This document shows, piece after piece, positions 1-64,000 of a stretch of 64,000 bases of DNA. Source of the DNA: Prevotella sp. (GTDB lineage: Bacteria > Bacteroidota > Bacteroidia > Bacteroidales > Bacteroidaceae); contig JAFQQY010000015.1 of the NCBI GenBank assembly GCA_017410365.1, positions 62,001 through 126,000 of the forward strand. Reading direction: 5' to 3'. The position numbers and the translations under genes are program-made. Position 1 is the first letter of the stretch; each line of letters opens with the position of its first letter. The notes beneath the pieces were generated by a model. The model searched no databases and was not told where the DNA came from. It saw nothing but the letters and a program-made list of their open reading frames with translations.

Positions 1-1
1 G

Positions 2-868
2 CTTGAGGCTGCACTCGAAAACGGCATCAACATGCTTGACACTGCCGACATCTATCAGGATGGTTGCAGCGAAAGGGCTATCGGCCGTTTTCTGAAAGCT
101 CATCCAGAGAAACGAATATATGTTGTAACAAAGATGGGACGCGCCCTCAACCCACACGTTGCCGAGGGTTATACCGAGGAGAACATGCGCCGCTTTGTAA
201 ACCAGAGCCGTGAGAGAATGGGCGTCGATGCTCTCGACCTCACACTGCTCCACTGTCCTCCTACACCGATTTTCAGCAACAAGGAGTTTTTTGCCTGCCT
301 CGACAAGATGAAGGCTGAGGGCATTATCCGTCACTATGGTGTGAGCATCGAGCGTATAGACGAAGGACTTGCTGCTCTTGAGCACGACATATCTGCTATC
401 GAGGTTATATTTAATATGTATAGACAGCGCCCTGCCGAGGAACTGTTCAAGAAGGCTGCGGAGAAGAACGTGGGCATCATCGTGCGTGTGCCTCTGGCCA
501 GTGGAATGCTTACAGGCACATATACCGCCGACAAGACTTTCGGACCAAACGACCATCGCACATACAACCGCAACGGAGAGTCATTCGACAAGGGCGAGAC
601 ATTCTCTGGCGTTGACTATCTCACAGGAATACGTTCTGCAGAGCGTCTAAAGGCAGAACTGCCAACTGACGACCTTGCAGGCATGGCCTTGCGCTGGTGC
701 CTCATGTTCCCGGAGGTGAGTGTCGTTATTCCTGGTGCCAGTCGTCCGGAACAAATCGTTCGCAACGTGGCAGCATCAGAACTCCCGCCTCTATCACCGG
801 CACAAATGGAAACCGTAAAAAGAATATACAACGAGGACATAAAAGATTCTGTCCACAACCTGTGGTAA
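2..868 (+). CDS. aldo/keto reductase (5' end outside window)
   Basis: NAD(P)H-dependent aldo/keto reductase of unknown substrate, probably cytoplasmic. The reading frame is open to the first base of the window, and the residues before the first ATG (LEAALENGIN) match the usual stretch before the family's DTADIY motif, so the gene starts upstream of the window. The four catalytic positions of the family can be seen: Asp and Tyr in DTADIY, Lys in VVTKMGR, His in LTLLHCP. Near the C-terminus SVVIPGASRPEQI fits the cofactor-binding segment. It ends 19 bp before a secreted GH43 on the same strand, so the two may be co-transcribed. Family call is safe; substrate is not predictable. Confidence 0.9.
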   Translation, partial: LEAALENGINMLDTADIYQDGCSERAIGRFLKAHPEKRIYVVTKMGRALNPHVAEGYTEENMRRFVNQSRERMGVDALDLTLLHCPPTPIFSNKEFFACLDKMKAEGIIRHYGVSIERIDEGLAALEHDISAIEVIFNMYRQRPAEELFKKAAEKNVGIIVRVPLASGMLTGTYTADKTFGPNDHRTYNRNGESFDKGETFSGVDYLTGIRSAERLKAELPTDDLAGMALRWCLMFPEVSVVIPGASRPEQIVRNVAASELPPLSPAQMETVKRIYNEDIKDSVHNLW

Positions 869-887
869 CAGCCAACAACAAAACTAT

Positions 888-1895
888 ATGAAAAAACTAC
901 TCTTTACGTTATTGGCCATCGCATTGCCATTGATGGCAACAGCACAACGGCAGATGCGGGTGCGCAAAGACGTGCCGCTGAATTCGATTATCCTTAGCGA
1001 CCCGGCTATTCTCGCCGACAAGAAAACGAACATGTATTATATGACCGGCACGGGCGGCATGATGTGGAAGAGTCCAGATCTTAAGCTGTGGGAAGGTCCA
1101 TACAGGGTAACTGAATTTAAAGCTGACTCATGGATGGGACCTCGGCCAATGATTTGGGCAGCCGAACTGCACAAAGAAGGCGACAAGTACTATTATTTTG
1201 CAACATTCACAAACCAGGCTGTTATCATTGACACCGTCAGAGGCAATGCCATTGAACGAAGGGCAAGTCAGGTGCTGGTTGCCGACAACCCGATGGGACC
1301 GTATCGTCAGTTTGGCGACGAGACGTATCTGCCTGCTGACCGTCCGACGCTCGACGGAACTTACTGGCGCGACACTGACGGCAAACCATATATGGTGTTC
1401 TGCGGTGAGTGGTTGCAGAACTGGAACGGCACGATGGAGAAGATTGAGCTGAAACCCGATTTCAGTGGCACCATTGGCGAACCGAAAGTGATGTTCCGTG
1501 CCAGCGACTGTCCATGGAGTCGTGAAAAGGACGAGAACGGCAAAGAGACATGGAACAAGGTGACCGACGGTCCGTGGCTGTTCCGTACCACAACGGGACG
1601 CCTCGGCATGGTATGGACATCATGGGTACACAACGTATATACCCAAGGTGTGGCATATTCCGAAAGCGGAACTCTCGACGGTCCTTGGATTCATGAACCG
1701 GAACCAATTACTCCTCCCAACTTCGGACATAGCATGATATTCCAAGACTTTGAAGGCAACTGGCTCATGTCTGTGCATAGTCATTCGGTTAACGAGAGAG
1801 GACAATATATCCGTCATCCGCATCTGTTCAAGCTCAGTCTTGAGGGCGACAAGCTCAAAGTGCTTGGAGAATGGCCTGTGCAGAAACAGAACTGA
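888..1895 (+). CDS. secreted glycoside hydrolase family 43-like protein
   Basis: Probable five-bladed beta-propeller glycosidase of clan GH-F (arabinofuranosidase, xylosidase or related). Residues 1-19 form a signal peptide ending MATAQ, so it is exported. After it come the GH43-type signatures: SDPAILAD with the candidate base Asp, a DGTYWRDTDGKPYMVFCGEW blade, and the repeated pattern of a short ADNPMGPY or SGTLDGPW segment closing each blade. The 335-residue length fits a single catalytic domain with no added binding module. It follows the aldo/keto reductase by 19 bp. It lies far from the xylan region at 20-64 kb and has no visible promoter of its own. Exact subfamily and substrate are uncertain. 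Confidence 0.8.
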   Translation: MKKLLFTLLAIALPLMATAQRQMRVRKDVPLNSIILSDPAILADKKTNMYYMTGTGGMMWKSPDLKLWEGPYRVTEFKADSWMGPRPMIWAAELHKEGDKYYYFATFTNQAVIIDTVRGNAIERRASQVLVADNPMGPYRQFGDETYLPADRPTLDGTYWRDTDGKPYMVFCGEWLQNWNGTMEKIELKPDFSGTIGEPKVMFRASDCPWSREKDENGKETWNKVTDGPWLFRTTTGRLGMVWTSWVHNVYTQGVAYSESGTLDGPWIHEPEPITPPNFGHSMIFQDFEGNWLMSVHSHSVNERGQYIRHPHLFKLSLEGDKLKVLGEWPVQKQN

Positions 1896-2207
1896 AATCG
1901 TTCCCAAGAAAATATTTTCCTAATTTCTCATACATCCTACATTTTTAAGGTTAACTAACTGGCACAATGAGCGTTAGATGCAGTGTATGAGAAATTTTTA
2001 CCTACATTTTTGGGCGTTATTTTTGACGTTTTAAGTAATTTTAAGAATTCTGTTGCACGAAGCAAGGAAAATACAACACTGCGGTTTAGGCATCAAAAGT
2101 GATGCAGTTAAGGGTGCTAACTGATGCATTTACGAGTGCTAAACGGCCCAATTAGGTATCGTAAACGGCCGTTTCAGAACTCTGAAGCGGCCGTTTAGAC
2201 TATACTA
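1896..2207. repeat. 312-bp gap made of nested hairpins and short direct repeats
   Basis: No gene seen. Positions 1922-1934 and 1984-1996 are a perfect 13-bp inverted repeat (AATTTCTCATACA), each arm followed by CCTACATTTTT. From 2090 there is a chain of small hairpins (GCATCA-AAAG-TGATGC), a degenerate direct repeat of period 22 (GATGCA..TTA..GTGCTAA at 2101 and 2123), and a 15-bp stem with a 4-nt loop at 2163-2196 (AAACGGCCGTTTCAG / CTGAAGCGGCCGTTT, one G-U). The words GCGGTTTA, TAAACGGCC and GGCCGTTTA recur. It may serve as a terminator for the convergent genes on both sides, but it is larger than a terminator needs and resembles an intergenic repeat element. Confidence 0.5.
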
Positions 2208-2819
2208 TTAAATGACATAACCATTAGAATTATAGTACTGTACTTTCATATTGTCATCTATACGAAATACGACATCAGGAATTTTATGATGCATAAACAA
2301 AGAGTCTGTATGACATTTGACGTATTCCATCTTTAAGTATGGCGCAATCTTTCTGACATCATGTATTTTAGCAAATTCAGTTTGCCTAAAATTCCAAATT
2401 GTATAAACTATTGAACGAATGGAATCACGTGCTGGTACACATTGGTTATCTATCTTTGATGAATGGTGTCCATTAATTATTGTATCATTTAAAGAAAACA
2501 CAAAACAAGATTTGTTATCTTCTTGTGCAAATGTATTTAAAGGAATGTACACAGGAATATCATTTGGATTATATAATTGTATGTAAAAGCGCAAATTTCT
2601 TATTTCAACTCCCATTTTAATATCCATAAGCGAGTCTTCATAACAACTGCTGTGAATAGCTTTTAATGTTGCAACGACAGGCTCGTTTGTAACTAGAGCT
2701 TTATTTTTCTTGTTTCCGCATGCAGAAAGCAATATTGATGATACTATAATTAGACTATACAATTTCATTTTGTTTTTCAACATTATTGTGATAAAGCATT
2801 TTATTCTCTTCATAATCAT
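2208..2819 (-). CDS. hypothetical lipoprotein
   Basis: Unknown function. A lipoprotein signal is clear: the segment starting MKLYSLIIVSS ends in the lipobox LLSAC, followed by GNKKNK, so the protein is probably anchored in a membrane. The long open frame starts at 2819, where its ATG overlaps the stop codon of the upstream gene (TAATG), which favours translational coupling; that start gives 17 extra residues before the signal peptide. An internal ATG at 2768 gives a normal lipoprotein signal length and is the main alternative. The low-GC base composition of this and the next two genes differs from the GC-richer glycosidase genes and may point to acquisition. Confidence 0.7.
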   Translation of the reverse strand: MIMKRIKCFITIMLKNKMKLYSLIIVSSILLSACGNKKNKALVTNEPVVATLKAIHSSCYEDSLMDIKMGVEIRNLRFYIQLYNPNDIPVYIPLNTFAQEDNKSCFVFSLNDTIINGHHSSKIDNQCVPARDSIRSIVYTIWNFRQTEFAKIHDVRKIAPYLKMEYVKCHTDSLFMHHKIPDVVFRIDDNMKVQYYNSNGYVI

Positions 2820-3352
2820 TAAAATTTTACTTTATACAAAACATAAGACATTTTGCGGTTATTCACAGGGGTTATATACAATATTGTATCTGTTTGTGAT
2901 TGTCTGAAATTATAAATAAACAGAGAGTCATTGCTGTTAAGAACAGGAAGGTCGATATTTATTATAGAGTCATTAATAATTTTATAATTATAAAGTTTGT
3001 TGGAAAAGTCTTTGTCGTACACAGAAACCAATCCGCCTTTTTCAAAAATAATGGTACGGCATTCATTACTTGCCATTTCTATTGTTTCATTATTTCTTAT
3101 ATGTTTTTCTTTTAATAGTTCCCAAACTCGATGTATCGTGTGTGGCTTTTCTAAAGCATTATATGAAGGAACATTTCCGATACTTTCATCAGAAATTTCA
3201 TTTTGATACTCCTCCAAATCTGGATTTAAAGGTGAGGGTGCTTTAAAAATAAATAACAGATATATGATAAAAATATCCATTATAAGAAAAACAAAAAACA
3301 TCCATATGATTTTCAAGATAAAGCCAGTATGTTTCTTTAAACTATTCAGCAT
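2819..3352 (-). CDS. hypothetical membrane-anchored protein
   Basis: Unknown function. Residues about 11-37 are one strongly hydrophobic segment (ILKIIWMFFVFLIMDIFIIY), then a polar region of about 140 residues, so it is predicted to be a single-pass membrane protein with most of its mass outside the cytoplasm. Its stop overlaps the start of the downstream lipoprotein gene by one base, which indicates one transcript. The sequence is AT-rich like its two neighbours. I do not recognise a family. Confidence 0.65.
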   Translation of the reverse strand: MLNSLKKHTGFILKIIWMFFVFLIMDIFIIYLLFIFKAPSPLNPDLEEYQNEISDESIGNVPSYNALEKPHTIHRVWELLKEKHIRNNETIEMASNECRTIIFEKGGLVSVYDKDFSNKLYNYKIINDSIINIDLPVLNSNDSLFIYNFRQSQTDTILYITPVNNRKMSYVLYKVKF

Positions 3353-3373
3353 AATATTGTTCTGATTAATATG

Positions 3374-3886
3374 TTAATCAAGTAGCATATCTTCGTTACT
3401 AATTATTCTCCCATTTGGACATACTATGTCAAATCCATCAAAGTAATCATAGAAAGAAAACTTATAACATGGTTGTTTTAAAAAAGTCGAATCAGTATAA
3501 ACCTCACGTATAGTTCTGTATCCTGTTGAAACATCTTGATATTCTATTTCTGTATTATATTCGATTATATTAAATTCTTCTTGGTTGGTACTATGCGCAT
3601 TTGAAATGCACATAGTTAATTGTGGTATATAATACATCTCTAAATAGACAATGTCTCCAACAGTATTATATGTAACATAGTCTTTTCCAAAATTCATGTC
3701 CTTACTAAATGACATTTTTATATTATATTCTTTAAATATTTCTTTTTCTATTCTAACATACACATCTGCTTCTGGAATATAATATGTCTTCTCACGATTC
3801 CATAACAACACGATAATCAGTAAGCATGCGATAAACAAATGATGTATAAGACATCCTTTTATCCAAAACTTGACGTTCTTTCCCAT
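3374..3886 (-). CDS. hypothetical membrane-anchored protein
   Basis: Unknown function. I chose the ATG at 3886 because the protein then begins MGKNVKFWIKGCL and runs straight into a hydrophobic segment (LIHHLFIACLLIIVLLW), a plausible N-terminal anchor; the frame is open up to 3994, but the extra 36 residues look like non-coding AT-rich translation. After the anchor there are about 140 polar residues. It is the first gene of a three-gene set (this gene, then 2819-3352 and 2208-2819), with a 21-bp gap to the next. The promoter is not obvious. Confidence 0.6.
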   Translation of the reverse strand: MGKNVKFWIKGCLIHHLFIACLLIIVLLWNREKTYYIPEADVYVRIEKEIFKEYNIKMSFSKDMNFGKDYVTYNTVGDIVYLEMYYIPQLTMCISNAHSTNQEEFNIIEYNTEIEYQDVSTGYRTIREVYTDSTFLKQPCYKFSFYDYFDGFDIVCPNGRIISNEDMLLD

Positions 3887-4101
3887 TGAAGTATTATTAT
3901 TTAAAAATATCATAATAGAAGTATACCCGTATCTGATTAGTGGCATCGAGTTCTTAGTTTTTGCAAATATAATAATTATTGGATTATGGGACAAATATTT
4001 TATTAATAAAAAGACTTGATTGTCATCATATATTAATCCGATAAAAAACTGACAAAATTATTTTGAGAACAAACATTTGTATGTTTTTCATATAAAACAA
4101 T

Positions 4102-4126
4102 AAAGGCTGACCATAAGGCCAGCCTT
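4102..4126 (-). terminator. rho-independent terminator of gapA
   Basis: Stem AAAGGCTGGCC / GGTCAGCCTTT with a 4-nt loop on the minus strand. The one unmatched position is a G-U pair on the minus strand but an A-C mismatch on the plus strand, so the hairpin is built for the gapA transcript. It lies about 25 bp past the gapA stop. Confidence 0.85.
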
Positions 4127-4151
4127 TTGTTATGCAAAACAGTTATATTAA

Positions 4152-5189
<1,038 letters not shown>

Positions 5190-5262
5190 TTAAAAATATT
5201 CTTCAACAATCTTTTTATTGGTTTTTTAATGTCAAAAAGACACTTTTCCACCAATTCGGATG

Positions 5263-5270
5263 CAAAGTTA
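5263..5270 (-). promoter_or_regulatory. gapA -7 box
   Basis: Minus-strand TAACTTTG followed by CATCC, a match to the Bacteroidota -7 consensus TAnnTTTG, about 100 bp upstream of the gapA start. A clear -33 TTTG is not seen. Confidence 0.6.
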
Positions 5271-5282
5271 CAGATTTTTTTC

Positions 5283-5290
5283 TATATTTG
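5283..5290 (+). promoter_or_regulatory. mscL -7 box
   Basis: Plus-strand TATATTTG, matching TAnnTTTG, 40 bp upstream of the mscL start. It is divergent from and almost adjacent to the gapA box, so the two promoters share a short control region. Confidence 0.5.
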
Positions 5291-5330
5291 CATCAGAATC
5301 TGAATTAAATTATTAAAAAAATAAACAACA

Positions 5331-5780
5331 ATGGGAAAATTCTTAACTGAGTTCAAGCAATTTGCCGTTAAGGGCAACGCTATCGACATGGCTGTCGGTG
5401 TTATCATCGGTGGCGCATTTGGAAAAATCGTTACATCAATCGTCAACGACATCATAATGCCTCCTATCGGATGGCTCGTCGGCGGCGTTGACTTCAAGGA
5501 CTTGAAGGTTGTCCTCAAGGATGCTGTTCCTGAGCAACTCGACGAGGCCGGCAATGTTGTCCAGAAGGCAGTTGCAGAGGTAACTCTGAACTACGGCGCT
5601 TTCATCCAGAACGTAATCGACTTCATCATCATCGCATTCTGCGTGTTCATGCTCGTGAAGTTCATCACAAATCTGAACAAGAAGAAGGAAGAGCCTGCTG
5701 CACCTCCTGCTCCTCCAGCACCATCAGCAGAAGAGAAGTTGCTTACTGAAATTCGCGATCTTCTGAAGGAGAAGAAGTAA
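5331..5780 (+). CDS. mscL: large-conductance mechanosensitive channel MscL
   Basis: Inner-membrane channel that opens under membrane tension to release solutes during hypo-osmotic shock. The conserved N-terminal helix ([20 protein letters not shown]) and first membrane segment with [10 protein letters not shown] are present, then [11 protein letters not shown], a periplasmic loop, and a second membrane segment around residues 97-115. The C-terminal bundle contains an unusual alanine/proline run ([14 protein letters not shown]) before the usual charged helix [14 protein letters not shown]. The 149-residue length is normal. It ends just before a terminator at 5798-5825. Confidence 0.97.
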
Positions 5781-5797
5781 CAATATTTTTTCATAAT

Positions 5798-5825
5798 AGG
5801 GTGTCACAATCAGACGCCCTTTTTA
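5798..5825 (+). terminator. terminator after mscL
   Basis: AGGGTGTC / GACGCCCT stem (one G-U) with a 7-nt loop, followed by TTTTTA. It sits between the mscL stop and the GH95 start. Confidence 0.8.
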
Positions 5826-5845
5826 TTTAATACCAAACCAAGCAA

Positions 5846-8224
5846 ATGAAGAAAATTTATCTTGCAATTGCTATTGCCTTATCCACACTGACAGCAAATG
5901 GAAATGTCATAAATGGTTTTCACAGCAATCGCCCTGCAATGAAATGGGAGGAATATCTTGTCAGCGGCAACGGCACTATGGGATTGATGGTTGCCGGCAA
6001 CCCCAACAATGAAGAGCTTGTAGTGAACCATACAAACCTATTTATGCCTATACACGAACCACTGATTCCACCTTCACAGGGAAACAATCTGCAACGCATA
6101 CGTCAGATGCTGAACAACGGAGAATATAAAGATGCATCAGAATTATTGGTTAAAATCAGTCACACTGACGGTTTTGGGAAAAAGAGACAAAGCGACCTTT
6201 TTGTCCCTGCATTCCAGATTAATCTTACAAGCGACTCTCTGGCAACAACGGATTATCGTAGAAGCGTTGACTTCATGTCTGGCGAATTAAAGGTTGAATG
6301 GACAAACAAACGTGGCAGCTTCATGCGCCGTTCATTCGTATCACGCACCGACAACATTATTATCACAGAGATAAAAGCATTACCGAAAAGCGGCAAATCA
6401 AAGAGCGGCAAACTTGATTTCAAAATAGATTTACAAACTATTAACCGGTTTGATCCCAAACGAAAGATTAAGTTTTGCTTGAACGACAGCCTGAATATAA
6501 AGAAAGTTGAAAAGGATGTCACAACACAAGGCATTGCCGTACAAGTGTGGTTTTCTGCTCCTTGGAAAGGCGGATATCAAGGATACAATGGACTTATACG
6601 AATAAAGAATGATGGCGGCAAGGTGGTTGTCAAAGACGGGAACATTATTGTCAAAGGCGCAAAGAACGTAATGCTTTTATGTGAAGTAGCTCCTGCAAAA
6701 GACATGAGCATACTGCCTTCATCTGTATTCGCCAACCATATAGACTCTCTCATAGTAAAAGACTATGACACACTTCTGAAGCCACATCGCCAATGGCAAG
6801 CGGAGATGATGCTACGTGTCGGTTTGGACTTGGGCGCAGACTCTGCCAGCCGTTCACTCTCAAGCGAGGAACTTCTTAAGTTAGGCGGAGCACATCCTGC
6901 AGTTATTGAACACTTATTCAGCGCTTCACGTTACAACATCTTATCTGCTACTGGCACCAATCCTCCAAATCTGCAAGGTATATGGGGAGCAACGATGACA
7001 CCTCCTTGGGCTGGCGACTATACGACAAACGGCAATCTGCCTACAGCCGTAAGCCATTATCTGCAAGCCTCAACACCAGAACTGATGCTATCTCTTTTCA
7101 ACAAATTGGAGTCACAGATGGATGATTACAGATTAAATGCACGTGTACTCTTCGGGTGCAAGGGAATCCACATTCCATCACATATTCAGCTTCATGGATT
7201 AGACAATCAGTTTGATGCCACATGGCCTATGACTTTCTGGACAGCCGGTGCTGCATGGTATTCACTCTTTTATTACGACTATTATCTTTATACTCAGGAC
7301 GAACAGTTCCTTAATGAAAGAGCTATTCCGTTCATGCTTGAAGCTGTTCAGTTCTATGAAGAATTCCTAACCGAGACAGACGAAAAGGGCAAATATGTAT
7401 TCAACCCTTCTTATTCTCCAGAGAATCACCCAAAGAACAGTCGTCCGCAAGCATGTATCAATGCAACTATGGACATTGCGGTGTGCAAAGCTTTGCTACG
7501 TGACCTTATTGCTCTTAGCGACAAAGGTAAGGTTGATACAAAACGTGCCGAACGATGGAAACAAATGCTCAGCATGATGCCAGACTATGAAGTGAGCGAA
7601 GAGGGCGACTTCCGTGAATGGCTATGGAAAGACCTGCAAGACAACCATGAGCACCGCCACGCTTCACATCTTATTGGTCTATACTACCGTCGTGACCCGG
7701 AGATAATGAAAAGCAAGACCTTACAAGAGGGAGTTGTCAACACCATCTGTCGCCGTTTGGATTATCGTGAGACTTCAAGCGGAGTAATGGCCTTTGGCGT
7801 TTCACAACTGGCCTTCCCTGCATGCAACCTTCGACAGGGGGAATTAACAGGCAAAATGCTAACTCTTGCAGGCAATACATATTACAACAATAACTTAATG
7901 ACAACACACGACCCACATGAGATATTCAACACGGACATGAGTGGAGCGTATCCAGCCATTATCATGCAGATGCTGGCATATAGTGACGAAGGAGGTATTG
8001 AGTTATTACCCGCAATACCATCTTCATGGAATAAAGGTAAAATACAAGGCATGTCATTGCGTGGCGGAATAAGACTTGAAGAAATGGAATGGAATGCAGA
8101 TATGTGCAAAGCGACATTAGTCTCTATGAAGAATCAGACAATTGAGATTTCAGTAAGCAAGGGTTCTTCACAGACTATCAAACTCATTGCAGGCAAACCG
8201 ACTTCAATCAACATCAAACGTTGA
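5846..8224 (+). CDS. secreted GH95 alpha-L-fucosidase / alpha-L-galactosidase
   Basis: Inverting exo-glycosidase expected to release terminal alpha-L-fucose or alpha-L-galactose from plant or host glycans. It has a signal peptide (residues 1-19), the GH95 N-terminal beta-domain, and an (alpha/alpha)6 catalytic core. Family motifs: NLQGIWGATMTPPW, then DYTTNGNL with the two water-activating Asn at 395 and 397; SPEN with the candidate general acid Glu526; HRHASHLIGLY; and FNTDMSGAY with Asp697. The 792-residue length is normal. A strong terminator follows at 8241. No promoter is evident in the short gap after the mscL terminator. Specificity between fucose and galactose cannot be told from these motifs. 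Confidence 0.92.
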   Translation: MKKIYLAIAIALSTLTANGNVINGFHSNRPAMKWEEYLVSGNGTMGLMVAGNPNNEELVVNHTNLFMPIHEPLIPPSQGNNLQRIRQMLNNGEYKDASELLVKISHTDGFGKKRQSDLFVPAFQINLTSDSLATTDYRRSVDFMSGELKVEWTNKRGSFMRRSFVSRTDNIIITEIKALPKSGKSKSGKLDFKIDLQTINRFDPKRKIKFCLNDSLNIKKVEKDVTTQGIAVQVWFSAPWKGGYQGYNGLIRIKNDGGKVVVKDGNIIVKGAKNVMLLCEVAPAKDMSILPSSVFANHIDSLIVKDYDTLLKPHRQWQAEMMLRVGLDLGADSASRSLSSEELLKLGGAHPAVIEHLFSASRYNILSATGTNPPNLQGIWGATMTPPWAGDYTTNGNLPTAVSHYLQASTPELMLSLFNKLESQMDDYRLNARVLFGCKGIHIPSHIQLHGLDNQFDATWPMTFWTAGAAWYSLFYYDYYLYTQDEQFLNERAIPFMLEAVQFYEEFLTETDEKGKYVFNPSYSPENHPKNSRPQACINATMDIAVCKALLRDLIALSDKGKVDTKRAERWKQMLSMMPDYEVSEEGDFREWLWKDLQDNHEHRHASHLIGLYYRRDPEIMKSKTLQEGVVNTICRRLDYRETSSGVMAFGVSQLAFPACNLRQGELTGKMLTLAGNTYYNNNLMTTHDPHEIFNTDMSGAYPAIIMQMLAYSDEGGIELLPAIPSSWNKGKIQGMSLRGGIRLEEMEWNADMCKATLVSMKNQTIEISVSKGSSQTIKLIAGKPTSINIKR

Positions 8225-8240
8225 GCTTATGAAGATAAAT

Positions 8241-8281
8241 AAAAGACAGCGGTTTAGGTCTATTCTAAACCGCTGTCTTTT
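8241..8281 (+). terminator. rho-independent terminator of the GH95 gene
   Basis: Perfect 17-bp stem AAAAGACAGCGGTTTAG / CTAAACCGCTGTCTTTT with a 7-nt loop. The flanking A and T runs make it usable in both directions. Confidence 0.92.
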
Positions 8282-8300
8282 GTTATAGTGATTTCAACGA

Positions 8301-8330
8301 AATAGCCCCGGTGTGTTAACCGAGGCTATT
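8301..8330. terminator. second hairpin, terminator-like
   Basis: AATAGCC-C-CGG / CCG-A-GGCTATT with an 8-nt loop and one mismatch. There is no strong U-run, so termination is less certain than for the hairpin before it. Confidence 0.45.
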
Positions 8331-8582
8331 ATAATTGCTTAAAAAAGGGTTTATTTTATTCCCACACTGTCGATTTCGTTAAAAACGAGACCGAATGCTT
8401 TATACTTATTTTCAATACTTTAACTCGCTTCTCCATATACCTTATTTTATTAGTGGTGTCAAAAAGTGGTGTCAAACTCTACTGAGCAGTACCCCTAGTA
8501 GATGAAACTACCTATGACTATTCTGCAAATATAAGCAAATTATTCGATACCACCAAAGAAACAGTCAAATTTGTGAATCCAG

Positions 8583-8613
8583 TTGCTGGATTCAGTCTTT
8601 TGTAGTAACTTTG
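8583..8613 (+). promoter_or_regulatory. plus-strand promoter-like sequence without a gene
   Basis: TTG at 8583-8585, 20 nt spacer, TAACTTTG at 8606-8613, then CACC. Spacing and -7 box fit the Bacteroidota consensus well. Transcription would run antisense into the lipoprotein gene that ends at 8631. The TTG lies in the loop of the 8574-8594 hairpin. Confidence 0.45.
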
Positions 8614-8630
8614 CACCGCTAATAATATAA

Positions 8631-9212
8631 TTATTGCTTATATGAGTTCTTAAATGCTAGACTACCTTTAAGTGTGACATAAGCTGTCCTACTAGTATTG
8701 ATGCCGCTCGTTACAGAATACTTGTAGTTATTGAAGTCAATAATGATATACTTTCCATCGTTTTTTGTGACTTTGGCACTGCCAGATATATGTTCACCAT
8801 ACCAACCAGAGCCAGAAGCACTAACACGCTCAATGTCTGTTGCATCTGCTCCAAAGTCATTATAACCGACTGAGAAATATGAAAAGGCTAAATCTTCACC
8901 ATATTGTTGACGTGGGAATATGATATAAAAATCGCCCTTTGTTCCAATCATCATATAGAAGTAACTCCCTCTTGGGCTGTCATATCTTTCAAAATTTCCA
9001 AATTCAGCACCCAATGACTGAATGGCAATGTCACTGTCATGGGTAAAGACTTGTTCACCTCCATCATCATATATAATGGTAAAGGTGAAACTTGTGGAAC
9101 TGCCGCCACCATCACCACCAATTTCATCATCATCACTACCACCGCAAGCGGTTAAACTCAATGCTGCAACCATCATTGCAAGCATCATAATTGTTGAATA
9201 GAGTTTCTTCAT
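8631..9212 (-). CDS. hypothetical lipoprotein
   Basis: Unknown function. Residues 1-23 form a lipoprotein signal with lipobox LTAC (Cys23), followed by the Gly/Ser/Asp-rich linker GGSDDDEIGGDGGG, a pattern typical of surface-exposed Bacteroidota lipoproteins. The rest is about 150 residues rich in beta-type sequence with many aromatic residues. It starts 12 bp after the stop of the zinc-ribbon protein gene, so the two are one operon. I do not recognise the fold. Confidence 0.8.
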   Translation of the reverse strand: MKKLYSTIMMLAMMVAALSLTACGGSDDDEIGGDGGGSSTSFTFTIIYDDGGEQVFTHDSDIAIQSLGAEFGNFERYDSPRGSYFYMMIGTKGDFYIIFPRQQYGEDLAFSYFSVGYNDFGADATDIERVSASGSGWYGEHISGSAKVTKNDGKYIIIDFNNYKYSVTSGINTSRTAYVTLKGSLAFKNSYKQ

Positions 9213-9224
9213 AGTTTATCTTTA

Positions 9225-10895
9225 TTAACGTTGATAATATACTGTACCATCGGTGGGGTCTTTCAATTGTAGTTTATCGCCAACAATATCTACTCTCACA
9301 TGACCTTCTGAATATTGACCGCCACCATATCTAAGCATAGCACTCTTTGAATTATAGTATGAGACAGAAACCACGCCAGCAAAGTCACCCTCTGCATACA
9401 TTCTACCACTGCCATCAAACCATATCTTGAACCCATCACTAGAGCGGAATGATTGATTTGCAAGGTAGCCAATCACAATCTGCTCGCTATAGAATGTTCT
9501 TGAACTTGAAGAAGTGTTGGAACTGCTGCATGAATCATCACTTGAATTATTAGAAATGTCCGTTGTAACAGTTTTATAAGTAGCTCTTATTTTCTCAATA
9601 TCGTCAATCTTATATGAATCGCCAACTTTAATGACTGATAGCCGTACCTCATATTCAGCATCCTCGTACTTTGTTAGAACAAGAAAGTTGTTTTCGTCTT
9701 TCATATTGATTGTACGAGAAACAAAAGGGCCTATGTCTGAGCCAGCTTCCGAATCAAATAGCCATGTAGCTAAACATTCGCCATCACAATCATAGTCATA
9801 TTCTTCAATCAAGATTCTCTTTGCTTTGTCTGTAATGAATTTTCTGACATAGTCATCAATATCATCGCTTCTTTCCATTCCCTTGTAGAAACTATCAATA
9901 AAATCTTTCTTGGCTTGTTTTTCTTGTTCTGTAGAAATCGATTCGCCTCTTTCAAATTCCTCTTTCTGTTCTTCTATTTCAGCTGCATCCACAACAGATA
10001 ATGCTTCTTCACTCATATATGGCTGCATTTTATTATAGGGAATGACAAACTCCACCTCTCCCATAACACCAGCCCCAATCTCATATTTTTGGTAAATGAA
10101 ACAAATACCATCTTTGGAAAGATAAGATGCTTTCTTGGGATAAGGATGTTCTTTCAATAATGATTCATCTAGCAATTCAGCATTTCCCTCTTTCATCAAA
10201 TGGCTCTTAACATAAGAAATTAAGAACTCTTTAAATGTACTTTCGCTTGGGTCTTTTATCACTTGAATAATGCTGCCATCTGATTTGTTGAAAGAAGTAC
10301 CGTAAGACAAGCCAATGCCAACACCACCAGCAGAGCCTCCCATATTTAGTCTATAGGATATAAACTTTTCTGTTTCAGCATCCTTCTTCACATCGAAGAA
10401 AACCTCACCAACACCTTCTTTTTGGAACTCTTTAATTTTTGCTTCACCATAGAAGTCAACAACCGCTTGACCATCATATTTGTCACCCTCATAAGTAGGG
10501 TTCTTTGACGTTTCCTCAAAAGTAAAGTCTTCCTGTAGGGCTTTCAATAAAAAGTCAATCACATTGTCTTTCAACTTGGAACTTCCTTTTTGTGGATAGT
10601 CAATGTTGATTTCTGCTGACACGTCAAAGTTGTCGCTAGGAGCGGTTTTCTTGAATGAAATTAACATTGAATCAAACGGCCCATTGGATTTCATACTTTT
10701 AAAGAACCACCATCCACCACCTAAAGCAACCAAAGCCAACAAAACAATTGCTGCTATCAGAAAACCTTTCTTTGAGGATTTCTTCTGATTCATATTGCTA
10801 TTTTGGTTGGTTTCAGAACCGCTTGGCGTTCCACAATTGGGACAGAACTTAGCCCCTTCTCTTAATTTGTTTCCGCAATTACCACAAAATACCAT
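9225..10895 (-). CDS. zinc-ribbon membrane protein with large extracytoplasmic domain
   Basis: Function unknown. The N-terminus holds a four-cysteine zinc ribbon (CGNCG near residue 4, CPNCG near residue 18), then a polar linker, one membrane helix at about residues 45-65 (GFLIAAIVLLALVALGGGWWFF), then about 490 residues outside the cytoplasm. The zinc ribbon would be cytoplasmic. The outer part has a serine-rich, low-complexity linker (SNNSSDDSCSSSNTSSSS) near residue 455, followed by a small beta-rich domain of about 85 residues. First gene of a pair with the lipoprotein at 8631-9212. Confidence 0.8.
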   Translation of the reverse strand: MVFCGNCGNKLREGAKFCPNCGTPSGSETNQNSNMNQKKSSKKGFLIAAIVLLALVALGGGWWFFKSMKSNGPFDSMLISFKKTAPSDNFDVSAEINIDYPQKGSSKLKDNVIDFLLKALQEDFTFEETSKNPTYEGDKYDGQAVVDFYGEAKIKEFQKEGVGEVFFDVKKDAETEKFISYRLNMGGSAGGVGIGLSYGTSFNKSDGSIIQVIKDPSESTFKEFLISYVKSHLMKEGNAELLDESLLKEHPYPKKASYLSKDGICFIYQKYEIGAGVMGEVEFVIPYNKMQPYMSEEALSVVDAAEIEEQKEEFERGESISTEQEKQAKKDFIDSFYKGMERSDDIDDYVRKFITDKAKRILIEEYDYDCDGECLATWLFDSEAGSDIGPFVSRTINMKDENNFLVLTKYEDAEYEVRLSVIKVGDSYKIDDIEKIRATYKTVTTDISNNSSDDSCSSSNTSSSSRTFYSEQIVIGYLANQSFRSSDGFKIWFDGSGRMYAEGDFAGVVSVSYYNSKSAMLRYGGGQYSEGHVRVDIVGDKLQLKDPTDGTVYYQR

Positions 10896-10940
10896 AATTA
10901 TAGTATTTAGACGTTAATAGATTCGATTTCAATCTGAGTG

Positions 10941-10948
10941 CAAAGATA
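10941..10948 (-). promoter_or_regulatory. -7 box for the zinc-ribbon / lipoprotein pair
   Basis: Minus-strand TATCTTTG followed by CAC, a full match to TAnnTTTG, 45 bp upstream of the start at 10895. Confidence 0.6.
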
Positions 10949-11040
10949 CAAATAATTCCCATACAGTTTTGTAAAGTGACGTTTTTCTACATGTAATTCC
11001 TGCCATTTTGCATATTTGCAGTTTATAGGGATGATACATT

Positions 11041-12039
11041 TCAATACCACCCATGAACATGATAAACAACTCTTGGACGTCTCTTTGCATATTCCACGGC
11101 TACGTCACGGACAGCCTTAATCGTTGCAATATTTGTATCCCTTTGAGCTTTTATTCGCATCCTTGTTTCCGTACTGCGATTATCCTCTCTGACCCTCTCC
11201 ATTTCTCGTTCATGCGCTAATTGGCGCTGACGCGCTGCCCACTCTCTGTTATTCAATTGCTCCATACGTGCTGTTACAGATTGCATAAACTTATTAGCTT
11301 CTGAATAGCAATTGGCATTTGCATCAATTTGATTTATCAAATCTGCAACCTGATTAGCTGTAGATTCATTTTGCTCTGATGCCCAAACCGACTTTGCCTG
11401 AAGGAAGAGGTCAGATGACCTATTATCGACTATTCTACCATTAACTTTGCCCAAAAGAGTTTGCACTTCATTGTAATAAGTACATTCTTGAGGAATGAGG
11501 CACAGTTCATACGCAGCCTGTTCTAAGTTTTTTCCATTAACACATGATTTTATTGATGACAATATCTGCTCTTTGTTCTTTTCATAATAATCTATTATCC
11601 TTGCAGTTCCCTTACCGACAAACTCTGTCATCTGTTGCGATTTGGTTTGCATGTTTTTGACGGCATTCCGGTAAGCCTTTTCTTCTGTACTTCCCACCCC
11701 TTTTGACCGAAAGGATTGGCTTATATATTTAGTTCCTGTTTCCCCATCTCCAATAAACAAATGGATATCTAACACGTATGCTATCTGAGTCGGAGATGTA
11801 GCCAAAACGTTTTTTGATTCTTCTGTCACATTACATGTTAAAACAAATCTTGACTGTCCCATTTGGCTTTGTATACCGTTCTGCGATATAATGTTAGTCA
11901 GTTTTTGTTTAAGAATCTCACAGATACCATTAGGCATTGACAAACAATTCTGTTCATCAATATAAGGAGTAATCTGAATCTGCGCCATTGATGTGCCGAA
12001 GCACATCAATGACACAACAGTCAATAGCATCTTTCTCAT
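11041..12039 (-). CDS. hypothetical secreted protein with C-terminal charged helix
   Basis: Unknown function. A signal peptide (residues 1-19, ending SMAQ) exports it. The first 150 residues look alpha/beta. Residues from about 255 to 310 are a highly charged, Arg/Glu/Gln-rich run expected to form a long helix or coiled coil. The last residues (RRPRVVYHVHGWY) are unusual. It is the last gene of a five-gene operon; its start directly abuts the stop of the DUF6175-like gene. Confidence 0.8.
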   Translation of the reverse strand: MRKMLLTVVSLMCFGTSMAQIQITPYIDEQNCLSMPNGICEILKQKLTNIISQNGIQSQMGQSRFVLTCNVTEESKNVLATSPTQIAYVLDIHLFIGDGETGTKYISQSFRSKGVGSTEEKAYRNAVKNMQTKSQQMTEFVGKGTARIIDYYEKNKEQILSSIKSCVNGKNLEQAAYELCLIPQECTYYNEVQTLLGKVNGRIVDNRSSDLFLQAKSVWASEQNESTANQVADLINQIDANANCYSEANKFMQSVTARMEQLNNREWAARQRQLAHEREMERVREDNRSTETRMRIKAQRDTNIATIKAVRDVAVEYAKRRPRVVYHVHGWY

Positions 12040-12978
12040 TTATTTCCCTCCTATAACAATAGTTGCCTGTCCAAGTCCTTTCATCATTAATTTAGCAGGT
12101 ACTCCAAGCGTCTTTAGCTTATTGATAAGTCCACGCGTCCATCTACGAGCATCCATTGCTCTCTGATTTTGGTCAAACAGTGGAATACGAACCTGTTCAA
12201 AGTACATAAAGTTCTCTGTAGCATCTGTAGTATTAAAACGACCTTTCACAGTATTGGCAGATATCCAGTCCTCTATGATGTCACTTAACTCTGTACCATC
12301 AAATTCTGACTCCAAATCCCATTCTGAATCATCCCATTTCTTGACTCTCAGAGTAATTTCCCGTCCATTTTCAAACATATCATCGAAATGGTTCTGAAGT
12401 TGTGTCGTGAAAGTCTCAAGGTGATTAGCTATAGACTCTTCTATCAATACTGGCAGTTCCGCAGAAAAAGTTGGGTCACCCGTGCCTTGACATGCTGCAA
12501 TCTGCTTGTTAGTATAAGCGTCTATTCCCTGCAAATTGAATGTCAGAGAATACTTAGGGCCTGCCCTGTTCACCAACCAAGTCACTTGAAGAATAATGTC
12601 ACTTTTCGATTTCTTTTTCAATCTGTCGACAGGTGATTCTGCAATATCAGCGCCAGATTTTGAAGTCAGCAAAGCGTCTTCTGCACTTTCTTCGTTAAGA
12701 CTCTTCAACTCTTGCTCCATTAGCTTCATAGGAAACCCACGATCTGCCATCATCTGGCCTATGACGGTTATTCCTGTCAATAGCTGAGGGTCGTTCTGCA
12801 GCGCACGTTTATAATCAGGAACGACTTCTGTCTGTCCCTGATTATTGAATGTATGTGTATATCCGTGCTGATTGCAGTACAAGTCACTCGGCACAACCAT
12901 CAATGTCGGTTTCTTTGCTTGTGAGAATGCCATTATAGGCAAAACAAGGCCAAACAATAAAACAATTACTTTTCTCAT
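12040..12978 (-). CDS. DUF6175-like secreted protein
   Basis: Secreted protein of unknown function with a signal peptide (residues 1-19, ending AFSQ). From memory the sequence matches a Bacteroidota family known as DUF6175: MVVPSDLYCNQHGY near the N-terminus, the TSKSGADIAESPVDRLKKKSKSD segment, FDDMFENGREITLRVKKWD, and TDATENFMYFEQVRIP. Length 312 fits. It lies 3 bp from the gene upstream and directly abuts the gene downstream, so it is part of the RES operon. No catalytic motif is evident. Confidence 0.8.
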   Translation of the reverse strand: MRKVIVLLFGLVLPIMAFSQAKKPTLMVVPSDLYCNQHGYTHTFNNQGQTEVVPDYKRALQNDPQLLTGITVIGQMMADRGFPMKLMEQELKSLNEESAEDALLTSKSGADIAESPVDRLKKKSKSDIILQVTWLVNRAGPKYSLTFNLQGIDAYTNKQIAACQGTGDPTFSAELPVLIEESIANHLETFTTQLQNHFDDMFENGREITLRVKKWDDSEWDLESEFDGTELSDIIEDWISANTVKGRFNTTDATENFMYFEQVRIPLFDQNQRAMDARRWTRGLINKLKTLGVPAKLMMKGLGQATIVIGGK

Positions 12979-12981
12979 CTT

Positions 12982-13464
12982 TTAAAAACCGTAATTCAGT
13001 CCTTTAATTATTTTATCTTCCTCTAATTGTTTACGCAAGTCGTTATAGGAGATTACGACAATCTTGCCTATTTTATACAATTTTCCAACCTTTATCAAGC
13101 TATTTTGTTCAACATAGTTGTTGAGGGCTACCCTCGAATAATTTGCATATTTACCCTCTTTGAAAAAATCGTCAAAATAATCCTTGTGATTATCGTAACC
13201 GTCTTCCACAAGAGCCTTGCGCCCCTTCATGCGACCAGAATCCGAAACGCCTTTAAACAAGACGCCTTTTATAGCATTCATCTTAGCTACATCTTCACTT
13301 ATCTGGGGCTTTTTGTTATAGCACCAGACTTTCACTACCAACGTACCAGGCTCGCCGACTTCTGCCATTTCAATTTCATAACGGTTGTCGTCAATCTTGT
13401 CTTTAGCCAATCCCAATGGTGCTATCAAACAGATTAGCACCAAAATCATAAAACACTTTTTCAT
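12982..13464 (-). CDS. hypothetical small secreted protein
   Basis: Unknown function, 160 residues with a signal peptide (residues 1-20, ending GLAK). The mature part is mostly charged with scattered aromatics (KDYFDDFFKEGKYANYSRVAL). It sits 4 bp after the 449-residue gene and 3 bp before the DUF6175-like gene, inside the RES operon. Confidence 0.75.
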   Translation of the reverse strand: MKKCFMILVLICLIAPLGLAKDKIDDNRYEIEMAEVGEPGTLVVKVWCYNKKPQISEDVAKMNAIKGVLFKGVSDSGRMKGRKALVEDGYDNHKDYFDDFFKEGKYANYSRVALNNYVEQNSLIKVGKLYKIGKIVVISYNDLRKQLEEDKIIKGLNYGF

Positions 13465-13468
13465 ACCT

Positions 13469-14818
13469 TTATTTTGTTTGTCTTATTAACATTCCAGGAG
13501 CTAATTTTGAATGATTCCCTTTAAAATATGTTTTACCAACAGGCTCCTCTGTTTGCCCCAATACATACTCATTATTAAAAATCGGATGTCTCTTGTCTAT
13601 TTTCAAAGAAGTCACCTTTTTATAATCAAACCTGTTTTTCTTAGGATTATAAGTACGTTCCAAAACCTCAAAGGAGGATGTGAGTTCTACACCTTCTTTT
13701 GTACCTATAAAAGCTGTTATTTCCGAATCATTAACATCGATCAACGGAGCTTTCACTCTGAAGTCCTCAAATTTTCGTTGTAAATAACTCAACGAAGCAT
13801 CAATTGCTCTAATTGTCGCTTCACCTGCAACAAGTGAATTTCCCAATTCACCTTTTCCTGTACGCTCTTCGTAATGAATAGTAGGACTATTCTGATACCC
13901 TACATATTCTAACTCGAAATCATCACTATTTAATAATGCTGAAATAGGAGCTTCCCAGTATTTGGAAATGAATAAATCTTCCATTGACTTATTCCATTTC
14001 AATCTGAATAGATATGTTGTTGCACGAACATAGTACCCTGAAACGTTCTTTACCTCGTCATTAGTGACTTTATTCCATTGCTGCCCCAAATAAGAATCAT
14101 TACCAAATATTTTATTTCCAAAGGATTGTGTTTTTCGTGTTACTTCCTGTGATGTAGTAAAGTCGAAATAAGTAAATGTTACATACGTATGAGATAATAG
14201 CTCCAATCCTGCATCAGCAAGAATTGCACGCCCTCTTACCGATTCTGCAGCTCGAAGTTTCTCTAATTCTGATGCACTATAAATGCCTCGGTCTTGTATA
14301 AGTTTCATGTTATAGTGAGAACCTTCTTCTATATTATTAGAAGCATTGAACCACTTTGCAAGAAGGATATTTGCCACCTTATGATCTTCAAGAAATTGGG
14401 CAAGCCTGTTAGGCATTTCCCTTATAAGGTCTTCCTCTTGTTCTGCTTTCTGAAGATTGCTGGACATCGAAGCTTTCGTCTTTTCCAATTCTTTGTCATA
14501 ATCAAGTCCTTGGACAGCTGCCAATTTCCTACCCATTCTCTCTAAAAAGCCCTGCTTTGGTTTGTTTTTACCCTTTAATTCAATGTTTCGTACTTGAATT
14601 GTTCTGTCGACACCGATATCATGCGAATCATATTTCTGTGACACTATGTAATTCTGACAAGCGAAATCAACATTCCGCATCGCATTGTTATCAATATTGC
14701 CAAAATCAGTGATAAAAAAAGTACAAAGTGAATTACGACGATACGGATCTCCCTTTTGCTGTGCAATAGCACCAATACAGATGTGTAAACACACTAAAAC
14801 AATCAAAATCTTTTTCAT
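13469..14818 (-). CDS. hypothetical secreted protein
   Basis: Unknown function. A signal peptide (residues 1-19, ending AIAQ) directs export. The rest is one 430-residue unit without recognised motifs; a charged helical stretch lies around residues 100-135 (KELEKTKASMSSNLQKAEQEED). It starts 14 bp after the RES-domain gene stop and is followed by three more exported proteins spaced 0-4 bp apart, so the operon combines one cytoplasmic RES protein with four exported ones. Confidence 0.78.
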   Translation of the reverse strand: MKKILIVLVCLHICIGAIAQQKGDPYRRNSLCTFFITDFGNIDNNAMRNVDFACQNYIVSQKYDSHDIGVDRTIQVRNIELKGKNKPKQGFLERMGRKLAAVQGLDYDKELEKTKASMSSNLQKAEQEEDLIREMPNRLAQFLEDHKVANILLAKWFNASNNIEEGSHYNMKLIQDRGIYSASELEKLRAAESVRGRAILADAGLELLSHTYVTFTYFDFTTSQEVTRKTQSFGNKIFGNDSYLGQQWNKVTNDEVKNVSGYYVRATTYLFRLKWNKSMEDLFISKYWEAPISALLNSDDFELEYVGYQNSPTIHYEERTGKGELGNSLVAGEATIRAIDASLSYLQRKFEDFRVKAPLIDVNDSEITAFIGTKEGVELTSSFEVLERTYNPKKNRFDYKKVTSLKIDKRHPIFNNEYVLGQTEEPVGKTYFKGNHSKLAPGMLIRQTK

Positions 14819-14832
14819 ATTCTTATATTTAA

Positions 14833-15780
14833 TTATACATTATATGGTTCACCCCACTCGAATTTTCTTATCATATCATCATATGATTGATCACTACTTG
14901 AATCAACATAGATTACAATATTCCTCATATTCTTTTCTCCTGTCCCAAAAGGATCAAGGTCTTTGTCTTTAACCGTATAATATTTAATACCATTAATATT
15001 TTTCTTTTCCTTCCGGATAAAAGTAGTCAAGAACTGTGGAATGACGTACTTTTCATTAAATTTGATTCCGTCTGGTGAACATACCCGTTCGCCACGCAAA
15101 CAATAAAACTGTTCTATATAGCAAGACGCAATGAGTGGCCAAGATTGAACAAATTTCAATTCCTCATTACCTCCATTCTGCATATCATCTGAGAAAGTCA
15201 AATCTATAAGGTTGAGTTCTACATTTTCTTTTGGTTTAATATTAACCATACTACCTGTCTCACTAATCTCAATCTTACAGACAGATTTAGACAGCCCAAT
15301 ATACAAACAAGAATAACCAGGAATACTAAATCTCATGCCGCCACTCAAATATCTCAATTCTGGAGGTAGAGGGTACATTTGGCTAACTCTTTTTATATTC
15401 CTGTCTTTGCGCATCCGATAATATTCACCACCTTTCATTTCCCATTTTGGAAGGTTATCATAGATTTCTACCACATGCTGTTCAAAACAGATATAAGCGT
15501 CTGCTATTTGACCTTTACGAAATAGTTTCAATGCGTTCAATATTGCAGTACCTATTTTCTTAATGCCATCAACATCAATATTCACAAATTGAGAAGCATG
15601 AAGTTTTTGCATATGTGCTAATAACAAATAGTATTTCCTAAATGTGTCATCAAGAAAGTCTAATACATCAATTCCCATAGGAACATGCAAAGGAAAATCC
15701 AAAATGTCGCGCCCATTTAGACTTTTAAATTCTTGACAACCCTGAGCCTCTTTTATCATTAAGCAATACAAACCATCCAT
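14833..15780 (-). CDS. RES-domain protein (putative NAD+-cleaving domain)
   Basis: No signal peptide, so probably cytoplasmic. The middle and C-terminal parts carry the pattern of the RES fold: EYYRMRK, then SGGMRFSIPGYSCLYIGLS where the family has its Arg-plus-small-residue strand, and later YVIPQFLTTFIRKE followed by INGIKYYT, matching the family's IPQ and GI.Y elements. RES domains characterised elsewhere (for example toxins paired with Xre antitoxins) degrade NAD+ or act on it. Here there is no adjacent Xre antitoxin; the partners are four exported proteins. The N-terminal 130 residues are not recognised. The family call is by motif only; activity is inference. Confidence 0.7.
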   Translation of the reverse strand: MDGLYCLMIKEAQGCQEFKSLNGRDILDFPLHVPMGIDVLDFLDDTFRKYYLLLAHMQKLHASQFVNIDVDGIKKIGTAILNALKLFRKGQIADAYICFEQHVVEIYDNLPKWEMKGGEYYRMRKDRNIKRVSQMYPLPPELRYLSGGMRFSIPGYSCLYIGLSKSVCKIEISETGSMVNIKPKENVELNLIDLTFSDDMQNGGNEELKFVQSWPLIASCYIEQFYCLRGERVCSPDGIKFNEKYVIPQFLTTFIRKEKKNINGIKYYTVKDKDLDPFGTGEKNMRNIVIYVDSSSDQSYDDMIRKFEWGEPYNV

Positions 15781-15799
15781 AATTCAAATTTTTAGTTAA

Positions 15800-16055
15800 T
15801 AAATACAACGGAAGGTGTGAGCCTCTCAGTCTATCCTACCGAAGGCTCTGGTAAAACCCGTACAAAGATAAAAGAAACAGCCCACACCCTTGGAGGATAT
15901 ACTGGATGTGAGCCAATGATGGCTACACAAGGAATAATCCAACCAAGGAGGGAACGTGTTCACAATCACCTGTTGTACGTTGAAGTTTACCAGACTTTTC
16001 GGTACAGATGAAAGCTAAACGCTTCCTTCAATGTTTATCGCCCATTGCTGAACGA
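15800..16055 (-). ncRNA. possible structured RNA or long leader upstream of the RES operon
   Basis: The gap 15781-16117 has no convincing gene but strong pairing on the minus strand. An outer rod pairs TACCGAA (5'), a 3x3 internal loop, TCTGGTAAA, an internal loop and CGTACAA with TTGTACG, TTTACCAGA and TTCGGTA further on. Inside are CCTTGG/CCAAGG and the hairpin AGCCA-TCAT-TGGCT. A further 10-bp helix, GGTGTGGGCT (15879-15888) with GGCTCACACC (15813-15822), pairs fully only on the minus strand (two G-U pairs that are A-C mismatches on the plus strand). It crosses the rod, so it is either a pseudoknot or an alternative fold. Two -7 boxes face this way. Boundaries are approximate. Confidence 0.55.
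15863..15870 (-). promoter_or_regulatory. -7 box inside the structured gap
   Basis: Minus-strand TATCTTTG (then TACGGG), a full -7 match, 83 bp upstream of the RES gene. It may be the RES operon promoter. If the region is an RNA it lies in the unpaired part next to the inner rod stem. Confidence 0.4.
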
Positions 16056-16060
16056 TGTAG

Positions 16061-16068
16061 CAAAGATA
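16061..16068 (-). promoter_or_regulatory. -7 box at the start of the structured gap
   Basis: Minus-strand TATCTTTG (then CTACATCG), a full -7 match. Transcription would start near 16055, just before the foldable segment. Confidence 0.5.
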
Positions 16069-16117
16069 AGAAATATTTAGCAAACAACGCTCAATGTGGG
16101 CTGTATTTTAACAATAA

Positions 16118-16408
16118 TTATTTCAGCGTCTGTATCTGCACAGTGCCGCCCTTGGACGTGAAGCGCATCTGGGGGCCACGATAGTTCTTGGGATAGACGA
16201 CGCAGATGTCGCCGGTGCCTTCCCAGATCTCTACGCCACCGTTGAGGCCGGTCTGTTTAAGCTCGCCGTCATACCAGATCATTACCGTGCCATGACTCAG
16301 GCACTTGGAGGGTTGAGAACCCTGAAAATAGGCTGTACCGTAGGTCCAGTCGGCCATTGCGGCTGTCATCATGCCGCAGAGGGCGAAGAGTAACATCAAT
16401 CGTTTCAT
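16118..16408 (-). CDS. small hypothetical secreted protein
   Basis: Unknown function, 96 residues. I start it at the ATG at 16408 (MKRLMLLFALCGMM); two codons further upstream there is only a TTG. A signal peptide ends around AAMA (residue 19), leaving a mature domain of about 77 residues rich in Gly, Trp and Tyr that looks like a small beta domain. It has its own -7 box at 16449-16456 and is separated from the kinase gene by a hairpin at 16472-16506. Confidence 0.65.
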   Translation of the reverse strand: MKRLMLLFALCGMMTAAMADWTYGTAYFQGSQPSKCLSHGTVMIWYDGELKQTGLNGGVEIWEGTGDICVVYPKNYRGPQMRFTSKGGTVQIQTLK

Positions 16409-16448
16409 TGTCAATTAGTTTTGAGGGGTTAGACATTCATTCTGGCGG

Positions 16449-16456
16449 CAAAGGTA
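16449..16456 (-). promoter_or_regulatory. -7 box of the small secreted protein gene
   Basis: Minus-strand TACCTTTG followed by CCGCC, a full match to TAnnTTTG, 40 bp upstream of the start at 16408. Confidence 0.55.
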
Positions 16457-16471
16457 GGGATAAATATCGAA

Positions 16472-16506
16472 AAATGGAAGAAACGGCGCGACCATTTCTT
16501 CCATTT
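16472..16506 (-). terminator. terminator after the kinase gene
   Basis: Perfect 12-bp stem AAATGGAAGAAA / TTTCTTCCATTT with an 11-nt loop, followed on the minus strand by TTCG and an AT-rich run. About 48 bp beyond the kinase stop. Confidence 0.7.
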
Positions 16507-16553
16507 CACAATTGTTTATTCTTTGGCAATGTTCCAAATAATTTGGGATATTT

Positions 16554-17771
16554 TTAAGGTTGGGCGTTAGCACGCATCTGGTTGAAGACAGAGGAAACCA
16601 AGGACTGGAAATGGTTCTCACAATCTTGGCGGATAGTGCTCTCTGGGATATTGGGATAATTCTTGATTAGGCGGTTTGCTATCTGGAGGGTCTGGTTGTG
16701 AAATTCCATTGAGGCATCCATCCAGGCTTTACCGGATGAAGGAACCTGAGGAGGAAAGACGGAGTCGCAGAAGGTGGCAATGGTAGCACTATAGGCTGCG
16801 TCCATCATGCGTTCCAGTTCTTTTTCCATCTGCTGCTTGTTATCCTTTGAAATATAGTCAGACGGTTGCGGGTATTGTTGGCGCAGGGCAGGGACAGAAG
16901 TAGCTACGGGCGGCTGTTGCAGAGGCGTATCCATAGGCAGTATAGCAACACTGTCTTTCGGAGCCTCTTGTTTGACAGGGACGGTCGTCGGCTGCTGGTG
17001 GGGAGGCAATGCCCAGAGAGCAGCCAATATGGCAGCGGTGATGACAAGCACCGCCAGCACAGCACCATATCGATGCTTACGGCGAAGGGCTTTCTTGACT
17101 TCCTCTACCGACTGGTAACGCTTTGAAGGGTCGGTAGCCATACAGCGGGCTATCACCTTATTATATATATCATGGTGAGGCAGCCTCTCGAGTATCTTTC
17201 CGATGGCATAGATGTCCGTACGCTCATCAACGCTGCCGCCCGATAACTGCTCTGGGGCAGCATAAGCATTCGTACGGCCTGGTGTGTCGGCAAACGTGTC
17301 TGTATAACAACAGCCAAGGTCTATCAGCTTGACATCGCTGTTGATACGGGTCAACAGGACATTATCTGGTTTCAGGTCGAGGTGGAGCACCTGATGGCTG
17401 TGCAGACAGGCCACGGCATCCAACAGCTGGTGCAAGAACTTATCGGTGTTCTGCTTGGTGAAATATTCCGGATGTGCGGCTATCCGCTGGCTAAGTGTCT
17501 CGCCGTCGACATACTCCATCAATATGCCGTCATCTGTCAGCGAGATATAGCGCACGAGGTTGGGGTGCTCCAGCCGATAGCCCGTCTCGAACTCCTTACG
17601 AAGAGCTTCCTGATAGCGGATGTCGCCTGTAAAAGCTGGCTTCAGGCGTTTCTGGAAGTGCAGCTTGCCATATAGCTTCACCCGAAAGCTGTCACAGGTG
17701 GCTCCATGCGCATCTATCTGTTCGATGCTCTCGAAAGGTGACTGACCATCAGAAAACTGCGACGACTCCAT
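16554..17771 (-). CDS. membrane-anchored Ser/Thr protein kinase
   Basis: Eukaryotic-like (Hanks-type) protein kinase predicted to phosphorylate Ser/Thr in the cytoplasm. The catalytic loop is HLDLKPDN (residues 130-137, Asp132), the metal-binding motif is DLG (151-153) in place of DFG, and the APE motif is at 172-174. The ATP lysine is probably in FQKRLK near residues 39-44; the Gly-rich loop is poorly conserved. A membrane helix at about 236-256 is followed by a Pro/Gln-rich linker and about 110 residues outside the cytoplasm that could be a sensor. It lies 27 bp after the 183-residue gene. Substrates are unknown. Confidence 0.9.
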   Translation of the reverse strand: MESSQFSDGQSPFESIEQIDAHGATCDSFRVKLYGKLHFQKRLKPAFTGDIRYQEALRKEFETGYRLEHPNLVRYISLTDDGILMEYVDGETLSQRIAAHPEYFTKQNTDKFLHQLLDAVACLHSHQVLHLDLKPDNVLLTRINSDVKLIDLGCCYTDTFADTPGRTNAYAAPEQLSGGSVDERTDIYAIGKILERLPHHDIYNKVIARCMATDPSKRYQSVEEVKKALRRKHRYGAVLAVLVITAAILAALWALPPHQQPTTVPVKQEAPKDSVAILPMDTPLQQPPVATSVPALRQQYPQPSDYISKDNKQQMEKELERMMDAAYSATIATFCDSVFPPQVPSSGKAWMDASMEFHNQTLQIANRLIKNYPNIPESTIRQDCENHFQSLVSSVFNQMRANAQP

Positions 17772-17798
17772 TGTTAAGGAAGAGTGAAAAGTTAAGAA

Positions 17799-18350
17799 TC
17801 AAATAACCCTCACGGAAGACAAGCCCGATATACGGCCTGCCGTGAACTGGCCAAGCGACTGGCCACTGCGCCATACCTGCATGACCAGCAGCGGGTGATG
17901 CAGCACGAAACTAAGTATCTCCACTTCATCGCCCACCAGCAGCTTGCTATTCTCACTTTGTTGTATCCAGTAGCGGTTATTACCCAGATAGGACAGCACC
18001 ACCCGGCGGTCGGGCAGATAGGTAATCTCCAACTCACAGCCGACCTGCAAGTCGGCAGAGCGCACCTCACCGTCAGGACTGTCGAAATCGGAGTTCCCCT
18101 GATCTTCAATCTTTGCCAGTTCATCCCAATGGGCATAGCCTAAATAGTGGGCAATAGCGTCGAGCGTACTGGTGTGCGGCTGGCGCTCGTCCTGGGCGAA
18201 GCCGAGCAACCGTTTGAGCGTAGTGGCACCGATGCGGACTCCCGTCTTGCTCTCGATGTCGAGCGACAGCAGTTCGCAGTCAGAAGGCAAGCGCAAGTCA
18301 GAGCCTGACTTGCGCTTCAAAAGTTCGATGATATGAAATGGAAGTTTCAT
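17799..18350 (-). CDS. hypothetical protein between guaA and the kinase gene
   Basis: Unknown function, cytoplasmic by absence of any signal or membrane segment. The N-terminal 80 residues (IIELLKRKSGSDLRLPSDCELLSLDIESKTG, broken here by GVRIGATTLKRLLGF) look like a helical unit that could be a DNA- or protein-binding domain of HTH type. The C-terminal half is a beta-rich domain ending in ISGLSSVRVI. It follows the guaA stop by 6 bp and precedes the kinase gene by 27 bp, so it probably works with the kinase. Confidence 0.75.
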   Translation of the reverse strand: MKLPFHIIELLKRKSGSDLRLPSDCELLSLDIESKTGVRIGATTLKRLLGFAQDERQPHTSTLDAIAHYLGYAHWDELAKIEDQGNSDFDSPDGEVRSADLQVGCELEITYLPDRRVVLSYLGNNRYWIQQSENSKLLVGDEVEILSFVLHHPLLVMQVWRSGQSLGQFTAGRISGLSSVRVI

Positions 18351-18356
18351 CGGCTA

Positions 18357-19667
18357 CTACTCCCACTCAATAGTAGCACTTGGTTTTGGCGACATATCGT
18401 AGCATACGCGGTTGATGCCTGGGACTTCCTTAAGTATTCGGTCAGTAATCTTCAACAGTATAGGCCATTCTATCTGCTCAATAGTTGCAGTCATAGCATC
18501 TACGGTATTCACGGCACGGATAATCACTGGCCAGTCGTAGCTGCGGGCATTGTCCTTGACACCTACGCTCTTGAAGTCAGGCACAACTGTAAAGTACTGC
18601 CATACCTTCTTATCAAGACCGGCATTTGCAAACTCCTCACGAAGAATGGCATCACTCTCACGCAAAGCCTCGAGACGGTCGCGTGTGATTGCACCAAGAC
18701 AACGAACACCGAGACCTGGTCCTGGGAATGGCTGACGATAAACCATCTCGTATGGCAAGCCAAGTTCTACACCACATGCGCGAACCTCATCTTTGAACAA
18801 CTGCTTGAGAGGTTCTACCAACTCAAACTGCAAATCTTCTGGCAGACCACCTACATTGTGATGACTCTTCACCATCTTTGCTGTCTTTGTTCCACTTTCT
18901 ACGATATCAGGATAGATAGTACCCTGTCCGAGGAAGTCGATACCTCCGGCAAGTTTGCGAGCTTCTTCCTCAAATACACGGATAAACTCACCACCGATAA
19001 TCTTACGCTTCTGCTCTGGATCTGCTACACCTTCAAGCAATCCGAGGAATCGGTCGGTTGCATCAACGTAAACAAGATTGGCATTAAGCTGGTTCTTGAA
19101 CACCTCGATAACATTCTCTGATTCACCCTTACGCATAAGACCATGGTTAACGTGAACACAAACGAGGTTGTCACCGATGGCCTTAAGCAGCAAAGCAGCA
19201 ACAACAGAACTGTCAACACCACCTGAGAGGGCAAGCAAAACTTTCTTGTCACCAACCTGACGACGAACAAGTTCTATCTGGTCGGCAACAAAGTTCTTCA
19301 TATTCCAGTTAGCCTCTGCCTTGCATGTATCGAAAACAAAACCTTTGACTGCATCCTTTATTGCATCCTCGTCATTAGCAAACTGTGCAAGCTTAACATC
19401 GCACAGAGCCTTGTCATGACCTGCAGCCATAACAGGGAATCCTGCATCGTAAATCTCTGGCAGCACATCGATAGCTACACCATCGATAACATTGTTAGGG
19501 CCACCATTGATAATAATACCCTTGACGTTTGGCAACGCCTTCAGTTCATTGGCTGTAATGTCGTGCGGATAGATTTCGCTGTAAACGCCTAACGCACGGA
19601 TAGCACGGGCAACCACTGTATTCTCGTGGCTTCCCAAGTCAAGAATGACAATCATGTCTTGTTTCAT
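18357..19667 (-). CDS. guaA: GMP synthetase with degenerate glutaminase domain
   Basis: Last step of GMP synthesis: ATP-dependent amination of XMP. The ATP-pyrophosphatase domain is intact, with P-loop LALSGGVDSS (around residues 146-154), the VHVNHGLMRKGE segment, and the C-terminal dimerisation part with RQPFPGPGLGVRCLG and CYDMSPKPSATIEWE. The N-terminal glutamine amidotransferase part is only about 120 residues instead of about 190, and where the family has the nucleophile motif GxCxG this protein reads VMAAGHDKAL, without Cys. It therefore probably uses free ammonia or another protein's glutaminase. First gene of a set with the 183-residue protein and the kinase. Confidence 0.88.
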   Translation of the reverse strand: MKQDMIVILDLGSHENTVVARAIRALGVYSEIYPHDITANELKALPNVKGIIINGGPNNVIDGVAIDVLPEIYDAGFPVMAAGHDKALCDVKLAQFANDEDAIKDAVKGFVFDTCKAEANWNMKNFVADQIELVRRQVGDKKVLLALSGGVDSSVVAALLLKAIGDNLVCVHVNHGLMRKGESENVIEVFKNQLNANLVYVDATDRFLGLLEGVADPEQKRKIIGGEFIRVFEEEARKLAGGIDFLGQGTIYPDIVESGTKTAKMVKSHHNVGGLPEDLQFELVEPLKQLFKDEVRACGVELGLPYEMVYRQPFPGPGLGVRCLGAITRDRLEALRESDAILREEFANAGLDKKVWQYFTVVPDFKSVGVKDNARSYDWPVIIRAVNTVDAMTATIEQIEWPILLKITDRILKEVPGINRVCYDMSPKPSATIEWE

Positions 19668-19717
19668 AATCCTTTACCTTATTATAATATTGAACTAATA
19701 TCTTAAATAATTCGGTG

Positions 19718-19725
19718 CAAAATTA
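19718..19725 (-). promoter_or_regulatory. guaA -7 box
   Basis: Minus-strand TAATTTTG followed by CACCG, 50 bp upstream of the guaA start. Confidence 0.55.
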
Positions 19726-19916
19726 ATATTTTTCATGAAAACGATGACCATTTTAATAAAAAAAATTACACCCATACAAGCATTTTTTAAAAAAAGCATA
19801 TATAATAAAATGTAACAGCCACTGATTGAAAGTTGCATAATAGGGACTTATAGTTAAACAAAGTTAATTAAATAAAGATTATTCGCTCTTCATTCTTCAT
19901 TCTTCATTAAAATGTC

Positions 19917-19924
19917 TACCTTTG
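19917..19924 (+). promoter_or_regulatory. tRNA-Phe -7 box
   Basis: TACCTTTG followed by CATCC, a full -7 match, 23 bp upstream of the tRNA. No clear -33 TTTG; the upstream stretch is the 7-bp ATTCTTC array. Confidence 0.65.
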
Positions 19925-19947
19925 CATCCGCAAATAAGGAAGCACAA

Positions 19948-20020
19948 GGTGCCATAGCTCAGTTGGTAGAGCAAAGGACTGAAAATCCTTGTGTCCCCGG
20001 TTCGATTCCTGGTGGCACCA
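19948..20020 (+). tRNA. tRNA-Phe (GAA)
   Basis: 73 nt. Acceptor stem GGTGCCA/TGGCACC, discriminator A, D arm GCTC..GAGC, anticodon stem AAGGA/TCCTT with loop CTGAAAA (anticodon GAA), 5-nt variable loop, T arm CCCGG-TTCGATT-CCTGG. The middle pair of the T stem is a C-U mismatch. The CCA end is not encoded. A promoter and terminator flank it, so it is a single-gene unit. Confidence 0.96.
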
Positions 20021-20037
20021 CTCCTCCTTTCATTATT

Positions 20038-20080
20038 AACCCCGATTATCTCATTTGAGGTGTCGGGGTTTCACTTTTTT
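20038..20080 (+). terminator. terminator after tRNA-Phe
   Basis: AACCCCGA / TCGGGGTT stem enclosing a smaller CTCA/TGAG hairpin, followed shortly by TTTTTT. Confidence 0.85.
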
Positions 20081-20088
20081 AGGAAACA

Positions 20089-20128
20089 AAAAAACATGTT
20101 TGGCGACTTTGCATCCAAACATGTTTTT
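20089..20128 (-). terminator. terminator of the esterase gene
   Basis: Perfect 14-bp stem AAAAACATGTTTGG / CCAAACATGTTTTT with A/T runs on both sides. It can stop transcription from both directions between the tRNA and the esterase gene. Confidence 0.88.
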
Positions 20129-20148
20129 AATTTATAAAAGAGAAAATT

Positions 20149-22047
20149 TTATTTCCCTATATTCATCTCAAATGGACTCATTGGCAATCCGGCTTTTGAA
20201 TATGCATTAACACGCGCTGGATTATTCTTCCACGCATAGCGCACCTTTGTAGGGGTTGCTACAGCTGACTTGATTATAATCTTGTCTCCTTCTGCAATTG
20301 CTTCTGCATTTGCAAAACGTCCATCGCTACCCGCCGTTTCAAACTCATACAATTTACCATTCTCACGCAACGGTTGGTCTAACTGTAAAACAACATCGCT
20401 ACCTGATACATTAACATCAACCACTTCTGGGTACAGCATAAGTGTCTTATTCCAAAGCAACTTATCGAAACCCATCGCCACACGCTGGGCCACTTCCCAT
20501 TTGCGCAACGGATGGATATCCACCGCCTCACCAAGGTCGATAGCCACGGCAAGTGCTGCATTGTCGGTTTCCTTGACTGCCAATCGCTGCGCCTCACGCA
20601 CCTGTGACCAACCCGAATCCTGCGGTTTGTCACTTGCCGCCATGTAGTTGGCCAACTGCACCACAACGAACGGCAGGTCAGGCATCTGCCATAGCTGTCG
20701 CCATCCGCTCATCAGTTGGCTCAGTTTCTTCTGATAGCCATATCCGTCGCCGGTGTTCGATTCGCCTTGATACCACACCACTCCCGACAAAGAGTATGGA
20801 GCGAGCGGATAGAGCATGGCATTGTAAAGCACAGACGGCAGATTCTGCAAGTTGAAGTTCACCTGCGGACAAGGCAGCATGCCTGCGCCCTCGTGCACTC
20901 TCCATTCCTCCTTCAGAGGCAGTTCCTTGCCGTCCTCGAAGATTATCTTATACGGTTTGTCCTTGATGAAATGCGGATTGCCACCCTTTGTAACAAAGCG
21001 CACCGCCAGTGCGTTGGCACCCTCCTTCAGCAGTCCTGCCGGAATGTTGTATCTGCGTGGCGGATACTGATAGTAGGTGCGCCCTACTTCCTTACCATTA
21101 ATATATGTATAGTCGGCATCAAACAATGTTCCAACCAACAGACGTGCCGGTTTACCGGCATGGGCAGCATCTATGTTCACCGTCTGGCGAACCCAGAAAG
21201 AACCCACGTACTGACGCTTGCCGGTGATATTGTCATACTGGTTCTTCACCGCCCAATGACTGTCATCATAATCAGCTGCCGTGTATCCATCTTTCAGTCC
21301 TGGGTCGGTATCGTCCATCACCTTCTGCCATCTGTTGCTTGCCAATTGGTTGCCTCTCTGAATGGTTCTCACCATGTTGTCGTCCTGATAGAATTGTGTC
21401 TGACGATAGTCGTTAGGATAATGACGGTTCAACGAGTCGGCAGAGAGCCAAGCCTGGATGGGAGTACCGCCAAGGCTGTTCACGATGATGCCCTGCGGCA
21501 CACCGTTCTTCTTGTGCATCTCACGACCGAGGAAGTAGCCCACTGCAGAGAACAGCCATGCGTTCTCCTTGTTGGCAGTCACCCACTTGGTCTTCTTTAT
21601 GTCCCACTTCGGTCCATGCGTGTCTGTATCCGTCTGCACCCTGGACAGTCGTATCTCATCGTTAGAATAATTGTCTATCTCTGTGGTATATTGCGGATAT
21701 ACTCGTTCGATGGTAACATCGATGTTTGACTGTCCTGAGCACAGCCACACATCACCAATCAGCACGTCTGATATGACGATGTCGTTAACCTTCAGTTCAA
21801 ACGGACCGCCAGCCTTCTGCTTCGGAAGCGTCACACTCCAACGTCCGTCGGCATCGGCCACCGTCTCGTAGGTTTTCTTTTTGAAGGTTACAACAACCGT
21901 CTCTCCGGCATCAGCCTTTCCCCATACAGGCAGCGACTTGCCCCTCTGCAAAACCATGCCCGACTGAAACAACTGCGGCAGAACTACCTTTGCTTCTGCC
22001 ACCAACGCTACCACGAGCGCAAACAATATAAATATCACTTTCTTCAT
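20149..22047 (-). CDS. secreted SASA-type carbohydrate esterase (sialate O-acetylesterase family)
   Basis: Predicted to remove O-acetyl groups from sugars. A signal peptide (residues 1-19) exports it. SGNH-type motifs: LCSGQSNID with the candidate Ser, VWYQGESN, and DLGEAVDIHP with the Asp-His pair. An inserted beta-sandwich like that of GH2 sugar-binding domains lies between about residues 230 and 350. The family is named for sialic acid esterases, but in a xylan region acetyl-xylan or acetylated xylo-oligosaccharides are the more likely substrate (inference). Its gene is divergent from the symporter gene. The nearest -7 box is only 8 nt from the ATG. Confidence 0.88.
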   Translation of the reverse strand: MKKVIFILFALVVALVAEAKVVLPQLFQSGMVLQRGKSLPVWGKADAGETVVVTFKKKTYETVADADGRWSVTLPKQKAGGPFELKVNDIVISDVLIGDVWLCSGQSNIDVTIERVYPQYTTEIDNYSNDEIRLSRVQTDTDTHGPKWDIKKTKWVTANKENAWLFSAVGYFLGREMHKKNGVPQGIIVNSLGGTPIQAWLSADSLNRHYPNDYRQTQFYQDDNMVRTIQRGNQLASNRWQKVMDDTDPGLKDGYTAADYDDSHWAVKNQYDNITGKRQYVGSFWVRQTVNIDAAHAGKPARLLVGTLFDADYTYINGKEVGRTYYQYPPRRYNIPAGLLKEGANALAVRFVTKGGNPHFIKDKPYKIIFEDGKELPLKEEWRVHEGAGMLPCPQVNFNLQNLPSVLYNAMLYPLAPYSLSGVVWYQGESNTGDGYGYQKKLSQLMSGWRQLWQMPDLPFVVVQLANYMAASDKPQDSGWSQVREAQRLAVKETDNAALAVAIDLGEAVDIHPLRKWEVAQRVAMGFDKLLWNKTLMLYPEVVDVNVSGSDVVLQLDQPLRENGKLYEFETAGSDGRFANAEAIAEGDKIIIKSAVATPTKVRYAWKNNPARVNAYSKAGLPMSPFEMNIGK

Positions 22048-22054
22048 AGCACTG

Positions 22055-22062
22055 CAAAAGTA
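22055..22062 (-). promoter_or_regulatory. -7 box very close to the esterase start
   Basis: Minus-strand TACTTTTG followed by CAGT. It ends 8 nt before the ATG, so transcription would begin at or next to the start codon. A TTG 18 nt upstream could be the -33 element. Confidence 0.4.
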
Positions 22063-22111
22063 AAGAAAAATTTAAACAATCAATACTTCAAAGGTCTGAT
22101 AATAAAGCGCA

Positions 22112-22177
22112 TGAAACAATTTTATAAGCAAATGCAACATTTTGTATCGTACGTTAACGATAAAAACGTTAATTTTG
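22112..22177 (+). promoter_or_regulatory. symporter operon promoter with two operator heptamers
   Basis: -7 box TAATTTTG at 22170-22177. Proximal heptamer TGCAACA at 22133-22139 lies exactly 30 nt upstream of it, and a second heptamer TGAAACA at 22112-22118 starts 21 bp before the first. The same layout is found at five other promoters of the xylan region. A direct repeat ACGTTAA (22151-22157 and 22166-22172) lies between operator and -7 box and is found only here. Confidence 0.7.
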
Positions 22178-22211
22178 CATCCAGAAATAACAAAAAACAG
22201 AAACTGCAAAT

Positions 22212-23618
22212 ATGGCTAACGAAACACAACAAAAAGGCTTCTACAAGCTGTCATGGATGCAACGCATCGGATTCGGTGCCGGCGACATGGCACAGAACTT
22301 GATTTACCAGACGGTCAGCATCTGGCTGCTGTTCTTTTACACGAATGTTTATGGATTGGACCCTGGCACGGCTGCCGTGATGTTCCTTATTGTTCGTCTT
22401 GTCGATGTGCTGTGGGACCCTCTGGTAGGTGCTTTCGTTGACAAGGGCAACCCCAAATGGGGCAAATACCGTTCATGGCTCATTCTTGGCGGTATTCCTC
22501 TTGTTGGCTTAGCCATCCTCTGTTTCTGGAACGGTTTCAGCGGTTCTGTTGTCTATGCATACATCACTTACGTCGGCATGAGCATGTGCTATACATTAGT
22601 TAATGTGCCTTATGGAGCGTTGAACTCATCACTGACTCGCGACACTGAGGAGATAACAATCCTTACCTCCACCCGTATGTTCATGGCCAACCTCGGAGCT
22701 CTCATCGTGAAGTCGCTCCCAATGGTAATAGCCATCTTCGCCCCTGTGGCTGCCAATGGCGAAGCTATCACCAACACTCCCGAAGCGGCATCGGCATGGT
22801 TTATCACCATGACCATATTCGCACTGGCTGGTCTTGCACTTCTCGTGTTCTGCTTTGCTCAGTGCAAGGAGCGTGTGGTGATGGACCAGAAGGAGTCGGA
22901 GAACGTTAAGGTTAGCGACCTGTGGACTGAGTTCCTCCGCAACCGTCCTTTGCGCGTGCTGGCATTCTTCTTCATCACAGCCTTTGCCATGATGAGCGTG
23001 GGTAATGCTGCCGATGCTTATTTCATGAGTTATAATGTTGGTGCCACACCGCTGATGACCACCGCTTTCATGTGGCTTGGCACAATCCCTGCCTTCATCT
23101 TCATGCCTATGGTTCCTGCCATCAAGCGCAAGATTGGCAAGAAGGGCATGTTCTACCTTTTCCTCGGCACCGCCATCGTCGGCATGGCCATGATGTACAT
23201 CTTCGTACAGGTAGAGGCACTGAAGCGTTTCGATCTGCTCTGCATCGCACAGTTCGTAAAGAGCACAGGTATCATCGTTGCCACTGGTTATATGTGGGTT
23301 CTCGTTCCTGAAGTCGTTTCCTACGGAGAATACACTTCCGGCCGCCGCATTGCCGGCATCGTGAACGCCCTCACCGGTATCTTCTTCAAGGCTGGTATGG
23401 CATTAGGTGGTGTTGTTCCAGGTTTGGTACTCGCATGGGTTGGCTTCAATGCCGAACTGCCTAAGCAGACAGCATTGGCTGAACAGGGAATCTTGTGGCT
23501 GGTATGCGTAATCCCTGCCATACTGCTTCTCCTCGCCATGTTCATCATATCTAAATACGAACTTAGCGACGAGGTTATCGACAAGATTAACCGTGAGATA
23601 GAGCAGCGTAACAAATAG
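22212..23618 (+). CDS. GPH-family sugar:cation symporter (xyloside transporter)
   Basis: Inner-membrane transporter of the glycoside-pentoside-hexuronide:cation symporter family within the MFS, with about 12 membrane helices in 468 residues. Family features: FGAGDMAQNLIYQTVSIWLLFFYTN is the usual first helix, RLVDVLWDPLVGAFVDKGNPKWGKYRSW holds the conserved Asp residues and the loop 2-3 motif (given here in short pieces: DVLWDPL, KWGKYR), and VPYGALNSSLT follows. The next gene is a cytoplasmic GH43, so the likely cargo is xylobiose, xylotriose or arabinoxylo-oligosaccharides. The pair resembles the symporter/xylosidase pair reported from rumen Prevotella. Transcription starts from the operator-bearing promoter at 22112-22177. 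Confidence 0.92.
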   Translation: MANETQQKGFYKLSWMQRIGFGAGDMAQNLIYQTVSIWLLFFYTNVYGLDPGTAAVMFLIVRLVDVLWDPLVGAFVDKGNPKWGKYRSWLILGGIPLVGLAILCFWNGFSGSVVYAYITYVGMSMCYTLVNVPYGALNSSLTRDTEEITILTSTRMFMANLGALIVKSLPMVIAIFAPVAANGEAITNTPEAASAWFITMTIFALAGLALLVFCFAQCKERVVMDQKESENVKVSDLWTEFLRNRPLRVLAFFFITAFAMMSVGNAADAYFMSYNVGATPLMTTAFMWLGTIPAFIFMPMVPAIKRKIGKKGMFYLFLGTAIVGMAMMYIFVQVEALKRFDLLCIAQFVKSTGIIVATGYMWVLVPEVVSYGEYTSGRRIAGIVNALTGIFFKAGMALGGVVPGLVLAWVGFNAELPKQTALAEQGILWLVCVIPAILLLLAMFIISKYELSDEVIDKINREIEQRNK

Positions 23619-23647
23619 TTTGCCATAACTCAAGTTTAACTTGTTAA

Positions 23648-23792
23648 GAAGATATAGGAAGTTAAAGGAAGATATGCCGCTTTTCTGCGGCGAAGATAGA
23701 GGACGATACTTTGTCTAAAGTGGGTCAGCAATTATTCACATTCGCTCATCAACACATGTCATCTATCTCCTTCTATCTCCATCTATCTCCTT
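23648..23792. repeat. two short 10-bp tandem arrays and a hairpin between symporter and GH43
   Basis: 23648-23677 is three units of GAAG(A/T)TA(T/A)AG-type sequence with exact 10-bp period. 23676-23691 is a hairpin GCCGC-TTTTCT-GCGGC. 23763-23792 is three exact-period units of CTATCTCC(T/A)T. The purine array and the pyrimidine array could partly pair in the mRNA. Confidence 0.6.
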
Positions 23793-23864
23793 TTATCTGC
23801 AAACCGAGCAAAGCTTGAAATAGTTGAATTAATAAATAATGTATCATCAAATAAAAACAAAATT

Positions 23865-24872
23865 ATGAAAGAACCAAGATATCTTTTCCCAGACGATTAT
23901 ATGGCAGACCCTTCTGCCAACGTGTTCAACGACCGCCTCTATATCTACCCAAGTCACGACCGTGACAGCGGCGAGGCTTTCGACGACGATGGCGGACATT
24001 TCCAGATGAAGGACTATCATGTGCTGTCGCTCGACAATGTTGAGAACGGCGCGATTACAGACCACGGCGTAATCCTCGACGTTGAGCAGGTGGAATGGGC
24101 AGAAAAGCAGATGTGGGACAATGATGTTGTGGAGAAAGACGGCAAGTACTATCTCGTGTTCTCTGCCAAGGACTACAACGGCGTGTTCCATCTTGGTGTT
24201 GCCGTGGCCGACAATCCTGAAGGTCCTTTCAAACCAGAACCACACCCTATACGCGGTTCGTTCAGCATCGACCCTTGCGTGTTCAAGGACGACGACGGCG
24301 AGATATATTGCTATTTCGGTGGTCTGTGGGGCGGACAGTTGCAGTGGTACACCCTCACGCCTGAGGCATCAAAGAACAACGAGGGCGTGGTAATGGGTCC
24401 TGCTGCCGACAAGAAGACTCCTTTGTTCCTGAAGGAAGGCAGTCCTGCCGTACCGTCATTCGTTGCACGCATGTCCGACGACGTGAAGCAGTTCTGCGAG
24501 GCTCCTCATCCGGTTGTCATCGTCGATGAGAACGGCGAACCGCTCAAGGCCGAAGACCCTCACCGTTTCTTCGAGGCGTCATGGATGCACAAGTATAACG
24601 GCAAGTACTACTTCTCTTATTCAACAGGCGATTCTCATTTCCTATGCTACGCCATCAGCGACAACCCTTACGGACCGTTCACATTCAAGGGTGTAATCCT
24701 CGACCCTGTTGTTGGCTGGACCACCCACCACAGCATCGTTAAGTACAAGGGCGAGTGGTTCCTCTTCTATCACGACTGCGTTCCGTCTAACGACACCACA
24801 TGGCTGCGCTCTCTGAAGGTTCAGAAGCTCTACTACAATGAGGACGGCACTATTCAGAAGGTGAAGAACTAA
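23865..24872 (+). CDS. cytoplasmic GH43 beta-xylosidase / arabinofuranosidase
   Basis: No signal peptide, so it acts in the cytoplasm on imported oligosaccharides. The three GH43 catalytic carboxylates are visible: base Asp15 in MADPSA, pKa-modulating Asp136 in SIDPCVF, and acid Glu237 in FFEASWMHK. The 335-residue length is one beta-propeller. The sequence type (PSHDRDSGEAFDDDGGHF, WTTHHSIVKYKGEWFLFYHDC) matches GH43 subfamily 1 xylosidases of rumen Prevotella that are linked to a symporter gene. It follows the symporter by 246 bp without a visible terminator with a U-run and precedes the sigma factor by 9 bp. Confidence 0.93.
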   Translation: MKEPRYLFPDDYMADPSANVFNDRLYIYPSHDRDSGEAFDDDGGHFQMKDYHVLSLDNVENGAITDHGVILDVEQVEWAEKQMWDNDVVEKDGKYYLVFSAKDYNGVFHLGVAVADNPEGPFKPEPHPIRGSFSIDPCVFKDDDGEIYCYFGGLWGGQLQWYTLTPEASKNNEGVVMGPAADKKTPLFLKEGSPAVPSFVARMSDDVKQFCEAPHPVVIVDENGEPLKAEDPHRFFEASWMHKYNGKYYFSYSTGDSHFLCYAISDNPYGPFTFKGVILDPVVGWTTHHSIVKYKGEWFLFYHDCVPSNDTTWLRSLKVQKLYYNEDGTIQKVKN

Positions 24873-24881
24873 AAAGAAAGA

Positions 24882-25370
24882 ATGTCCAACACAGACATCA
24901 TAACAAACTTCTACAGCGAACACAGAGACGAACTTATAGCTTTCGTCAATTCGCGGTTGCACAATATCCCCGAGGCAGAGGATATTGTGCAGGAGGTTTT
25001 CATGCGTCTGCTCGCCAACAGCACCCCCATCTGCGAGAACACCGTTAGCGCACTGGTTTACACCTTGTGCCGCAATATGGTTGTCGATTGGTTCAGATGG
25101 CATGCCATAAGGAAGAACGCAAGATACGAGTGGCAAACCATAGAGGCGAGTGCCGATGCCTCCACATTGAGAAGAGACATAGCCGAGCACGTGGAGCATG
25201 GTTTGCTGCGCTTGCCTGAGGAGTGTCGCGATGTCTATCGCCTTCACATCTACGACGGCATGCAGGCAAAGGATATCTGCTTGCACACCGGATGGAAATA
25301 CAAGGCTGTGGAATATCGCTTGGGGCAGGCGCGAAAAGAAATAAGAAACTACCTCAAAGACATCTCATGA
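24882..25370 (+). CDS. ECF-family RNA polymerase sigma factor
   Basis: Predicted to direct RNA polymerase to a dedicated set of promoters. It has the two domains of minimal ECF sigma factors: sigma2 (about residues 8-75, with AEDIVQEVFMRLLAN and the DWFRWHA segment) and sigma4 (about 110-158, with LPEECRDVYRLHIYDGM, then AKDICLHTGWKYKAVEYRLGQARKEI as helix-turn-helix). The 162-residue length is normal. No anti-sigma (FecR-like) gene is adjacent. It starts 9 bp after the GH43 stop and its stop overlaps the GH67 start (ATGA), so it is embedded in the xylan operon. Its targets are unknown. Confidence 0.9.
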   Translation: MSNTDIITNFYSEHRDELIAFVNSRLHNIPEAEDIVQEVFMRLLANSTPICENTVSALVYTLCRNMVVDWFRWHAIRKNARYEWQTIEASADASTLRRDIAEHVEHGLLRLPEECRDVYRLHIYDGMQAKDICLHTGWKYKAVEYRLGQARKEIRNYLKDIS

Positions 25371-27295
25371 AAAAATTTTTCTTCATAATTATATGTCTGC
25401 TGACTGTCTCCCTTGTCAAAGCGGAAGACGGCAGCAGACTTTGGTTACGTTACGACAAGCTTAACACTGCCAAGGTAACGGGTCCTGACTGCAAGGCGAC
25501 AGAAATGCTGCGCCAGTATTATAACGGCAAGCAGGCTACGCTCGCTATCGATGCCACCATGCCCAACAACGGCGGCTATCGCATCAGCGGCGACAAGGAC
25601 AACATAACCTTATCGGCAGCCAGCGAACAGGGATTGCTCTACGGGGCGTTCTCACTGCTCAGGGGCGACATGGCTTCGTCTGAACCGTTCTTCTCTCTGC
25701 GTCTGCTCAACCACTGGGACAATATCGACGGTTCCATAGAGCGCGGATATGCGGGCGAAAGCATTTTCTGGAACGAGCAACTGGAAATAAACGAAAAACT
25801 CATTGAGGCATACGCCATGGCGAATGCTTCGATTGGCATCAACGGCACCGTGCTCAACAACGTGAACGCTTCGCCGAAGATGCTCACGCCAGAATATATG
25901 AACAAAGTGAAGGAGATAGCCGACATCCTCCGCCCATGGGGCATCAGGGTATATATATCTGTAAACTTCGGCTCACCAAAGGCATTGGGCGACCTCGACA
26001 CTGCCGACCCGCTCAACCGCAAGGTGAAGCGCTGGTGGAAGCAGAAGGCAAAGGAGATTTACGCTTTGATACCCGACTTCGGCGGTTTTCTCGTGAAGGC
26101 TAATTCTGAGGGACAGCCGGGACCTTTCGACTACAACCGCAGTCATGCCTATGGTGCCAACATGCTGGCTGATGCTCTAAAGCCTTTCGGCGGCATCGTG
26201 ATGTGGCGCAGCTTCGTTTATGGTGCCAAGCATAAGGGCGATGACCGTGTAAAACAGGCGGTATCGGAGTTCAAACCTTACGACGGCGAGTTCCGCGACA
26301 ACGTGATATTGCAGTCGAAGAACGGTCCGCTCGACTTCCAGCCTCGCGAGCCATACGCTCCTATCTTCGACCAGATGACTGCAACCAACCAGATGGCAGA
26401 GTTGCAGATTACTCAGGAGTATCTCGGACACAGCAAGCAACTGGTGTTCCTTGCTCCAATGTGGGAGGAGTTCTTCTCTTTCGTTTCGCCAAAGAAACTC
26501 AAGGGCATTGCGGGTGTGGCAAATATTGGTCTCGACGCCAACTGGTGCGGCCACCATTTCGCACAGGCCAACTGGTATGCTTTCGGTCGCTTAGCATGGA
26601 ACCCAGCTCTCAGTTCAAAGACAATAGCAGAGGAGTGGGTTGACCAGACTTTCATCAAGAACAGCAAGATTCCAGCAAAGAAGATACGCCGCCCTATGAA
26701 GCGAAAGATGAATGCCAGTCAGCAACTCATTGAGCGCCCCACCCCACTTGCAAAGGTTCAGCCGATGCTCATCGACATGATGCTTCGCAGTCGTGAGGCA
26801 TGCGTCAACTACATGATGCCGCTCGGCCTGCACCATATCTTTAAGTTCGACCATCACTACGGTCCTGAGCCAATGGGATTCAAGGAGAGCTACCCTATCG
26901 AGTGGTGCCCGGTTTATTATCATCAAGCCGACAAGCAGGGAATCGGTTTCAACCGCTCTACCACCGGCACCTCGGCCACTCAGCAGTACCCGGAGCCATA
27001 CCGCTCATTATATAACGACCCGACCACCTGCCCTGAGGAATATCTCCTTTGGTTCCACCATGTTGCTTGGAACCAAAAGATGAAGAGTGGACGCACACTC
27101 ATCAACGAACTTGACTATCGCTACCAGCAGGGAGTGAACGAGGTTATTGACTTCATCGCCATTTGGCAACAGGCAAAGCCATACATCGACCAGCAGCGTT
27201 GGCAGGAGGTTAACGACCGTCTCACCACTCAGTTGGTGGATGCTCGTGAGTGGCAACGTGTCTGCATGAACTACTACAAAAGTTTTTCAGAATAA
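25367..27295 (+). CDS. secreted GH67 alpha-glucuronidase
   Basis: Removes terminal (4-O-methyl)glucuronic acid from short glucurono-xylooligosaccharides. I start at the ATG at 25367, which overlaps the sigma factor stop and gives a clean signal peptide (MKKFFFIIICLLTVSLVKA); the frame is open further upstream but that part is a shadow of the sigma gene. GH67 motifs: GFLVKANSEGQPGP with the candidate acid Glu248, MWRSFVYG, NGPLDFQPREP with Asp323, and QITQEYLGH with the second base Glu. Length 642 after this start. It is exported, so it should act in the periplasm or outside. Last gene of the symporter operon. Confidence 0.95.
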   Translation: MKKFFFIIICLLTVSLVKAEDGSRLWLRYDKLNTAKVTGPDCKATEMLRQYYNGKQATLAIDATMPNNGGYRISGDKDNITLSAASEQGLLYGAFSLLRGDMASSEPFFSLRLLNHWDNIDGSIERGYAGESIFWNEQLEINEKLIEAYAMANASIGINGTVLNNVNASPKMLTPEYMNKVKEIADILRPWGIRVYISVNFGSPKALGDLDTADPLNRKVKRWWKQKAKEIYALIPDFGGFLVKANSEGQPGPFDYNRSHAYGANMLADALKPFGGIVMWRSFVYGAKHKGDDRVKQAVSEFKPYDGEFRDNVILQSKNGPLDFQPREPYAPIFDQMTATNQMAELQITQEYLGHSKQLVFLAPMWEEFFSFVSPKKLKGIAGVANIGLDANWCGHHFAQANWYAFGRLAWNPALSSKTIAEEWVDQTFIKNSKIPAKKIRRPMKRKMNASQQLIERPTPLAKVQPMLIDMMLRSREACVNYMMPLGLHHIFKFDHHYGPEPMGFKESYPIEWCPVYYHQADKQGIGFNRSTTGTSATQQYPEPYRSLYNDPTTCPEEYLLWFHHVAWNQKMKSGRTLINELDYRYQQGVNEVIDFIAIWQQAKPYIDQQRWQEVNDRLTTQLVDAREWQRVCMNYYKSFSE

Positions 27296-27449
27296 TCTGC
27301 ACGTCTGCACAGCCTATATTCACAGGAACACGCAGCAGCATTATCCCTACGATGATTACCACCTTTGGCATGAAAGACGGTATGTATAGCGACCAGATAA
27401 TCGCAAAGATTGATATGGATGCTCTTTTCTGATTTGCCTTCATCAGCCC

Positions 27450-30400
27450 CTACTCCACAACGACCTTCTTGCCGTTAACGATATAGATGCCGCTACGCAG
27501 ACCTTTTGTTGCCGTTGCTACAGGGGCGTTAGTGCGGAGCTTGATGCCACTTAATGAATAAACGTCGGCATTGCCAACAACCGATTCTATATCTGCAATG
27601 CCGTCAGAGACATTGTCCTGCTTAGCCAGAAGACGGATGTTGTCGATATAAAGCAATGTGTTTTCTGCAGCACCAACACTCTGCGAGGTGCTGAAACCAA
27701 GACTGATTTCCACTTCTGACGGTTCTGCAAGCACGAAATCATAGCACATTACCTCCCATGTGGCTCTCTCGGCAGGGTATCTATAATCGGTGGTATTGCC
27801 TATCTTTATGCCTGTGAGCGAGTTGTTCACGTTCTTCGACGTGGTGACTGTAGTAACGGTATTGTCGGTTTGGTTGGTACATTCGTACTTCATGTTCATA
27901 AGCAGCCTGTACTCTCCCTTGTCTAATGCCACCTTCTGACTGATTCTGTTGTTGCCCTTGGTCCATGAGTTGAGCACGGTGAGGCATCGTGCGCCGCAAC
28001 TGTCATCCGCAAGAGGACGTGCGCACTGTGCGGCATAGTTACCAACGTTTGACGGACTGACACAATACATTGTCGTGCTATATGGCATCGAATACATTCG
28101 TGCATAGTTGGAACCGCCATTGAGAGCATTGCCCGCCGTCCACCCCTCCACAGGAAGGATGTTAGGGAACGACGCATTTGCCGCAGCAATGCTATTGGTA
28201 TAGCAAGGGTTATACACCACACTGCCCAATGTGACGTTGCCGTTGGCATTGCCGTAGGTCTTGTCCTGTTCAAAACTCGGATTGGCAATCTTGCCTTCTG
28301 TAATATCTGCATACCCGTCGTAAAGACTGTTCTGCGCCACAACAGGGAAATCGGCATCATCAGTGACAACCGCACCGTTTGATACATACACCATAACACA
28401 TTCACCTGCAGCAATATCCACATTGCCAGCAACCGCCTCGCCGTCAACGACGAAAGAGATTTTTGGACTTACCGCCTCATTCTGCTCATTAAGAACGAAC
28501 AGGGTGTCGGGCGAACCTGATGCCTGTACTGCCTTTACGTCTGCATCAGAGATAAACGCTTTCAGCACATCAGCAACGGAGTGGTTGACCTCTGCAACAA
28601 AGGCAGCAGCCGACTTATTGCCACTAATCGTTGTGGGTTGACTGAACACTGGCGCTCCGAGCTTGCAACTGATATTGCTTAGGCGGCATTTCTCGTCGCT
28701 AACGAAGTTGGCAAGCAACAGGTAGTTTGTGCCATCAGGGTCGGCAGCAATAACGCCGTTCCATCCAGTCGGGACAGAATCTGTGAGTACGTTCAACTGC
28801 GCCTCCATCTCGGCAGTCTTCTCTGCTGATATGTTGCTATAATATACAATGTTCCTCCTGTCGACGGTCTCGCCCGCCTTGAACGCCCTGCTCGCAGTAG
28901 AGTAAGAGGTATAGAGTTTTGAGGTCATTATGGAGTTGTTGTTTGCACGCTCGCCAAATGCCATCTGCTTATCGCTCTTGGAAACGATGCCCACCTCATT
29001 GTCAATGTTTATCCAGTTGCCGCCAAATGTTGTCAACTTAGTTCCGTCCAGTTGCTTATGACCAGTCTTATCACCATTATGATAATAGAGCGTGCGACTG
29101 GTCTTCGTCAGTTCGTCGGTGCTGATAGCCAATAGTCCTCCCTGCTCTTTCGTTATGGTACCGGCAGTGTTGCCCCTCACATAATCAATATATATAACGG
29201 CATTGCCCGGTGTGGAGCAGAGGGCGAAGCGGTTGTTGAGCGAAGCATCGTTGATGTTCAGTTCTCCGTTCATTGTCCATGAGTTGCCGTCCAGTTCGTA
29301 TATGCCACTAACCACTGGCGTGGCATTAGTTGCTTTTCCGCTCACGCTGTACCAACCGAGGAAGTTGCCAGTATTATTGGCTCTGAAAGGCACCACTATC
29401 TTGTTCTTGTCGGGATTATTGGCAGCGAAATATCCAGTATAACTGCTCAGTCCGCTGCTCCAAGAGAAGCAGGTGAAGCGCTCGTCGCTCGAAGCACGCA
29501 CCACGTTCTGACTTTTCAATATCCTAGCATCGGCATACCGATTGTTGAAGTCATCCCATTTTGTCGGTGTGATATCGGTTGTTGTCAGCACATCGTGCAT
29601 CAGCCATGTCATCATAACACGATGAGCCTCAACACCCATGCGCCGTGCACCCACATCGGCACGCAACAGCCATGAGCCGTCGGTGGTGGTTGTCTGTCTT
29701 GCCTTGATGTTCTTATATGCCAGATTCTCCAGCATCAGTGCGTTAGGGTCGCGCAGAAAGCATGCCATGGTGGTGTAGGATGTTATTTGGTCGTAGAGGA
29801 ACAGGCTCCAGTCGTTGCCGTTAGGCATTGCCAGTTCGCCATCGGCAAGTGCCAGCCAGTTGAGCACCTCGTCCATCACCTTCTGGTTGTTGTGCATCAG
29901 TGCGTTGGTCTTCCATGTCTCCTTGCCGTGCAACTGTGTCTGGAACAGTTTCAGTGCCAGTGCCGACTCACCGAGTTCCTGCATCACCACATTCTGATAA
30001 CTGGTGTGGAACAGGTTGTGGTTCTGCAAGGTATAGTCGTCATAGAGGTTCTGTCCTTTGTACAGGTCGGCCACAGTCTTACTATCATAATCGGGGTCGA
30101 TGACGGCATTGTCATTCTTGTCGTCCACATGCGAATAGCAGTTTATGGCAAACTCTCGCAGGCGGTCAAACCACTTCGGTGCCAGTTCGTGGTCGGGAAA
30201 CATGCCGAGCGTAGCGGCAAGGATATTTGTCTCCCATCCGTTTTCTTCTGCCTTGGTATCACCAGCATAGCCTGTAGGGATGGAACGCTGCAGTTCGTAG
30301 TTGCACTCTGCCACAAGCATCGCCTTGATATATCCCTTCTGCTCCTCGGTAAGCGTTTCCCACTGGAAGAATGCTGAGTAGGCAACTGACATTGCCCACA

Positions 30401-31499
30401 GACTTGACTCCCACACATGGTCGCTGTTGCTCACCGAACCCCAATAGCCGTTGTTGGAGCATACCTTCAGTTTGTTGGCCTTGTGTGTTGAATAGGCGAA
30501 AACAAGCGACTTGCGAGCTATATCGGCGAGGTCGTCCCAGGTTACGCCTGCAGGCAACGTCACCTTTCCCTTGCCATATTTCACGAGGAAGGCGCAAATC
30601 ATAGAGAGGTCGGCATTAGGGCGAACACCCTGTTCGTTGGCATTCATCGTACTCTCACCCTTGAAGCATCCGCACTGCTCGCCTATAGAGTTAGGAGCAG
30701 CACACATCTGAAAATCGTTCTTCATCCATATCGAGAAATTGGCAAGCATCTGCAACAGGTCGTCTTTCATCTGTGCCTCACCGACAAAGTCGTGAGTAAT
30801 GATGCCTTCCGTAGGACTCGTAACTTCCGTTTCGGTCGGATCTTCGGGTTCAACGTATTCGTCAGACAACTTATAAAGGCGAACATTATCGAACATGATG
30901 CAGCTGCCGCCAGATTTCCAATCGATGTTGAAACCTATATCGACGCTGCCTGCCGTTGTCGTTTCAAACTGCAAGGCTGTAGTGGTCCACTTTGCCGTAG
31001 TAAAGAAATATGTGCTTCCCTGAACGAAACTTTCCGTCACGCTCTCGCTGCCCGCAATCATAGCAAATGCCGAGGTGGCACTGTTAGCATAGCCGGTGCG
31101 CTGGTCAACAGTCAACAGGTATTTTCCTGCAGGCAGGTTCTCAATCGTCTGCTTCACAGTCGTTGCACCTGTTGCCCACCCCATACGAAGATAGTAAGCC
31201 TTATCGCCATCACTGATGGTTGTTGCCTGGCCGAAATTATTGTCAGTATAGCAGTCTTTCGTGATAAGCAACGTTGTCACGCTTGTTCCGCCGACTGTCC
31301 ACCCCGAGGGTTTGGCAAGCGTATAACCACGCAATCCGTCGCTGCTGTTCTGCACTGGCGAGAGCGTTGCTATATTGTCTGCCTCAAACGATGCGTTGGT
31401 GATATACTGTGATGTAACATCTTCCTGTTGGTTGCTTGTCTGTGCGCCAACAGACAGCACGGCGAATAGTGCTGCAAGACAAATATAAAGTTTCTTCAT
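27450..31499 (-). CDS. large secreted multidomain protein of unknown family, polysaccharide-active by context
   Basis: 1349 residues with a signal peptide (residues 1-19). A beta-sandwich of carbohydrate-binding type follows (about 33-215, NASFEADN at the start and CIMFDNVRLYKL at the end). Residues about 230-700 look like an alpha-helical toroid (EENGWETNILAATLGMFP, QNHNLFHTSYQN near residue 493), the fold of several polysaccharide lyases and GH families; then beta-rich sequence, a second NPSFEQD beta-sandwich from about residue 1070, and a C-terminal tail (about 1295-1349, VYSLSGIKL..GIYIVNGKKVVV) resembling a type IX sorting domain. It has its own -7 box but not the shared operator. Function is not assigned; a lyase or hydrolase acting on acidic side chains is possible. 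Confidence 0.75.
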   Translation of the reverse strand: MKKLYICLAALFAVLSVGAQTSNQQEDVTSQYITNASFEADNIATLSPVQNSSDGLRGYTLAKPSGWTVGGTSVTTLLITKDCYTDNNFGQATTISDGDKAYYLRMGWATGATTVKQTIENLPAGKYLLTVDQRTGYANSATSAFAMIAGSESVTESFVQGSTYFFTTAKWTTTALQFETTTAGSVDIGFNIDWKSGGSCIMFDNVRLYKLSDEYVEPEDPTETEVTSPTEGIITHDFVGEAQMKDDLLQMLANFSIWMKNDFQMCAAPNSIGEQCGCFKGESTMNANEQGVRPNADLSMICAFLVKYGKGKVTLPAGVTWDDLADIARKSLVFAYSTHKANKLKVCSNNGYWGSVSNSDHVWESSLWAMSVAYSAFFQWETLTEEQKGYIKAMLVAECNYELQRSIPTGYAGDTKAEENGWETNILAATLGMFPDHELAPKWFDRLREFAINCYSHVDDKNDNAVIDPDYDSKTVADLYKGQNLYDDYTLQNHNLFHTSYQNVVMQELGESALALKLFQTQLHGKETWKTNALMHNNQKVMDEVLNWLALADGELAMPNGNDWSLFLYDQITSYTTMACFLRDPNALMLENLAYKNIKARQTTTTDGSWLLRADVGARRMGVEAHRVMMTWLMHDVLTTTDITPTKWDDFNNRYADARILKSQNVVRASSDERFTCFSWSSGLSSYTGYFAANNPDKNKIVVPFRANNTGNFLGWYSVSGKATNATPVVSGIYELDGNSWTMNGELNINDASLNNRFALCSTPGNAVIYIDYVRGNTAGTITKEQGGLLAISTDELTKTSRTLYYHNGDKTGHKQLDGTKLTTFGGNWINIDNEVGIVSKSDKQMAFGERANNNSIMTSKLYTSYSTASRAFKAGETVDRRNIVYYSNISAEKTAEMEAQLNVLTDSVPTGWNGVIAADPDGTNYLLLANFVSDEKCRLSNISCKLGAPVFSQPTTISGNKSAAAFVAEVNHSVADVLKAFISDADVKAVQASGSPDTLFVLNEQNEAVSPKISFVVDGEAVAGNVDIAAGECVMVYVSNGAVVTDDADFPVVAQNSLYDGYADITEGKIANPSFEQDKTYGNANGNVTLGSVVYNPCYTNSIAAANASFPNILPVEGWTAGNALNGGSNYARMYSMPYSTTMYCVSPSNVGNYAAQCARPLADDSCGARCLTVLNSWTKGNNRISQKVALDKGEYRLLMNMKYECTNQTDNTVTTVTTSKNVNNSLTGIKIGNTTDYRYPAERATWEVMCYDFVLAEPSEVEISLGFSTSQSVGAAENTLLYIDNIRLLAKQDNVSDGIADIESVVGNADVYSLSGIKLRTNAPVATATKGLRSGIYIVNGKKVVVE

Positions 31500-31526
31500 G
31501 TGGTTTTAGTTAATACTTTTATTGCG

Positions 31527-31534
31527 CAAAGATA
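31527..31534 (-). promoter_or_regulatory. -7 box of the 1349-residue protein gene
   Basis: Minus-strand TATCTTTG followed by CGC, 27 bp upstream of the start. At the position where other xylan-region promoters have TG[C/A]AAC[A/G] there is CTTCTTC, so this gene appears outside that control. Confidence 0.5.
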
Positions 31535-31618
31535 CATATTTTTACCAATACCACAATAGATAAAGAAGAAGTTTTTGTTTTTGAACCCAGAAACAACAAG
31601 GCAGACAGGCTGACAAAC

Positions 31619-31653
31619 AAAAGTGCGGAACAGGGAAACCTTTCCGCACTTTT
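31619..31653 (-). terminator. terminator of the GH97-GH115 unit
   Basis: Perfect 12-bp stem AAAAGTGCGGAA / TTCCGCACTTTT with an 11-nt loop, directly after the GH115 stop. Confidence 0.88.
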
Positions 31654-31658
31654 AAATT

Positions 31659-34130
31659 CTATTGTTTCTTTACATCGGTCTCCTTGCCGAAGAGATACTG
31701 CGACTGATAACCGCCATAATCGACAACAATCTTTTCAAAGACGATGCCTGGATGGCGCGGATGGAGAGTAAGGGTGTGCATCTCGTCGCCGCTGGCAGTC
31801 AGTTCTACGGTGTTCTCAACAACACGGCGTGCTATCGTTGGGTAGAAGACAGAGTACATGTGTGGCTGACGGTCAACAAGTTTGGAGTTGAAATTAACTG
31901 TCTTTGCCTCGCCGCCGTCGATGCTCACCTCATACTCATGACCGCCACGGTTCTCGAAGTCGAGAGTAGATTTCACAACCACATGCACCTTAACCTTGCG
32001 CTGTGCATCCTTTGGCAGAGCAAAACGGTAAGAGAGCGACGCACTGCCTGTAGGCAGGGTGTAAGGAGTGAGGGCAACACCGCTGAGCGTACGTCCGAAA
32101 CTCGGGTAGATGCTCCATGAGGTGCCGTCGGCGGCTTCTGCCTTATAATAGTGTTCAGCCTCCATCGCCACATATCCGTTGCCTGCACCAAACACATAAC
32201 CGCCATTGCCTGCTGCAACCTTCTTTGTTGCAGGCTGTATGTCGCGGGGGAAATTGTCGTTCCACGATGTATAGCCGATATGCTTCTGAATCATCATGCC
32301 GTTCCACTTGCCACCGGCAATATCCTTGTTATAACTGAGACAGAGTTCAGCATCGCGCTTAAAGCACTCAGCCACCTTGTCTGCCCACTCGTTTGCCTCT
32401 GGCAGGTTGCGCTCTGCCAAATAGAGATTCATGGCCTGAGCATAATACATGTCATAGAGGTTGGCCATTGCCTGAACAGGGAAGAGAATGAGCTGACGGT
32501 AGAAGTCATGCATCTCTGCAGGCAGCTTGGCATAGAGACGCAGTGCACGAGCCTCAAGACGCTGGTACTCATCAGCCACCTGCTTCCACTCGCCTGTTGC
32601 CACATTATAGGTCTTTGCATCGAGCATCTCCGGTGTCACACGTCCCATGAAACGGCAGTTGGTATTGTAGATATCTGCCGCCTCGGCAGCAAACTCCTCA
32701 CTAAGTTGTTCTGAGAAGAAGTCGTGGGTATGCTTCACCACCGTCTGCTGAGTGTATTCCTTTGGCTGCCATGCCATATCGAGGAACAGCGTGATAGGAT
32801 ATTCCATCGGTTTGAGGTCGCCCACATTGAGTATCCACATGCGCTGGATACCGAAGTCGTAGGCAAGTGACAACTGCTCGAACATCTGCTGCGACTGTGT
32901 GATATTGAGCCACTTTGTGTTGCGCGGAGCACCTACATAGTCAACATGATAGTATAGACCCCATCCGCCAGGATGCTTCTTCTCCTTCTCAGTCACCGGC
33001 ACACGGCGCACATTGCCCCAGTTGTCGTCGCACAAGAGCATGATAACGTCATCGGGTACACGCATGCCCTTGTCGTAATAGTCGAGCACCTCTTTATATA
33101 ATGCCCACACCTGAGTGGTCTTCTTTGCCGGTTTGCCCGTAACACTGGCTATAATCTTGCGCTGGTTCTTAACGATACGCTCCAGCAGTTTGGTATCAGC
33201 CTCCTCGCTCATTGCCTCGTCGCCATCGCCGCGCATACCTATCGTCACCATATCCTCTGTACCTTTCATGCGCTCGATACCCTCACGGAAGAAGCGGTCG
33301 AGGTTCTTCTGATTGGTTTGGTAGTTCCATGCGCCCCACTCTTTTCTCTTGCGAGCATACTCCTGATGGTTGCGCGCCATGGGTTCGTGGTGCGATGTTC
33401 CCATGATTACTCCCATCTTGTCTGCCAGTTTGCCGTTCTCCGGATCGTCGGCATAGAACGCCCAGCTCCACATTGCCGGCCACAGCATATTGCCGCGCAG
33501 ACGGAGAATCAGTTCAAACACCTTCTCGTAGAACTTATGCCCGCCGTAGTTGGTGCCGAAGGTGTTTTTTACCCATGTTGTGAGACAAGGAGCCTCGTCG
33601 TTGAGGAAGAGTCCTCGGAACTCTACCGCTGGTTCGCCGTCGGTAAACGTACCGTTGGCAACGTATGCCTCCTTATGCTTTTCTATCGGAGCGTCTGCCC
33701 ACCAGTACCATGGCGAAACGCCCAACTGACGACTGAGTTCGTAGATACCGTAGATGGTGCCTCGCTTGTCACTGCCTGCTACAATAACCTTATTCCCGAC
33801 AGTGGTAATGATAAACTGCTCACGTTTGCCTTGCAGTTGCTTAAACATGAGTTTGTCAATCTCCTTATTCTTGCCAATAGTACCCACGATAATCGTGGCA
33901 TCAGCAGCATTCTCCGTGAGCTGCGGTTTGTTGCCAAGCACCATAAGCATATCGTTCTGCAGATTGCGTGCAGCAATCTTCACGCCCTCCCACTCCTGTT
34001 CACTATAATAGATGGTAGCATTGGTTATAGACACAGCGCCATCGCGCTTTTCAAAACATACGAACTGCTCTGCCGCCTGCATCGCAATGGCACAGACAAG
34101 AGCAATCAACATTATTACTTTCCTTTTCAT
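31659..34130 (-). CDS. secreted GH115 xylan alpha-1,2-glucuronidase
   Basis: Removes (4-O-methyl)glucuronic acid from internal and terminal xylose units of xylan, unlike GH67. Signal peptide residues 1-19. GH115 features: a beta/alpha N-terminal domain with GTIYGIYELSRQLGVSPWYWWADAP, then the barrel with EFRGLFLNDEAP, LRLRGNMLWPAMW, GTSHHEPMARN, IGMRGDGDEAMSEEAD, MLLCDDNWGNVRR and WILNVGDLKPMEYP, a helical domain, and a C-terminal beta-sandwich. The 823-residue length is normal. It follows the GH97 gene by 115 bp with no -7 box in the gap, so it is probably on the same transcript. A second, lipid-anchored GH115 is encoded at 45958. Confidence 0.95.
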   Translation of the reverse strand: MKRKVIMLIALVCAIAMQAAEQFVCFEKRDGAVSITNATIYYSEQEWEGVKIAARNLQNDMLMVLGNKPQLTENAADATIIVGTIGKNKEIDKLMFKQLQGKREQFIITTVGNKVIVAGSDKRGTIYGIYELSRQLGVSPWYWWADAPIEKHKEAYVANGTFTDGEPAVEFRGLFLNDEAPCLTTWVKNTFGTNYGGHKFYEKVFELILRLRGNMLWPAMWSWAFYADDPENGKLADKMGVIMGTSHHEPMARNHQEYARKRKEWGAWNYQTNQKNLDRFFREGIERMKGTEDMVTIGMRGDGDEAMSEEADTKLLERIVKNQRKIIASVTGKPAKKTTQVWALYKEVLDYYDKGMRVPDDVIMLLCDDNWGNVRRVPVTEKEKKHPGGWGLYYHVDYVGAPRNTKWLNITQSQQMFEQLSLAYDFGIQRMWILNVGDLKPMEYPITLFLDMAWQPKEYTQQTVVKHTHDFFSEQLSEEFAAEAADIYNTNCRFMGRVTPEMLDAKTYNVATGEWKQVADEYQRLEARALRLYAKLPAEMHDFYRQLILFPVQAMANLYDMYYAQAMNLYLAERNLPEANEWADKVAECFKRDAELCLSYNKDIAGGKWNGMMIQKHIGYTSWNDNFPRDIQPATKKVAAGNGGYVFGAGNGYVAMEAEHYYKAEAADGTSWSIYPSFGRTLSGVALTPYTLPTGSASLSYRFALPKDAQRKVKVHVVVKSTLDFENRGGHEYEVSIDGGEAKTVNFNSKLVDRQPHMYSVFYPTIARRVVENTVELTASGDEMHTLTLHPRHPGIVFEKIVVDYGGYQSQYLFGKETDVKKQ

Positions 34131-34158
34131 TGTTTAGATTTGAGTTTTTAAGTTTTTT

Positions 34159-34217
34159 GAGGTTATGAGGTTGTGAGGTATCATTCTTCATTATTCATTT
34201 TTCACTTTTCACTCTCC
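34159..34217. repeat. tandem array with 8-bp then 7-bp period
   Basis: Between GH97 and GH115: GAGGTTAT, GAGGTTGT, GAGGTATC (period 8), then ATTCTTC, ATTATTC, ATTTTTC, ACTTTTC, ACTCTCC (period 7). Almost the same two-part array is found at 36197-36240. Confidence 0.7.
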
Positions 34218-34245
34218 CTCCTTAGGAGGGGCATGGGAAGGTATC

Positions 34246-36183
34246 TCACATCACCACCACTCCCCCATTATTAGGAATCTCTATCTTGAGAGTCTTCTTC
34301 TTGTTGAGCTTCACCTCTTTCACTGCATCGTTGGCATAGAGGGTAACTGTCTTGCCGTCGAACATCGGCAACTGGAGGGTTGTCTTTAGGGTTTCGCCTG
34401 TTGCATTGACACCAACAACATACCACTGACTACCGCTACGACGGGCCATGATGATGTACTTGCCCGGATAGCCGTCGATGAATTTCACCTCGTCCCATGT
34501 CGTAGGCACCTGCTTGAGGAAGTCAACTGCCCATTGTGGAGCATCGGTAAGGTTGTTTGGCGCAAGGGCAAAGTGCTGTACCGGACTTTGGAACATCACC
34601 GCCGTTGCAAGTGCATAGACATCGCTGGTTACACGGCGCGAACCACGATTGTTGTTTGCATTATAGTACTTGTTGAGGGCAGAGCCACCGAAGTCCATTG
34701 ACGCCACGGTGTTGCGAGTGAACGGATACATGGCACCGCAATCGCGTGCCTCCTCATTGCAGAATCCCTGTGAGAAATGCAGGTTCTCTGATGCCAGTAC
34801 AGCCTCTGAAGCGGCGAAGTTAGGATACATACGCTCCCAACCGCGTGGCAGCGTGCAACCATGGAAAATCACGAGCAACCCGTAGTCGTTGGCATCGGCA
34901 AGAATATCCTCGTAGAGCTGCATCATCGGTTGCTTGTCGCCGCCGAAGAAGTCAACCTTAATACCCTTGATACCTGTCTTCTGCATCCATGCCATCTCCT
35001 GACGACGGATGTGACTGCTGTTCATAAGTCCCTTGGGCGACTGCGGAGCATCGTTCCAAGAACCGTTGCTGTTGTACCACAGATAGAGCCCCACGCCCTT
35101 CTGCTTTCCGTAACGTGCCAGTTCTGCTATGCGCTCACGACCAATCTGCTTGTCCCAAAGTGCATCAACGAGCACAGAGGTATAGCCCATGGCTGCAGAG
35201 AAATCTATGTAGCGCTTCTGCTCATCGAAATTGCAGCTGCTGTCCATGCCGATAATCCACGACCATGAACCCTTGCCGTACTCATACTGCCTACTGGCCT
35301 TATATCTCGGTTCTACCAAGTCCCACGTTACGGTTGTCTCGATGGCACAAGCAGGAGAGTTGCCTATCGTAATGGTGCGCCAAGGCGTCTTGCCCGGCAA
35401 TGCCATCTGTACTGAGGTACATCCCCATCCGTTCAGTTCAGCCTCATGAGGGAATCCAATACGGAACTTGCCGCCGCCCTCGCCCAACAGACGACAGCCA
35501 ACATATTTGCCATCAGTACCGGTCTCTGATATCATTATCCATAGCGGTTGTTCTTTCTCTGCTGCCGCTACTTCAAAGAGACAAGGGAAGGTATAGCCAT
35601 AGCCCCATCCGTTCTTGCCCACCTGTTCGCCCAGCCCGTATTTCGTTTCATAGCTTGGTGCCGTGCGGGCGAAACCTGTCATCGGCTTGCTCTGCGGAGC
35701 AAGGAAACCACGGGCATTGTCTGAAATATTGAACGTGGTGAGTTCATCGGTGACAACACAACTACGGCGCTCGCCTTTCTCCAGCAGGTTATAGGCAAAA
35801 GCCACATCGCTATTGCCGACGCGGAACTCAATCTCCATTGCCGGTTTGTCGGCCTGTGATAGATGAAGTTGAACAGTGTTATAGACATAGTTGACAGATG
35901 ACTTCTTGATGTTCTTCAGCGAATAGCTGCCTGTTGACGTTCCCTTTTTGGTCTTCTCTTTGTTCCACACAAGGTTTCCGCTATAGTCGCCAATGTTAGT
36001 TACCAAACCTAATGAGGACTCACTGATAGCCACCTTACCGTCAAGCATCACTTTATAAACCGGTTTTCCGCCCTTGACATCAAAGTCAACGGCAATGCGT
36101 CCGTCTGGACTTGACACCACTGTGTGGGCATTTGCAGTCATTGTCAGTATGACTGTCATGCAAAATATAAATATTCTTTTCAT
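34246..36183 (-). CDS. secreted GH97 retaining alpha-galactosidase-type enzyme
   Basis: Predicted exo-glycosidase with a signal peptide (residues 1-19). GH97 N-terminal beta-domain from about residue 24 (SSPDGRIAVDF), then the barrel with SWSWI, LVDALWD, LYLWYNSNG, and GIKGIKVDFFGGDKQ. In the retaining branch of GH97 the nucleophile is the Asp of this VDF motif (here Asp411) and the acid/base is a Glu 55 residues later (here Glu466); the same 55-residue spacing is known from the Bacteroides alpha-galactosidase of this family. Activity on galactose side chains of xylan, or a related sugar, is likely. It has the shared operator promoter and leads the GH97-GH115 unit. Confidence 0.92.
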   Translation of the reverse strand: MKRIFIFCMTVILTMTANAHTVVSSPDGRIAVDFDVKGGKPVYKVMLDGKVAISESSLGLVTNIGDYSGNLVWNKEKTKKGTSTGSYSLKNIKKSSVNYVYNTVQLHLSQADKPAMEIEFRVGNSDVAFAYNLLEKGERRSCVVTDELTTFNISDNARGFLAPQSKPMTGFARTAPSYETKYGLGEQVGKNGWGYGYTFPCLFEVAAAEKEQPLWIMISETGTDGKYVGCRLLGEGGGKFRIGFPHEAELNGWGCTSVQMALPGKTPWRTITIGNSPACAIETTVTWDLVEPRYKASRQYEYGKGSWSWIIGMDSSCNFDEQKRYIDFSAAMGYTSVLVDALWDKQIGRERIAELARYGKQKGVGLYLWYNSNGSWNDAPQSPKGLMNSSHIRRQEMAWMQKTGIKGIKVDFFGGDKQPMMQLYEDILADANDYGLLVIFHGCTLPRGWERMYPNFAASEAVLASENLHFSQGFCNEEARDCGAMYPFTRNTVASMDFGGSALNKYYNANNNRGSRRVTSDVYALATAVMFQSPVQHFALAPNNLTDAPQWAVDFLKQVPTTWDEVKFIDGYPGKYIIMARRSGSQWYVVGVNATGETLKTTLQLPMFDGKTVTLYANDAVKEVKLNKKKTLKIEIPNNGGVVVM

Positions 36184-36196
36184 ATATTCTGGTTTT

Positions 36197-36240
36197 GAGG
36201 TTGTGAGGTTTCACTCTTCATTCTTCACTTTTAACTTTAT
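36197..36240. repeat. tandem array with 8-bp then 7-bp period, second copy
   Basis: GAGGTTGT, GAGGTTTC (period 8), then ACTCTTC, ATTCTTC, ACTTTTA, ACTTTAT (period 7). It lies in the untranslated leader of GH97 and mirrors the array at 34159-34217. Confidence 0.65.
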
Positions 36241-36243
36241 CGG

Positions 36244-36288
36244 CAAAATTAATAAAAAAACACACATCAATATTATATATTTGTTTCA
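36244..36288 (-). promoter_or_regulatory. GH97-GH115 promoter with operator heptamer
   Basis: Minus-strand -7 box TAATTTTG (36244-36251) with TGAAACA (36282-36288) exactly 30 nt upstream. The distal heptamer expected 21 bp further (36303-36309) is not recognisable; that position is taken by the GH3 terminator. Confidence 0.65.
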
Positions 36289-36304
36289 AAAGGTTTAAAA
36301 AACA

Positions 36305-36338
36305 TACGGTTCACACCTTTCACAAGGCATGAACCGTA
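36305..36338 (-). terminator. terminator of the GH3 gene
   Basis: TACGGTTCA / TGAACCGTA, symmetric internal loop, then CCTT-TCAC-AAGG; on the minus strand it is followed by TGTTTTTTAAA. Confidence 0.88.
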
Positions 36339-36372
36339 CTTTTTGCAAAAAAACTAATCCAAAAATATAAAA

Positions 36373-38955
36373 CTAATCTAATAATATAATTTCTTTTTTC
36401 AAACTGCAATTGAGCGAACTGTTACCATACAGCAGTTCATAGCGGCCTGGCTTTACGCGCATGGTGTTGGTTGCTGTATCGAAGAATTCAAACGACTTGC
36501 GAGTAAGTGTCACCTGAGCCTGCTTCGTTGCACCTGCCTCTACCTCTATGCGCTGGAATCCACGGAGCGACTTCAGCGGTCCTTCCTTGTCTGAAAGGTC
36601 GCGCAGATATACCTGTACCGTCTCTGTTCCCTTGCGCTTGCCTGTGTTGCTAACAGGAATAGAAACTTGGTATTCGTCACCCTTGCGCTCTACCTTTGCC
36701 TTGCCTATCTCAAACTGCGTATAGCTCATGCCGTAACCGAAGGCAAACAGAGGGTCGTTGAAGTAGCGATATGTCCTTCCGCGCATTGAATAGTCTTCGT
36801 AGTCTGGCAACTGGTCGGACGACTTATAGAAAGTTACCGGCAACTTGCCGCTTGGATTATAATCGCCAAAGAGCACGTCGGCAATTGCCGTTCCGCCTTC
36901 CTGGCCGGCATACCATGCCTGAACGATAGCGTCGCATGTCTCTGTCTCTGGAGCCAAGGCGATGGCAGAACCAGAGCAGTTGACAAAGATAACGGTCTTG
37001 CCTGCTGCCTTCAGAGCCTTAAGGAACTCACGCTGTACTCGTGGCAGTTCGATATGGGTACGGTCGCCACCCTTGAAACCGTCTATATTTACCGGCATCT
37101 CCTCTCCTTCCAGACCGGCAGAGATTCCTCCAACGAACACAACCTTGTCGATGCCTTTCAACCTGCTTATCACAGCCGCATAGTCGATAGGCAATTCCTT
37201 AGCAACGTTTATCTTGAGATTGGCGCCCCATGTCTTGACAAACTGAAACCTCACCTCAATCTTATATTCCTTACCTGCTTCGGCGTTGATAACTGTGCGA
37301 GTCGGCGTTGTGCGCCATGTGTGATGGTGCATCTTTCTCTGACCGTCAATATACAGGCCAAAATCGCCACAACCCTCTACGTTTACAACATACTCGCCTG
37401 CTTCTTTAGGACGGAACACCGTTTCGTACTTGGCAGAGAAATCCTCCACCGGCACTCCTGGAGCGAAGTTGTGCATACCGGCTGTTGTTACTGCCAGCGG
37501 TTCGGTGTAATAGCGGGTGGTAATGGGAGTTCCCTCCATCTTCGTGTTGTTCCAGAAAGTACCCTTCAGTCCTCGTTTGCCGTCGGCAGAACATGAAGAT
37601 GCAATCAGACAGTCCATCACCTTGTCGTAGGTTTTGTCGCATCCCTGCATATAAACAAGTTTGCGCTGCTTAGTCTTGATACCGTCAAGAATAGTCACGG
37701 TGTGGTTGGGCGTTCCGTTATAGTTGCCCCACATCAGCGGTTCGTCATCGGCATTAGGACCTATCACCGCTATCTTCTCCGCATTCTTCTTCAGCGGCAA
37801 TACGTTGCCTTTATTCTGCAGAAGCACAATGGTCTGACGGGCCATATCGAGTGCTATCTGACGGTGCTGTTTGCAATCCATCACCGAATAAGGAATCTTC
37901 GACCATTCCACCAGCGACGGGTCGTCCATCTCACCCAGGTCGAAACGACCTTCGAGCAGACGGATAACGTGCTTGTCAACCTCTTTCTCACTCAATAGTC
38001 CGCGACGCACTGCCTCCGGGATACTCTTATAAGCATATCCGTAGCCGCACTCTACATCTGTTCCTGCCAAGACTGCCTTTGCCGATGCCGTAACTGGTGA
38101 GCTTGAACTCTTATGGGATGTGTAGAAGTCGGAGATAGCACCGCAGTCGCTCACAACGAGATACTCAAATCCCCATTCGTCGCGAAGTATCTGTTGAAGA
38201 AGTCGGCTACTTCCGCAGCAAGGGTCGTCGTCCAGTCGCTGATAGGCACACATCACCTCGCGCACCTTGGCATCCTGTACCAGTGTCTTGAAGGCGGGCA
38301 TATATGTCTCCCACATATCGCGGGGAGAGATATCGGTAATATTGACGGAGTGACGGGTATATTCCGGACCGCTATGCACAGCATAATGCTTGGCACAAGC
38401 CCATAGTTTGCGATACTTGGAGTCTTCCGGACCTTGCAGTCCACGAACGACTGCCGTTCCCATCACACCGGTTAGATATGGGTCTTCGCCGTATGTCTCC
38501 TGTCCCCTGCCCCAGCGCGGGTCGCGGAAGATGTTTACGTTTGGCGTCCATACCGACAGACTATGGAACTTCTCGTCCTCGCCGCCATTGAACATTCTGT
38601 TGTGATACTGGGCACGCATCTCCGTACTCGTTGCATCGAAGACCTTAAACAAAAGATCTGGATTGAACGATGACGCCATGGCCACCGGTTCGGGGAACAC
38701 TGTCACGTTCTCCATATTGGCAGCACCATGCAAAGCCTCACTCCACCAGAAGAATTTCTTGATGCCAAGACGCGGAATGGCAGGACTCTCGTCGAGCATA
38801 AGCATAGCCTTCTCCTCGAGTGTCAGTCGTGAACACAGGTCCTTGGCACGCTCCTTGGCTGAGAGTTCTGGGTTCTGGTATGGAAGAATGTTGTCGTTGG
38901 CCATAATCATTGATACGGCAGCAATACAAATCATCAGCAGAAAATTTCTTTTCAT
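36373..38955 (-). CDS. secreted GH3 beta-xylosidase/glucosidase with PA14 domain
   Basis: Exo-acting retaining glycosidase, in this context probably releasing xylose from xylo-oligosaccharides. Signal peptide residues 1-19. The N-terminal barrel contains WWSEALHGAA, DPRWGRGQETYGEDPYLTG, KHYAVHSGPE, and VVSDCGAISDF with the nucleophile Asp270. Between the two halves of the second domain is a PA14 insert (about residues 450-600, GTFWNNTKMEG to WGANLKINV), then NCSGSAIALAPE, and a C-terminal fibronectin-III-like domain. The 860 residues fit the PA14-containing group. Its promoter carries both operator heptamers. It is divergent from the GH43 pair at 39150. Confidence 0.93.
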   Translation of the reverse strand: MKRNFLLMICIAAVSMIMANDNILPYQNPELSAKERAKDLCSRLTLEEKAMLMLDESPAIPRLGIKKFFWWSEALHGAANMENVTVFPEPVAMASSFNPDLLFKVFDATSTEMRAQYHNRMFNGGEDEKFHSLSVWTPNVNIFRDPRWGRGQETYGEDPYLTGVMGTAVVRGLQGPEDSKYRKLWACAKHYAVHSGPEYTRHSVNITDISPRDMWETYMPAFKTLVQDAKVREVMCAYQRLDDDPCCGSSRLLQQILRDEWGFEYLVVSDCGAISDFYTSHKSSSSPVTASAKAVLAGTDVECGYGYAYKSIPEAVRRGLLSEKEVDKHVIRLLEGRFDLGEMDDPSLVEWSKIPYSVMDCKQHRQIALDMARQTIVLLQNKGNVLPLKKNAEKIAVIGPNADDEPLMWGNYNGTPNHTVTILDGIKTKQRKLVYMQGCDKTYDKVMDCLIASSCSADGKRGLKGTFWNNTKMEGTPITTRYYTEPLAVTTAGMHNFAPGVPVEDFSAKYETVFRPKEAGEYVVNVEGCGDFGLYIDGQRKMHHHTWRTTPTRTVINAEAGKEYKIEVRFQFVKTWGANLKINVAKELPIDYAAVISRLKGIDKVVFVGGISAGLEGEEMPVNIDGFKGGDRTHIELPRVQREFLKALKAAGKTVIFVNCSGSAIALAPETETCDAIVQAWYAGQEGGTAIADVLFGDYNPSGKLPVTFYKSSDQLPDYEDYSMRGRTYRYFNDPLFAFGYGMSYTQFEIGKAKVERKGDEYQVSIPVSNTGKRKGTETVQVYLRDLSDKEGPLKSLRGFQRIEVEAGATKQAQVTLTRKSFEFFDTATNTMRVKPGRYELLYGNSSLNCSLKKEIILLD

Positions 38956-38991
38956 CAGTTCAAAAGATTACGTTAATAATAATTCTGACGG

Positions 38992-39057
38992 CAAAGTTAC
39001 TCCTAATAAGGCGCACGGACTTATTTATTTGTTGCATTCATTTTTGTCTTCGTCACA
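38992..39057 (-). promoter_or_regulatory. GH3 promoter with two operator heptamers
   Basis: Minus-strand -7 box TAACTTTG (38992-38999); TGCAACA (39030-39036) exactly 30 nt upstream; TGTGACG (39051-39057) 21 bp further. The stretch ACGAAGACAAAA next to the distal heptamer is shared with the promoter at 57737-57802. The same block may also control the divergent GH43 pair. Confidence 0.72.
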
Positions 39058-39106
39058 AAGACGTTTCTGCGCTGGATAGGCACAATGATGTAAAAGTTTT
39101 TATTGC

Positions 39107-39114
39107 TAAATTTG
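39107..39114 (+). promoter_or_regulatory. -7 box of the GH43 pair
   Basis: TAAATTTG followed by TAGATG, 35 bp upstream of the start at 39150. The heptamer is not at the expected 30-nt distance on this strand. Confidence 0.45.
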
Positions 39115-39149
39115 TAGATGAAAGAATGACTGAAACTTAAAACGAACAT

Positions 39150-41111
39150 ATGAAACGATTACTGACCATACCGCTGCTTGCCTGCACAATGGGGACAGCA
39201 GCACAGAATCCGATTGTCAGCGGGCAGTTTACTGCCGACCCTACCGCGCGCGTGTTTTATAATAAGGTGTTCATGTATCCTTCGCATGACATATGTGCAC
39301 CGGCGGGAGTGAGACAGGACTGGTTTTGCATGGCTGACTATCATGTCTTCTCATCAGAGAATCTTACAAAATGGCATGACCACGGGGTGATTGCTTCACA
39401 GGAAACAATTCCTTGGGTCAATCCTAAGGGGTATTCGATGTGGGCACCTGACTGCGTAGAGAAGAACGGCAAGTATTATTTCTATTTCCCTGCCGGTCCG
39501 AAAGAGGGGCGCGGTTTTCGTGTGGGCGTTGGCATTGCCAACCGTCCCGAGGGTCCGTTTCGCTTTGAACCAAACTACATTGAGGGAATAATGGGCATCG
39601 ACCCTTGTGTGCTTATCGATGACGACGGCAAGAGTTACATCTACTGGTCCGGAGGCGGTATTTCCGGTGCTCCACTAAAGAGCAACATGAAGGAACTGGA
39701 CGGTAAGGCACAACGAATGGAGGGACTGCCGGAAGGTTTCAAGGAGGGTCCGTTTGCATTCAAGCAGGGTGGTCACTACTATCTCACCTTCCCATGGGTA
39801 CGTCAGCAGGGCGGAACAGAAGCGCTGGCATACGCCATGTCTGACTCGCCACTCGGTCCGTGGCAGTTTAAGGGTATCATAATGAAGGAGTCGCCGACAA
39901 AATGCTGGACCAACCACCATTCCATCGTCGAGTATCAAGGACAATGGTATCTGTTCTACCATCATAATGACTATTCGCCGCAATTCGACAAGCGTCGCTC
40001 GGCACGCATAGACCGTCTTTACTTCAATGCCGACGGAACGATAAAGGAAGTGATACCTACACTGCGAGGCGTTGGCATCACCAAAGCAACAGCAAGAATC
40101 GATGTTGACCGCTACAGCAAAGTGAGCGACAATGTAAGAATAGAATATCTCGATACAACCAACACCTTCCGCGGATGGCAGGCTATACTGCCTAAGGGAG
40201 GCTGGCTGACATACAACGACGTGGATTTCAGTAGCATCGGCAACAAGGTTTACGTCACTGCCAATATAAAGGCGGAAAAGAACTGTCAACTGACCATACG
40301 CGAGGGAGGAAAGAGCGGTAAGGTGATTGCAAGGATTGACATCAAGGTGGGAAGTACCGACCAACGCCGCCGCGACTACCGAGGACAATGGACTACGGTA
40401 ACGGCGGAGGTGAACAGTTCTATTATCCGACAACTGGCCAACTCACCTGTCAAGGACATCTGTCTTACTTGCGATGGCGCTGAGGTGTGCATCGACTGGA
40501 TACAATTCAAGAACCACGAGAAGTATTTCACTGCAGCAACCGAAGGTGATGCAAAACCAGATAGCGAGGGTTTCATTCGCCGCTGGTCATTGCTCGAACC
40601 TATCGACAAACCCAACCGCAGCAATACCGTGTTTACCGATTCCTACCTGCGCGAACATTTTAATAATGAGTATTTCAAAGACCAGTTCAATATCATTCCA
40701 AAAGACGGACAGAAGGTAAAGGCAGGCAAGCAACGCCTTACATGGCATACCATCGACAGCGAGCGTTATAACGTAAAACTGTTCCGCTTTGCCGACCAGT
40801 TGAACAAGCAGGTGTATGGAGTACTGTTCTGGGCGGTGACGGTAATCGACTGTCCGGAGGAGATGACAAACGTACGACTGGCTGCAGGCAGCAACTCGGC
40901 ATCCATGTGGTGGCTAAACGGCGAGGAGGTTCTTCTGCTCTCCGGCGACCGACGCATGGTGAAAGATGACGCAACATCAAAGCGCATCACACTGAAGAAG
41001 GGTCGCAACATACTGCGCGGAGCGATAATAAACGGTCCAGGCATGAGCGACTTCTGCGTGAGATTTATCAATGACAACGGAACACCAATACTTAACTATA
41101 ACATAAAATGA
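39150..41111 (+). CDS. secreted GH43 with CBM6-like module (arabinoxylan-active)
   Basis: Predicted arabinofuranosidase or xylosidase acting on arabinoxylan outside the cytoplasm. Signal peptide residues 1-18. The propeller (about 25-320) has base Asp30 in FTADPTA, Asp151 in GIDPCVL and acid Glu199 in KEGPFAF. A CBM6-like beta-sandwich follows (about 325-455, ending CIDWIQFKN). The last 180 residues (about 470-653) form another beta-type domain with VRLAAGSNSASMWWLNGEEV, as found beside some xylan esterases. Its stop overlaps the next GH43 start by 4 bp (ATGA). Confidence 0.92.
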   Translation: MKRLLTIPLLACTMGTAAQNPIVSGQFTADPTARVFYNKVFMYPSHDICAPAGVRQDWFCMADYHVFSSENLTKWHDHGVIASQETIPWVNPKGYSMWAPDCVEKNGKYYFYFPAGPKEGRGFRVGVGIANRPEGPFRFEPNYIEGIMGIDPCVLIDDDGKSYIYWSGGGISGAPLKSNMKELDGKAQRMEGLPEGFKEGPFAFKQGGHYYLTFPWVRQQGGTEALAYAMSDSPLGPWQFKGIIMKESPTKCWTNHHSIVEYQGQWYLFYHHNDYSPQFDKRRSARIDRLYFNADGTIKEVIPTLRGVGITKATARIDVDRYSKVSDNVRIEYLDTTNTFRGWQAILPKGGWLTYNDVDFSSIGNKVYVTANIKAEKNCQLTIREGGKSGKVIARIDIKVGSTDQRRRDYRGQWTTVTAEVNSSIIRQLANSPVKDICLTCDGAEVCIDWIQFKNHEKYFTAATEGDAKPDSEGFIRRWSLLEPIDKPNRSNTVFTDSYLREHFNNEYFKDQFNIIPKDGQKVKAGKQRLTWHTIDSERYNVKLFRFADQLNKQVYGVLFWAVTVIDCPEEMTNVRLAAGSNSASMWWLNGEEVLLLSGDRRMVKDDATSKRITLKKGRNILRGAIINGPGMSDFCVRFINDNGTPILNYNIK

Positions 41112-42556
41112 AAAGAAGACTATTCTATACGGCATTGCTCTGCACTGCCCTCCACAACGCTTCGGCACAGGTAGGACAACCATACATTCACGATCCGTCA
41201 ACCATAGCAGAGTGCGACGGCAAATACTACACCTTCGGTACTGGCAGCGGAGGACTGATTTCTGCTGACGGATGGACATGGAAGGGTGGCGCGGTACGTC
41301 CCGGCGGCGGTGCAGCTCCCGACGTGATGAAGATTGGCGACCGATATCTCGTTGTTTATGGAGCAACGGGCGGCGGACTGGGCGGCGGACATAACGGACG
41401 CATTCTTACGATGTGGAACAAGACTCTCGACCCGCAGTCGCCCGACTTCAAATATAGCGATCCTATCGAGGTGGCGGCATCAGACGGTCTTGAAGACAAC
41501 GACGCCATCGACCCTGGACTGTTGCTCGACCCTTCCACCGGTCGTTTATGGGTAAGTTACGGAACGTATTTCGGCAATATCCGCCTCATCGAGCTCGACC
41601 CCAAGACAGGTGAGAGAGTAAAAGGCAACGAACCGCTCGACATCGCCATCGACTGTGAGGCAACCGACCTGCTCTACCGTAACGGGTGGTACTACTTGCT
41701 TGGTACTCACGGAACATGCTGCGACGGTGTCAACTCCACTTACAATATTGTGGTGGGGCGTTCACGTTCTGTTACCGGTCCATATATAGATAATGTGGGA
41801 AGAGACATGTTTCATGGCGGCGGTAAGATGGTGATTGCTGCCGGTGACCGCGTTGTAGGCCCTGGTCATTTTGGTCGTACCGTCATCGACGAAGGGGTTG
41901 AGGTTATGTCATGCCACTATGAGGCAGACTTCGACCAAAGCGGCAGAAGCGTACTTGGACTGAGACCATTGTTGTGGAAGAACAACTGGCCTGTTGCAGG
42001 CGAGCGTTTCAAGGGCGGCACTTTCGAGATTGAGTCGGAAAGACGCGGCTATGCCTTAGAACTGGCTGTCGATTTCATTCGTATGAAACAGGAGCGTGAA
42101 GCATTCTGGCGAATAGATACAAGCAAACCAGTTGAGAAGATTAAATCACAGACTCTCGATGAGGTGATAGGTACATGGCCAAAAGACAATATCAGCGTGC
42201 GCATTGGCGACTATATGTTCCGTCCTCATCAGCTTTGGAGTATTACGCCTGTTGCAGAAGCAGGAGGAACACTTTGCGGTCCGTACTTCAAGATTGTAAT
42301 CGAAGGAACAGAACGAGCACTGACTGCTACGGCAGACAAGGAACTGACCACCGTTCCCTCATTCACAGGCGCAGACGAACAGCTGTGGCGTATCGAGCAA
42401 CTTATAGACGGCACTTTCCGCATCATGCCAAAAGCAATACCTGGTCAGCAAGGACTGAACACCAAATACGTGCTCTACTCTATTGCCGACAGCACACCAA
42501 CGCTTGCAGAATATGACTTCAATAGCGATAATTCTAAATGGAACTTTAAGGATTAA
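41108..42556 (+). CDS. secreted GH43 (arabinanase-like) with ricin-type C-terminal domain
   Basis: Signal peptide residues 1-18 (ending ASAQ). The propeller shows HDPS with base Asp29, AIDPGL with Asp135, and DCEATDLLY with acid Glu184, plus the THGTCCDG and GPGHFG stretches seen in endo-1,5-alpha-arabinanase-type GH43 proteins. From about residue 370 the chain changes to a domain with two QLW motifs (HQLWSI, EQLWRI) typical of ricin-type beta-trefoils, which bind sugars. The start overlaps the stop of the previous gene by 4 bp, so the two are translated from one mRNA. Arabinan or arabinoxylan as substrate cannot be separated. Confidence 0.9.
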   Translation: MKRRLFYTALLCTALHNASAQVGQPYIHDPSTIAECDGKYYTFGTGSGGLISADGWTWKGGAVRPGGGAAPDVMKIGDRYLVVYGATGGGLGGGHNGRILTMWNKTLDPQSPDFKYSDPIEVAASDGLEDNDAIDPGLLLDPSTGRLWVSYGTYFGNIRLIELDPKTGERVKGNEPLDIAIDCEATDLLYRNGWYYLLGTHGTCCDGVNSTYNIVVGRSRSVTGPYIDNVGRDMFHGGGKMVIAAGDRVVGPGHFGRTVIDEGVEVMSCHYEADFDQSGRSVLGLRPLLWKNNWPVAGERFKGGTFEIESERRGYALELAVDFIRMKQEREAFWRIDTSKPVEKIKSQTLDEVIGTWPKDNISVRIGDYMFRPHQLWSITPVAEAGGTLCGPYFKIVIEGTERALTATADKELTTVPSFTGADEQLWRIEQLIDGTFRIMPKAIPGQQGLNTKYVLYSIADSTPTLAEYDFNSDNSKWNFKD

Positions 42557-42570
42557 AAAGGATAGATAAT

Positions 42571-42651
42571 CTAGAAGTTCTATAAACCCTAGATGCTCTA
42601 GAGAATCTAGAAGTTCTAGAATATCTGGCCCCTCTAGCAAATCTACCAAAA
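42571..42651. repeat. CTAG array, exact 9-bp period
   Basis: Nine consecutive 9-bp units, six of them starting CTAG and the others CTAT, CTGG and CTAC: CTAGAAGTT, CTATAAACC, CTAGATGCT, CTAGAGAAT, CTAGAAGTT, CTAGAATAT, CTGGCCCCT, CTAGCAAAT, CTACCAAAA. It lies directly after the GH43 pair and before the shared terminator. Confidence 0.8.
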
Positions 42652-42653
42652 AT

Positions 42654-42687
42654 GAAGAGCAAACGGCATCTCGCCCGTTTGCTCTTC
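42654..42687. terminator. bidirectional terminator between GH43 pair and GH98
   Basis: Perfect 13-bp stem GAAGAGCAAACGG / CCGTTTGCTCTTC with an 8-nt loop. Convergent genes on both sides use it. Confidence 0.85.
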
Positions 42688-42728
42688 TAAAATTATAAAA
42701 TCGGCAAAATTATTCTCTTATCTTGCAG

Positions 42729-45700
42729 TTACTTCACTGAAACCTTCTTCACCTTACCATCTGATGTTACAACGATGTTAATACCAGGTTGCAATGACTG
42801 CAGGCGAACACCAGAGAGACTATAGATGCCTGGTTGACGAACATGGTCAACCTCAACAGAAGTGATACCATTCACCGTAGCTGTATTGATGCGGCACTCC
42901 AGCAACAAGAATTCCTCGAAACCACTGCCGGCATTCTGGAAACTGATTACATAATCGCCGCTCTCGTTAATCTCGAACTCCAGTTCGTGGAGCTTTGCAG
43001 ATGAGAGGTTGGCCGACTGATTACCATTAGCATTAGGTGTGGCTGTTGCAGAGCCCTTTGATGCAACAGTTGAACTGCCTGTCTTGCTCAGAATAGCCAC
43101 CTTGTAGTTTGGCGAGCCCTTCCATGCAGCCATAGCATAAGACAACTTGTAACTGCCCGGTGCGAGAGTCAGCGGATAAGCCTCTTGACGGCCATACTCA
43201 GCCTTGCCAACACGCCAATAGAGTCCCTTGCCCTGATAACCAGTGAAACCGGCGAAGGTGCGTGAACCAGAACCATAAGAGTTAGGATATTCATGTATCT
43301 CACCGCCACCCTGGTCAATACGCCATCCGGCAGGAATTGTACCGTTAAGCACTGGTTCGAAGTCCATTGCATAAATAGCAGTATTGTCAGCAAAGATAGG
43401 TTGGATAGTCACGATATCCTCAGGCATAACGAACGAGCCGTCTTCTGAAATCTCCACCTTACCATGGATTACCACCCAACCTGTAAGAGCATAACCCTCA
43501 TCAGGTGTTACAGTCAATTGCACCTTCTCGCCTGCGGCTGCCTCAGAAACACTGGCAGTTACACTACCATGCTCTGCCTCGCGCACTGTTATGAGGAACT
43601 TCTCTGCAGGAATGTCAGACGGCGTGTATGTCACGTTGTCAATATACATAGGAGCACCGCCGGTATTGATGATAACGAGGTTGTTCTTTTCTGCCTTGAG
43701 CGGAGCCTCAAACTCTACCCTGCGCCACTCGTTATTGGCAGTCTTCTCACACTTCAGGACAAAACGCGTGCCGTTCATCACTGCTGCTATATCGCCAGAA
43801 CGTTGTGGTGATGTATAGCGGATGGCTATGCGGTTATCGCCGGCATGCTTGCCCATAAGCTGATGGCGCAACATGCCAGATGTGTTTGTTCCCATATCGA
43901 TGAAACCGTTGCCGGCATGACCGAACACGTTAGGATACCATCCGTATGGGTCGGTAACGCAACTCTTCACATCCTTATAGTCCATATCCTCTGCCTCGAT
44001 GATAATCTCACCGCGATAGTCCTCTGGTTGTTTTGGCATGCCCAACGGTTTGATTGAAGAGAGATGCGGCTTGAGAGTTTCTGCAGAAGCGGCGGCTGTC
44101 TCGTTCATTCTTACCACAAGGTCGACACCGCCACGGTGCTTCACTCTGATAGAATATGTTCCCTTTGCCTCATCCCATGAACCAGAAGAGGAACCGTCGG
44201 CAATGTTGCGGCGAGTCATCTTATAACTTGGCTGCGACTTCAGGCCTGTGATAACGATATTGTCGGTCTGCATTGTCAGCGTATCGCTGCGGTAGTTGTT
44301 AAGATAGAACACGATGCTGTCGCTAAACTCACGAATAACACCGCTGCTCAGCTTGCCGTATGTGAGATACAGACTGTCAGCACAGTTGTACAACAGCGGA
44401 ATCTTTGCCTCCGATGTGGTCTTCTTATTAAGATATGTATAAGGAGTGTAGGTTATCAGCTGGTTCTGATAGCGCGAGACATACATGTCGCCGGTGCTAA
44501 CCTCTGGGTACTGGCTGTTGAAATCGGCTACCTTTCTTGATTGGTTGGGCCAGCGCGACTGGTACTGCGACTTCTTTACCTGTACAGGTATCGCCTTTGC
44601 CACAGAGTCATAAAGAGCAATGACGACAGGAATAGCACTATAGCGACCGGTCTTCTTGAAGTAGCAGAAGTTATCCATCCACTGGCCGTTGCCGCGGTTG
44701 AACGGGTCGTTCTGCTTGTAGAGTCCGTCATAGAGATCACCCCAGGCTGCATATTTCTGTTCGTCGTTGCCGCTCTGCACGTCGTTTACCACAACTATCT
44801 TGGTCTTCTCCACCACTTCCTTTCTTGTAGGGATATACATCGTACCGTCGATAATCTTGCGGAACATGTCAATCCAACCGCCCTGGAAACCCTTGAAGGT
44901 ACCCCAGTTGCGACGCTGGAAACCGTCGACGGTTGTGTTGCTGAGATTCTGGAAGTCTTCTGTCCAGATAAGTTCCGGACCGTCCCACACTGCACCGCCA
45001 TTGACACAGGTCTGCTCCATAACTGTTCCCAGACCAGCTGCCGTAGGGTACTTCTTGCCGTGGCCCTCGCCCAGCAGCGCATCGAGCGCACCGTTCCAAC
45101 CACAATTGTCGTAGCGCACACCATAATTTGTTGCCAGACCACTAATGAACGGCGAGAGAGTGACACTCTCATTGTTGTAGAAGCAGGAAGATGTGGTATA
45201 CTTATACAACCACAGACATGCCTCGGGATATGCCTTGCAGGCTGCCAACAGGTCGCGGTTGCGCTTCATCATACCCACAGGATTGAGTAGATGCGACCAT
45301 ACGTTACCACAGAAGCTGATGGTAAGAAAACCTCCATACTTATGAGCCATCGGCACGAGCTTTGCGAAAAGAGCAAGACGGTCGGCCTGAGTACTTGAGC
45401 TCTTGTCATTCGGTTCGTCAAACCCCCAGAACTGCTCACAATAGTTCCAACCGAGGAAGTTGGGATAGCGCTTGTAGAAATACTCGAAAATCTCGAGGTC
45501 GTCGTCCATGATGTGGGTATGTCCGCCACTGGCAGGCTGACAAGTAAACCACATGCCGTTGTGCTGGCACACCGATGCCCATGACTTATAGGTGAGGATT
45601 GCATTCTGTGGCATCTTATAGACCTCGCGCTCCGTATCGTAGGCACAAGACATTGAGAGGTTAAGACAAACGTATGGTTTGATGTCTTCAGGAATAAGGT

Positions 45701-45857
45701 CGATAATCTTCTGAGGGTCGGCCTTGTTCCAAACGTCAATATGAATTAGCCACAACGGATTCTCATTGTTAATCGGTCGGCGCTGCTGTGCCTGCATAGA
45801 GTGCTGCACGATAATCATAAGCAGTGCCATAATCAATAGAGTAAGATGTCTTCTCAT
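42729..45857 (-). CDS. secreted GH98 endo-glycosidase (probable glucuronoarabinoxylan endoxylanase)
   Basis: Large secreted enzyme with a signal peptide (about residues 1-23). The N-terminal domain matches GH98: NPLWLIHIDVWNKADPQKII, DIKPYVCLNLS, WFTCQPASGGHTH, NFLGWNYCEQFWGFDEPND. GH98 contains blood-group endo-galactosidases and, in Bacteroides, an endoxylanase for heavily decorated xylan; the neighbours favour the latter. After the barrel come a beta-domain, a CBM6/35-like module (about 613-750, IIIEAEDMDYKD to MYIDNVTYTP), an InlB-B-type repeat (about 760-826, PDEGYALTGWVV), another beta-domain, and a C-terminal tail (IYSLSGVRL) like a type IX sorting domain. The promoter has the shared operator. 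Confidence 0.9.
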   Translation of the reverse strand: MRRHLTLLIMALLMIIVQHSMQAQQRRPINNENPLWLIHIDVWNKADPQKIIDLIPEDIKPYVCLNLSMSCAYDTEREVYKMPQNAILTYKSWASVCQHNGMWFTCQPASGGHTHIMDDDLEIFEYFYKRYPNFLGWNYCEQFWGFDEPNDKSSSTQADRLALFAKLVPMAHKYGGFLTISFCGNVWSHLLNPVGMMKRNRDLLAACKAYPEACLWLYKYTTSSCFYNNESVTLSPFISGLATNYGVRYDNCGWNGALDALLGEGHGKKYPTAAGLGTVMEQTCVNGGAVWDGPELIWTEDFQNLSNTTVDGFQRRNWGTFKGFQGGWIDMFRKIIDGTMYIPTRKEVVEKTKIVVVNDVQSGNDEQKYAAWGDLYDGLYKQNDPFNRGNGQWMDNFCYFKKTGRYSAIPVVIALYDSVAKAIPVQVKKSQYQSRWPNQSRKVADFNSQYPEVSTGDMYVSRYQNQLITYTPYTYLNKKTTSEAKIPLLYNCADSLYLTYGKLSSGVIREFSDSIVFYLNNYRSDTLTMQTDNIVITGLKSQPSYKMTRRNIADGSSSGSWDEAKGTYSIRVKHRGGVDLVVRMNETAAASAETLKPHLSSIKPLGMPKQPEDYRGEIIIEAEDMDYKDVKSCVTDPYGWYPNVFGHAGNGFIDMGTNTSGMLRHQLMGKHAGDNRIAIRYTSPQRSGDIAAVMNGTRFVLKCEKTANNEWRRVEFEAPLKAEKNNLVIINTGGAPMYIDNVTYTPSDIPAEKFLITVREAEHGSVTASVSEAAAGEKVQLTVTPDEGYALTGWVVIHGKVEISEDGSFVMPEDIVTIQPIFADNTAIYAMDFEPVLNGTIPAGWRIDQGGGEIHEYPNSYGSGSRTFAGFTGYQGKGLYWRVGKAEYGRQEAYPLTLAPGSYKLSYAMAAWKGSPNYKVAILSKTGSSTVASKGSATATPNANGNQSANLSSAKLHELEFEINESGDYVISFQNAGSGFEEFLLLECRINTATVNGITSVEVDHVRQPGIYSLSGVRLQSLQPGINIVVTSDGKVKKVSVK

Positions 45858-45888
45858 AATTTATATTGGTTTTTAGATATTTCTGTTG

Positions 45889-45954
45889 CAAAATTAGCAA
45901 TAATTTCAAAAAAGACATATCGCAAATGTTTCATTTACTTTTTTGCTAGTTGTA
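45889..45954 (-). promoter_or_regulatory. GH98 promoter with operator heptamers
   Basis: Minus-strand -7 box TAATTTTG (45889-45896); TGAAACA (45927-45933) exactly 30 nt upstream; TACAACT (45948-45954), a weaker match, 21 bp further. The last seven bases of the distal site are almost at the 3' end of the GH115 gene upstream. Confidence 0.65.
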
Positions 45955-45957
45955 TCT

Positions 45958-48540
45958 TCAATGCAATGGCTTATTCGGACCGACATACGACTTCTTGAGT
46001 CCGCCCCAGTTGACTATGATGCGCTGAACCATAGTGCCAGGATCTCCGCAGGTGATGGTCAGCAGGTGACTGTCTTTCGTCTTGTCGATGGCGAAAACAG
46101 CCTTTGCATCCACCCCGTTTTTCAGCACCTGCTCTTTCCACGGTTCGCTCCATTCCGTAGGCAGATTCTCTGCTAAGACGGGAGCACTGCCATCAACAGA
46201 GAAACCGTAGCGTACGCTCTTTCCTTTATATAGAGGGAAGAACGGCAGGGTGGATATGGTCACTTCTATGCTGTCGGCATCTATCTTCGGCAAGCGGTAA
46301 GCAATGTGCGTACCGTCAAGGCGTGCGGCATCGGCTGCAGGTTCTGTAGCATCTCCTATCTGCACCACATGCCAATCGTAGCCCAAGCCCTCCACAATGC
46401 GCACGGTATGTGACGCATCGGCTGTGATTTCTGCTTCGCGCAGGTTGACAACGAGACAACCGTCTAGCTGTTTCTGACTCTCCTGCGGTGCTATGTCAAC
46501 GGGCTGCGGTGCAATACCGGCGGTCAGTGTTACGTCTGGCATGTTCTGGTATCTGGCACAGAAGCCGGGCGGCACATCCATCATGCCGTTCCATTTGCCG
46601 CCAAGCATCGTGTTGAAATGGCGGTTGAGCGACTGTATGCTGTCGTGAGCAGCCTGCGACTGCTGTGCTGCCCAGTTGGCACCAGCCTTATTGCCTTCTG
46701 CCAACTGCTCCTTGTTCAGTTGTGCGAGCAGGAACTTGCGGTTCATCTGGTTGGCAGCCATCAGCGGATAGGCAAACATCTCGAAGAATGCAGGGCGCAG
46801 CTCCTCTGGCAGTTGCATGGCTATGGCAGACGCCCTGTCGGAAAGATTCTCATAGTCGGCAAGTCGCTGACGCGCATCGTTATAATTGTCGAATGAAAAA
46901 TCAGTGGTACTGAATTCATTTCGCTCCGGCACAGCATCCCACTCACGTTCCCAACCCATATACTCAGGTTTGCGACTCCATGCCAGACGGTAGTAGTTGT
47001 CGAGCAGCGACTGAAATTCCGCCTCATGCTCACTGCCAAAGATGCCAGCCATGAACTGTGACTGATAACGGTTTACGTTCTCTATATCGAATGCACTGAA
47101 GTTCCATGCCATATCAAAGAAGGTCTTTACTGCCAGTTCCATCGGTTTGATGTCGCCCACATTGAGCAGCCAGTAGCGGTCGGCACCGGTATCGTAGGCC
47201 TTCTTCAGTTCGTTGTACATCAGCACCGGCGGAGTAGTATTGAGCCAGAGATAGTCGTGTGGCGTACCAAGATACGACGTGTGGTAATATACTCCTGCCC
47301 CACCCTTGCGCTTCTGCTCCTCGGGATTGCTCACGCGCTTCATGTATCCGTAGTTGTCGTCAACCCAAACGAGCGTCACATCATCAGGCACTTGCAGACC
47401 CTTTTCATACAGGTCGAGCGCTTCCTTATAGGGAACGAATATCTGGGGTATCTCCTCCAAAGGTTCGTCTATGTATTTCTTCAGTATGCCGCGCTGGTCG
47501 CTGATGGCACTGGCAAGAATCTTTACCTTCTCGTCTTCTGTCATATTGCCACGCATACCCTCGTCGTGGAGTCCGCGCATGGCAAGAGTATAGATGTTCT
47601 CATACTGTCCTGCATCCTTTATTCGTGCATCGAGCTTTGCCAGTATGGCCTGCTTGTTCTTTGAGTAGTCCCACTCGCCGTCAACCTTCTTGTCCCATTC
47701 CAACAGCGAGGCATTATTGAAGAGTAGCGGTTCACAGTGTGAGGTGGTAATCATTATGCCATACTCGTCGGCCACCACCTTATTGTCGGCATGCGAGTAG
47801 AAGGGTCCCGTACAGGTATGCATGGCAGGCGCCACCATATTTCCTTTCAGTCTCAGAATCAGTTCGCACACCTGAGCGTATGTTTTCGGTCCTATATCTC
47901 CCACCTCTGGTTCGTAGGTGTTCGTTGCCCATGGTTTCAGTCCCCAGTCTTCATCGTTGAGGAAGATGCCGCGGTATCTGATGCTTGGCGCAGCAGAGAC
48001 GTAGTCGGCCTTGACATACACATTTTCTTTCTTGCTTACGGGCACATCGGCCCACCAATAGAATGGCGACACTCCCATCTTCTCACTGATACTGAAAGTT
48101 CCATAAGCCACGCCACGGCGGTCGGTAGCGGCAATGACGAGCGCTTCGTCAACGCCTTCAACAGGATTGGGCACCTGGCGGATAACAAACTGTTCCCATC
48201 CGTTTTCTATCTGTGCCACATCGAGCTTGCCTGCTGCCACCATTTCACGGATGAATGCATTGTCACGTAGTGTACCGAGCACAACCACACACTTGCCTTC
48301 TACAGATGTTCTCGGTTCTGTCTCCTTGCCCGTAACCCTTTTAATGTCATCGGCAAAGAGACTTGCAATGCGTGCCACGGTCTTCCCATCGGCAGAGTCA
48401 TACACCACTACGGCATCTGAAAGACAGAAACAGCCTTCTGCCTGTTGGTCAGTAACTTCCAAACAGTTGATAGGTTTATCAGCACAAGCTACAAGAAGCA
48501 GACAGAGTGCAAGAGAAAATGTATTTTTTAGAATTTGCAT
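45958..48540 (-). CDS. lipid-anchored GH115 xylan alpha-glucuronidase
   Basis: Second GH115 of the region, about a third to a half identical by eye to the one at 31659. It has a lipoprotein signal (LLLVACADK, Cys19), so it is membrane-anchored while the other is soluble. Motifs: GVAYGTFSISEKMGVSPFYWWADVP, RYRGIFLNDEDWG, LRLKGNMVAPAMH, TTSHCEPL, AMRGLHDEGMRGN, LVWVDDNYGYMKR, WLLNVGDIKPMEL. The usual C-terminal beta-sandwich is present. The start overlaps the end of the GH31 gene by 13 bp, placing it third in the operon CE15-GH97, GH31, GH115. Different decorated xylans may be the targets of the two copies (inference). Confidence 0.93.
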   Translation of the reverse strand: MQILKNTFSLALCLLLVACADKPINCLEVTDQQAEGCFCLSDAVVVYDSADGKTVARIASLFADDIKRVTGKETEPRTSVEGKCVVVLGTLRDNAFIREMVAAGKLDVAQIENGWEQFVIRQVPNPVEGVDEALVIAATDRRGVAYGTFSISEKMGVSPFYWWADVPVSKKENVYVKADYVSAAPSIRYRGIFLNDEDWGLKPWATNTYEPEVGDIGPKTYAQVCELILRLKGNMVAPAMHTCTGPFYSHADNKVVADEYGIMITTSHCEPLLFNNASLLEWDKKVDGEWDYSKNKQAILAKLDARIKDAGQYENIYTLAMRGLHDEGMRGNMTEDEKVKILASAISDQRGILKKYIDEPLEEIPQIFVPYKEALDLYEKGLQVPDDVTLVWVDDNYGYMKRVSNPEEQKRKGGAGVYYHTSYLGTPHDYLWLNTTPPVLMYNELKKAYDTGADRYWLLNVGDIKPMELAVKTFFDMAWNFSAFDIENVNRYQSQFMAGIFGSEHEAEFQSLLDNYYRLAWSRKPEYMGWEREWDAVPERNEFSTTDFSFDNYNDARQRLADYENLSDRASAIAMQLPEELRPAFFEMFAYPLMAANQMNRKFLLAQLNKEQLAEGNKAGANWAAQQSQAAHDSIQSLNRHFNTMLGGKWNGMMDVPPGFCARYQNMPDVTLTAGIAPQPVDIAPQESQKQLDGCLVVNLREAEITADASHTVRIVEGLGYDWHVVQIGDATEPAADAARLDGTHIAYRLPKIDADSIEVTISTLPFFPLYKGKSVRYGFSVDGSAPVLAENLPTEWSEPWKEQVLKNGVDAKAVFAIDKTKDSHLLTITCGDPGTMVQRIIVNWGGLKKSYVGPNKPLH

Positions 48541-51038
48541 GTTATTTTCTTTCCTTTATATACAACAGACTTTGATGTACCGTCGGGCAGGGTCACGTTA
48601 AGGGTGATGCGCTTCTGCATGCCGCTATAACTGCCCTCACGACGGGCTATGGTGAGGGTGCGGCGGTCGTCGTCCCAACTGAATGCTATGCGACTGCATT
48701 CTCCATGGCGGTATGACTGACTGACGCCATCGTCTTCGTAAAGAGTAAACTGTGCATCTGCACCTGGGTAGATGCGCAGTTCGAGGGGTTCGGCGGTTGT
48801 CTGTGCAGCATACTGGCGCGGTGCTCCTACAGGAAGGATGCTGCCACCACGGGCAAAGACAGGGATAAAGGTCTTGTCAACAGTCGTTGTGACGTACTTT
48901 CCACCGGAATAATGCTTGCCTGTGCGGTAGTCATACCAGCCTGCTGCATTCATGGGCAGATAGGTGCGCCACTCTGTTACACCGGGTTCTGTTACCGGAC
49001 TGATAAGGAGTGCCGAGCCGAACATATATTCGTATTTCTGTTGCAAAGCCTCGGTGTCATTGCTGAAGTCGAAGACCAACGGACGCATAAGCGTATAACC
49101 ACTGGCAGAAACCTCGGCAGCATGGCTATAGATATAAGGCAACAGGCGATAACGCTCTTCCAAACTCTTGGCTATTATGCTCTTTGCCTCATCGCCATAA
49201 CACCATGGTTCGGTATTACTCTGATAACCATGCACACGCATGAGTGGAAGATAAACAGAGGTTTGAACCCAACGGAGCAAACGTTCTATATATGCCTTAT
49301 CCTTATACTGATTTCCAGGACGGAAGAAACCGCCTGCATCGTAAGTCCACCAAGGCACACCAGCTGCCTGCATACCCAATCCACCTGAAATCTGACGGCG
49401 CAGCGTCTCCCAGTCGTTGCCCACATCACCGCTCCACAAGGCTGTTCCATAACGCTGAATACCGGCAAAGCCGCTGCGGGTGAGTATCATTGGACGCTGT
49501 TCTGGACGGTCGGTTAGCAAACCTTCATAAACAGTCTTGTTTACAAGCATAGGATAAACATTACGCACCTGTTCGCCCGACCACTTGCCTTTGTTTACCC
49601 TACGTCCAGTAAGGTCATCGTTCTCTGGTTCTGTTGCATCCTGCCACCATGCATCGATACCCAACGGCACAAGACGACTGCTGAAGTTGTTCCTGTAGGC
49701 GCGTGCTGCATCGTCGGAGAAGAAGTCTATCCAGTCGGTGCCAGGTATATAATTGTTGTCAGCAACCATCTGGCGCCCCACCTCAGAACGCTTGTCTATC
49801 TTCGACCACACAGACACCATGAAGCGCATGTTCATATTGTGAAGACTGTCGGTCAACTGTTTTGGGTCTGGATAATGGGCTTCGTCAAACTTCATTGAGT
49901 TCCAACCGTACTTGCCCCAATACTGCCAGTCCTGCACTATGACGTCAATCGGCAACTGCTCGTTGCGGAAGCGGTTGGCAGTCTCTAGAATCTCTTTCTG
50001 TGAGTGGAAACGCTCACGGCAGTGGATATATCCCATTGCCCACTGCGGCATCATAGGCACCTCACCGGTTAGTTGGCGATAACTTGCCACTACCTCATCG
50101 GCATTGCCCACAAAGACGGTGTAGTCAACAGCATCGGCGAATGGAGAGCGGAGCACTGTCTCGTCATCTACCTTATTATAATATACAACAGGCGAATCGC
50201 CTCTTGACAGTTCTGCCTTCAACTCATGCTTGCCTGCCTCAAGATGCACGATGACCGAGGCGGTAGGCGGCAACCATATATTCTGCATCTCTATCACATT
50301 CTTCCCGTCAATCTCCAGATTGTGACGGCGTGCCATGTTCTGACCGACATCGAGCAGCAAGGCATAGTCGCCCGTTTCCTTGATGTCAAGTGTGGCGGTG
50401 TAGATATTACGCTCACGCACCTCACGCTTGCCTCCCTCGGTGGAGGTAACGTCAACAACCTCGCGTCCTGCCACCCCATTGCCCTTCTGCAGTTTCACAC
50501 TGCCATCGGCAGGGTTGTAATCGGTAAGTCCGTAGTTGTTCCACAACAGTCCGTAGCCCTTGCTCGAAATCAACATCGGAATGGATATCTGCGTATTCAC
50601 CTGCGTCAGGCGTCTCATCAGTCCACGGATGTTGGTATAACCGTCCTGAAACTGACCGAGTCCATAGATAAACTCATCATCAGGCGAAACAAACGAGAGA
50701 CGTGCCTCATGAGTAGCTTCACCGCCTACGGTAGCAGCCTGCAACTGATGAGCTGTGGCAGTGAACACCTTACGACCGTTCTTGTCGCTGACGGTTATCA
50801 CCTGACGCTCAGCATCAACATCAACCTTTACATCACTGCCGTCTGTCTCTTCTGTACTGACATATATCCAGTTGGGTAAATCATTCTTCAACTCGCCTTC
50901 AGCATATTGAATGCGAACAGCATTTTTAGCCACATAAGTCAATGTTACAACACCCTTGCCAAACTGGATTTGCCTGGCTTCCACTGTGATGAACATCACA
51001 ACGACTATTAAAAGGAATATAGTTCTTATTGTTTTCAT
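48528..51038 (-). CDS. secreted GH31 alpha-xylosidase-type enzyme with PA14 insert
   Basis: Retaining alpha-glycosidase; probably alpha-xylosidase or alpha-glucosidase. Signal peptide about residues 1-21. GH31 motifs: GLGQFQDGYTNIRG in the N-terminal beta-domain; a PA14-type insert at about residues 215-310 (IYTATLDIKETGDYALLLDVG); the barrel with PMMPQWAMGYIHCRERFHS, IVQDWQYWGKYGW, WWQDATEPEND with nucleophile Asp467, and LWSGDVGNDW with acid/base Asp538. PA14 inserts of this kind are known in alpha-xylosidases. Second gene of the operon, 11 bp after CE15-GH97. Confidence 0.93.
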   Translation of the reverse strand: MKTIRTIFLLIVVVMFITVEARQIQFGKGVVTLTYVAKNAVRIQYAEGELKNDLPNWIYVSTEETDGSDVKVDVDAERQVITVSDKNGRKVFTATAHQLQAATVGGEATHEARLSFVSPDDEFIYGLGQFQDGYTNIRGLMRRLTQVNTQISIPMLISSKGYGLLWNNYGLTDYNPADGSVKLQKGNGVAGREVVDVTSTEGGKREVRERNIYTATLDIKETGDYALLLDVGQNMARRHNLEIDGKNVIEMQNIWLPPTASVIVHLEAGKHELKAELSRGDSPVVYYNKVDDETVLRSPFADAVDYTVFVGNADEVVASYRQLTGEVPMMPQWAMGYIHCRERFHSQKEILETANRFRNEQLPIDVIVQDWQYWGKYGWNSMKFDEAHYPDPKQLTDSLHNMNMRFMVSVWSKIDKRSEVGRQMVADNNYIPGTDWIDFFSDDAARAYRNNFSSRLVPLGIDAWWQDATEPENDDLTGRRVNKGKWSGEQVRNVYPMLVNKTVYEGLLTDRPEQRPMILTRSGFAGIQRYGTALWSGDVGNDWETLRRQISGGLGMQAAGVPWWTYDAGGFFRPGNQYKDKAYIERLLRWVQTSVYLPLMRVHGYQSNTEPWCYGDEAKSIIAKSLEERYRLLPYIYSHAAEVSASGYTLMRPLVFDFSNDTEALQQKYEYMFGSALLISPVTEPGVTEWRTYLPMNAAGWYDYRTGKHYSGGKYVTTTVDKTFIPVFARGGSILPVGAPRQYAAQTTAEPLELRIYPGADAQFTLYEDDGVSQSYRHGECSRIAFSWDDDRRTLTIARREGSYSGMQKRITLNVTLPDGTSKSVVYKGKKITCKF

Positions 51039-51049
51039 TTATATAGGTT

Positions 51050-53926
51050 TTATTCTTTAATTTTCATGACAAAACCGCCACGCGACTTGCACTTGATTGT
51101 CTTTGGCAACTTCTTCACTGTCTTGATTTCCCATCCCTTGCCATCGGCAAAGACGGTGGCATATGTATTGTCGCCTACAATATCCTCAACAGCGAGCGAC
51201 AGACTAATCGGTTCGTCTGTTCCGTTGATACCTGCCACATACCATGTATTGCCACTGCGTCGCGCCATAACCACATGATTTCCTGGATAACCGCTCAGCA
51301 GGCGTGTCTCGTCCCAAACGGCAGGGAGTTCCGAAAGGAACTGCTGCACCTCGCTCGGTTGAGCATAATAACTCTCAGGACGGTCGGCAAGGTGCTGCAA
51401 ACCAGATTCAAAGAGTACGGTAAGTGCCAGTTCGTGGGCATCGCTCGTGATGTGCGGATGCTGCGAATCAGAGAAGGCGCAAGGGGTATAGTCCATCGGT
51501 CCTATCACATTGCGGGTGAAAGGCAACGTTGCATTATGAGCTGCCGCCTTGCTGGTAAAGGTAGGCACGTTATTGTACCACTCCGCACCATAGACAGCCT
51601 CCATCGTCAGCATGTTCGGATAGGTGCGCTGCCATCCGCGCGGAATGGTGGCACCGTGGAAGTTGACCAGCAGATGGTGGCGTGCGGCACACTCCATCAG
51701 TTCTATATAATAGTCCATATTCTTCTGGTTGTCGCCAGAGAAGAAGTCAATCTTCACTCCTGCAACACCTAGTTTCTCGCACCATGCGAACTCCTTCTCA
51801 CGGTCTTCGGGTTTGTTAAGGCGGAACTTCGGACCGGGAGCACCGTTTATCCATCCCACAGAAGAGTTGTACCATATCATCGGTCTTACGCCTTTTAACT
51901 TGGCATATGCCACGGCATCCTCGATTGTCTTGCCGTTCTTCATCTCGTCCCACTCCGCATCTATCAGCACATACGGCAGTTTAAGTCGCTCTGCCATATC
52001 CACATACTGGCAGATGATGTCGTAGTTGTTGCTGCCATGATTATGTGCCCAGTATATCCATGACACCACACCTGGCTTTATCCACTGCGTATCAGTAAGA
52101 CGGCATGGTTCTGAAACATCGGTGACAAGGGTCGATTCCACCACGTCTGCCAGTGAACCGACTATCATCGTGCGCCATGGGGTATGCCAATGACCGCTTA
52201 TGAGAAGGTCGTTCTTCTCTGGACAAACACGATATTCTTCCACATTACGGTCGTTGCGAAGACTTGAAGCACTCTGACGGCGACTGATATCTGCCTCCGT
52301 TATCAGTGCGAATACGCTGTCGGCTGCCTCAACAAGAGCGGGATAACCCCAGTGACGTTTCTTCTGATTGCCACTTTCCGCCATCGGGAAGAAAGCCTCG
52401 TATGGTTCTGTCCACGGTTGAATCCATCGTTTCCTCCCCTCAGGTATGATATAGGCGGTATGCTCCTCGCCTATTTGCTCACTGTTCAATCCTGTGAGTT
52501 CGTAACGGAAAGCAATTCCGTCGTTATAAAGACGCCACACCTGAGTGGTACGTCCATCGAGAACAACGGCATATTCGTTGGCTTCGTTGATGCAGTGCAG
52601 ACGCTTGCCTGCCAGCATGGTGTAGTCAGCCTTCAGATGACGCAAGAACGACAAATTGCGCCTGCCGCCCGCCTTATTGCCTATGCCGTCGGCACTGATG
52701 TTCATCACGTGCTTTCCCTGATATTCCACCACATAACTGTTGTCGCGATACGACAGAGACAGTTTGCCATTGGGCGACAATGCCTTCACCGGCACCAGAA
52801 AACGGTCGATGTATTCTTCGACTATCGCATACTGACTCTCATGCAGTTGGCAGTGCTTATGTCCGCCAACAATGCTCCATGCCATGCGGTCGGCAATGCC
52901 GAAACGTTGCCACACCTTATGAACTGCCTTTGCAGAAACCTCCATGGCATCGTCAGCCAACCATTTATAGTCGGGATTTCCCAAGAGCAGGAGGGCGCGC
53001 GGACAAACCATCGCACACAACTCATGCTGGTCGTAAGGCAGTCGATATACATTGTCACCACTGAAATTGGCGCGCATACTCTCCAAGAACCAATGATAGT
53101 CGGTGCGCTCCAGACTCTCCACATCCTGCTTTCCATGCGATGCCCGCCACGCCGCAGCACCACCGCCACCAGGTTCCTGTGCTATGGTCAGTGCTACACG
53201 CTCGTCAAAAGCACCGCAATAGAGGGCCATCTTTCCGGCATAAGAGCAACCGGTAACACCTATGCGCCTGATATCAATCTTCGTCTTCTCTTCGCCCAAC
53301 AGTTGCAGACCGTCAATCAACCGGCTCAGTCCCCATGCCCAGTGACTGTATGCCCCGTTGTCTTTCAGTTGCGGATACAACCGGTCGATATTATGCTCTC
53401 CCCTCTCCTTGTGTTTGCGCCACTGGGAGTAGTCGTTCACCTGTGCCTCATGGAATACCATGATGGCTATCGGACGGTTCTCAAAGATTTTCTTCGGCAG
53501 CGAAATGCCACTTGTACCTATCATCAGGGCATAGGGAGCATTGCCTGTTTTTGGGTATCTTATCGTTGAACGCAACGTAAGAGTCTCTCCCTCCACGGTA
53601 ACGTCAACCACCAGCGTGTCGCCATTCATGCGCGCACTGATGCTCTCTCCGTCAACGGCAGGTTTCTTGCCGATGCCATAGTGCTGTATCATCGCACCAA
53701 TCTCGTTGCGGCGACGTGCCCAGTCGGCAAATGTTGCAACACCTTCCAGAGCATCCGGCAATTCCTTCACCTCTGGCAACTGGTCGGCAGGCAACATATC
53801 AGGCACGGCAAGGGCAGCACCAGTATTCTCTACATCGTAAACCAGCGGAACGTTTGCTGCGTGCTGACAATGGCCACAAATGGCAGTTGCCAGCATCGCA
53901 AACAACATTAATAATCTTACACGCAT
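51050..53926 (-). CDS. secreted CE15-GH97 fusion enzyme
   Basis: Two catalytic domains in one 958-residue chain after a signal peptide. Residues about 30-380 match CE15 glucuronoyl esterases, which cut the ester between glucuronoxylan and lignin: GVTGCSYAGKMAL with Ser228, TIAQEPGGGG with Glu251, and VGGHKHCQ with His358. The usual Arg after the Ser (GCSR) is Tyr here. Residues about 384-958 are a complete GH97: SPNGKLSLSY, VLIDAEWD, MIWYNSSVGW, GVKIDFFSGDNQ with nucleophile Asp727 and, 55 residues on, Glu782 as acid/base (retaining type). First gene of the operon with GH31 and GH115. The fusion suggests that the ester and an alpha-linked sugar are met on the same chain. Confidence 0.9.
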   Translation of the reverse strand: MRVRLLMLFAMLATAICGHCQHAANVPLVYDVENTGAALAVPDMLPADQLPEVKELPDALEGVATFADWARRRNEIGAMIQHYGIGKKPAVDGESISARMNGDTLVVDVTVEGETLTLRSTIRYPKTGNAPYALMIGTSGISLPKKIFENRPIAIMVFHEAQVNDYSQWRKHKERGEHNIDRLYPQLKDNGAYSHWAWGLSRLIDGLQLLGEEKTKIDIRRIGVTGCSYAGKMALYCGAFDERVALTIAQEPGGGGAAAWRASHGKQDVESLERTDYHWFLESMRANFSGDNVYRLPYDQHELCAMVCPRALLLLGNPDYKWLADDAMEVSAKAVHKVWQRFGIADRMAWSIVGGHKHCQLHESQYAIVEEYIDRFLVPVKALSPNGKLSLSYRDNSYVVEYQGKHVMNISADGIGNKAGGRRNLSFLRHLKADYTMLAGKRLHCINEANEYAVVLDGRTTQVWRLYNDGIAFRYELTGLNSEQIGEEHTAYIIPEGRKRWIQPWTEPYEAFFPMAESGNQKKRHWGYPALVEAADSVFALITEADISRRQSASSLRNDRNVEEYRVCPEKNDLLISGHWHTPWRTMIVGSLADVVESTLVTDVSEPCRLTDTQWIKPGVVSWIYWAHNHGSNNYDIICQYVDMAERLKLPYVLIDAEWDEMKNGKTIEDAVAYAKLKGVRPMIWYNSSVGWINGAPGPKFRLNKPEDREKEFAWCEKLGVAGVKIDFFSGDNQKNMDYYIELMECAARHHLLVNFHGATIPRGWQRTYPNMLTMEAVYGAEWYNNVPTFTSKAAAHNATLPFTRNVIGPMDYTPCAFSDSQHPHITSDAHELALTVLFESGLQHLADRPESYYAQPSEVQQFLSELPAVWDETRLLSGYPGNHVVMARRSGNTWYVAGINGTDEPISLSLAVEDIVGDNTYATVFADGKGWEIKTVKKLPKTIKCKSRGGFVMKIKE

Positions 53927-53952
53927 TCTTAATTATATTAATTATAACGCTA

Positions 53953-54018
53953 CAAAATTAATGATTTAATTGGGAGTAACCTTATATTAACGTTTCACAT
54001 TGTATTGCAAATGATTCA
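53953..54018 (-). promoter_or_regulatory. CE15-GH97 operon promoter with operator heptamers
   Basis: Minus-strand -7 box TAATTTTG (53953-53960); TGAAACG (53991-53997) exactly 30 nt upstream; TGAATCA (54012-54018) 21 bp further. Confidence 0.65.
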
Positions 54019-54141
54019 GAGCACCATTCCGCCTTGGTCATTTATATCATATTCCGACATAAATAGTCACCAAAAACGAAATAATGCTCTGATTGTATAA
54101 GTCTCAAATAAAATCTATTGTCAGGATTTCCCTCTACTACA

Positions 54142-56187
54142 TCAGTTTATCAAGAACACCTTCTGGTTGCCCTTATAGGTGCACTTTACCGTTGCCCTGC
54201 CATCAACAATCTTGCTCACCTCTATCTTCACATTTGGATTGTCGGCTGTTGCCTTCAGTTCCGAACCTGCTGTCAGCGGAGCATATACCTGATAACGTGT
54301 TGCATCGGTGTAGCCGTTGGCATTGGTGCTGCGTATCGGTGTTGCAGGTATTGTAAGACGCTTGCCGTCGGCAGTAATCGTTATCTGTGGCACCTGTGGT
54401 CGCTCAAACTTCTCGCCCTTCTTAGAGAAGCCGATGCCGTGGAGGTCGAAGAGTCCCACCGGACGCTGTGGCTGCTGACGGCTGCCGTAGCGCTGCTGGT
54501 TGTTGGCAGGTTGCTTCACCTCTGGTCCTTCTGCCACGAGGTAGATGGCGTGCTTGCCTGTCAGTCCTTCAACTGCCGGCACTGCCACCTGGTAGTTCCT
54601 TGCCACGCGCGGAGCGTTGGCTGGCACTTCGATGACACCTATCTCCTTACCGTTCCATACATTATTATTATAAGGACCGTCGAGCATCACGCTAATCTTG
54701 AATGCACCCTGACCACCAGGGGTGAGATTTACGTTAAGCACTGTGCCGTCGCCCTTTGCCGTACCTGTAAACGCCTTGATGCCCTTTGAGTCTTGTGCAA
54801 GACCTCCGAAGCCGAAATACTTGAAACCAACGATACCGCGGTTGGTAATGCCGGCAAGGTCCATTCCGTCGTTCCATACATCATGATTGTCCTGCATCCA
54901 GTTGTTGCCTGTCATATAGCAGGCGGTACCTGCTGAGTACCAGTTGTATGGCGGCAAACCGAAGATATGGAAACCTTCACTTGTCACCTCTGCACCGGTA
55001 TAGCATGTGCCGTCGCTAGCAGAAGCTGTCCACTCGTTATTCTCTGTATATGGGTCGTAGGCAGTAATCTTCACTACACCACCCTTTGCCACCTTCTTCT
55101 TGTCCCATGTAATCTTCACCGGAGCCACCATTGCCTGACGGGCGTTGCCGAAACCGCGTGGCGGACGATGGTAGAACACGTACCACTGACCGTTGATTTC
55201 TTCCAGTGAACCGTGGGTATTGTGAGCGGCATTGGTTGTTGTCAGTTTGCTGCCATCCTCGTTTGGCACTACCCCACGAGAGTCAACAAGCACACCTCCT
55301 GAGCGCCAAGGACCGAGCGGAGAGTCGCCGAAAGCATAGCGCAAAGCTGAGTTGGTAGAACCAAGTCCATAGTCAGGACCTGAATAACCAGAGAACACCA
55401 TCACGTACTTATTGCCCACCTGACGGATAGAAGATGCCTCAAAGAAATTGAAGTCGAGCGGATTCTGTCCTTTATAGAGAGCCTTATATACAGAGCCTTC
55501 CTTATCCAACAGTTTTCCGTCGCGGCTGCTGGCAGGGATGAACGGGTCGATAATCTCTGTGCCCGGACGCTTGGCATACATATTGTTCTGGTCGAGTTCG
55601 AAAGCTGTTGAGTGCTGGAAACCGTAGAACACGTATGCACGGAAGCCCTTGTCGTAGTCAGGGTCTTTCTTGTTGGTGATATTCTCGATGAACACCGACG
55701 GGTCGAAGTCGATGATTGAACCTGGCAGGCACTGACGACCGTCAGCTGTAAGGTTTACCGGTGTAAACGGACCGTCGGGGCGGTCGCCCTTGCACACCAT
55801 TGCCACGCGTCTCCAACCGCGAGAGTGCGGATAGAGGTAGTAGGTCTTCTTACCAGTCTTGCGGTCTTTCACCTCAACAAGATCGGGAGCGAACATCGTG
55901 TCCCACTGGCCATCCACGAAATGAGTGAAGATTGGACCTTCGTCACGCCAGTGTGTAAGGTCTTCAACAGGTGCCGACCACATGCGGATGTCTGGTCCGC
56001 AGTAAGCAGAGTAAGTAACATCGTGTGAGCCGATGATATACGCACGGTACTTTCCCGGCTGGTCGGGATCTTCAAACACTCTCGGCTCGCCATCGGGCAG
56101 ATGTTCCCACAATGGCAAGTATGGGTTTTGTGCCTGTGCACAAGTCGCTGCTATGGCAAGCAGCACTGTTGATAATAATTTTTTCAT
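54142..56187 (-). CDS. secreted GH43 with C-terminal carbohydrate-binding-type domains
   Basis: Predicted arabinofuranosidase or xylosidase. Signal peptide residues 1-19. The propeller contains EDPDQPGKYRAYIIGSHD, MFAPDLVEVKD, IDFDPSVFIEN and FNFFEASSIRQVGN as the Asp/Asp/Glu sites, then THGSLEEINGQWYVFYHR. From about residue 375 a CBM6-like beta-sandwich follows (NRGIVGFKYFGFGG, HAIYLVAEGPEV), then a Gln/Pro-rich linker (PANNQQRYGSRQQPQRP) and about 100 more residues of beta-type sequence ending in CTYKGNQKVFLIN. It starts 4 bp after the stop of the LRR gene, so both are on one transcript. Confidence 0.9.
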   Translation of the reverse strand: MKKLLSTVLLAIAATCAQAQNPYLPLWEHLPDGEPRVFEDPDQPGKYRAYIIGSHDVTYSAYCGPDIRMWSAPVEDLTHWRDEGPIFTHFVDGQWDTMFAPDLVEVKDRKTGKKTYYLYPHSRGWRRVAMVCKGDRPDGPFTPVNLTADGRQCLPGSIIDFDPSVFIENITNKKDPDYDKGFRAYVFYGFQHSTAFELDQNNMYAKRPGTEIIDPFIPASSRDGKLLDKEGSVYKALYKGQNPLDFNFFEASSIRQVGNKYVMVFSGYSGPDYGLGSTNSALRYAFGDSPLGPWRSGGVLVDSRGVVPNEDGSKLTTTNAAHNTHGSLEEINGQWYVFYHRPPRGFGNARQAMVAPVKITWDKKKVAKGGVVKITAYDPYTENNEWTASASDGTCYTGAEVTSEGFHIFGLPPYNWYSAGTACYMTGNNWMQDNHDVWNDGMDLAGITNRGIVGFKYFGFGGLAQDSKGIKAFTGTAKGDGTVLNVNLTPGGQGAFKISVMLDGPYNNNVWNGKEIGVIEVPANAPRVARNYQVAVPAVEGLTGKHAIYLVAEGPEVKQPANNQQRYGSRQQPQRPVGLFDLHGIGFSKKGEKFERPQVPQITITADGKRLTIPATPIRSTNANGYTDATRYQVYAPLTAGSELKATADNPNVKIEVSKIVDGRATVKCTYKGNQKVFLIN

Positions 56188-56191
56188 ATAG

Positions 56192-57703
56192 TTATATATT
56201 TGGTTTTATATTCTTTTTTGAATTAACAAAATATCCATGTTCTATAACTGGAATATTTTCTTCCGAGATACTTATAGACATCAAGTTTGGGCAAGAGAGA
56301 TATGGTGAATTATCAAACGTCAAATCTTTCTTACTTTTTACAAATATATTATTAGGTTCATAGATAACACTTGTCAAACTGACACATCTAAAGAATGAAT
56401 TTCTTTTCAGTTCCGTATTAGCAGGAACAACTAATTGATAAAGACTATTACAATACATAAAGGCAGATTCTTCCACTTTCGATATATTGTCAGGAATAGA
56501 GAATACCGCAGGAGTGTTCATGCCGCAGAATGCATACTTACCAATAGTGCTGACGCTCTTGGGAATTACGGCTACGGAACTGCCACAAACAATCTTATTT
56601 GACTGTGTTTCAATGATACAGTTACAGCCTTCACGTGAATCATAAACTTTGTTATCTTTATCGACCACTATGTTTACTAAATTCACACAGCCAGAGAAGG
56701 AATCTGCATCAATAGTTTTTACACCTTCAGGAATGAATACTTTTGTAAGTCGTCTGCAACCCTTAAACGCCGAAGCGTATATTCTCTTTATGCTGCTATC
56801 GATAGTTGTATTGTAGCAACCTGCAAAAAGTACAGAATCACATATCAAAGCATTATTTTCCTTATTTGTGTACCAGTTTTTATTAGAAGGGGAAACAGTA
56901 AAGGATGAGAGATTCTCACAGTTGGTAAACGGATTCTGACAGAAATAAATCTCTGCGTCAGGGAGGTGGAATGAAGTAAGGGAACAACACCCATCGAATA
57001 CTGACTGTCCAAGGTCTAATGTACAGTCATCAGGCAATACAATCTTCTTCAGTTGAAAACAATCAGAAAAAGCATACTCCTCTATAACCTTTATACTTTG
57101 GGGAATATTTAGGGAAACCAGACCTGTACATCCACGGAACGCCCCTCTTGATATACGAGATATGCTTTGGGAAAATGTCGTTCCTGCACATCCCAACTCT
57201 ATTGCATCATCAGATGTACGAATTACTGCATTACACTGTTCACGGGAGTCGAAAACCGGATTTGACTTATTTACATCAATCGATTTTAATTCCGGACAAT
57301 TATAGAAAATACATTCAGCCAACGATGACATTGTTGATGGGAAACAGACGGAATGGAGATTGGAACAACCGTAAAAAGCAAATTTACCAATTGCTTTTAT
57401 ACCTTCATCTATTACTAGCTTTTTAATAAAGCAACAGTTCATGAAACCTTTTGCTGTTATTTTATCTATTTGGTATGTCTTGCCTTTGTCCTGAATTTTT
57501 GAAGGTATTCGTAAGGTTTCATAGCTATTATCAAGGACAGCATCCTTATTCATGGAGATGCTGTAACTTGATGGCCTGTCCGGACAAGGTGTCAAACGAA
57601 ACAACCCAACAACAATGCTATTATCCGAATAACAAGCTAATGAAATTCCATAGAATAATATAAAAAATAAGATTCTTAGGATATTCAAAATATTTCCATT
57701 CAT
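56192..57703 (-). CDS. BspA-type leucine-rich repeat protein
   Basis: Surface or periplasmic protein built of LRR_5-type repeats: several units of the pattern IGKFAFYGCSNLHSVCFP, ISRGAFRGCTGLVSLNIP, IEEYAFSDCFQLKKIVLP, IYASAFKGCRRLTKVFIP, each about 23 residues. The N-terminus is hydrophobic (residues 8-22) and acts as a signal or anchor. Such proteins in Prevotella and relatives bind other proteins, cells or surfaces. The region is AT-rich compared with the GH43 gene that follows it after 4 bp. It carries the shared operator at its promoter, so it appears to be co-regulated with the xylan enzymes, perhaps as an adhesin for fibre (inference). Confidence 0.88.
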   Translation of the reverse strand: MNGNILNILRILFFILFYGISLACYSDNSIVVGLFRLTPCPDRPSSYSISMNKDAVLDNSYETLRIPSKIQDKGKTYQIDKITAKGFMNCCFIKKLVIDEGIKAIGKFAFYGCSNLHSVCFPSTMSSLAECIFYNCPELKSIDVNKSNPVFDSREQCNAVIRTSDDAIELGCAGTTFSQSISRISRGAFRGCTGLVSLNIPQSIKVIEEYAFSDCFQLKKIVLPDDCTLDLGQSVFDGCCSLTSFHLPDAEIYFCQNPFTNCENLSSFTVSPSNKNWYTNKENNALICDSVLFAGCYNTTIDSSIKRIYASAFKGCRRLTKVFIPEGVKTIDADSFSGCVNLVNIVVDKDNKVYDSREGCNCIIETQSNKIVCGSSVAVIPKSVSTIGKYAFCGMNTPAVFSIPDNISKVEESAFMYCNSLYQLVVPANTELKRNSFFRCVSLTSVIYEPNNIFVKSKKDLTFDNSPYLSCPNLMSISISEENIPVIEHGYFVNSKKNIKPNI

Positions 57704-57736
57704 ATTGCTAATTGAATACAGGTATTACCTTGTCTG

Positions 57737-57802
57737 CAAAGTTAACCATTTTATATTTCCTTTATTTATATAAATGTTGCAGATTCTTTTGTCTTCGTAA
57801 CA
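57737..57802 (-). promoter_or_regulatory. LRR-GH43 promoter with two operator heptamers
   Basis: Minus-strand -7 box TAACTTTG (57737-57744); TGCAACA (57775-57781) exactly 30 nt upstream; TGTTACG (57796-57802) 21 bp further, with ACGAAGACAAAA as at the GH3 promoter. Confidence 0.72.
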
Positions 57803-57841
57803 AATATATTGAAGATGATGATATTCAATAGTTCATTTAAA

Positions 57842-57910
57842 TTTGGTATACTGCCTGTATTCTTTTGGTATACGCCGTGTATACCGATGGTATATAGGCA
57901 GTATACCAAA
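57842..57910. repeat. nested palindrome with repeated GGTATAC motif
   Basis: Outer arms TTTGGTATACTGCCTGTA (57842-57859) and TATAGGCAGTATACCAAA (57893-57910) match 17 of 18. Inside is a perfect 7-bp hairpin GGTATAC-GCCGT-GTATACC (57867-57885). Five copies of GGTATA(C/T) or its complement lie within 69 bp. Confidence 0.8.
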
Positions 57911-57941
57911 TCCGAATGATTGCTTTTACTAAATAAGAACC

Positions 57942-58003
57942 AAGGATTGATTACACTTTTTCAAGGGAATAATCAAGGAATGGCTACACTTTTTCAAGGG
58001 AAT
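57942..58003. repeat. 29-bp tandem direct repeat, period 33
   Basis: Two copies of AAGGA-(T/A)TG(A/G)(T/C)TACACTTTTTCAAGGGAAT, separated by AATC. ACACTTTTTCAAGGGAAT is identical in both. Confidence 0.75.
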
Positions 58004-58017
58004 GGGAGAGAAAAGAC

Positions 58018-58064
58018 AAACAACAAGACCACGGAATCAAGCTGTTTCGTGGTCTTGTTGTTTT
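58018..58064 (-). terminator. terminator of the GH10-GH10/CE1-GH30 unit
   Basis: About 18-bp stem AAACAACAAGACCACG(G)AA / TTCGTGGTCTTGTTGTTT with one bulged G and an 8-nt loop. Confidence 0.88.
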
Positions 58065-58117
58065 AAAATATCCAGTTCCATTCTTCCATTTCATAATGGA
58101 GAGGGAACGGGGTTGAG

Positions 58118-60636
58118 TCATCTAACCATTTTCTTTCCCTTGCGGATGACGATGCCCTTGTGCGACTTGCCAACGCGCTGTCCCATAACATTGTAGAGAG
58201 GAACAGATTGGTCGTCGGCATCCTGACGCACGTCGGTGATACCGGTAACGGAGAGGTCGAGAGGAATGAACGATGCCGTTGACGACGGCTGCGCATATAC
58301 TCCGAAAGGCAAAAGAACCGTTGTGGCGTTCTGACGGACAAAGCCCCACTCACCATTCTGCTTGCCCAGCAGATAGTCGCCCTCATAAAGTGGCAGGGCG
58401 GTGTAAGTGCCGCGAAGGAGGTCGGCAAGCGGTGAACGGGCAAACGACACTGCACCACTGCTCCCTGGGCCTCAACGAGCACCGGCTGATGGGCAGGTAT
58501 AGCGGTGAGCGGCTGGAGTGTCATGTCAGTACCTATGCTATAGGCATATACACCCTGTGGCAGTTCGGCAGCAAACGGCAACATCAGCAGACGGTAGCCA
58601 TAGACGGTGAGTGCCAGTTGCGCCTCGGCGGCATTGAATTGTCTTACAGGACGGAAATCGGTTCCGTCGTCGGCAAGCAGCAGTTGCTGGCATTCGGTGC
58701 CCTTAACTACATTGCTGCCAGTGAGGGTGCTCGACTCAGAAACATATACCACACGGTTGTCTGTAAGCCAAGCGAACGATGCCGGCAGGTCGGTGGCTGC
58801 GGTAATGTCGATGCTTGTACACACACGGTCACCGGTATAGTCGAGCAGATAACTGTCGTCCTCGCCGTATTTGCCGCCCAGTGTGGCAGCATAGTTACCG
58901 CCATTGCTCAGATAGACATCGCCGAAGGTGATGCTGAGCGTTGACGACCAGTTGTTATTGGTTATCGAAATGATGCCACGGCATCCATCTGGCAATGTCT
59001 TAGGAGAAAGGTCGAGCGTAAGGTTGAAATTCTCACGGCGGTTAAGGTCAAGTTCACCATAATCATGAGTTGCCACCTGCCCTTTGGCATTAACATAACA
59101 AAGCGTTGTCTTTGCTGATGTATAGTTAAGGGTAGATGTTACCTTCTTTATATTAAGAACCAGTTGGTCGAAACGGTCGGTCAACTGAATATAACCATTT
59201 GCAGTATTGGTGCGAGCAGAGACAAGCGGATTGGAATGGTCGAACTTAAGTGTCTTGCCCGACATCTTGTATGATGTTCCGAACGCCGAGTTGGTGCAAG
59301 TCATATCATCTATTCTATCGAAACGGTTGATGCTGCCTGTCATCTGTGACGGTTGGCGGTCGCGTGAGCGGGCGAAGATAAGTGTGGCAACGCTCTTTGC
59401 CGCTATCTCCACCTTTGGGCGACAGGTCTCCGTCTTCTGTCGGAGGTCCTTCGGAGCAAGGTTCTTCGTTTCCGTCGTTGTCTGCATTCTGCCTCGCTGA
59501 GTATAGAAAGGCAGGTCGAAGGTAACGGTGCGAACATCATCGGAAGGATTGATGAGCACAGCCACAACGGTGTCGCCTGTCTGTGAGAGATAAACCGAGC
59601 CTTCGAGTGGAACAGAAGCGTTGTCGTTCCACTGTGCATCGATGCGTGTCATGCCTGTCATATATTTTGCGAAGTGTGCCATCACATAGCCTCGCTTGGT
59701 CATCTCGCCATTGGCCGTGCCATACTGACCATCGCCCAACATGGCGTAATAGCGTTTGGCGGCATAGTGAATCCAGGCGTTGAAATCGTTGAGCATGCAG
59801 GTGTTGATGCTGCGGAAGAAGTTGAACACATCCTTAGAATAGTCGTAGTTGCGTGGCGAATCGCTGTTCTCATTCCAGTTGATGAGGTATTCGGTCATCC
59901 ACACCTCCTTGCCCTTCTGTCCCAGTTTCTTGCAAGCCTCCTCGATGCCGCCATACTGATGACCGCCATAGATGTCGAAATTGGGCAACACGTCTGACTT
60001 GTTCAGTTCGTTGACGTATGCCGAACTGGTGCCGAGCGTCTCTGGAGCGATAATCTTACAGTCAATCTGGCGTCCGTAGGTCTTAACGAACTCTGCAATC
60101 TCGCCTGCTGACCAGATGCAACCGGCATAAGAGGCTGTCCAGTCGGGTTCGTTCTGAATGGAAATAGCATCGAGTTCAACGCCATTGTCGCGCATATACT
60201 TGACATAGTCGTTAAGATACACGGCATAGTCGTCCCAGTATTCGCGCTTCAACTTGCCTATCGTGCCGTCCTCGTTCTTGGCGTTGATGGTTCCGTTGGT
60301 CTTCCACTCCGCCGGTTGTCCCCATGGCGAGGCAAAGACAATGAGACCTTTCTGCTTGGCATACTTTGCCGTGGCCAGCGACTGTCCCCACGAGTTTCTG
60401 CCGATAGGGATATAGAGGCGCATGATGTTGCAGCCAACGGTGCTGCCCTTGCCCCACACCTTGTCTATCTCTACATTGCTCATGTGGTTGTAGGTAAACT
60501 GAGGACTGCATACGAACCCACCGAAGCCAGTGATTTGCTGATATTTCTTCTGCGCATCAATACGCACAGTAGCATCCTGCGCCTGAGCGCAGAATGCTAC
60601 TACTGTGAATAGTGATAATAAGAGTTTTTTTAGCAT
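58118..60636 (-). CDS. secreted GH30 glucuronoxylanase, frameshifted near the 3' end
   Basis: Endoxylanase of GH30 (probably the glucuronoxylan-specific type). Signal peptide residues 1-20. QITGFGG, SIQNEPDW with acid/base Glu163, and VWMTEYLIN with nucleophile Glu249 are intact; a beta-sandwich follows, then further beta-domains to about residue 728. Near 58450 the frame breaks: the original frame continues to 58063 as Ser/Arg-rich nonsense, while the next frame from 58450 reads SFARSPLADLLRG and ends at 58118 in the tail VPLYNVMGQRV..GIVIRKGKKMVR, the same kind of sorting tail as in neighbouring enzymes. One missing base in the CAG-TGT-CG stretch explains it. The catalytic domain is not affected. 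Confidence 0.85.
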
Positions 60637-60660
60637 TGTTTTGTTTGTTTTTGCTTAAGC

Positions 60661-60749
60661 CTAGGAAGTTCTTGGAGAACCTAGGAAAACCTAGAAAAAC
60701 CTAGGATGCCTAGAAAAGCCTAGGAAAACCTAGAAAATTCCAGGAAAGC
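60661..60749. repeat. CTAG array, 10-bp period, between GH10-CE1 and GH30
   Basis: Nine units of CTAGGAAAAC type: CTAGGAAGTT, CTTGGAGAAC, CTAGGAAAAC, CTAGAAAAAC, CTAGGATGC, CTAGAAAAGC, CTAGGAAAAC, CTAGAAAATTC, CAGGAAAGC. No promoter or terminator is seen in this 118-bp gap. Confidence 0.8.
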
Positions 60750-60754
60750 TATAC

Positions 60755-63007
<2,253 letters not shown>

Positions 63008-63041
63008 TTAAATTTATACATTTTTAGGTCGCTGCGCTTTC

Positions 63042-63119
63042 AGGTTATGAGGTTCTAGGCAGTTCTAGGCTGTCCTAGGTTTTCCTAGAATTTCTAGATT
63101 TCCTAGATTTTACTAGGTC
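63042..63119. repeat. CTAG array, 9/10-bp period, between the two GH10 genes
   Basis: CTAG at 63055, 63065, 63075, 63085, 63094, 63103 and 63113, i.e. steps 10, 10, 10, 9, 9, 10. It begins with AGGTTATGAGGTT, the same words as the array at 34159. No promoter is seen in the 144-bp gap. Confidence 0.8.
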
Positions 63120-63121
63120 TC

Positions 63122-64000
63122 TTACCTCACAACCTTCTTTCCACCTTTTATATATATACCCGGTTTCAGACTGTTCTCATCAACGCGACAGCCACGGAGG
63201 TCATAGACGGCATTGCTGTCAACCGGTCTTACATGTACAGACTCAATGCCGGTGTCGTTGACGATAGCACGATGACGAAGGGCAGAGCGCACGGCATAGT
63301 AGGCTGGTTTCTTGCCCAGTTCGGCATTGTAGAGCAACGGGTTGGAGTCGCTTCGCCAACTGTCATTGTCCTTCAGTCCCCAAATCACGAGACTCGGACA
63401 GTTGTCGTGGTTGAGTACAATATCCGTAATGACGCGGTAGTTGCGTGCCTGTTCCTCAAGGTCCTTGTCGGATGTTGACGGCACTCCCATGTCAAGTTCG
63501 GTGATGATGCACTTCAATCCAGCATCGCCAAAGCGCTTGATGGTATTGTCGAGTTTCACAGAATCGACCTCACCGATAGAGAAATGGCACTGCAGACCGA
63601 CACCATGGAGGGGTATTCCCGCTTTCTTCAACCGCATGGCGAGGTTATAAAAAGCGGTAGTCTTGGCCTTACCTTGCAGTTCCACTCCGTAGTCATTGAG
63701 AAAAAGCAGCGCATCGGGGTCGGCACGATGGGCATAGACAAAGGCGGAGTCGATATAGTCGTCGCCAATGGCACGCTGCCATACTGTGGCACGCAGGTCG
63801 TAGCCATCAGGGTTGGAGCGTATGCTGGTCTGGTTGTCGTCAAGACATTCGTTAACAACGTCCCACTCAACAACCTTTCCCTTGAAGTGGTTCATAACCT
63901 GATTGATATGATTCCTCAACAGTTCGAGTGCCTCGGCACGCGTCCAGTTCTTGTCGTTCTTCTTGCCGTCGCTTGATACCCATTCTGGCACTTGCTGATG
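63122..64000 (-). CDS. GH10 endoxylanase (5' end outside window)
   Basis: C-terminal part of a second GH10 xylanase; the frame is open to the last base (HQQVPEWV at the edge, the usual GH10 WHxQxPEW motif). EWDVVNECL carries the acid/base Glu and IITELDMG the nucleophile Glu; WGLKDNDSW and the C-terminal barrel strand are present. After the barrel there is a tail of about 40 residues ending VYDLRGCRV..GIYIKGGKKVVR, like a type IX sorting domain. First visible gene of the unit with GH10-CE1 and GH30; its promoter lies outside the window. Confidence 0.93.
   Translation of the reverse strand, partial: HQQVPEWVSSDGKKNDKNWTRAEALELLRNHINQVMNHFKGKVVEWDVVNECLDDNQTSIRSNPDGYDLRATVWQRAIGDDYIDSAFVYAHRADPDALLFLNDYGVELQGKAKTTAFYNLAMRLKKAGIPLHGVGLQCHFSIGEVDSVKLDNTIKRFGDAGLKCIITELDMGVPSTSDKDLEEQARNYRVITDIVLNHDNCPSLVIWGLKDNDSWRSDSNPLLYNAELGKKPAYYAVRSALRHRAIVNDTGIESVHVRPVDSNAVYDLRGCRVDENSLKPGIYIKGGKKVVR

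What the first reader, a model, noticed from the sequence alone, without database searches (positions are those of the whole stretch)
22112..57802. Shared operator in six xylan promoters: TG[C/A]AAC[A/G] exactly 30 nt upstream of TAnnTTTG, with a second heptamer 21 bp further
Seen directly: at 22133 (+), 36282, 39030, 45927, 53991 and 57775 (all -), a heptamer TGCAACA (3x), TGAAACA (2x) or TGAAACG (1x) is followed after exactly 30 nt by a -7 box. In five of the six a related heptamer (TGAAACA, TGTGACG, TACAACT, TGAATCA, TGTTACG) starts exactly 21 bp upstream of the first, i.e. two helical turns on the same face. Promoters of gapA, mscL, guaA, tRNA-Phe, the zinc-ribbon gene and the 16.4-kb gene lack it at that position. 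Established: AraC-type DNA-binding domains, including those of hybrid two-component sensors that control xylan genes in Prevotella and Bacteroides, bind direct repeats. Inference: this is the binding site of one xylan activator, not encoded in this window, and the LRR protein is part of its regulon.
Basis: partly seen in the sequence, partly recalled or inferred. Interest (0 to 1): 0.88.

Follow-up and report, generated by a model that had tools for sequence, protein, structure and literature searches.

The report
Xylan switch with feedback RNA
A Prevotella-type gut or rumen bacterium appears to use one repeated DNA landing site to switch on its xylan-digesting genes, and the same kind of site also sits before a small RNA, matching no catalogued family, that could base-pair with the start of the switch protein's own message and hold it in check.

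Summary
In detail: TGMAACR-N30-TAnnTTTG occurs six times in the window (0.01 expected) and twice more in the 3.28-Mb genome. The element is a direct repeat of about 21 bp set 30-31 nt upstream of the -7 box. Fourteen elements, some with a degenerate half, lie in one 82-kb xylan super-locus. Elsewhere on the contig, 0 of 31 gene-proximal -7 boxes carry the pair. Across the genus the motif goes with one hybrid two-component regulator (HTCS), encoded 33.7 kb right of the window: 124 of 156 genomes with it, 11 of 93 without.

One element precedes no ORF but a ~130-nt structured RNA absent from Rfam, found in 36 of 249 genomes, beside the HTCS gene in 30. Its conserved loop is antisense to the HTCS start: 12 nt or more in 10 of 22 genomes, against 0 of 386 other ORF starts. 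Best reading: an HTCS-activated small RNA that limits HTCS translation. Binding, transcription and repression are untested.

The parts
22112..22177 (+). Operator-promoter element: TGAAACA / TGCAACA / 30 nt / TAATTTTG, before the symporter-GH43-sigma-GH67 genes
   Evidence: 8 of 12 related symporter promoters with a nearby -7 box keep both half-sites
36244..36309 (-). Element before GH97; proximal TGAAACA only, distal half absent (CCGTATG)
38992..39057 (-). Element before GH3: TGTGACG / TGCAACA / 30 nt / TAACTTTG
45889..45954 (-). Element before GH98: TACAACT / TGAAACA / 30 nt / TAATTTTG
53953..54018 (-). Element before the glucuronoyl esterase-GH97 gene, with GH31 and GH115 genes following: TGAATCA / TGAAACG / 30 nt / TAATTTTG
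   Evidence: Pfam
57737..57802 (-). Element before the BspA-type LRR gene and the 681-aa gene: TGTTACG / TGCAACA / 30 nt / TAACTTTG
22212..27295 (+). Genes after the element: MFS_2 symporter, GH43, sigma-70 region 2/4 protein (ECF-like by size), GH67; operon inferred
   Evidence: Pfam
34246..36183 (-). Gene after the element: GH97
   Evidence: Pfam
36373..38955 (-). Gene after the element: GH3
   Evidence: Pfam
42729..45857 (-). Gene after the element: GH98
   Evidence: Pfam
45958..53926 (-). Genes after the element: glucuronoyl esterase-GH97 (51050-53926), GH31 (48528-51038), GH115 (45958-48540); operon inferred
   Evidence: Pfam
54142..57703 (-). Genes after the element: LRR protein (56192-57703) and 681-aa protein without a significant Pfam hit (54142-56187)
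   Evidence: Pfam
63122..64000 (-). 3' part of a GH10 gene (C11:125122-127728) whose element lies outside the window at C11:127680-127746; further elements, the HTCS and the RNA outside the window are listed in the full report

Best explanation
The six window sites are operators of one membrane-spanning hybrid two-component activator (HTCS), by gene context a xylan regulator, whose gene lies 33.7 kb beyond the window's right end. SHOWN: a direct repeat of TGnnACR about 21 bp apart, with the proximal half 30-31 nt upstream of a TAnnTTTG box; 14 elements over an 82-kb xylan super-locus that includes the HTCS gene; co-occurrence of motif and HTCS across the genus. INFERRED: two receiver-AraC domains bind side by side on one DNA face next to RNA polymerase (the AraC araI parallel and TAnnTTTG as the -7 box of the main sigma factor are recalled or from the finding) and turn the genes on when the periplasmic propeller senses xylan fragments. 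The HTCS activates its own synthesis, through GH5-HTCS here and through an operator directly before the HTCS gene in some relatives. EXTENSION: the element beyond GH5 drives a ~130-nt noncoding RNA. SHOWN: conserved sequence, covarying terminator, half-site at the same 30-nt position, and a conserved loop antisense to the HTCS start region in many but not all species. INFERRED: the RNA is made, pairs with the HTCS mRNA and blocks translation, so that an activated HTCS limits its own level. My confidence is about 0.9 for the operator, 0.85 that the RNA is real and under the HTCS, and 0.65-0.7 that it represses HTCS.
For: Operator: six exact sites against 0.01 expected; 6 of the 8 exact sites in the genome lie in this window. 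A matrix from the six finds four new sites of 18 bits or more on C11, all in the xylan locus around the HTCS (next best 13.7; ten simulated contigs average 0.1 at that level). 12 of 23 gene-proximal boxes inside C11:84-166 kb carry the pair, 0 of 31 outside. In 20 loci fetched for a close HTCS and not for the motif, TG..AC[AG] occurs 26 times at gap 30 and 14 times at 51 against 0.56 per offset. Among 249 genomes of the genus, this one included, 135 carry the exact pair (310 copies; 1 with the reversed pattern): 124 of 156 with the HTCS receiver-HTH, 11 of 93 without. Pfam of the genes after 28 such hits: GH43 6, MFS_2 symporter 5, GH3 3, GH97, GH5 and SASA 2 each, GH98 and GH127 1 each. RNA: model R1 scores 102.7 bits here, 30.9 at the next place in the genome. 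Found in 36 of 249 genomes, among them 33 of the 36 whose HTCS receiver-HTH is at least 83% identical; same strand just upstream of the HTCS in 30 of 36. 8 stem pairs changed on both sides, 0 of 500 shuffles as high. 22 of 23 RNAs have [CA]GA[AG]ACA 30-31 nt from a -7 box. Perfect antisense match of 12 nt or more to the HTCS start in 10 of 22, to other ORF starts in 0 of 386. TAGTTTTACCAT occurs in the genome only at the HTCS start and, complemented, in the RNA.
Against: I have no binding, transcript or expression data for this organism. 11 of 93 genomes without a close HTCS carry the motif, and a locus whose HTCS is only 33% identical (L111) has four copies, so several HTCS paralogues probably share this DNA preference. 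Window site 36282 lacks a distal half, and the elements before GH10 and the RNA have degenerate halves. The main SusC/SusD operon has only a weak AC..AC site at C11:183452. The co-occurrence test is not corrected for phylogeny or overall glycan-degrading capacity. The generic repeat geometry is not seen in 56 HTCS loci of other families. For the RNA: 7 of 22 genomes have under 10 nt of perfect match to the HTCS start as I assigned it. Of seven further loci scored (one, L251, repeats L094), three reach 12 nt, one of them at -32. 3 of 36 genomes with a close HTCS gave no RNA match at the cut-off. Duplex energies for regulon genes as a set were not significantly better than for other genes (p = 0.11).
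Confidence: 0.85

Rival explanations
1. The motif is a general Prevotella HTCS operator recognised by several paralogous HTCS regulators, so the six genes may answer to more than one of them and the regulon is not defined by xylan alone.
For: 11 of 93 genomes without a close HTCS still carry the pair; L111, whose HTCS is 33% identical, has four copies and L110 (35%) one; some downstream genes are GH97, GH127 or a paralogous symporter.
Against: In this genome 0 of 81 promoters around 14 other AraC/HTCS loci have AC at both half-sites, and the looser test gives 1 of 81; pairs with at most one mismatch are on C11 in 8 of 10 cases.
Confidence: 0.3
2. Another regulator uses these sites, for instance a stand-alone AraC protein or the sigma factor encoded at window 24882-25370.
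For: The genome has 21 AraC-type HTH matches, and the sigma gene sits after one of the elements.
Against: All elements keep a TAnnTTTG box, which an ECF sigma would not be expected to need (recalled); the motif goes with the HTCS across genomes and surrounds its gene.
Confidence: 0.07
3. The RNA is a 5' leader or attenuator of the HTCS transcript acting in cis, not a free small RNA.
For: It lies upstream of the HTCS gene on the same strand in 30 of 36 genomes; read-through would bring the antisense loop and the HTCS start into one molecule.
Against: It ends in a predicted terminator with a T-run; in this genome a GH5 gene and a second element lie between RNA and HTCS; four of the 20 fetched loci (L230, L231, L235, L238) have a separate full element between terminator and HTCS gene.
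Confidence: 0.25
4. The six promoters look alike because they are recent copies of one another, not because of selection on a binding site.
For: They lie in one locus with related gene families.
Against: The 30-nt spacers share only 5-16 of 30 positions (mean 11.2), and the 60-nt upstream flanks 12-25 of 60; the half-sites and box are what agrees.
Confidence: 0.02

Closest known systems
HTCS direct-repeat operators predicted in Bacteroides thetaiotaomicron (Ravcheev et al. 2013, PMC3878776; passages read)
   Same: AraC-type HTCS, two conserved sites in direct repeat, average 21 bp apart, before polysaccharide genes; related HTCS share similar motifs.
   Different: Another family and regulon (xylan, Prevotellaceae); here the repeat is also held 30-31 nt from the -7 box, a geometry not mentioned in the passages I read; a noncoding RNA is among the proposed targets.
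XynR of Prevotella bryantii (Miyazaki et al. 2003; paper not held, title seen only in reference lists)
   Same: Multidomain positive regulator of xylanase genes in a rumen Prevotella (from the title).
   Different: Orthology and operator could not be compared; sequence and text were not available.
Xylan PULs of Segatella copri and P. bryantii (PMC11784079; passages read)
   Same: HTCS and GH5_21 genes in a PUL with tandem SusC/SusD and GH10.
   Different: No operator is described: the words 'motif', 'promoter' and 'binding site' do not occur in its main text.
OmrA/OmrB small RNAs and EnvZ/OmpR (PMC12692685; passages read)
   Same: Small RNAs activated by a two-component regulator that repress that regulator's own mRNA.
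   Different: Enterobacteria, separate kinase and regulator, other experimentally supported targets; here a single-protein HTCS of Bacteroidota, an RNA gene next to its proposed target, no demonstrated activity.
FopS/GibS and DonS RNAs of Bacteroides PULs (PMC11697453, PMC7366714; passages read)
   Same: Noncoding RNAs that act on polysaccharide utilisation genes, FopS near start codons.
   Different: FopS is a 14-member family of ~65-70 nt with a 5' seed aimed mainly at susC mRNAs; DonS is a divergent antisense RNA to susC. This RNA is normally single-copy, longer, behind an HTCS-type element and aimed at the HTCS.

Membership tests
HTCS operator (direct repeat of AraC-type HTCS) | Two similar half-sites in direct orientation about 21 bp apart | tested here: met
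   5 of 6 window sites, two of them weak; peaks at gaps 30 and 51 in other loci; repeat geometry (30,21) found without a preset heptamer in Prevotellaceae loci. 22 bp also occurs.
HTCS operator (direct repeat of AraC-type HTCS) | Lies before polysaccharide utilisation genes of the HTCS locus and related loci | tested here: met
HTCS operator (direct repeat of AraC-type HTCS) | Bound by the HTCS receiver-HTH | not testable with these tools
   needs EMSA or DAP-seq; SHIP receiver motif present, linked to phosphorylation-controlled binding in PMC11253607 (passages)
HTCS regulator | Reg_prop propeller, Y_Y_Y, HisKA, HATPase, Response_reg and AraC HTH in one chain | tested here: met
   (Y_Y_Y just under its curated cut-off)
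XynR orthologue | Orthology to P. bryantii XynR | not tested
   XynR paper not held; its sequence was not sought
FopS small RNA family | Multicopy, ~65-70 nt, 5' seed against susC | tested here: not met
   one strong match in this genome, one in 35 and two in 1 of the 36 genomes with it; three SusC-like starts on C11, recognised by eye, were not favoured over shuffles. FopS features are from passages of PMC11697453; its sequence was not compared.
Known Rfam family | Match to any Rfam 15 model | tested here: not met
   (L035 and L036, E up to 1): only a below-threshold rdlD hit elsewhere
Two-component-activated feedback small RNA (OmrA/B-like circuit) | RNA under the operator of the regulator | tested here: inconclusive
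   by sequence only: 22 of 23 RNAs have a half-site 30-31 nt from a -7 box; control by the HTCS itself not testable here
Two-component-activated feedback small RNA (OmrA/B-like circuit) | Pairs with and represses the regulator's mRNA | tested here: inconclusive
   complementarity shown in part of the species; repression untested

The most novel reading that the evidence does not exclude
A clade of Prevotella xylan HTCS regulators carries a built-in RNA brake. The HTCS activates, through the same direct-repeat operator as its enzyme genes, an otherwise undescribed and normally single-copy RNA encoded just upstream of its own gene. The RNA's hairpin loop pairs with the HTCS start codon region, giving negative feedback at translation on top of positive transcriptional autoregulation. 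I saw no earlier report of RNA-based feedback on a hybrid two-component system in the listings (open PMC papers, listings partly capped).
Probability: 0.66. Interest if true: 0.86.

Novelty: new variant of a known kind. Interest (0 to 1): 0.78.

Why it matters
HTCS regulators are a major class of switches for dietary-fibre use in gut Bacteroidota (PMC11253607, abstract start). In the passages I read, their operators are predictions from comparative genomics (PMC3878776), with promoter fragments of two systems bound in EMSA (PMC11253607), and no promoter geometry is given. A promoter-anchored operator that can be searched exactly (direct repeat about 21 bp apart, 30-31 nt before TAnnTTTG) lets xylan regulons be read from sequence, including candidates no annotation would place there, such as an LRR protein, a GH98 and a distant esterase-like hydrolase. 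The linked RNA suggests that these bacteria limit how much sensor-activator they make with a dedicated antisense RNA. That has an enteric parallel, but I found no report of it for HTCS. It is directly testable by northern blot, reporter and base-pair exchange.

Tried and rejected
A first two-half-site pattern with a fixed TATAA segment gave no match because I mis-set the spacing; corrected. A duplex-energy screen of the RNA over C11 gene starts did not separate 13 regulon genes from 83 others (p = 0.11) and is not used as evidence; of the five genes checked against shuffles only the HTCS start stood out, and that is how the complementarity was first noticed, so this genome is the discovery case and the relatives are the test. 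A generic test of whether all HTCS promoters share the 30/21 geometry found it in Prevotellaceae loci but not in 56 loci of other families, so I do not claim it for HTCS in general. A search for antisense segments upstream of other HTCS genes gave nothing convincing: 63 loci, mean 7.6 nt, the best (14 nt, L095) being a member of the same clade and the next 12 nt (L111). A coding reading of the RNA was rejected by eye because frame and length of the short ORF from its AUG differ between species (sequences). The exact hit at C50:49306 and the one-mismatch hit at C46:65618 are probably chance: the first lacks a distal half, the second has an odd box (TAGGTTTG). Plasmid search of window 1-1000 gave no match. 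Conservation of the LRR gene's operator in relatives was not tested.

Rows dropped or handled by hand: L220 is left out (no HTCS start found by my rule). In one search, L261, L271 and L272 of ten could not be scored, the start chosen for L270 is probably wrong, the start of L250 was re-set, and L251 has the same sequence as L094. Of these loci only L248, L250, L252, L267 and L269 entered. L087 of 29 could not be judged (contig ends 164 nt after the site). In one search, L194-L202 (second pieces or paralogues) are not in the count of 21. The 20 loci are 20 of the 36 genomes with a close HTCS and were not chosen for the motif. The control ORF starts are mechanical ORFs of 150 aa or more on both strands. 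Genome counts were typed by hand from the tables.
Full report
SETTING. The window is C11:62001-126000 of a 3.28-Mb, 55-contig genome (89.4% complete by the tool's figure). The closest relatives of its HTCS come from Prevotellaceae records, many of them rumen MAGs, so I treat it as a Prevotellaceae bacterium; no name is given. Pfam shows xylan and glucuronoxylan enzymes on the right two thirds of the window: GH67, GH115 twice, GH3, GH43 three times, GH98, GH31, GH97, a glucuronoyl esterase-GH97 fusion, GH30, GH10 and a sugar symporter.

THE OBSERVATION. All six sites are real, correctly placed, and the only exact matches in the window (0.01 expected, 0 of 100 shuffles reach six). In the whole genome the pattern occurs 8 times: six here, one at C11:155797 in the same xylan locus and one on C50 without a distal half (the reversed control pattern gives 1). 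A gap spectrum that assumes no distance puts the heptamer at 30 nt six times among 60 boxes and three times in all at 109 other distances.

THE WHOLE REGULON. A matrix trained on the six sites finds four more at 18 bits or above on the 189-kb contig (28.6, 22.6, 22.6 and 18.6 bits; next 13.7; ten simulated contigs average 0.1), all between 155 and 166 kb. Four further elements have a 31-nt gap, before GH5, GH43, GH95 and GH10 genes. All 14 lie in C11:84-166 kb. Among gene-proximal -7 boxes, 12 of 23 in that interval have the pair, 0 of 31 on the rest of the contig, and 1 weak match of 81 around 14 other AraC/HTCS loci (criterion set after the sites were known). With at most one mismatch in the two-half pattern there are ten places in the genome, eight on C11 (with two mismatches 16 more, against 9 for the reversed control at up to two). 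Of the other two, C18:20065 lies 32 nt before an alpha/beta-hydrolase gene with acetyl-xylan-esterase-like similarity and is probably a distant member. The main SusC/SusD operon has only a weak site (C11:183452). The promoters are not copies of one another: 30-nt spacers agree at 5-16 positions.

PARTS OUTSIDE THE WINDOW (C11 coordinates, all minus strand; window coordinate = C11 minus 62000). Elements: 127680-127746 (31-nt gap, proximal half CGACACG, before GH10; the first ATG of that ORF lies upstream of the box and a later start is assumed), 130212-130278 (31, before GH95), 152317-152383 (31, before GH43), 155797-155862 (30, before a 1095-aa protein), 157423-157488 (30, before a 498-aa protein), 159375-159440 (30, before a 509-aa protein, directly after the HTCS gene), 165183-165249 (31, before GH5), 165531-165596 (30, GAATACG / CGAAACA, before the RNA). 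HTCS gene: 159701-163594. RNA: about 165395-165523. Elsewhere in the genome: C18:20065-20130 (plus strand).

THE REGULATOR. An HTCS of 1297 aa lies at C11:159701-163594 with the full domain set, its best solved relatives being HTCS proteins, and the SHIP receiver motif that PMC11253607 links to phosphorylation-controlled binding (passages). Elements lie on both sides of it. Here it follows GH5 on the same strand, with no TAnnTTTG box in the gap between them.

CONSERVATION. The exact pair occurs in 135 of 249 genomes of the genus, this one included; 310 copies against 1 for the reversed pattern. In 29 loci returned, one per genome, 28 have an ORF starting 15-122 nt after the box (the 29th contig ends too soon; the longest ATG ORF within 330 nt was taken). 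Pfam of the 28 gives GH43 six times, MFS_2 symporter five, GH3 three, GH97, GH5 and acetylesterase (SASA) two each, and GH127, GH98 and a TonB-dependent receptor plug once each, besides esterase families. Of 21 relatives of the window symporter in genomes chosen for the HTCS (46-72% identical over the N-terminal piece), 12 have a -7 box within 70 nt upstream; 8 of these 12 have both half-sites, 3 have one full and one degenerate half, 1 has none. In six of the eight the repeat is 22 bp. In 20 loci fetched for a close HTCS, the heptamer TG..AC[AG] occurs 26 times at gap 30 and 14 at 51 against 0.56 per offset, while 16 other loci of this genome give 1 and 2. In 24 Prevotellaceae HTCS loci the counts are 19 and 26 against 1.3 per offset; in loci of other families there is no such peak. 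Presence of the motif follows presence of the HTCS receiver-HTH: 124 of 156 against 11 of 93 genomes (Fisher p about 8e-27, not corrected for phylogeny). Against exclusive use by this HTCS: the 11 genomes, and a locus with an HTCS only 33% identical that has four copies. I take the DNA preference to be shared with some paralogues.

THE RNA. The element at C11:165531-165596 is followed by no gene but by ~130 nt ending in a predicted terminator. blastn shows this stretch conserved in relatives beside the HTCS gene. An alignment of 20 sequences gives two hairpins: AUUAGUU-AUGGUAA-AACUAAU, and a terminator whose lower stem covaries while its tip, CCYGUAUGNGAAUAYMGG with a GNRA-type loop, hardly changes. 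Eight pairs show changes on both sides; 0 of 500 shuffles and none of six slid versions reach the covariation score (the tool warns that relatedness alone can beat shuffles). The RNA of this genome folds better than all 200 shuffles (z -3.8). Rfam has no match. The model scores 102.7 bits at this place and 30.9 at the next in the genome. It is found in 36 of 249 genomes, two copies in one of them. 33 of the 36 genomes whose HTCS receiver-HTH region is at least 83% identical have it, 3 of the other 213 do. It lies on the same strand within 6 kb upstream of the HTH codons in 30 of 36; in the other six RNA and HTCS are on different contigs. In 22 of 23 examined copies a half-site (CGAAACA 15, AGAAACA 4, CGAGACA 3) sits 30 nt (one 31) before a -7 box (the best-scoring box within 400 nt was taken).

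ANTISENSE TO THE HTCS START. The hairpin loop and its stem, UUAUGGUAAAACUAA, are complementary to the sequence at the HTCS start codon. The longest perfect match is 21 nt in one genome, 14 in three, 13 in one and 12 in five including this one. 10 of 22 reach 12 nt, 0 of 386 other ORF starts do; 15 of 22 reach 10 nt against 3 of 386; 7 of 22 stay below 10 nt. In this genome the 12-mer TAGTTTTACCAT occurs exactly twice, at the HTCS start and, complemented, in the RNA (reversed control 1). In two genomes (L095, L267) a G in the RNA where most have A is met by a C in the HTCS leader where most have T; direction and independence of these changes are not established. The cognate pairing of 27 RNAs and starts scores above each of 20,000 permuted pairings (not phylogeny-corrected). 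Of seven further loci scored, one a repeat of L094, three reach 12 nt, one of them away from the start.

MECHANISM. Shown by sequence: operator geometry, its distribution, the RNA's conservation and structure, the half-site before it and its complementarity. Inferred: binding, activation by xylan fragments, transcription of the RNA, repression of HTCS translation. The net circuit would be positive transcriptional autoregulation held in check by an RNA made under the same control. A cis-acting leader is the main rival for the RNA; the intervening GH5 gene and second element here, and the separate elements before the HTCS gene in four of 20 relatives, speak for a separate transcript.

KNOWN AND NEW. 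HTCS operators as direct repeats averaging 21 bp were predicted for 16 Bacteroides thetaiotaomicron HTCS (PMC3878776, passages), so the operator is a new member of that kind. Small RNAs that repress their own two-component activator are known in enterobacteria (OmrA/B and ompR-envZ; PMC12692685, passages). PUL-linked RNAs of Bacteroides (FopS, GibS, DonS; passages) act on other targets. The listings of searches in the open PMC subset (73 showed 15 of 380 papers, 92 showed 10 of 15) held no HTCS-controlled or HTCS-directed RNA that I could see from titles, abstract starts and the passages read. I therefore rate the whole as a new variant of a known kind.

Noticed in passing
window 24882-25370 (+): A short sigma factor ORF (sigma-70 regions 2 and 4, ECF-like by size) lies between GH43 and GH67 behind the symporter, an unexpected place for a sigma factor.
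   Followed up: no
window about 57842-57912: A long inverted repeat (TTTGGTATACTGCC ... GGCAGTATACCAAA) lies just upstream of the LRR operator, followed by a short direct repeat (acactttttcaagggaat) near 57950-58005.
   Followed up: no
window about 60655-60745 and 63055-63120: CCTAGG-rich short repeats fill the gaps between the GH30 and GH10 genes.
   Followed up: no
L217:9124 (C18:20065-20130): The only operator pair found off contig C11 with a plausible promoter, 32 nt before an alpha/beta-hydrolase gene with acetyl-xylan-esterase-like similarity: probable distant regulon member.
   Followed up: partly
C11:155797-155862: The -7 box and spacer overlap a terminator-like hairpin (AAAGCCCTT..AAGGGCTTT): the upstream gene's terminator may be part of the next promoter.
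   Followed up: no
C11:183452: The main SusC/SusD operon has only a weak AC..AC version of the site (ATTTACG / GCGGACG).
   Followed up: partly
C11 near 163650, 167130 and 172060: CT-rich repeats (AACTCCTGAACTCC-like) recur in front of the HTCS, GH30 and SusC-like genes.
   Followed up: no
G213:C34:19094-19201: One genome of the genus has a second copy of the RNA on another contig than its HTCS gene.
   Followed up: no
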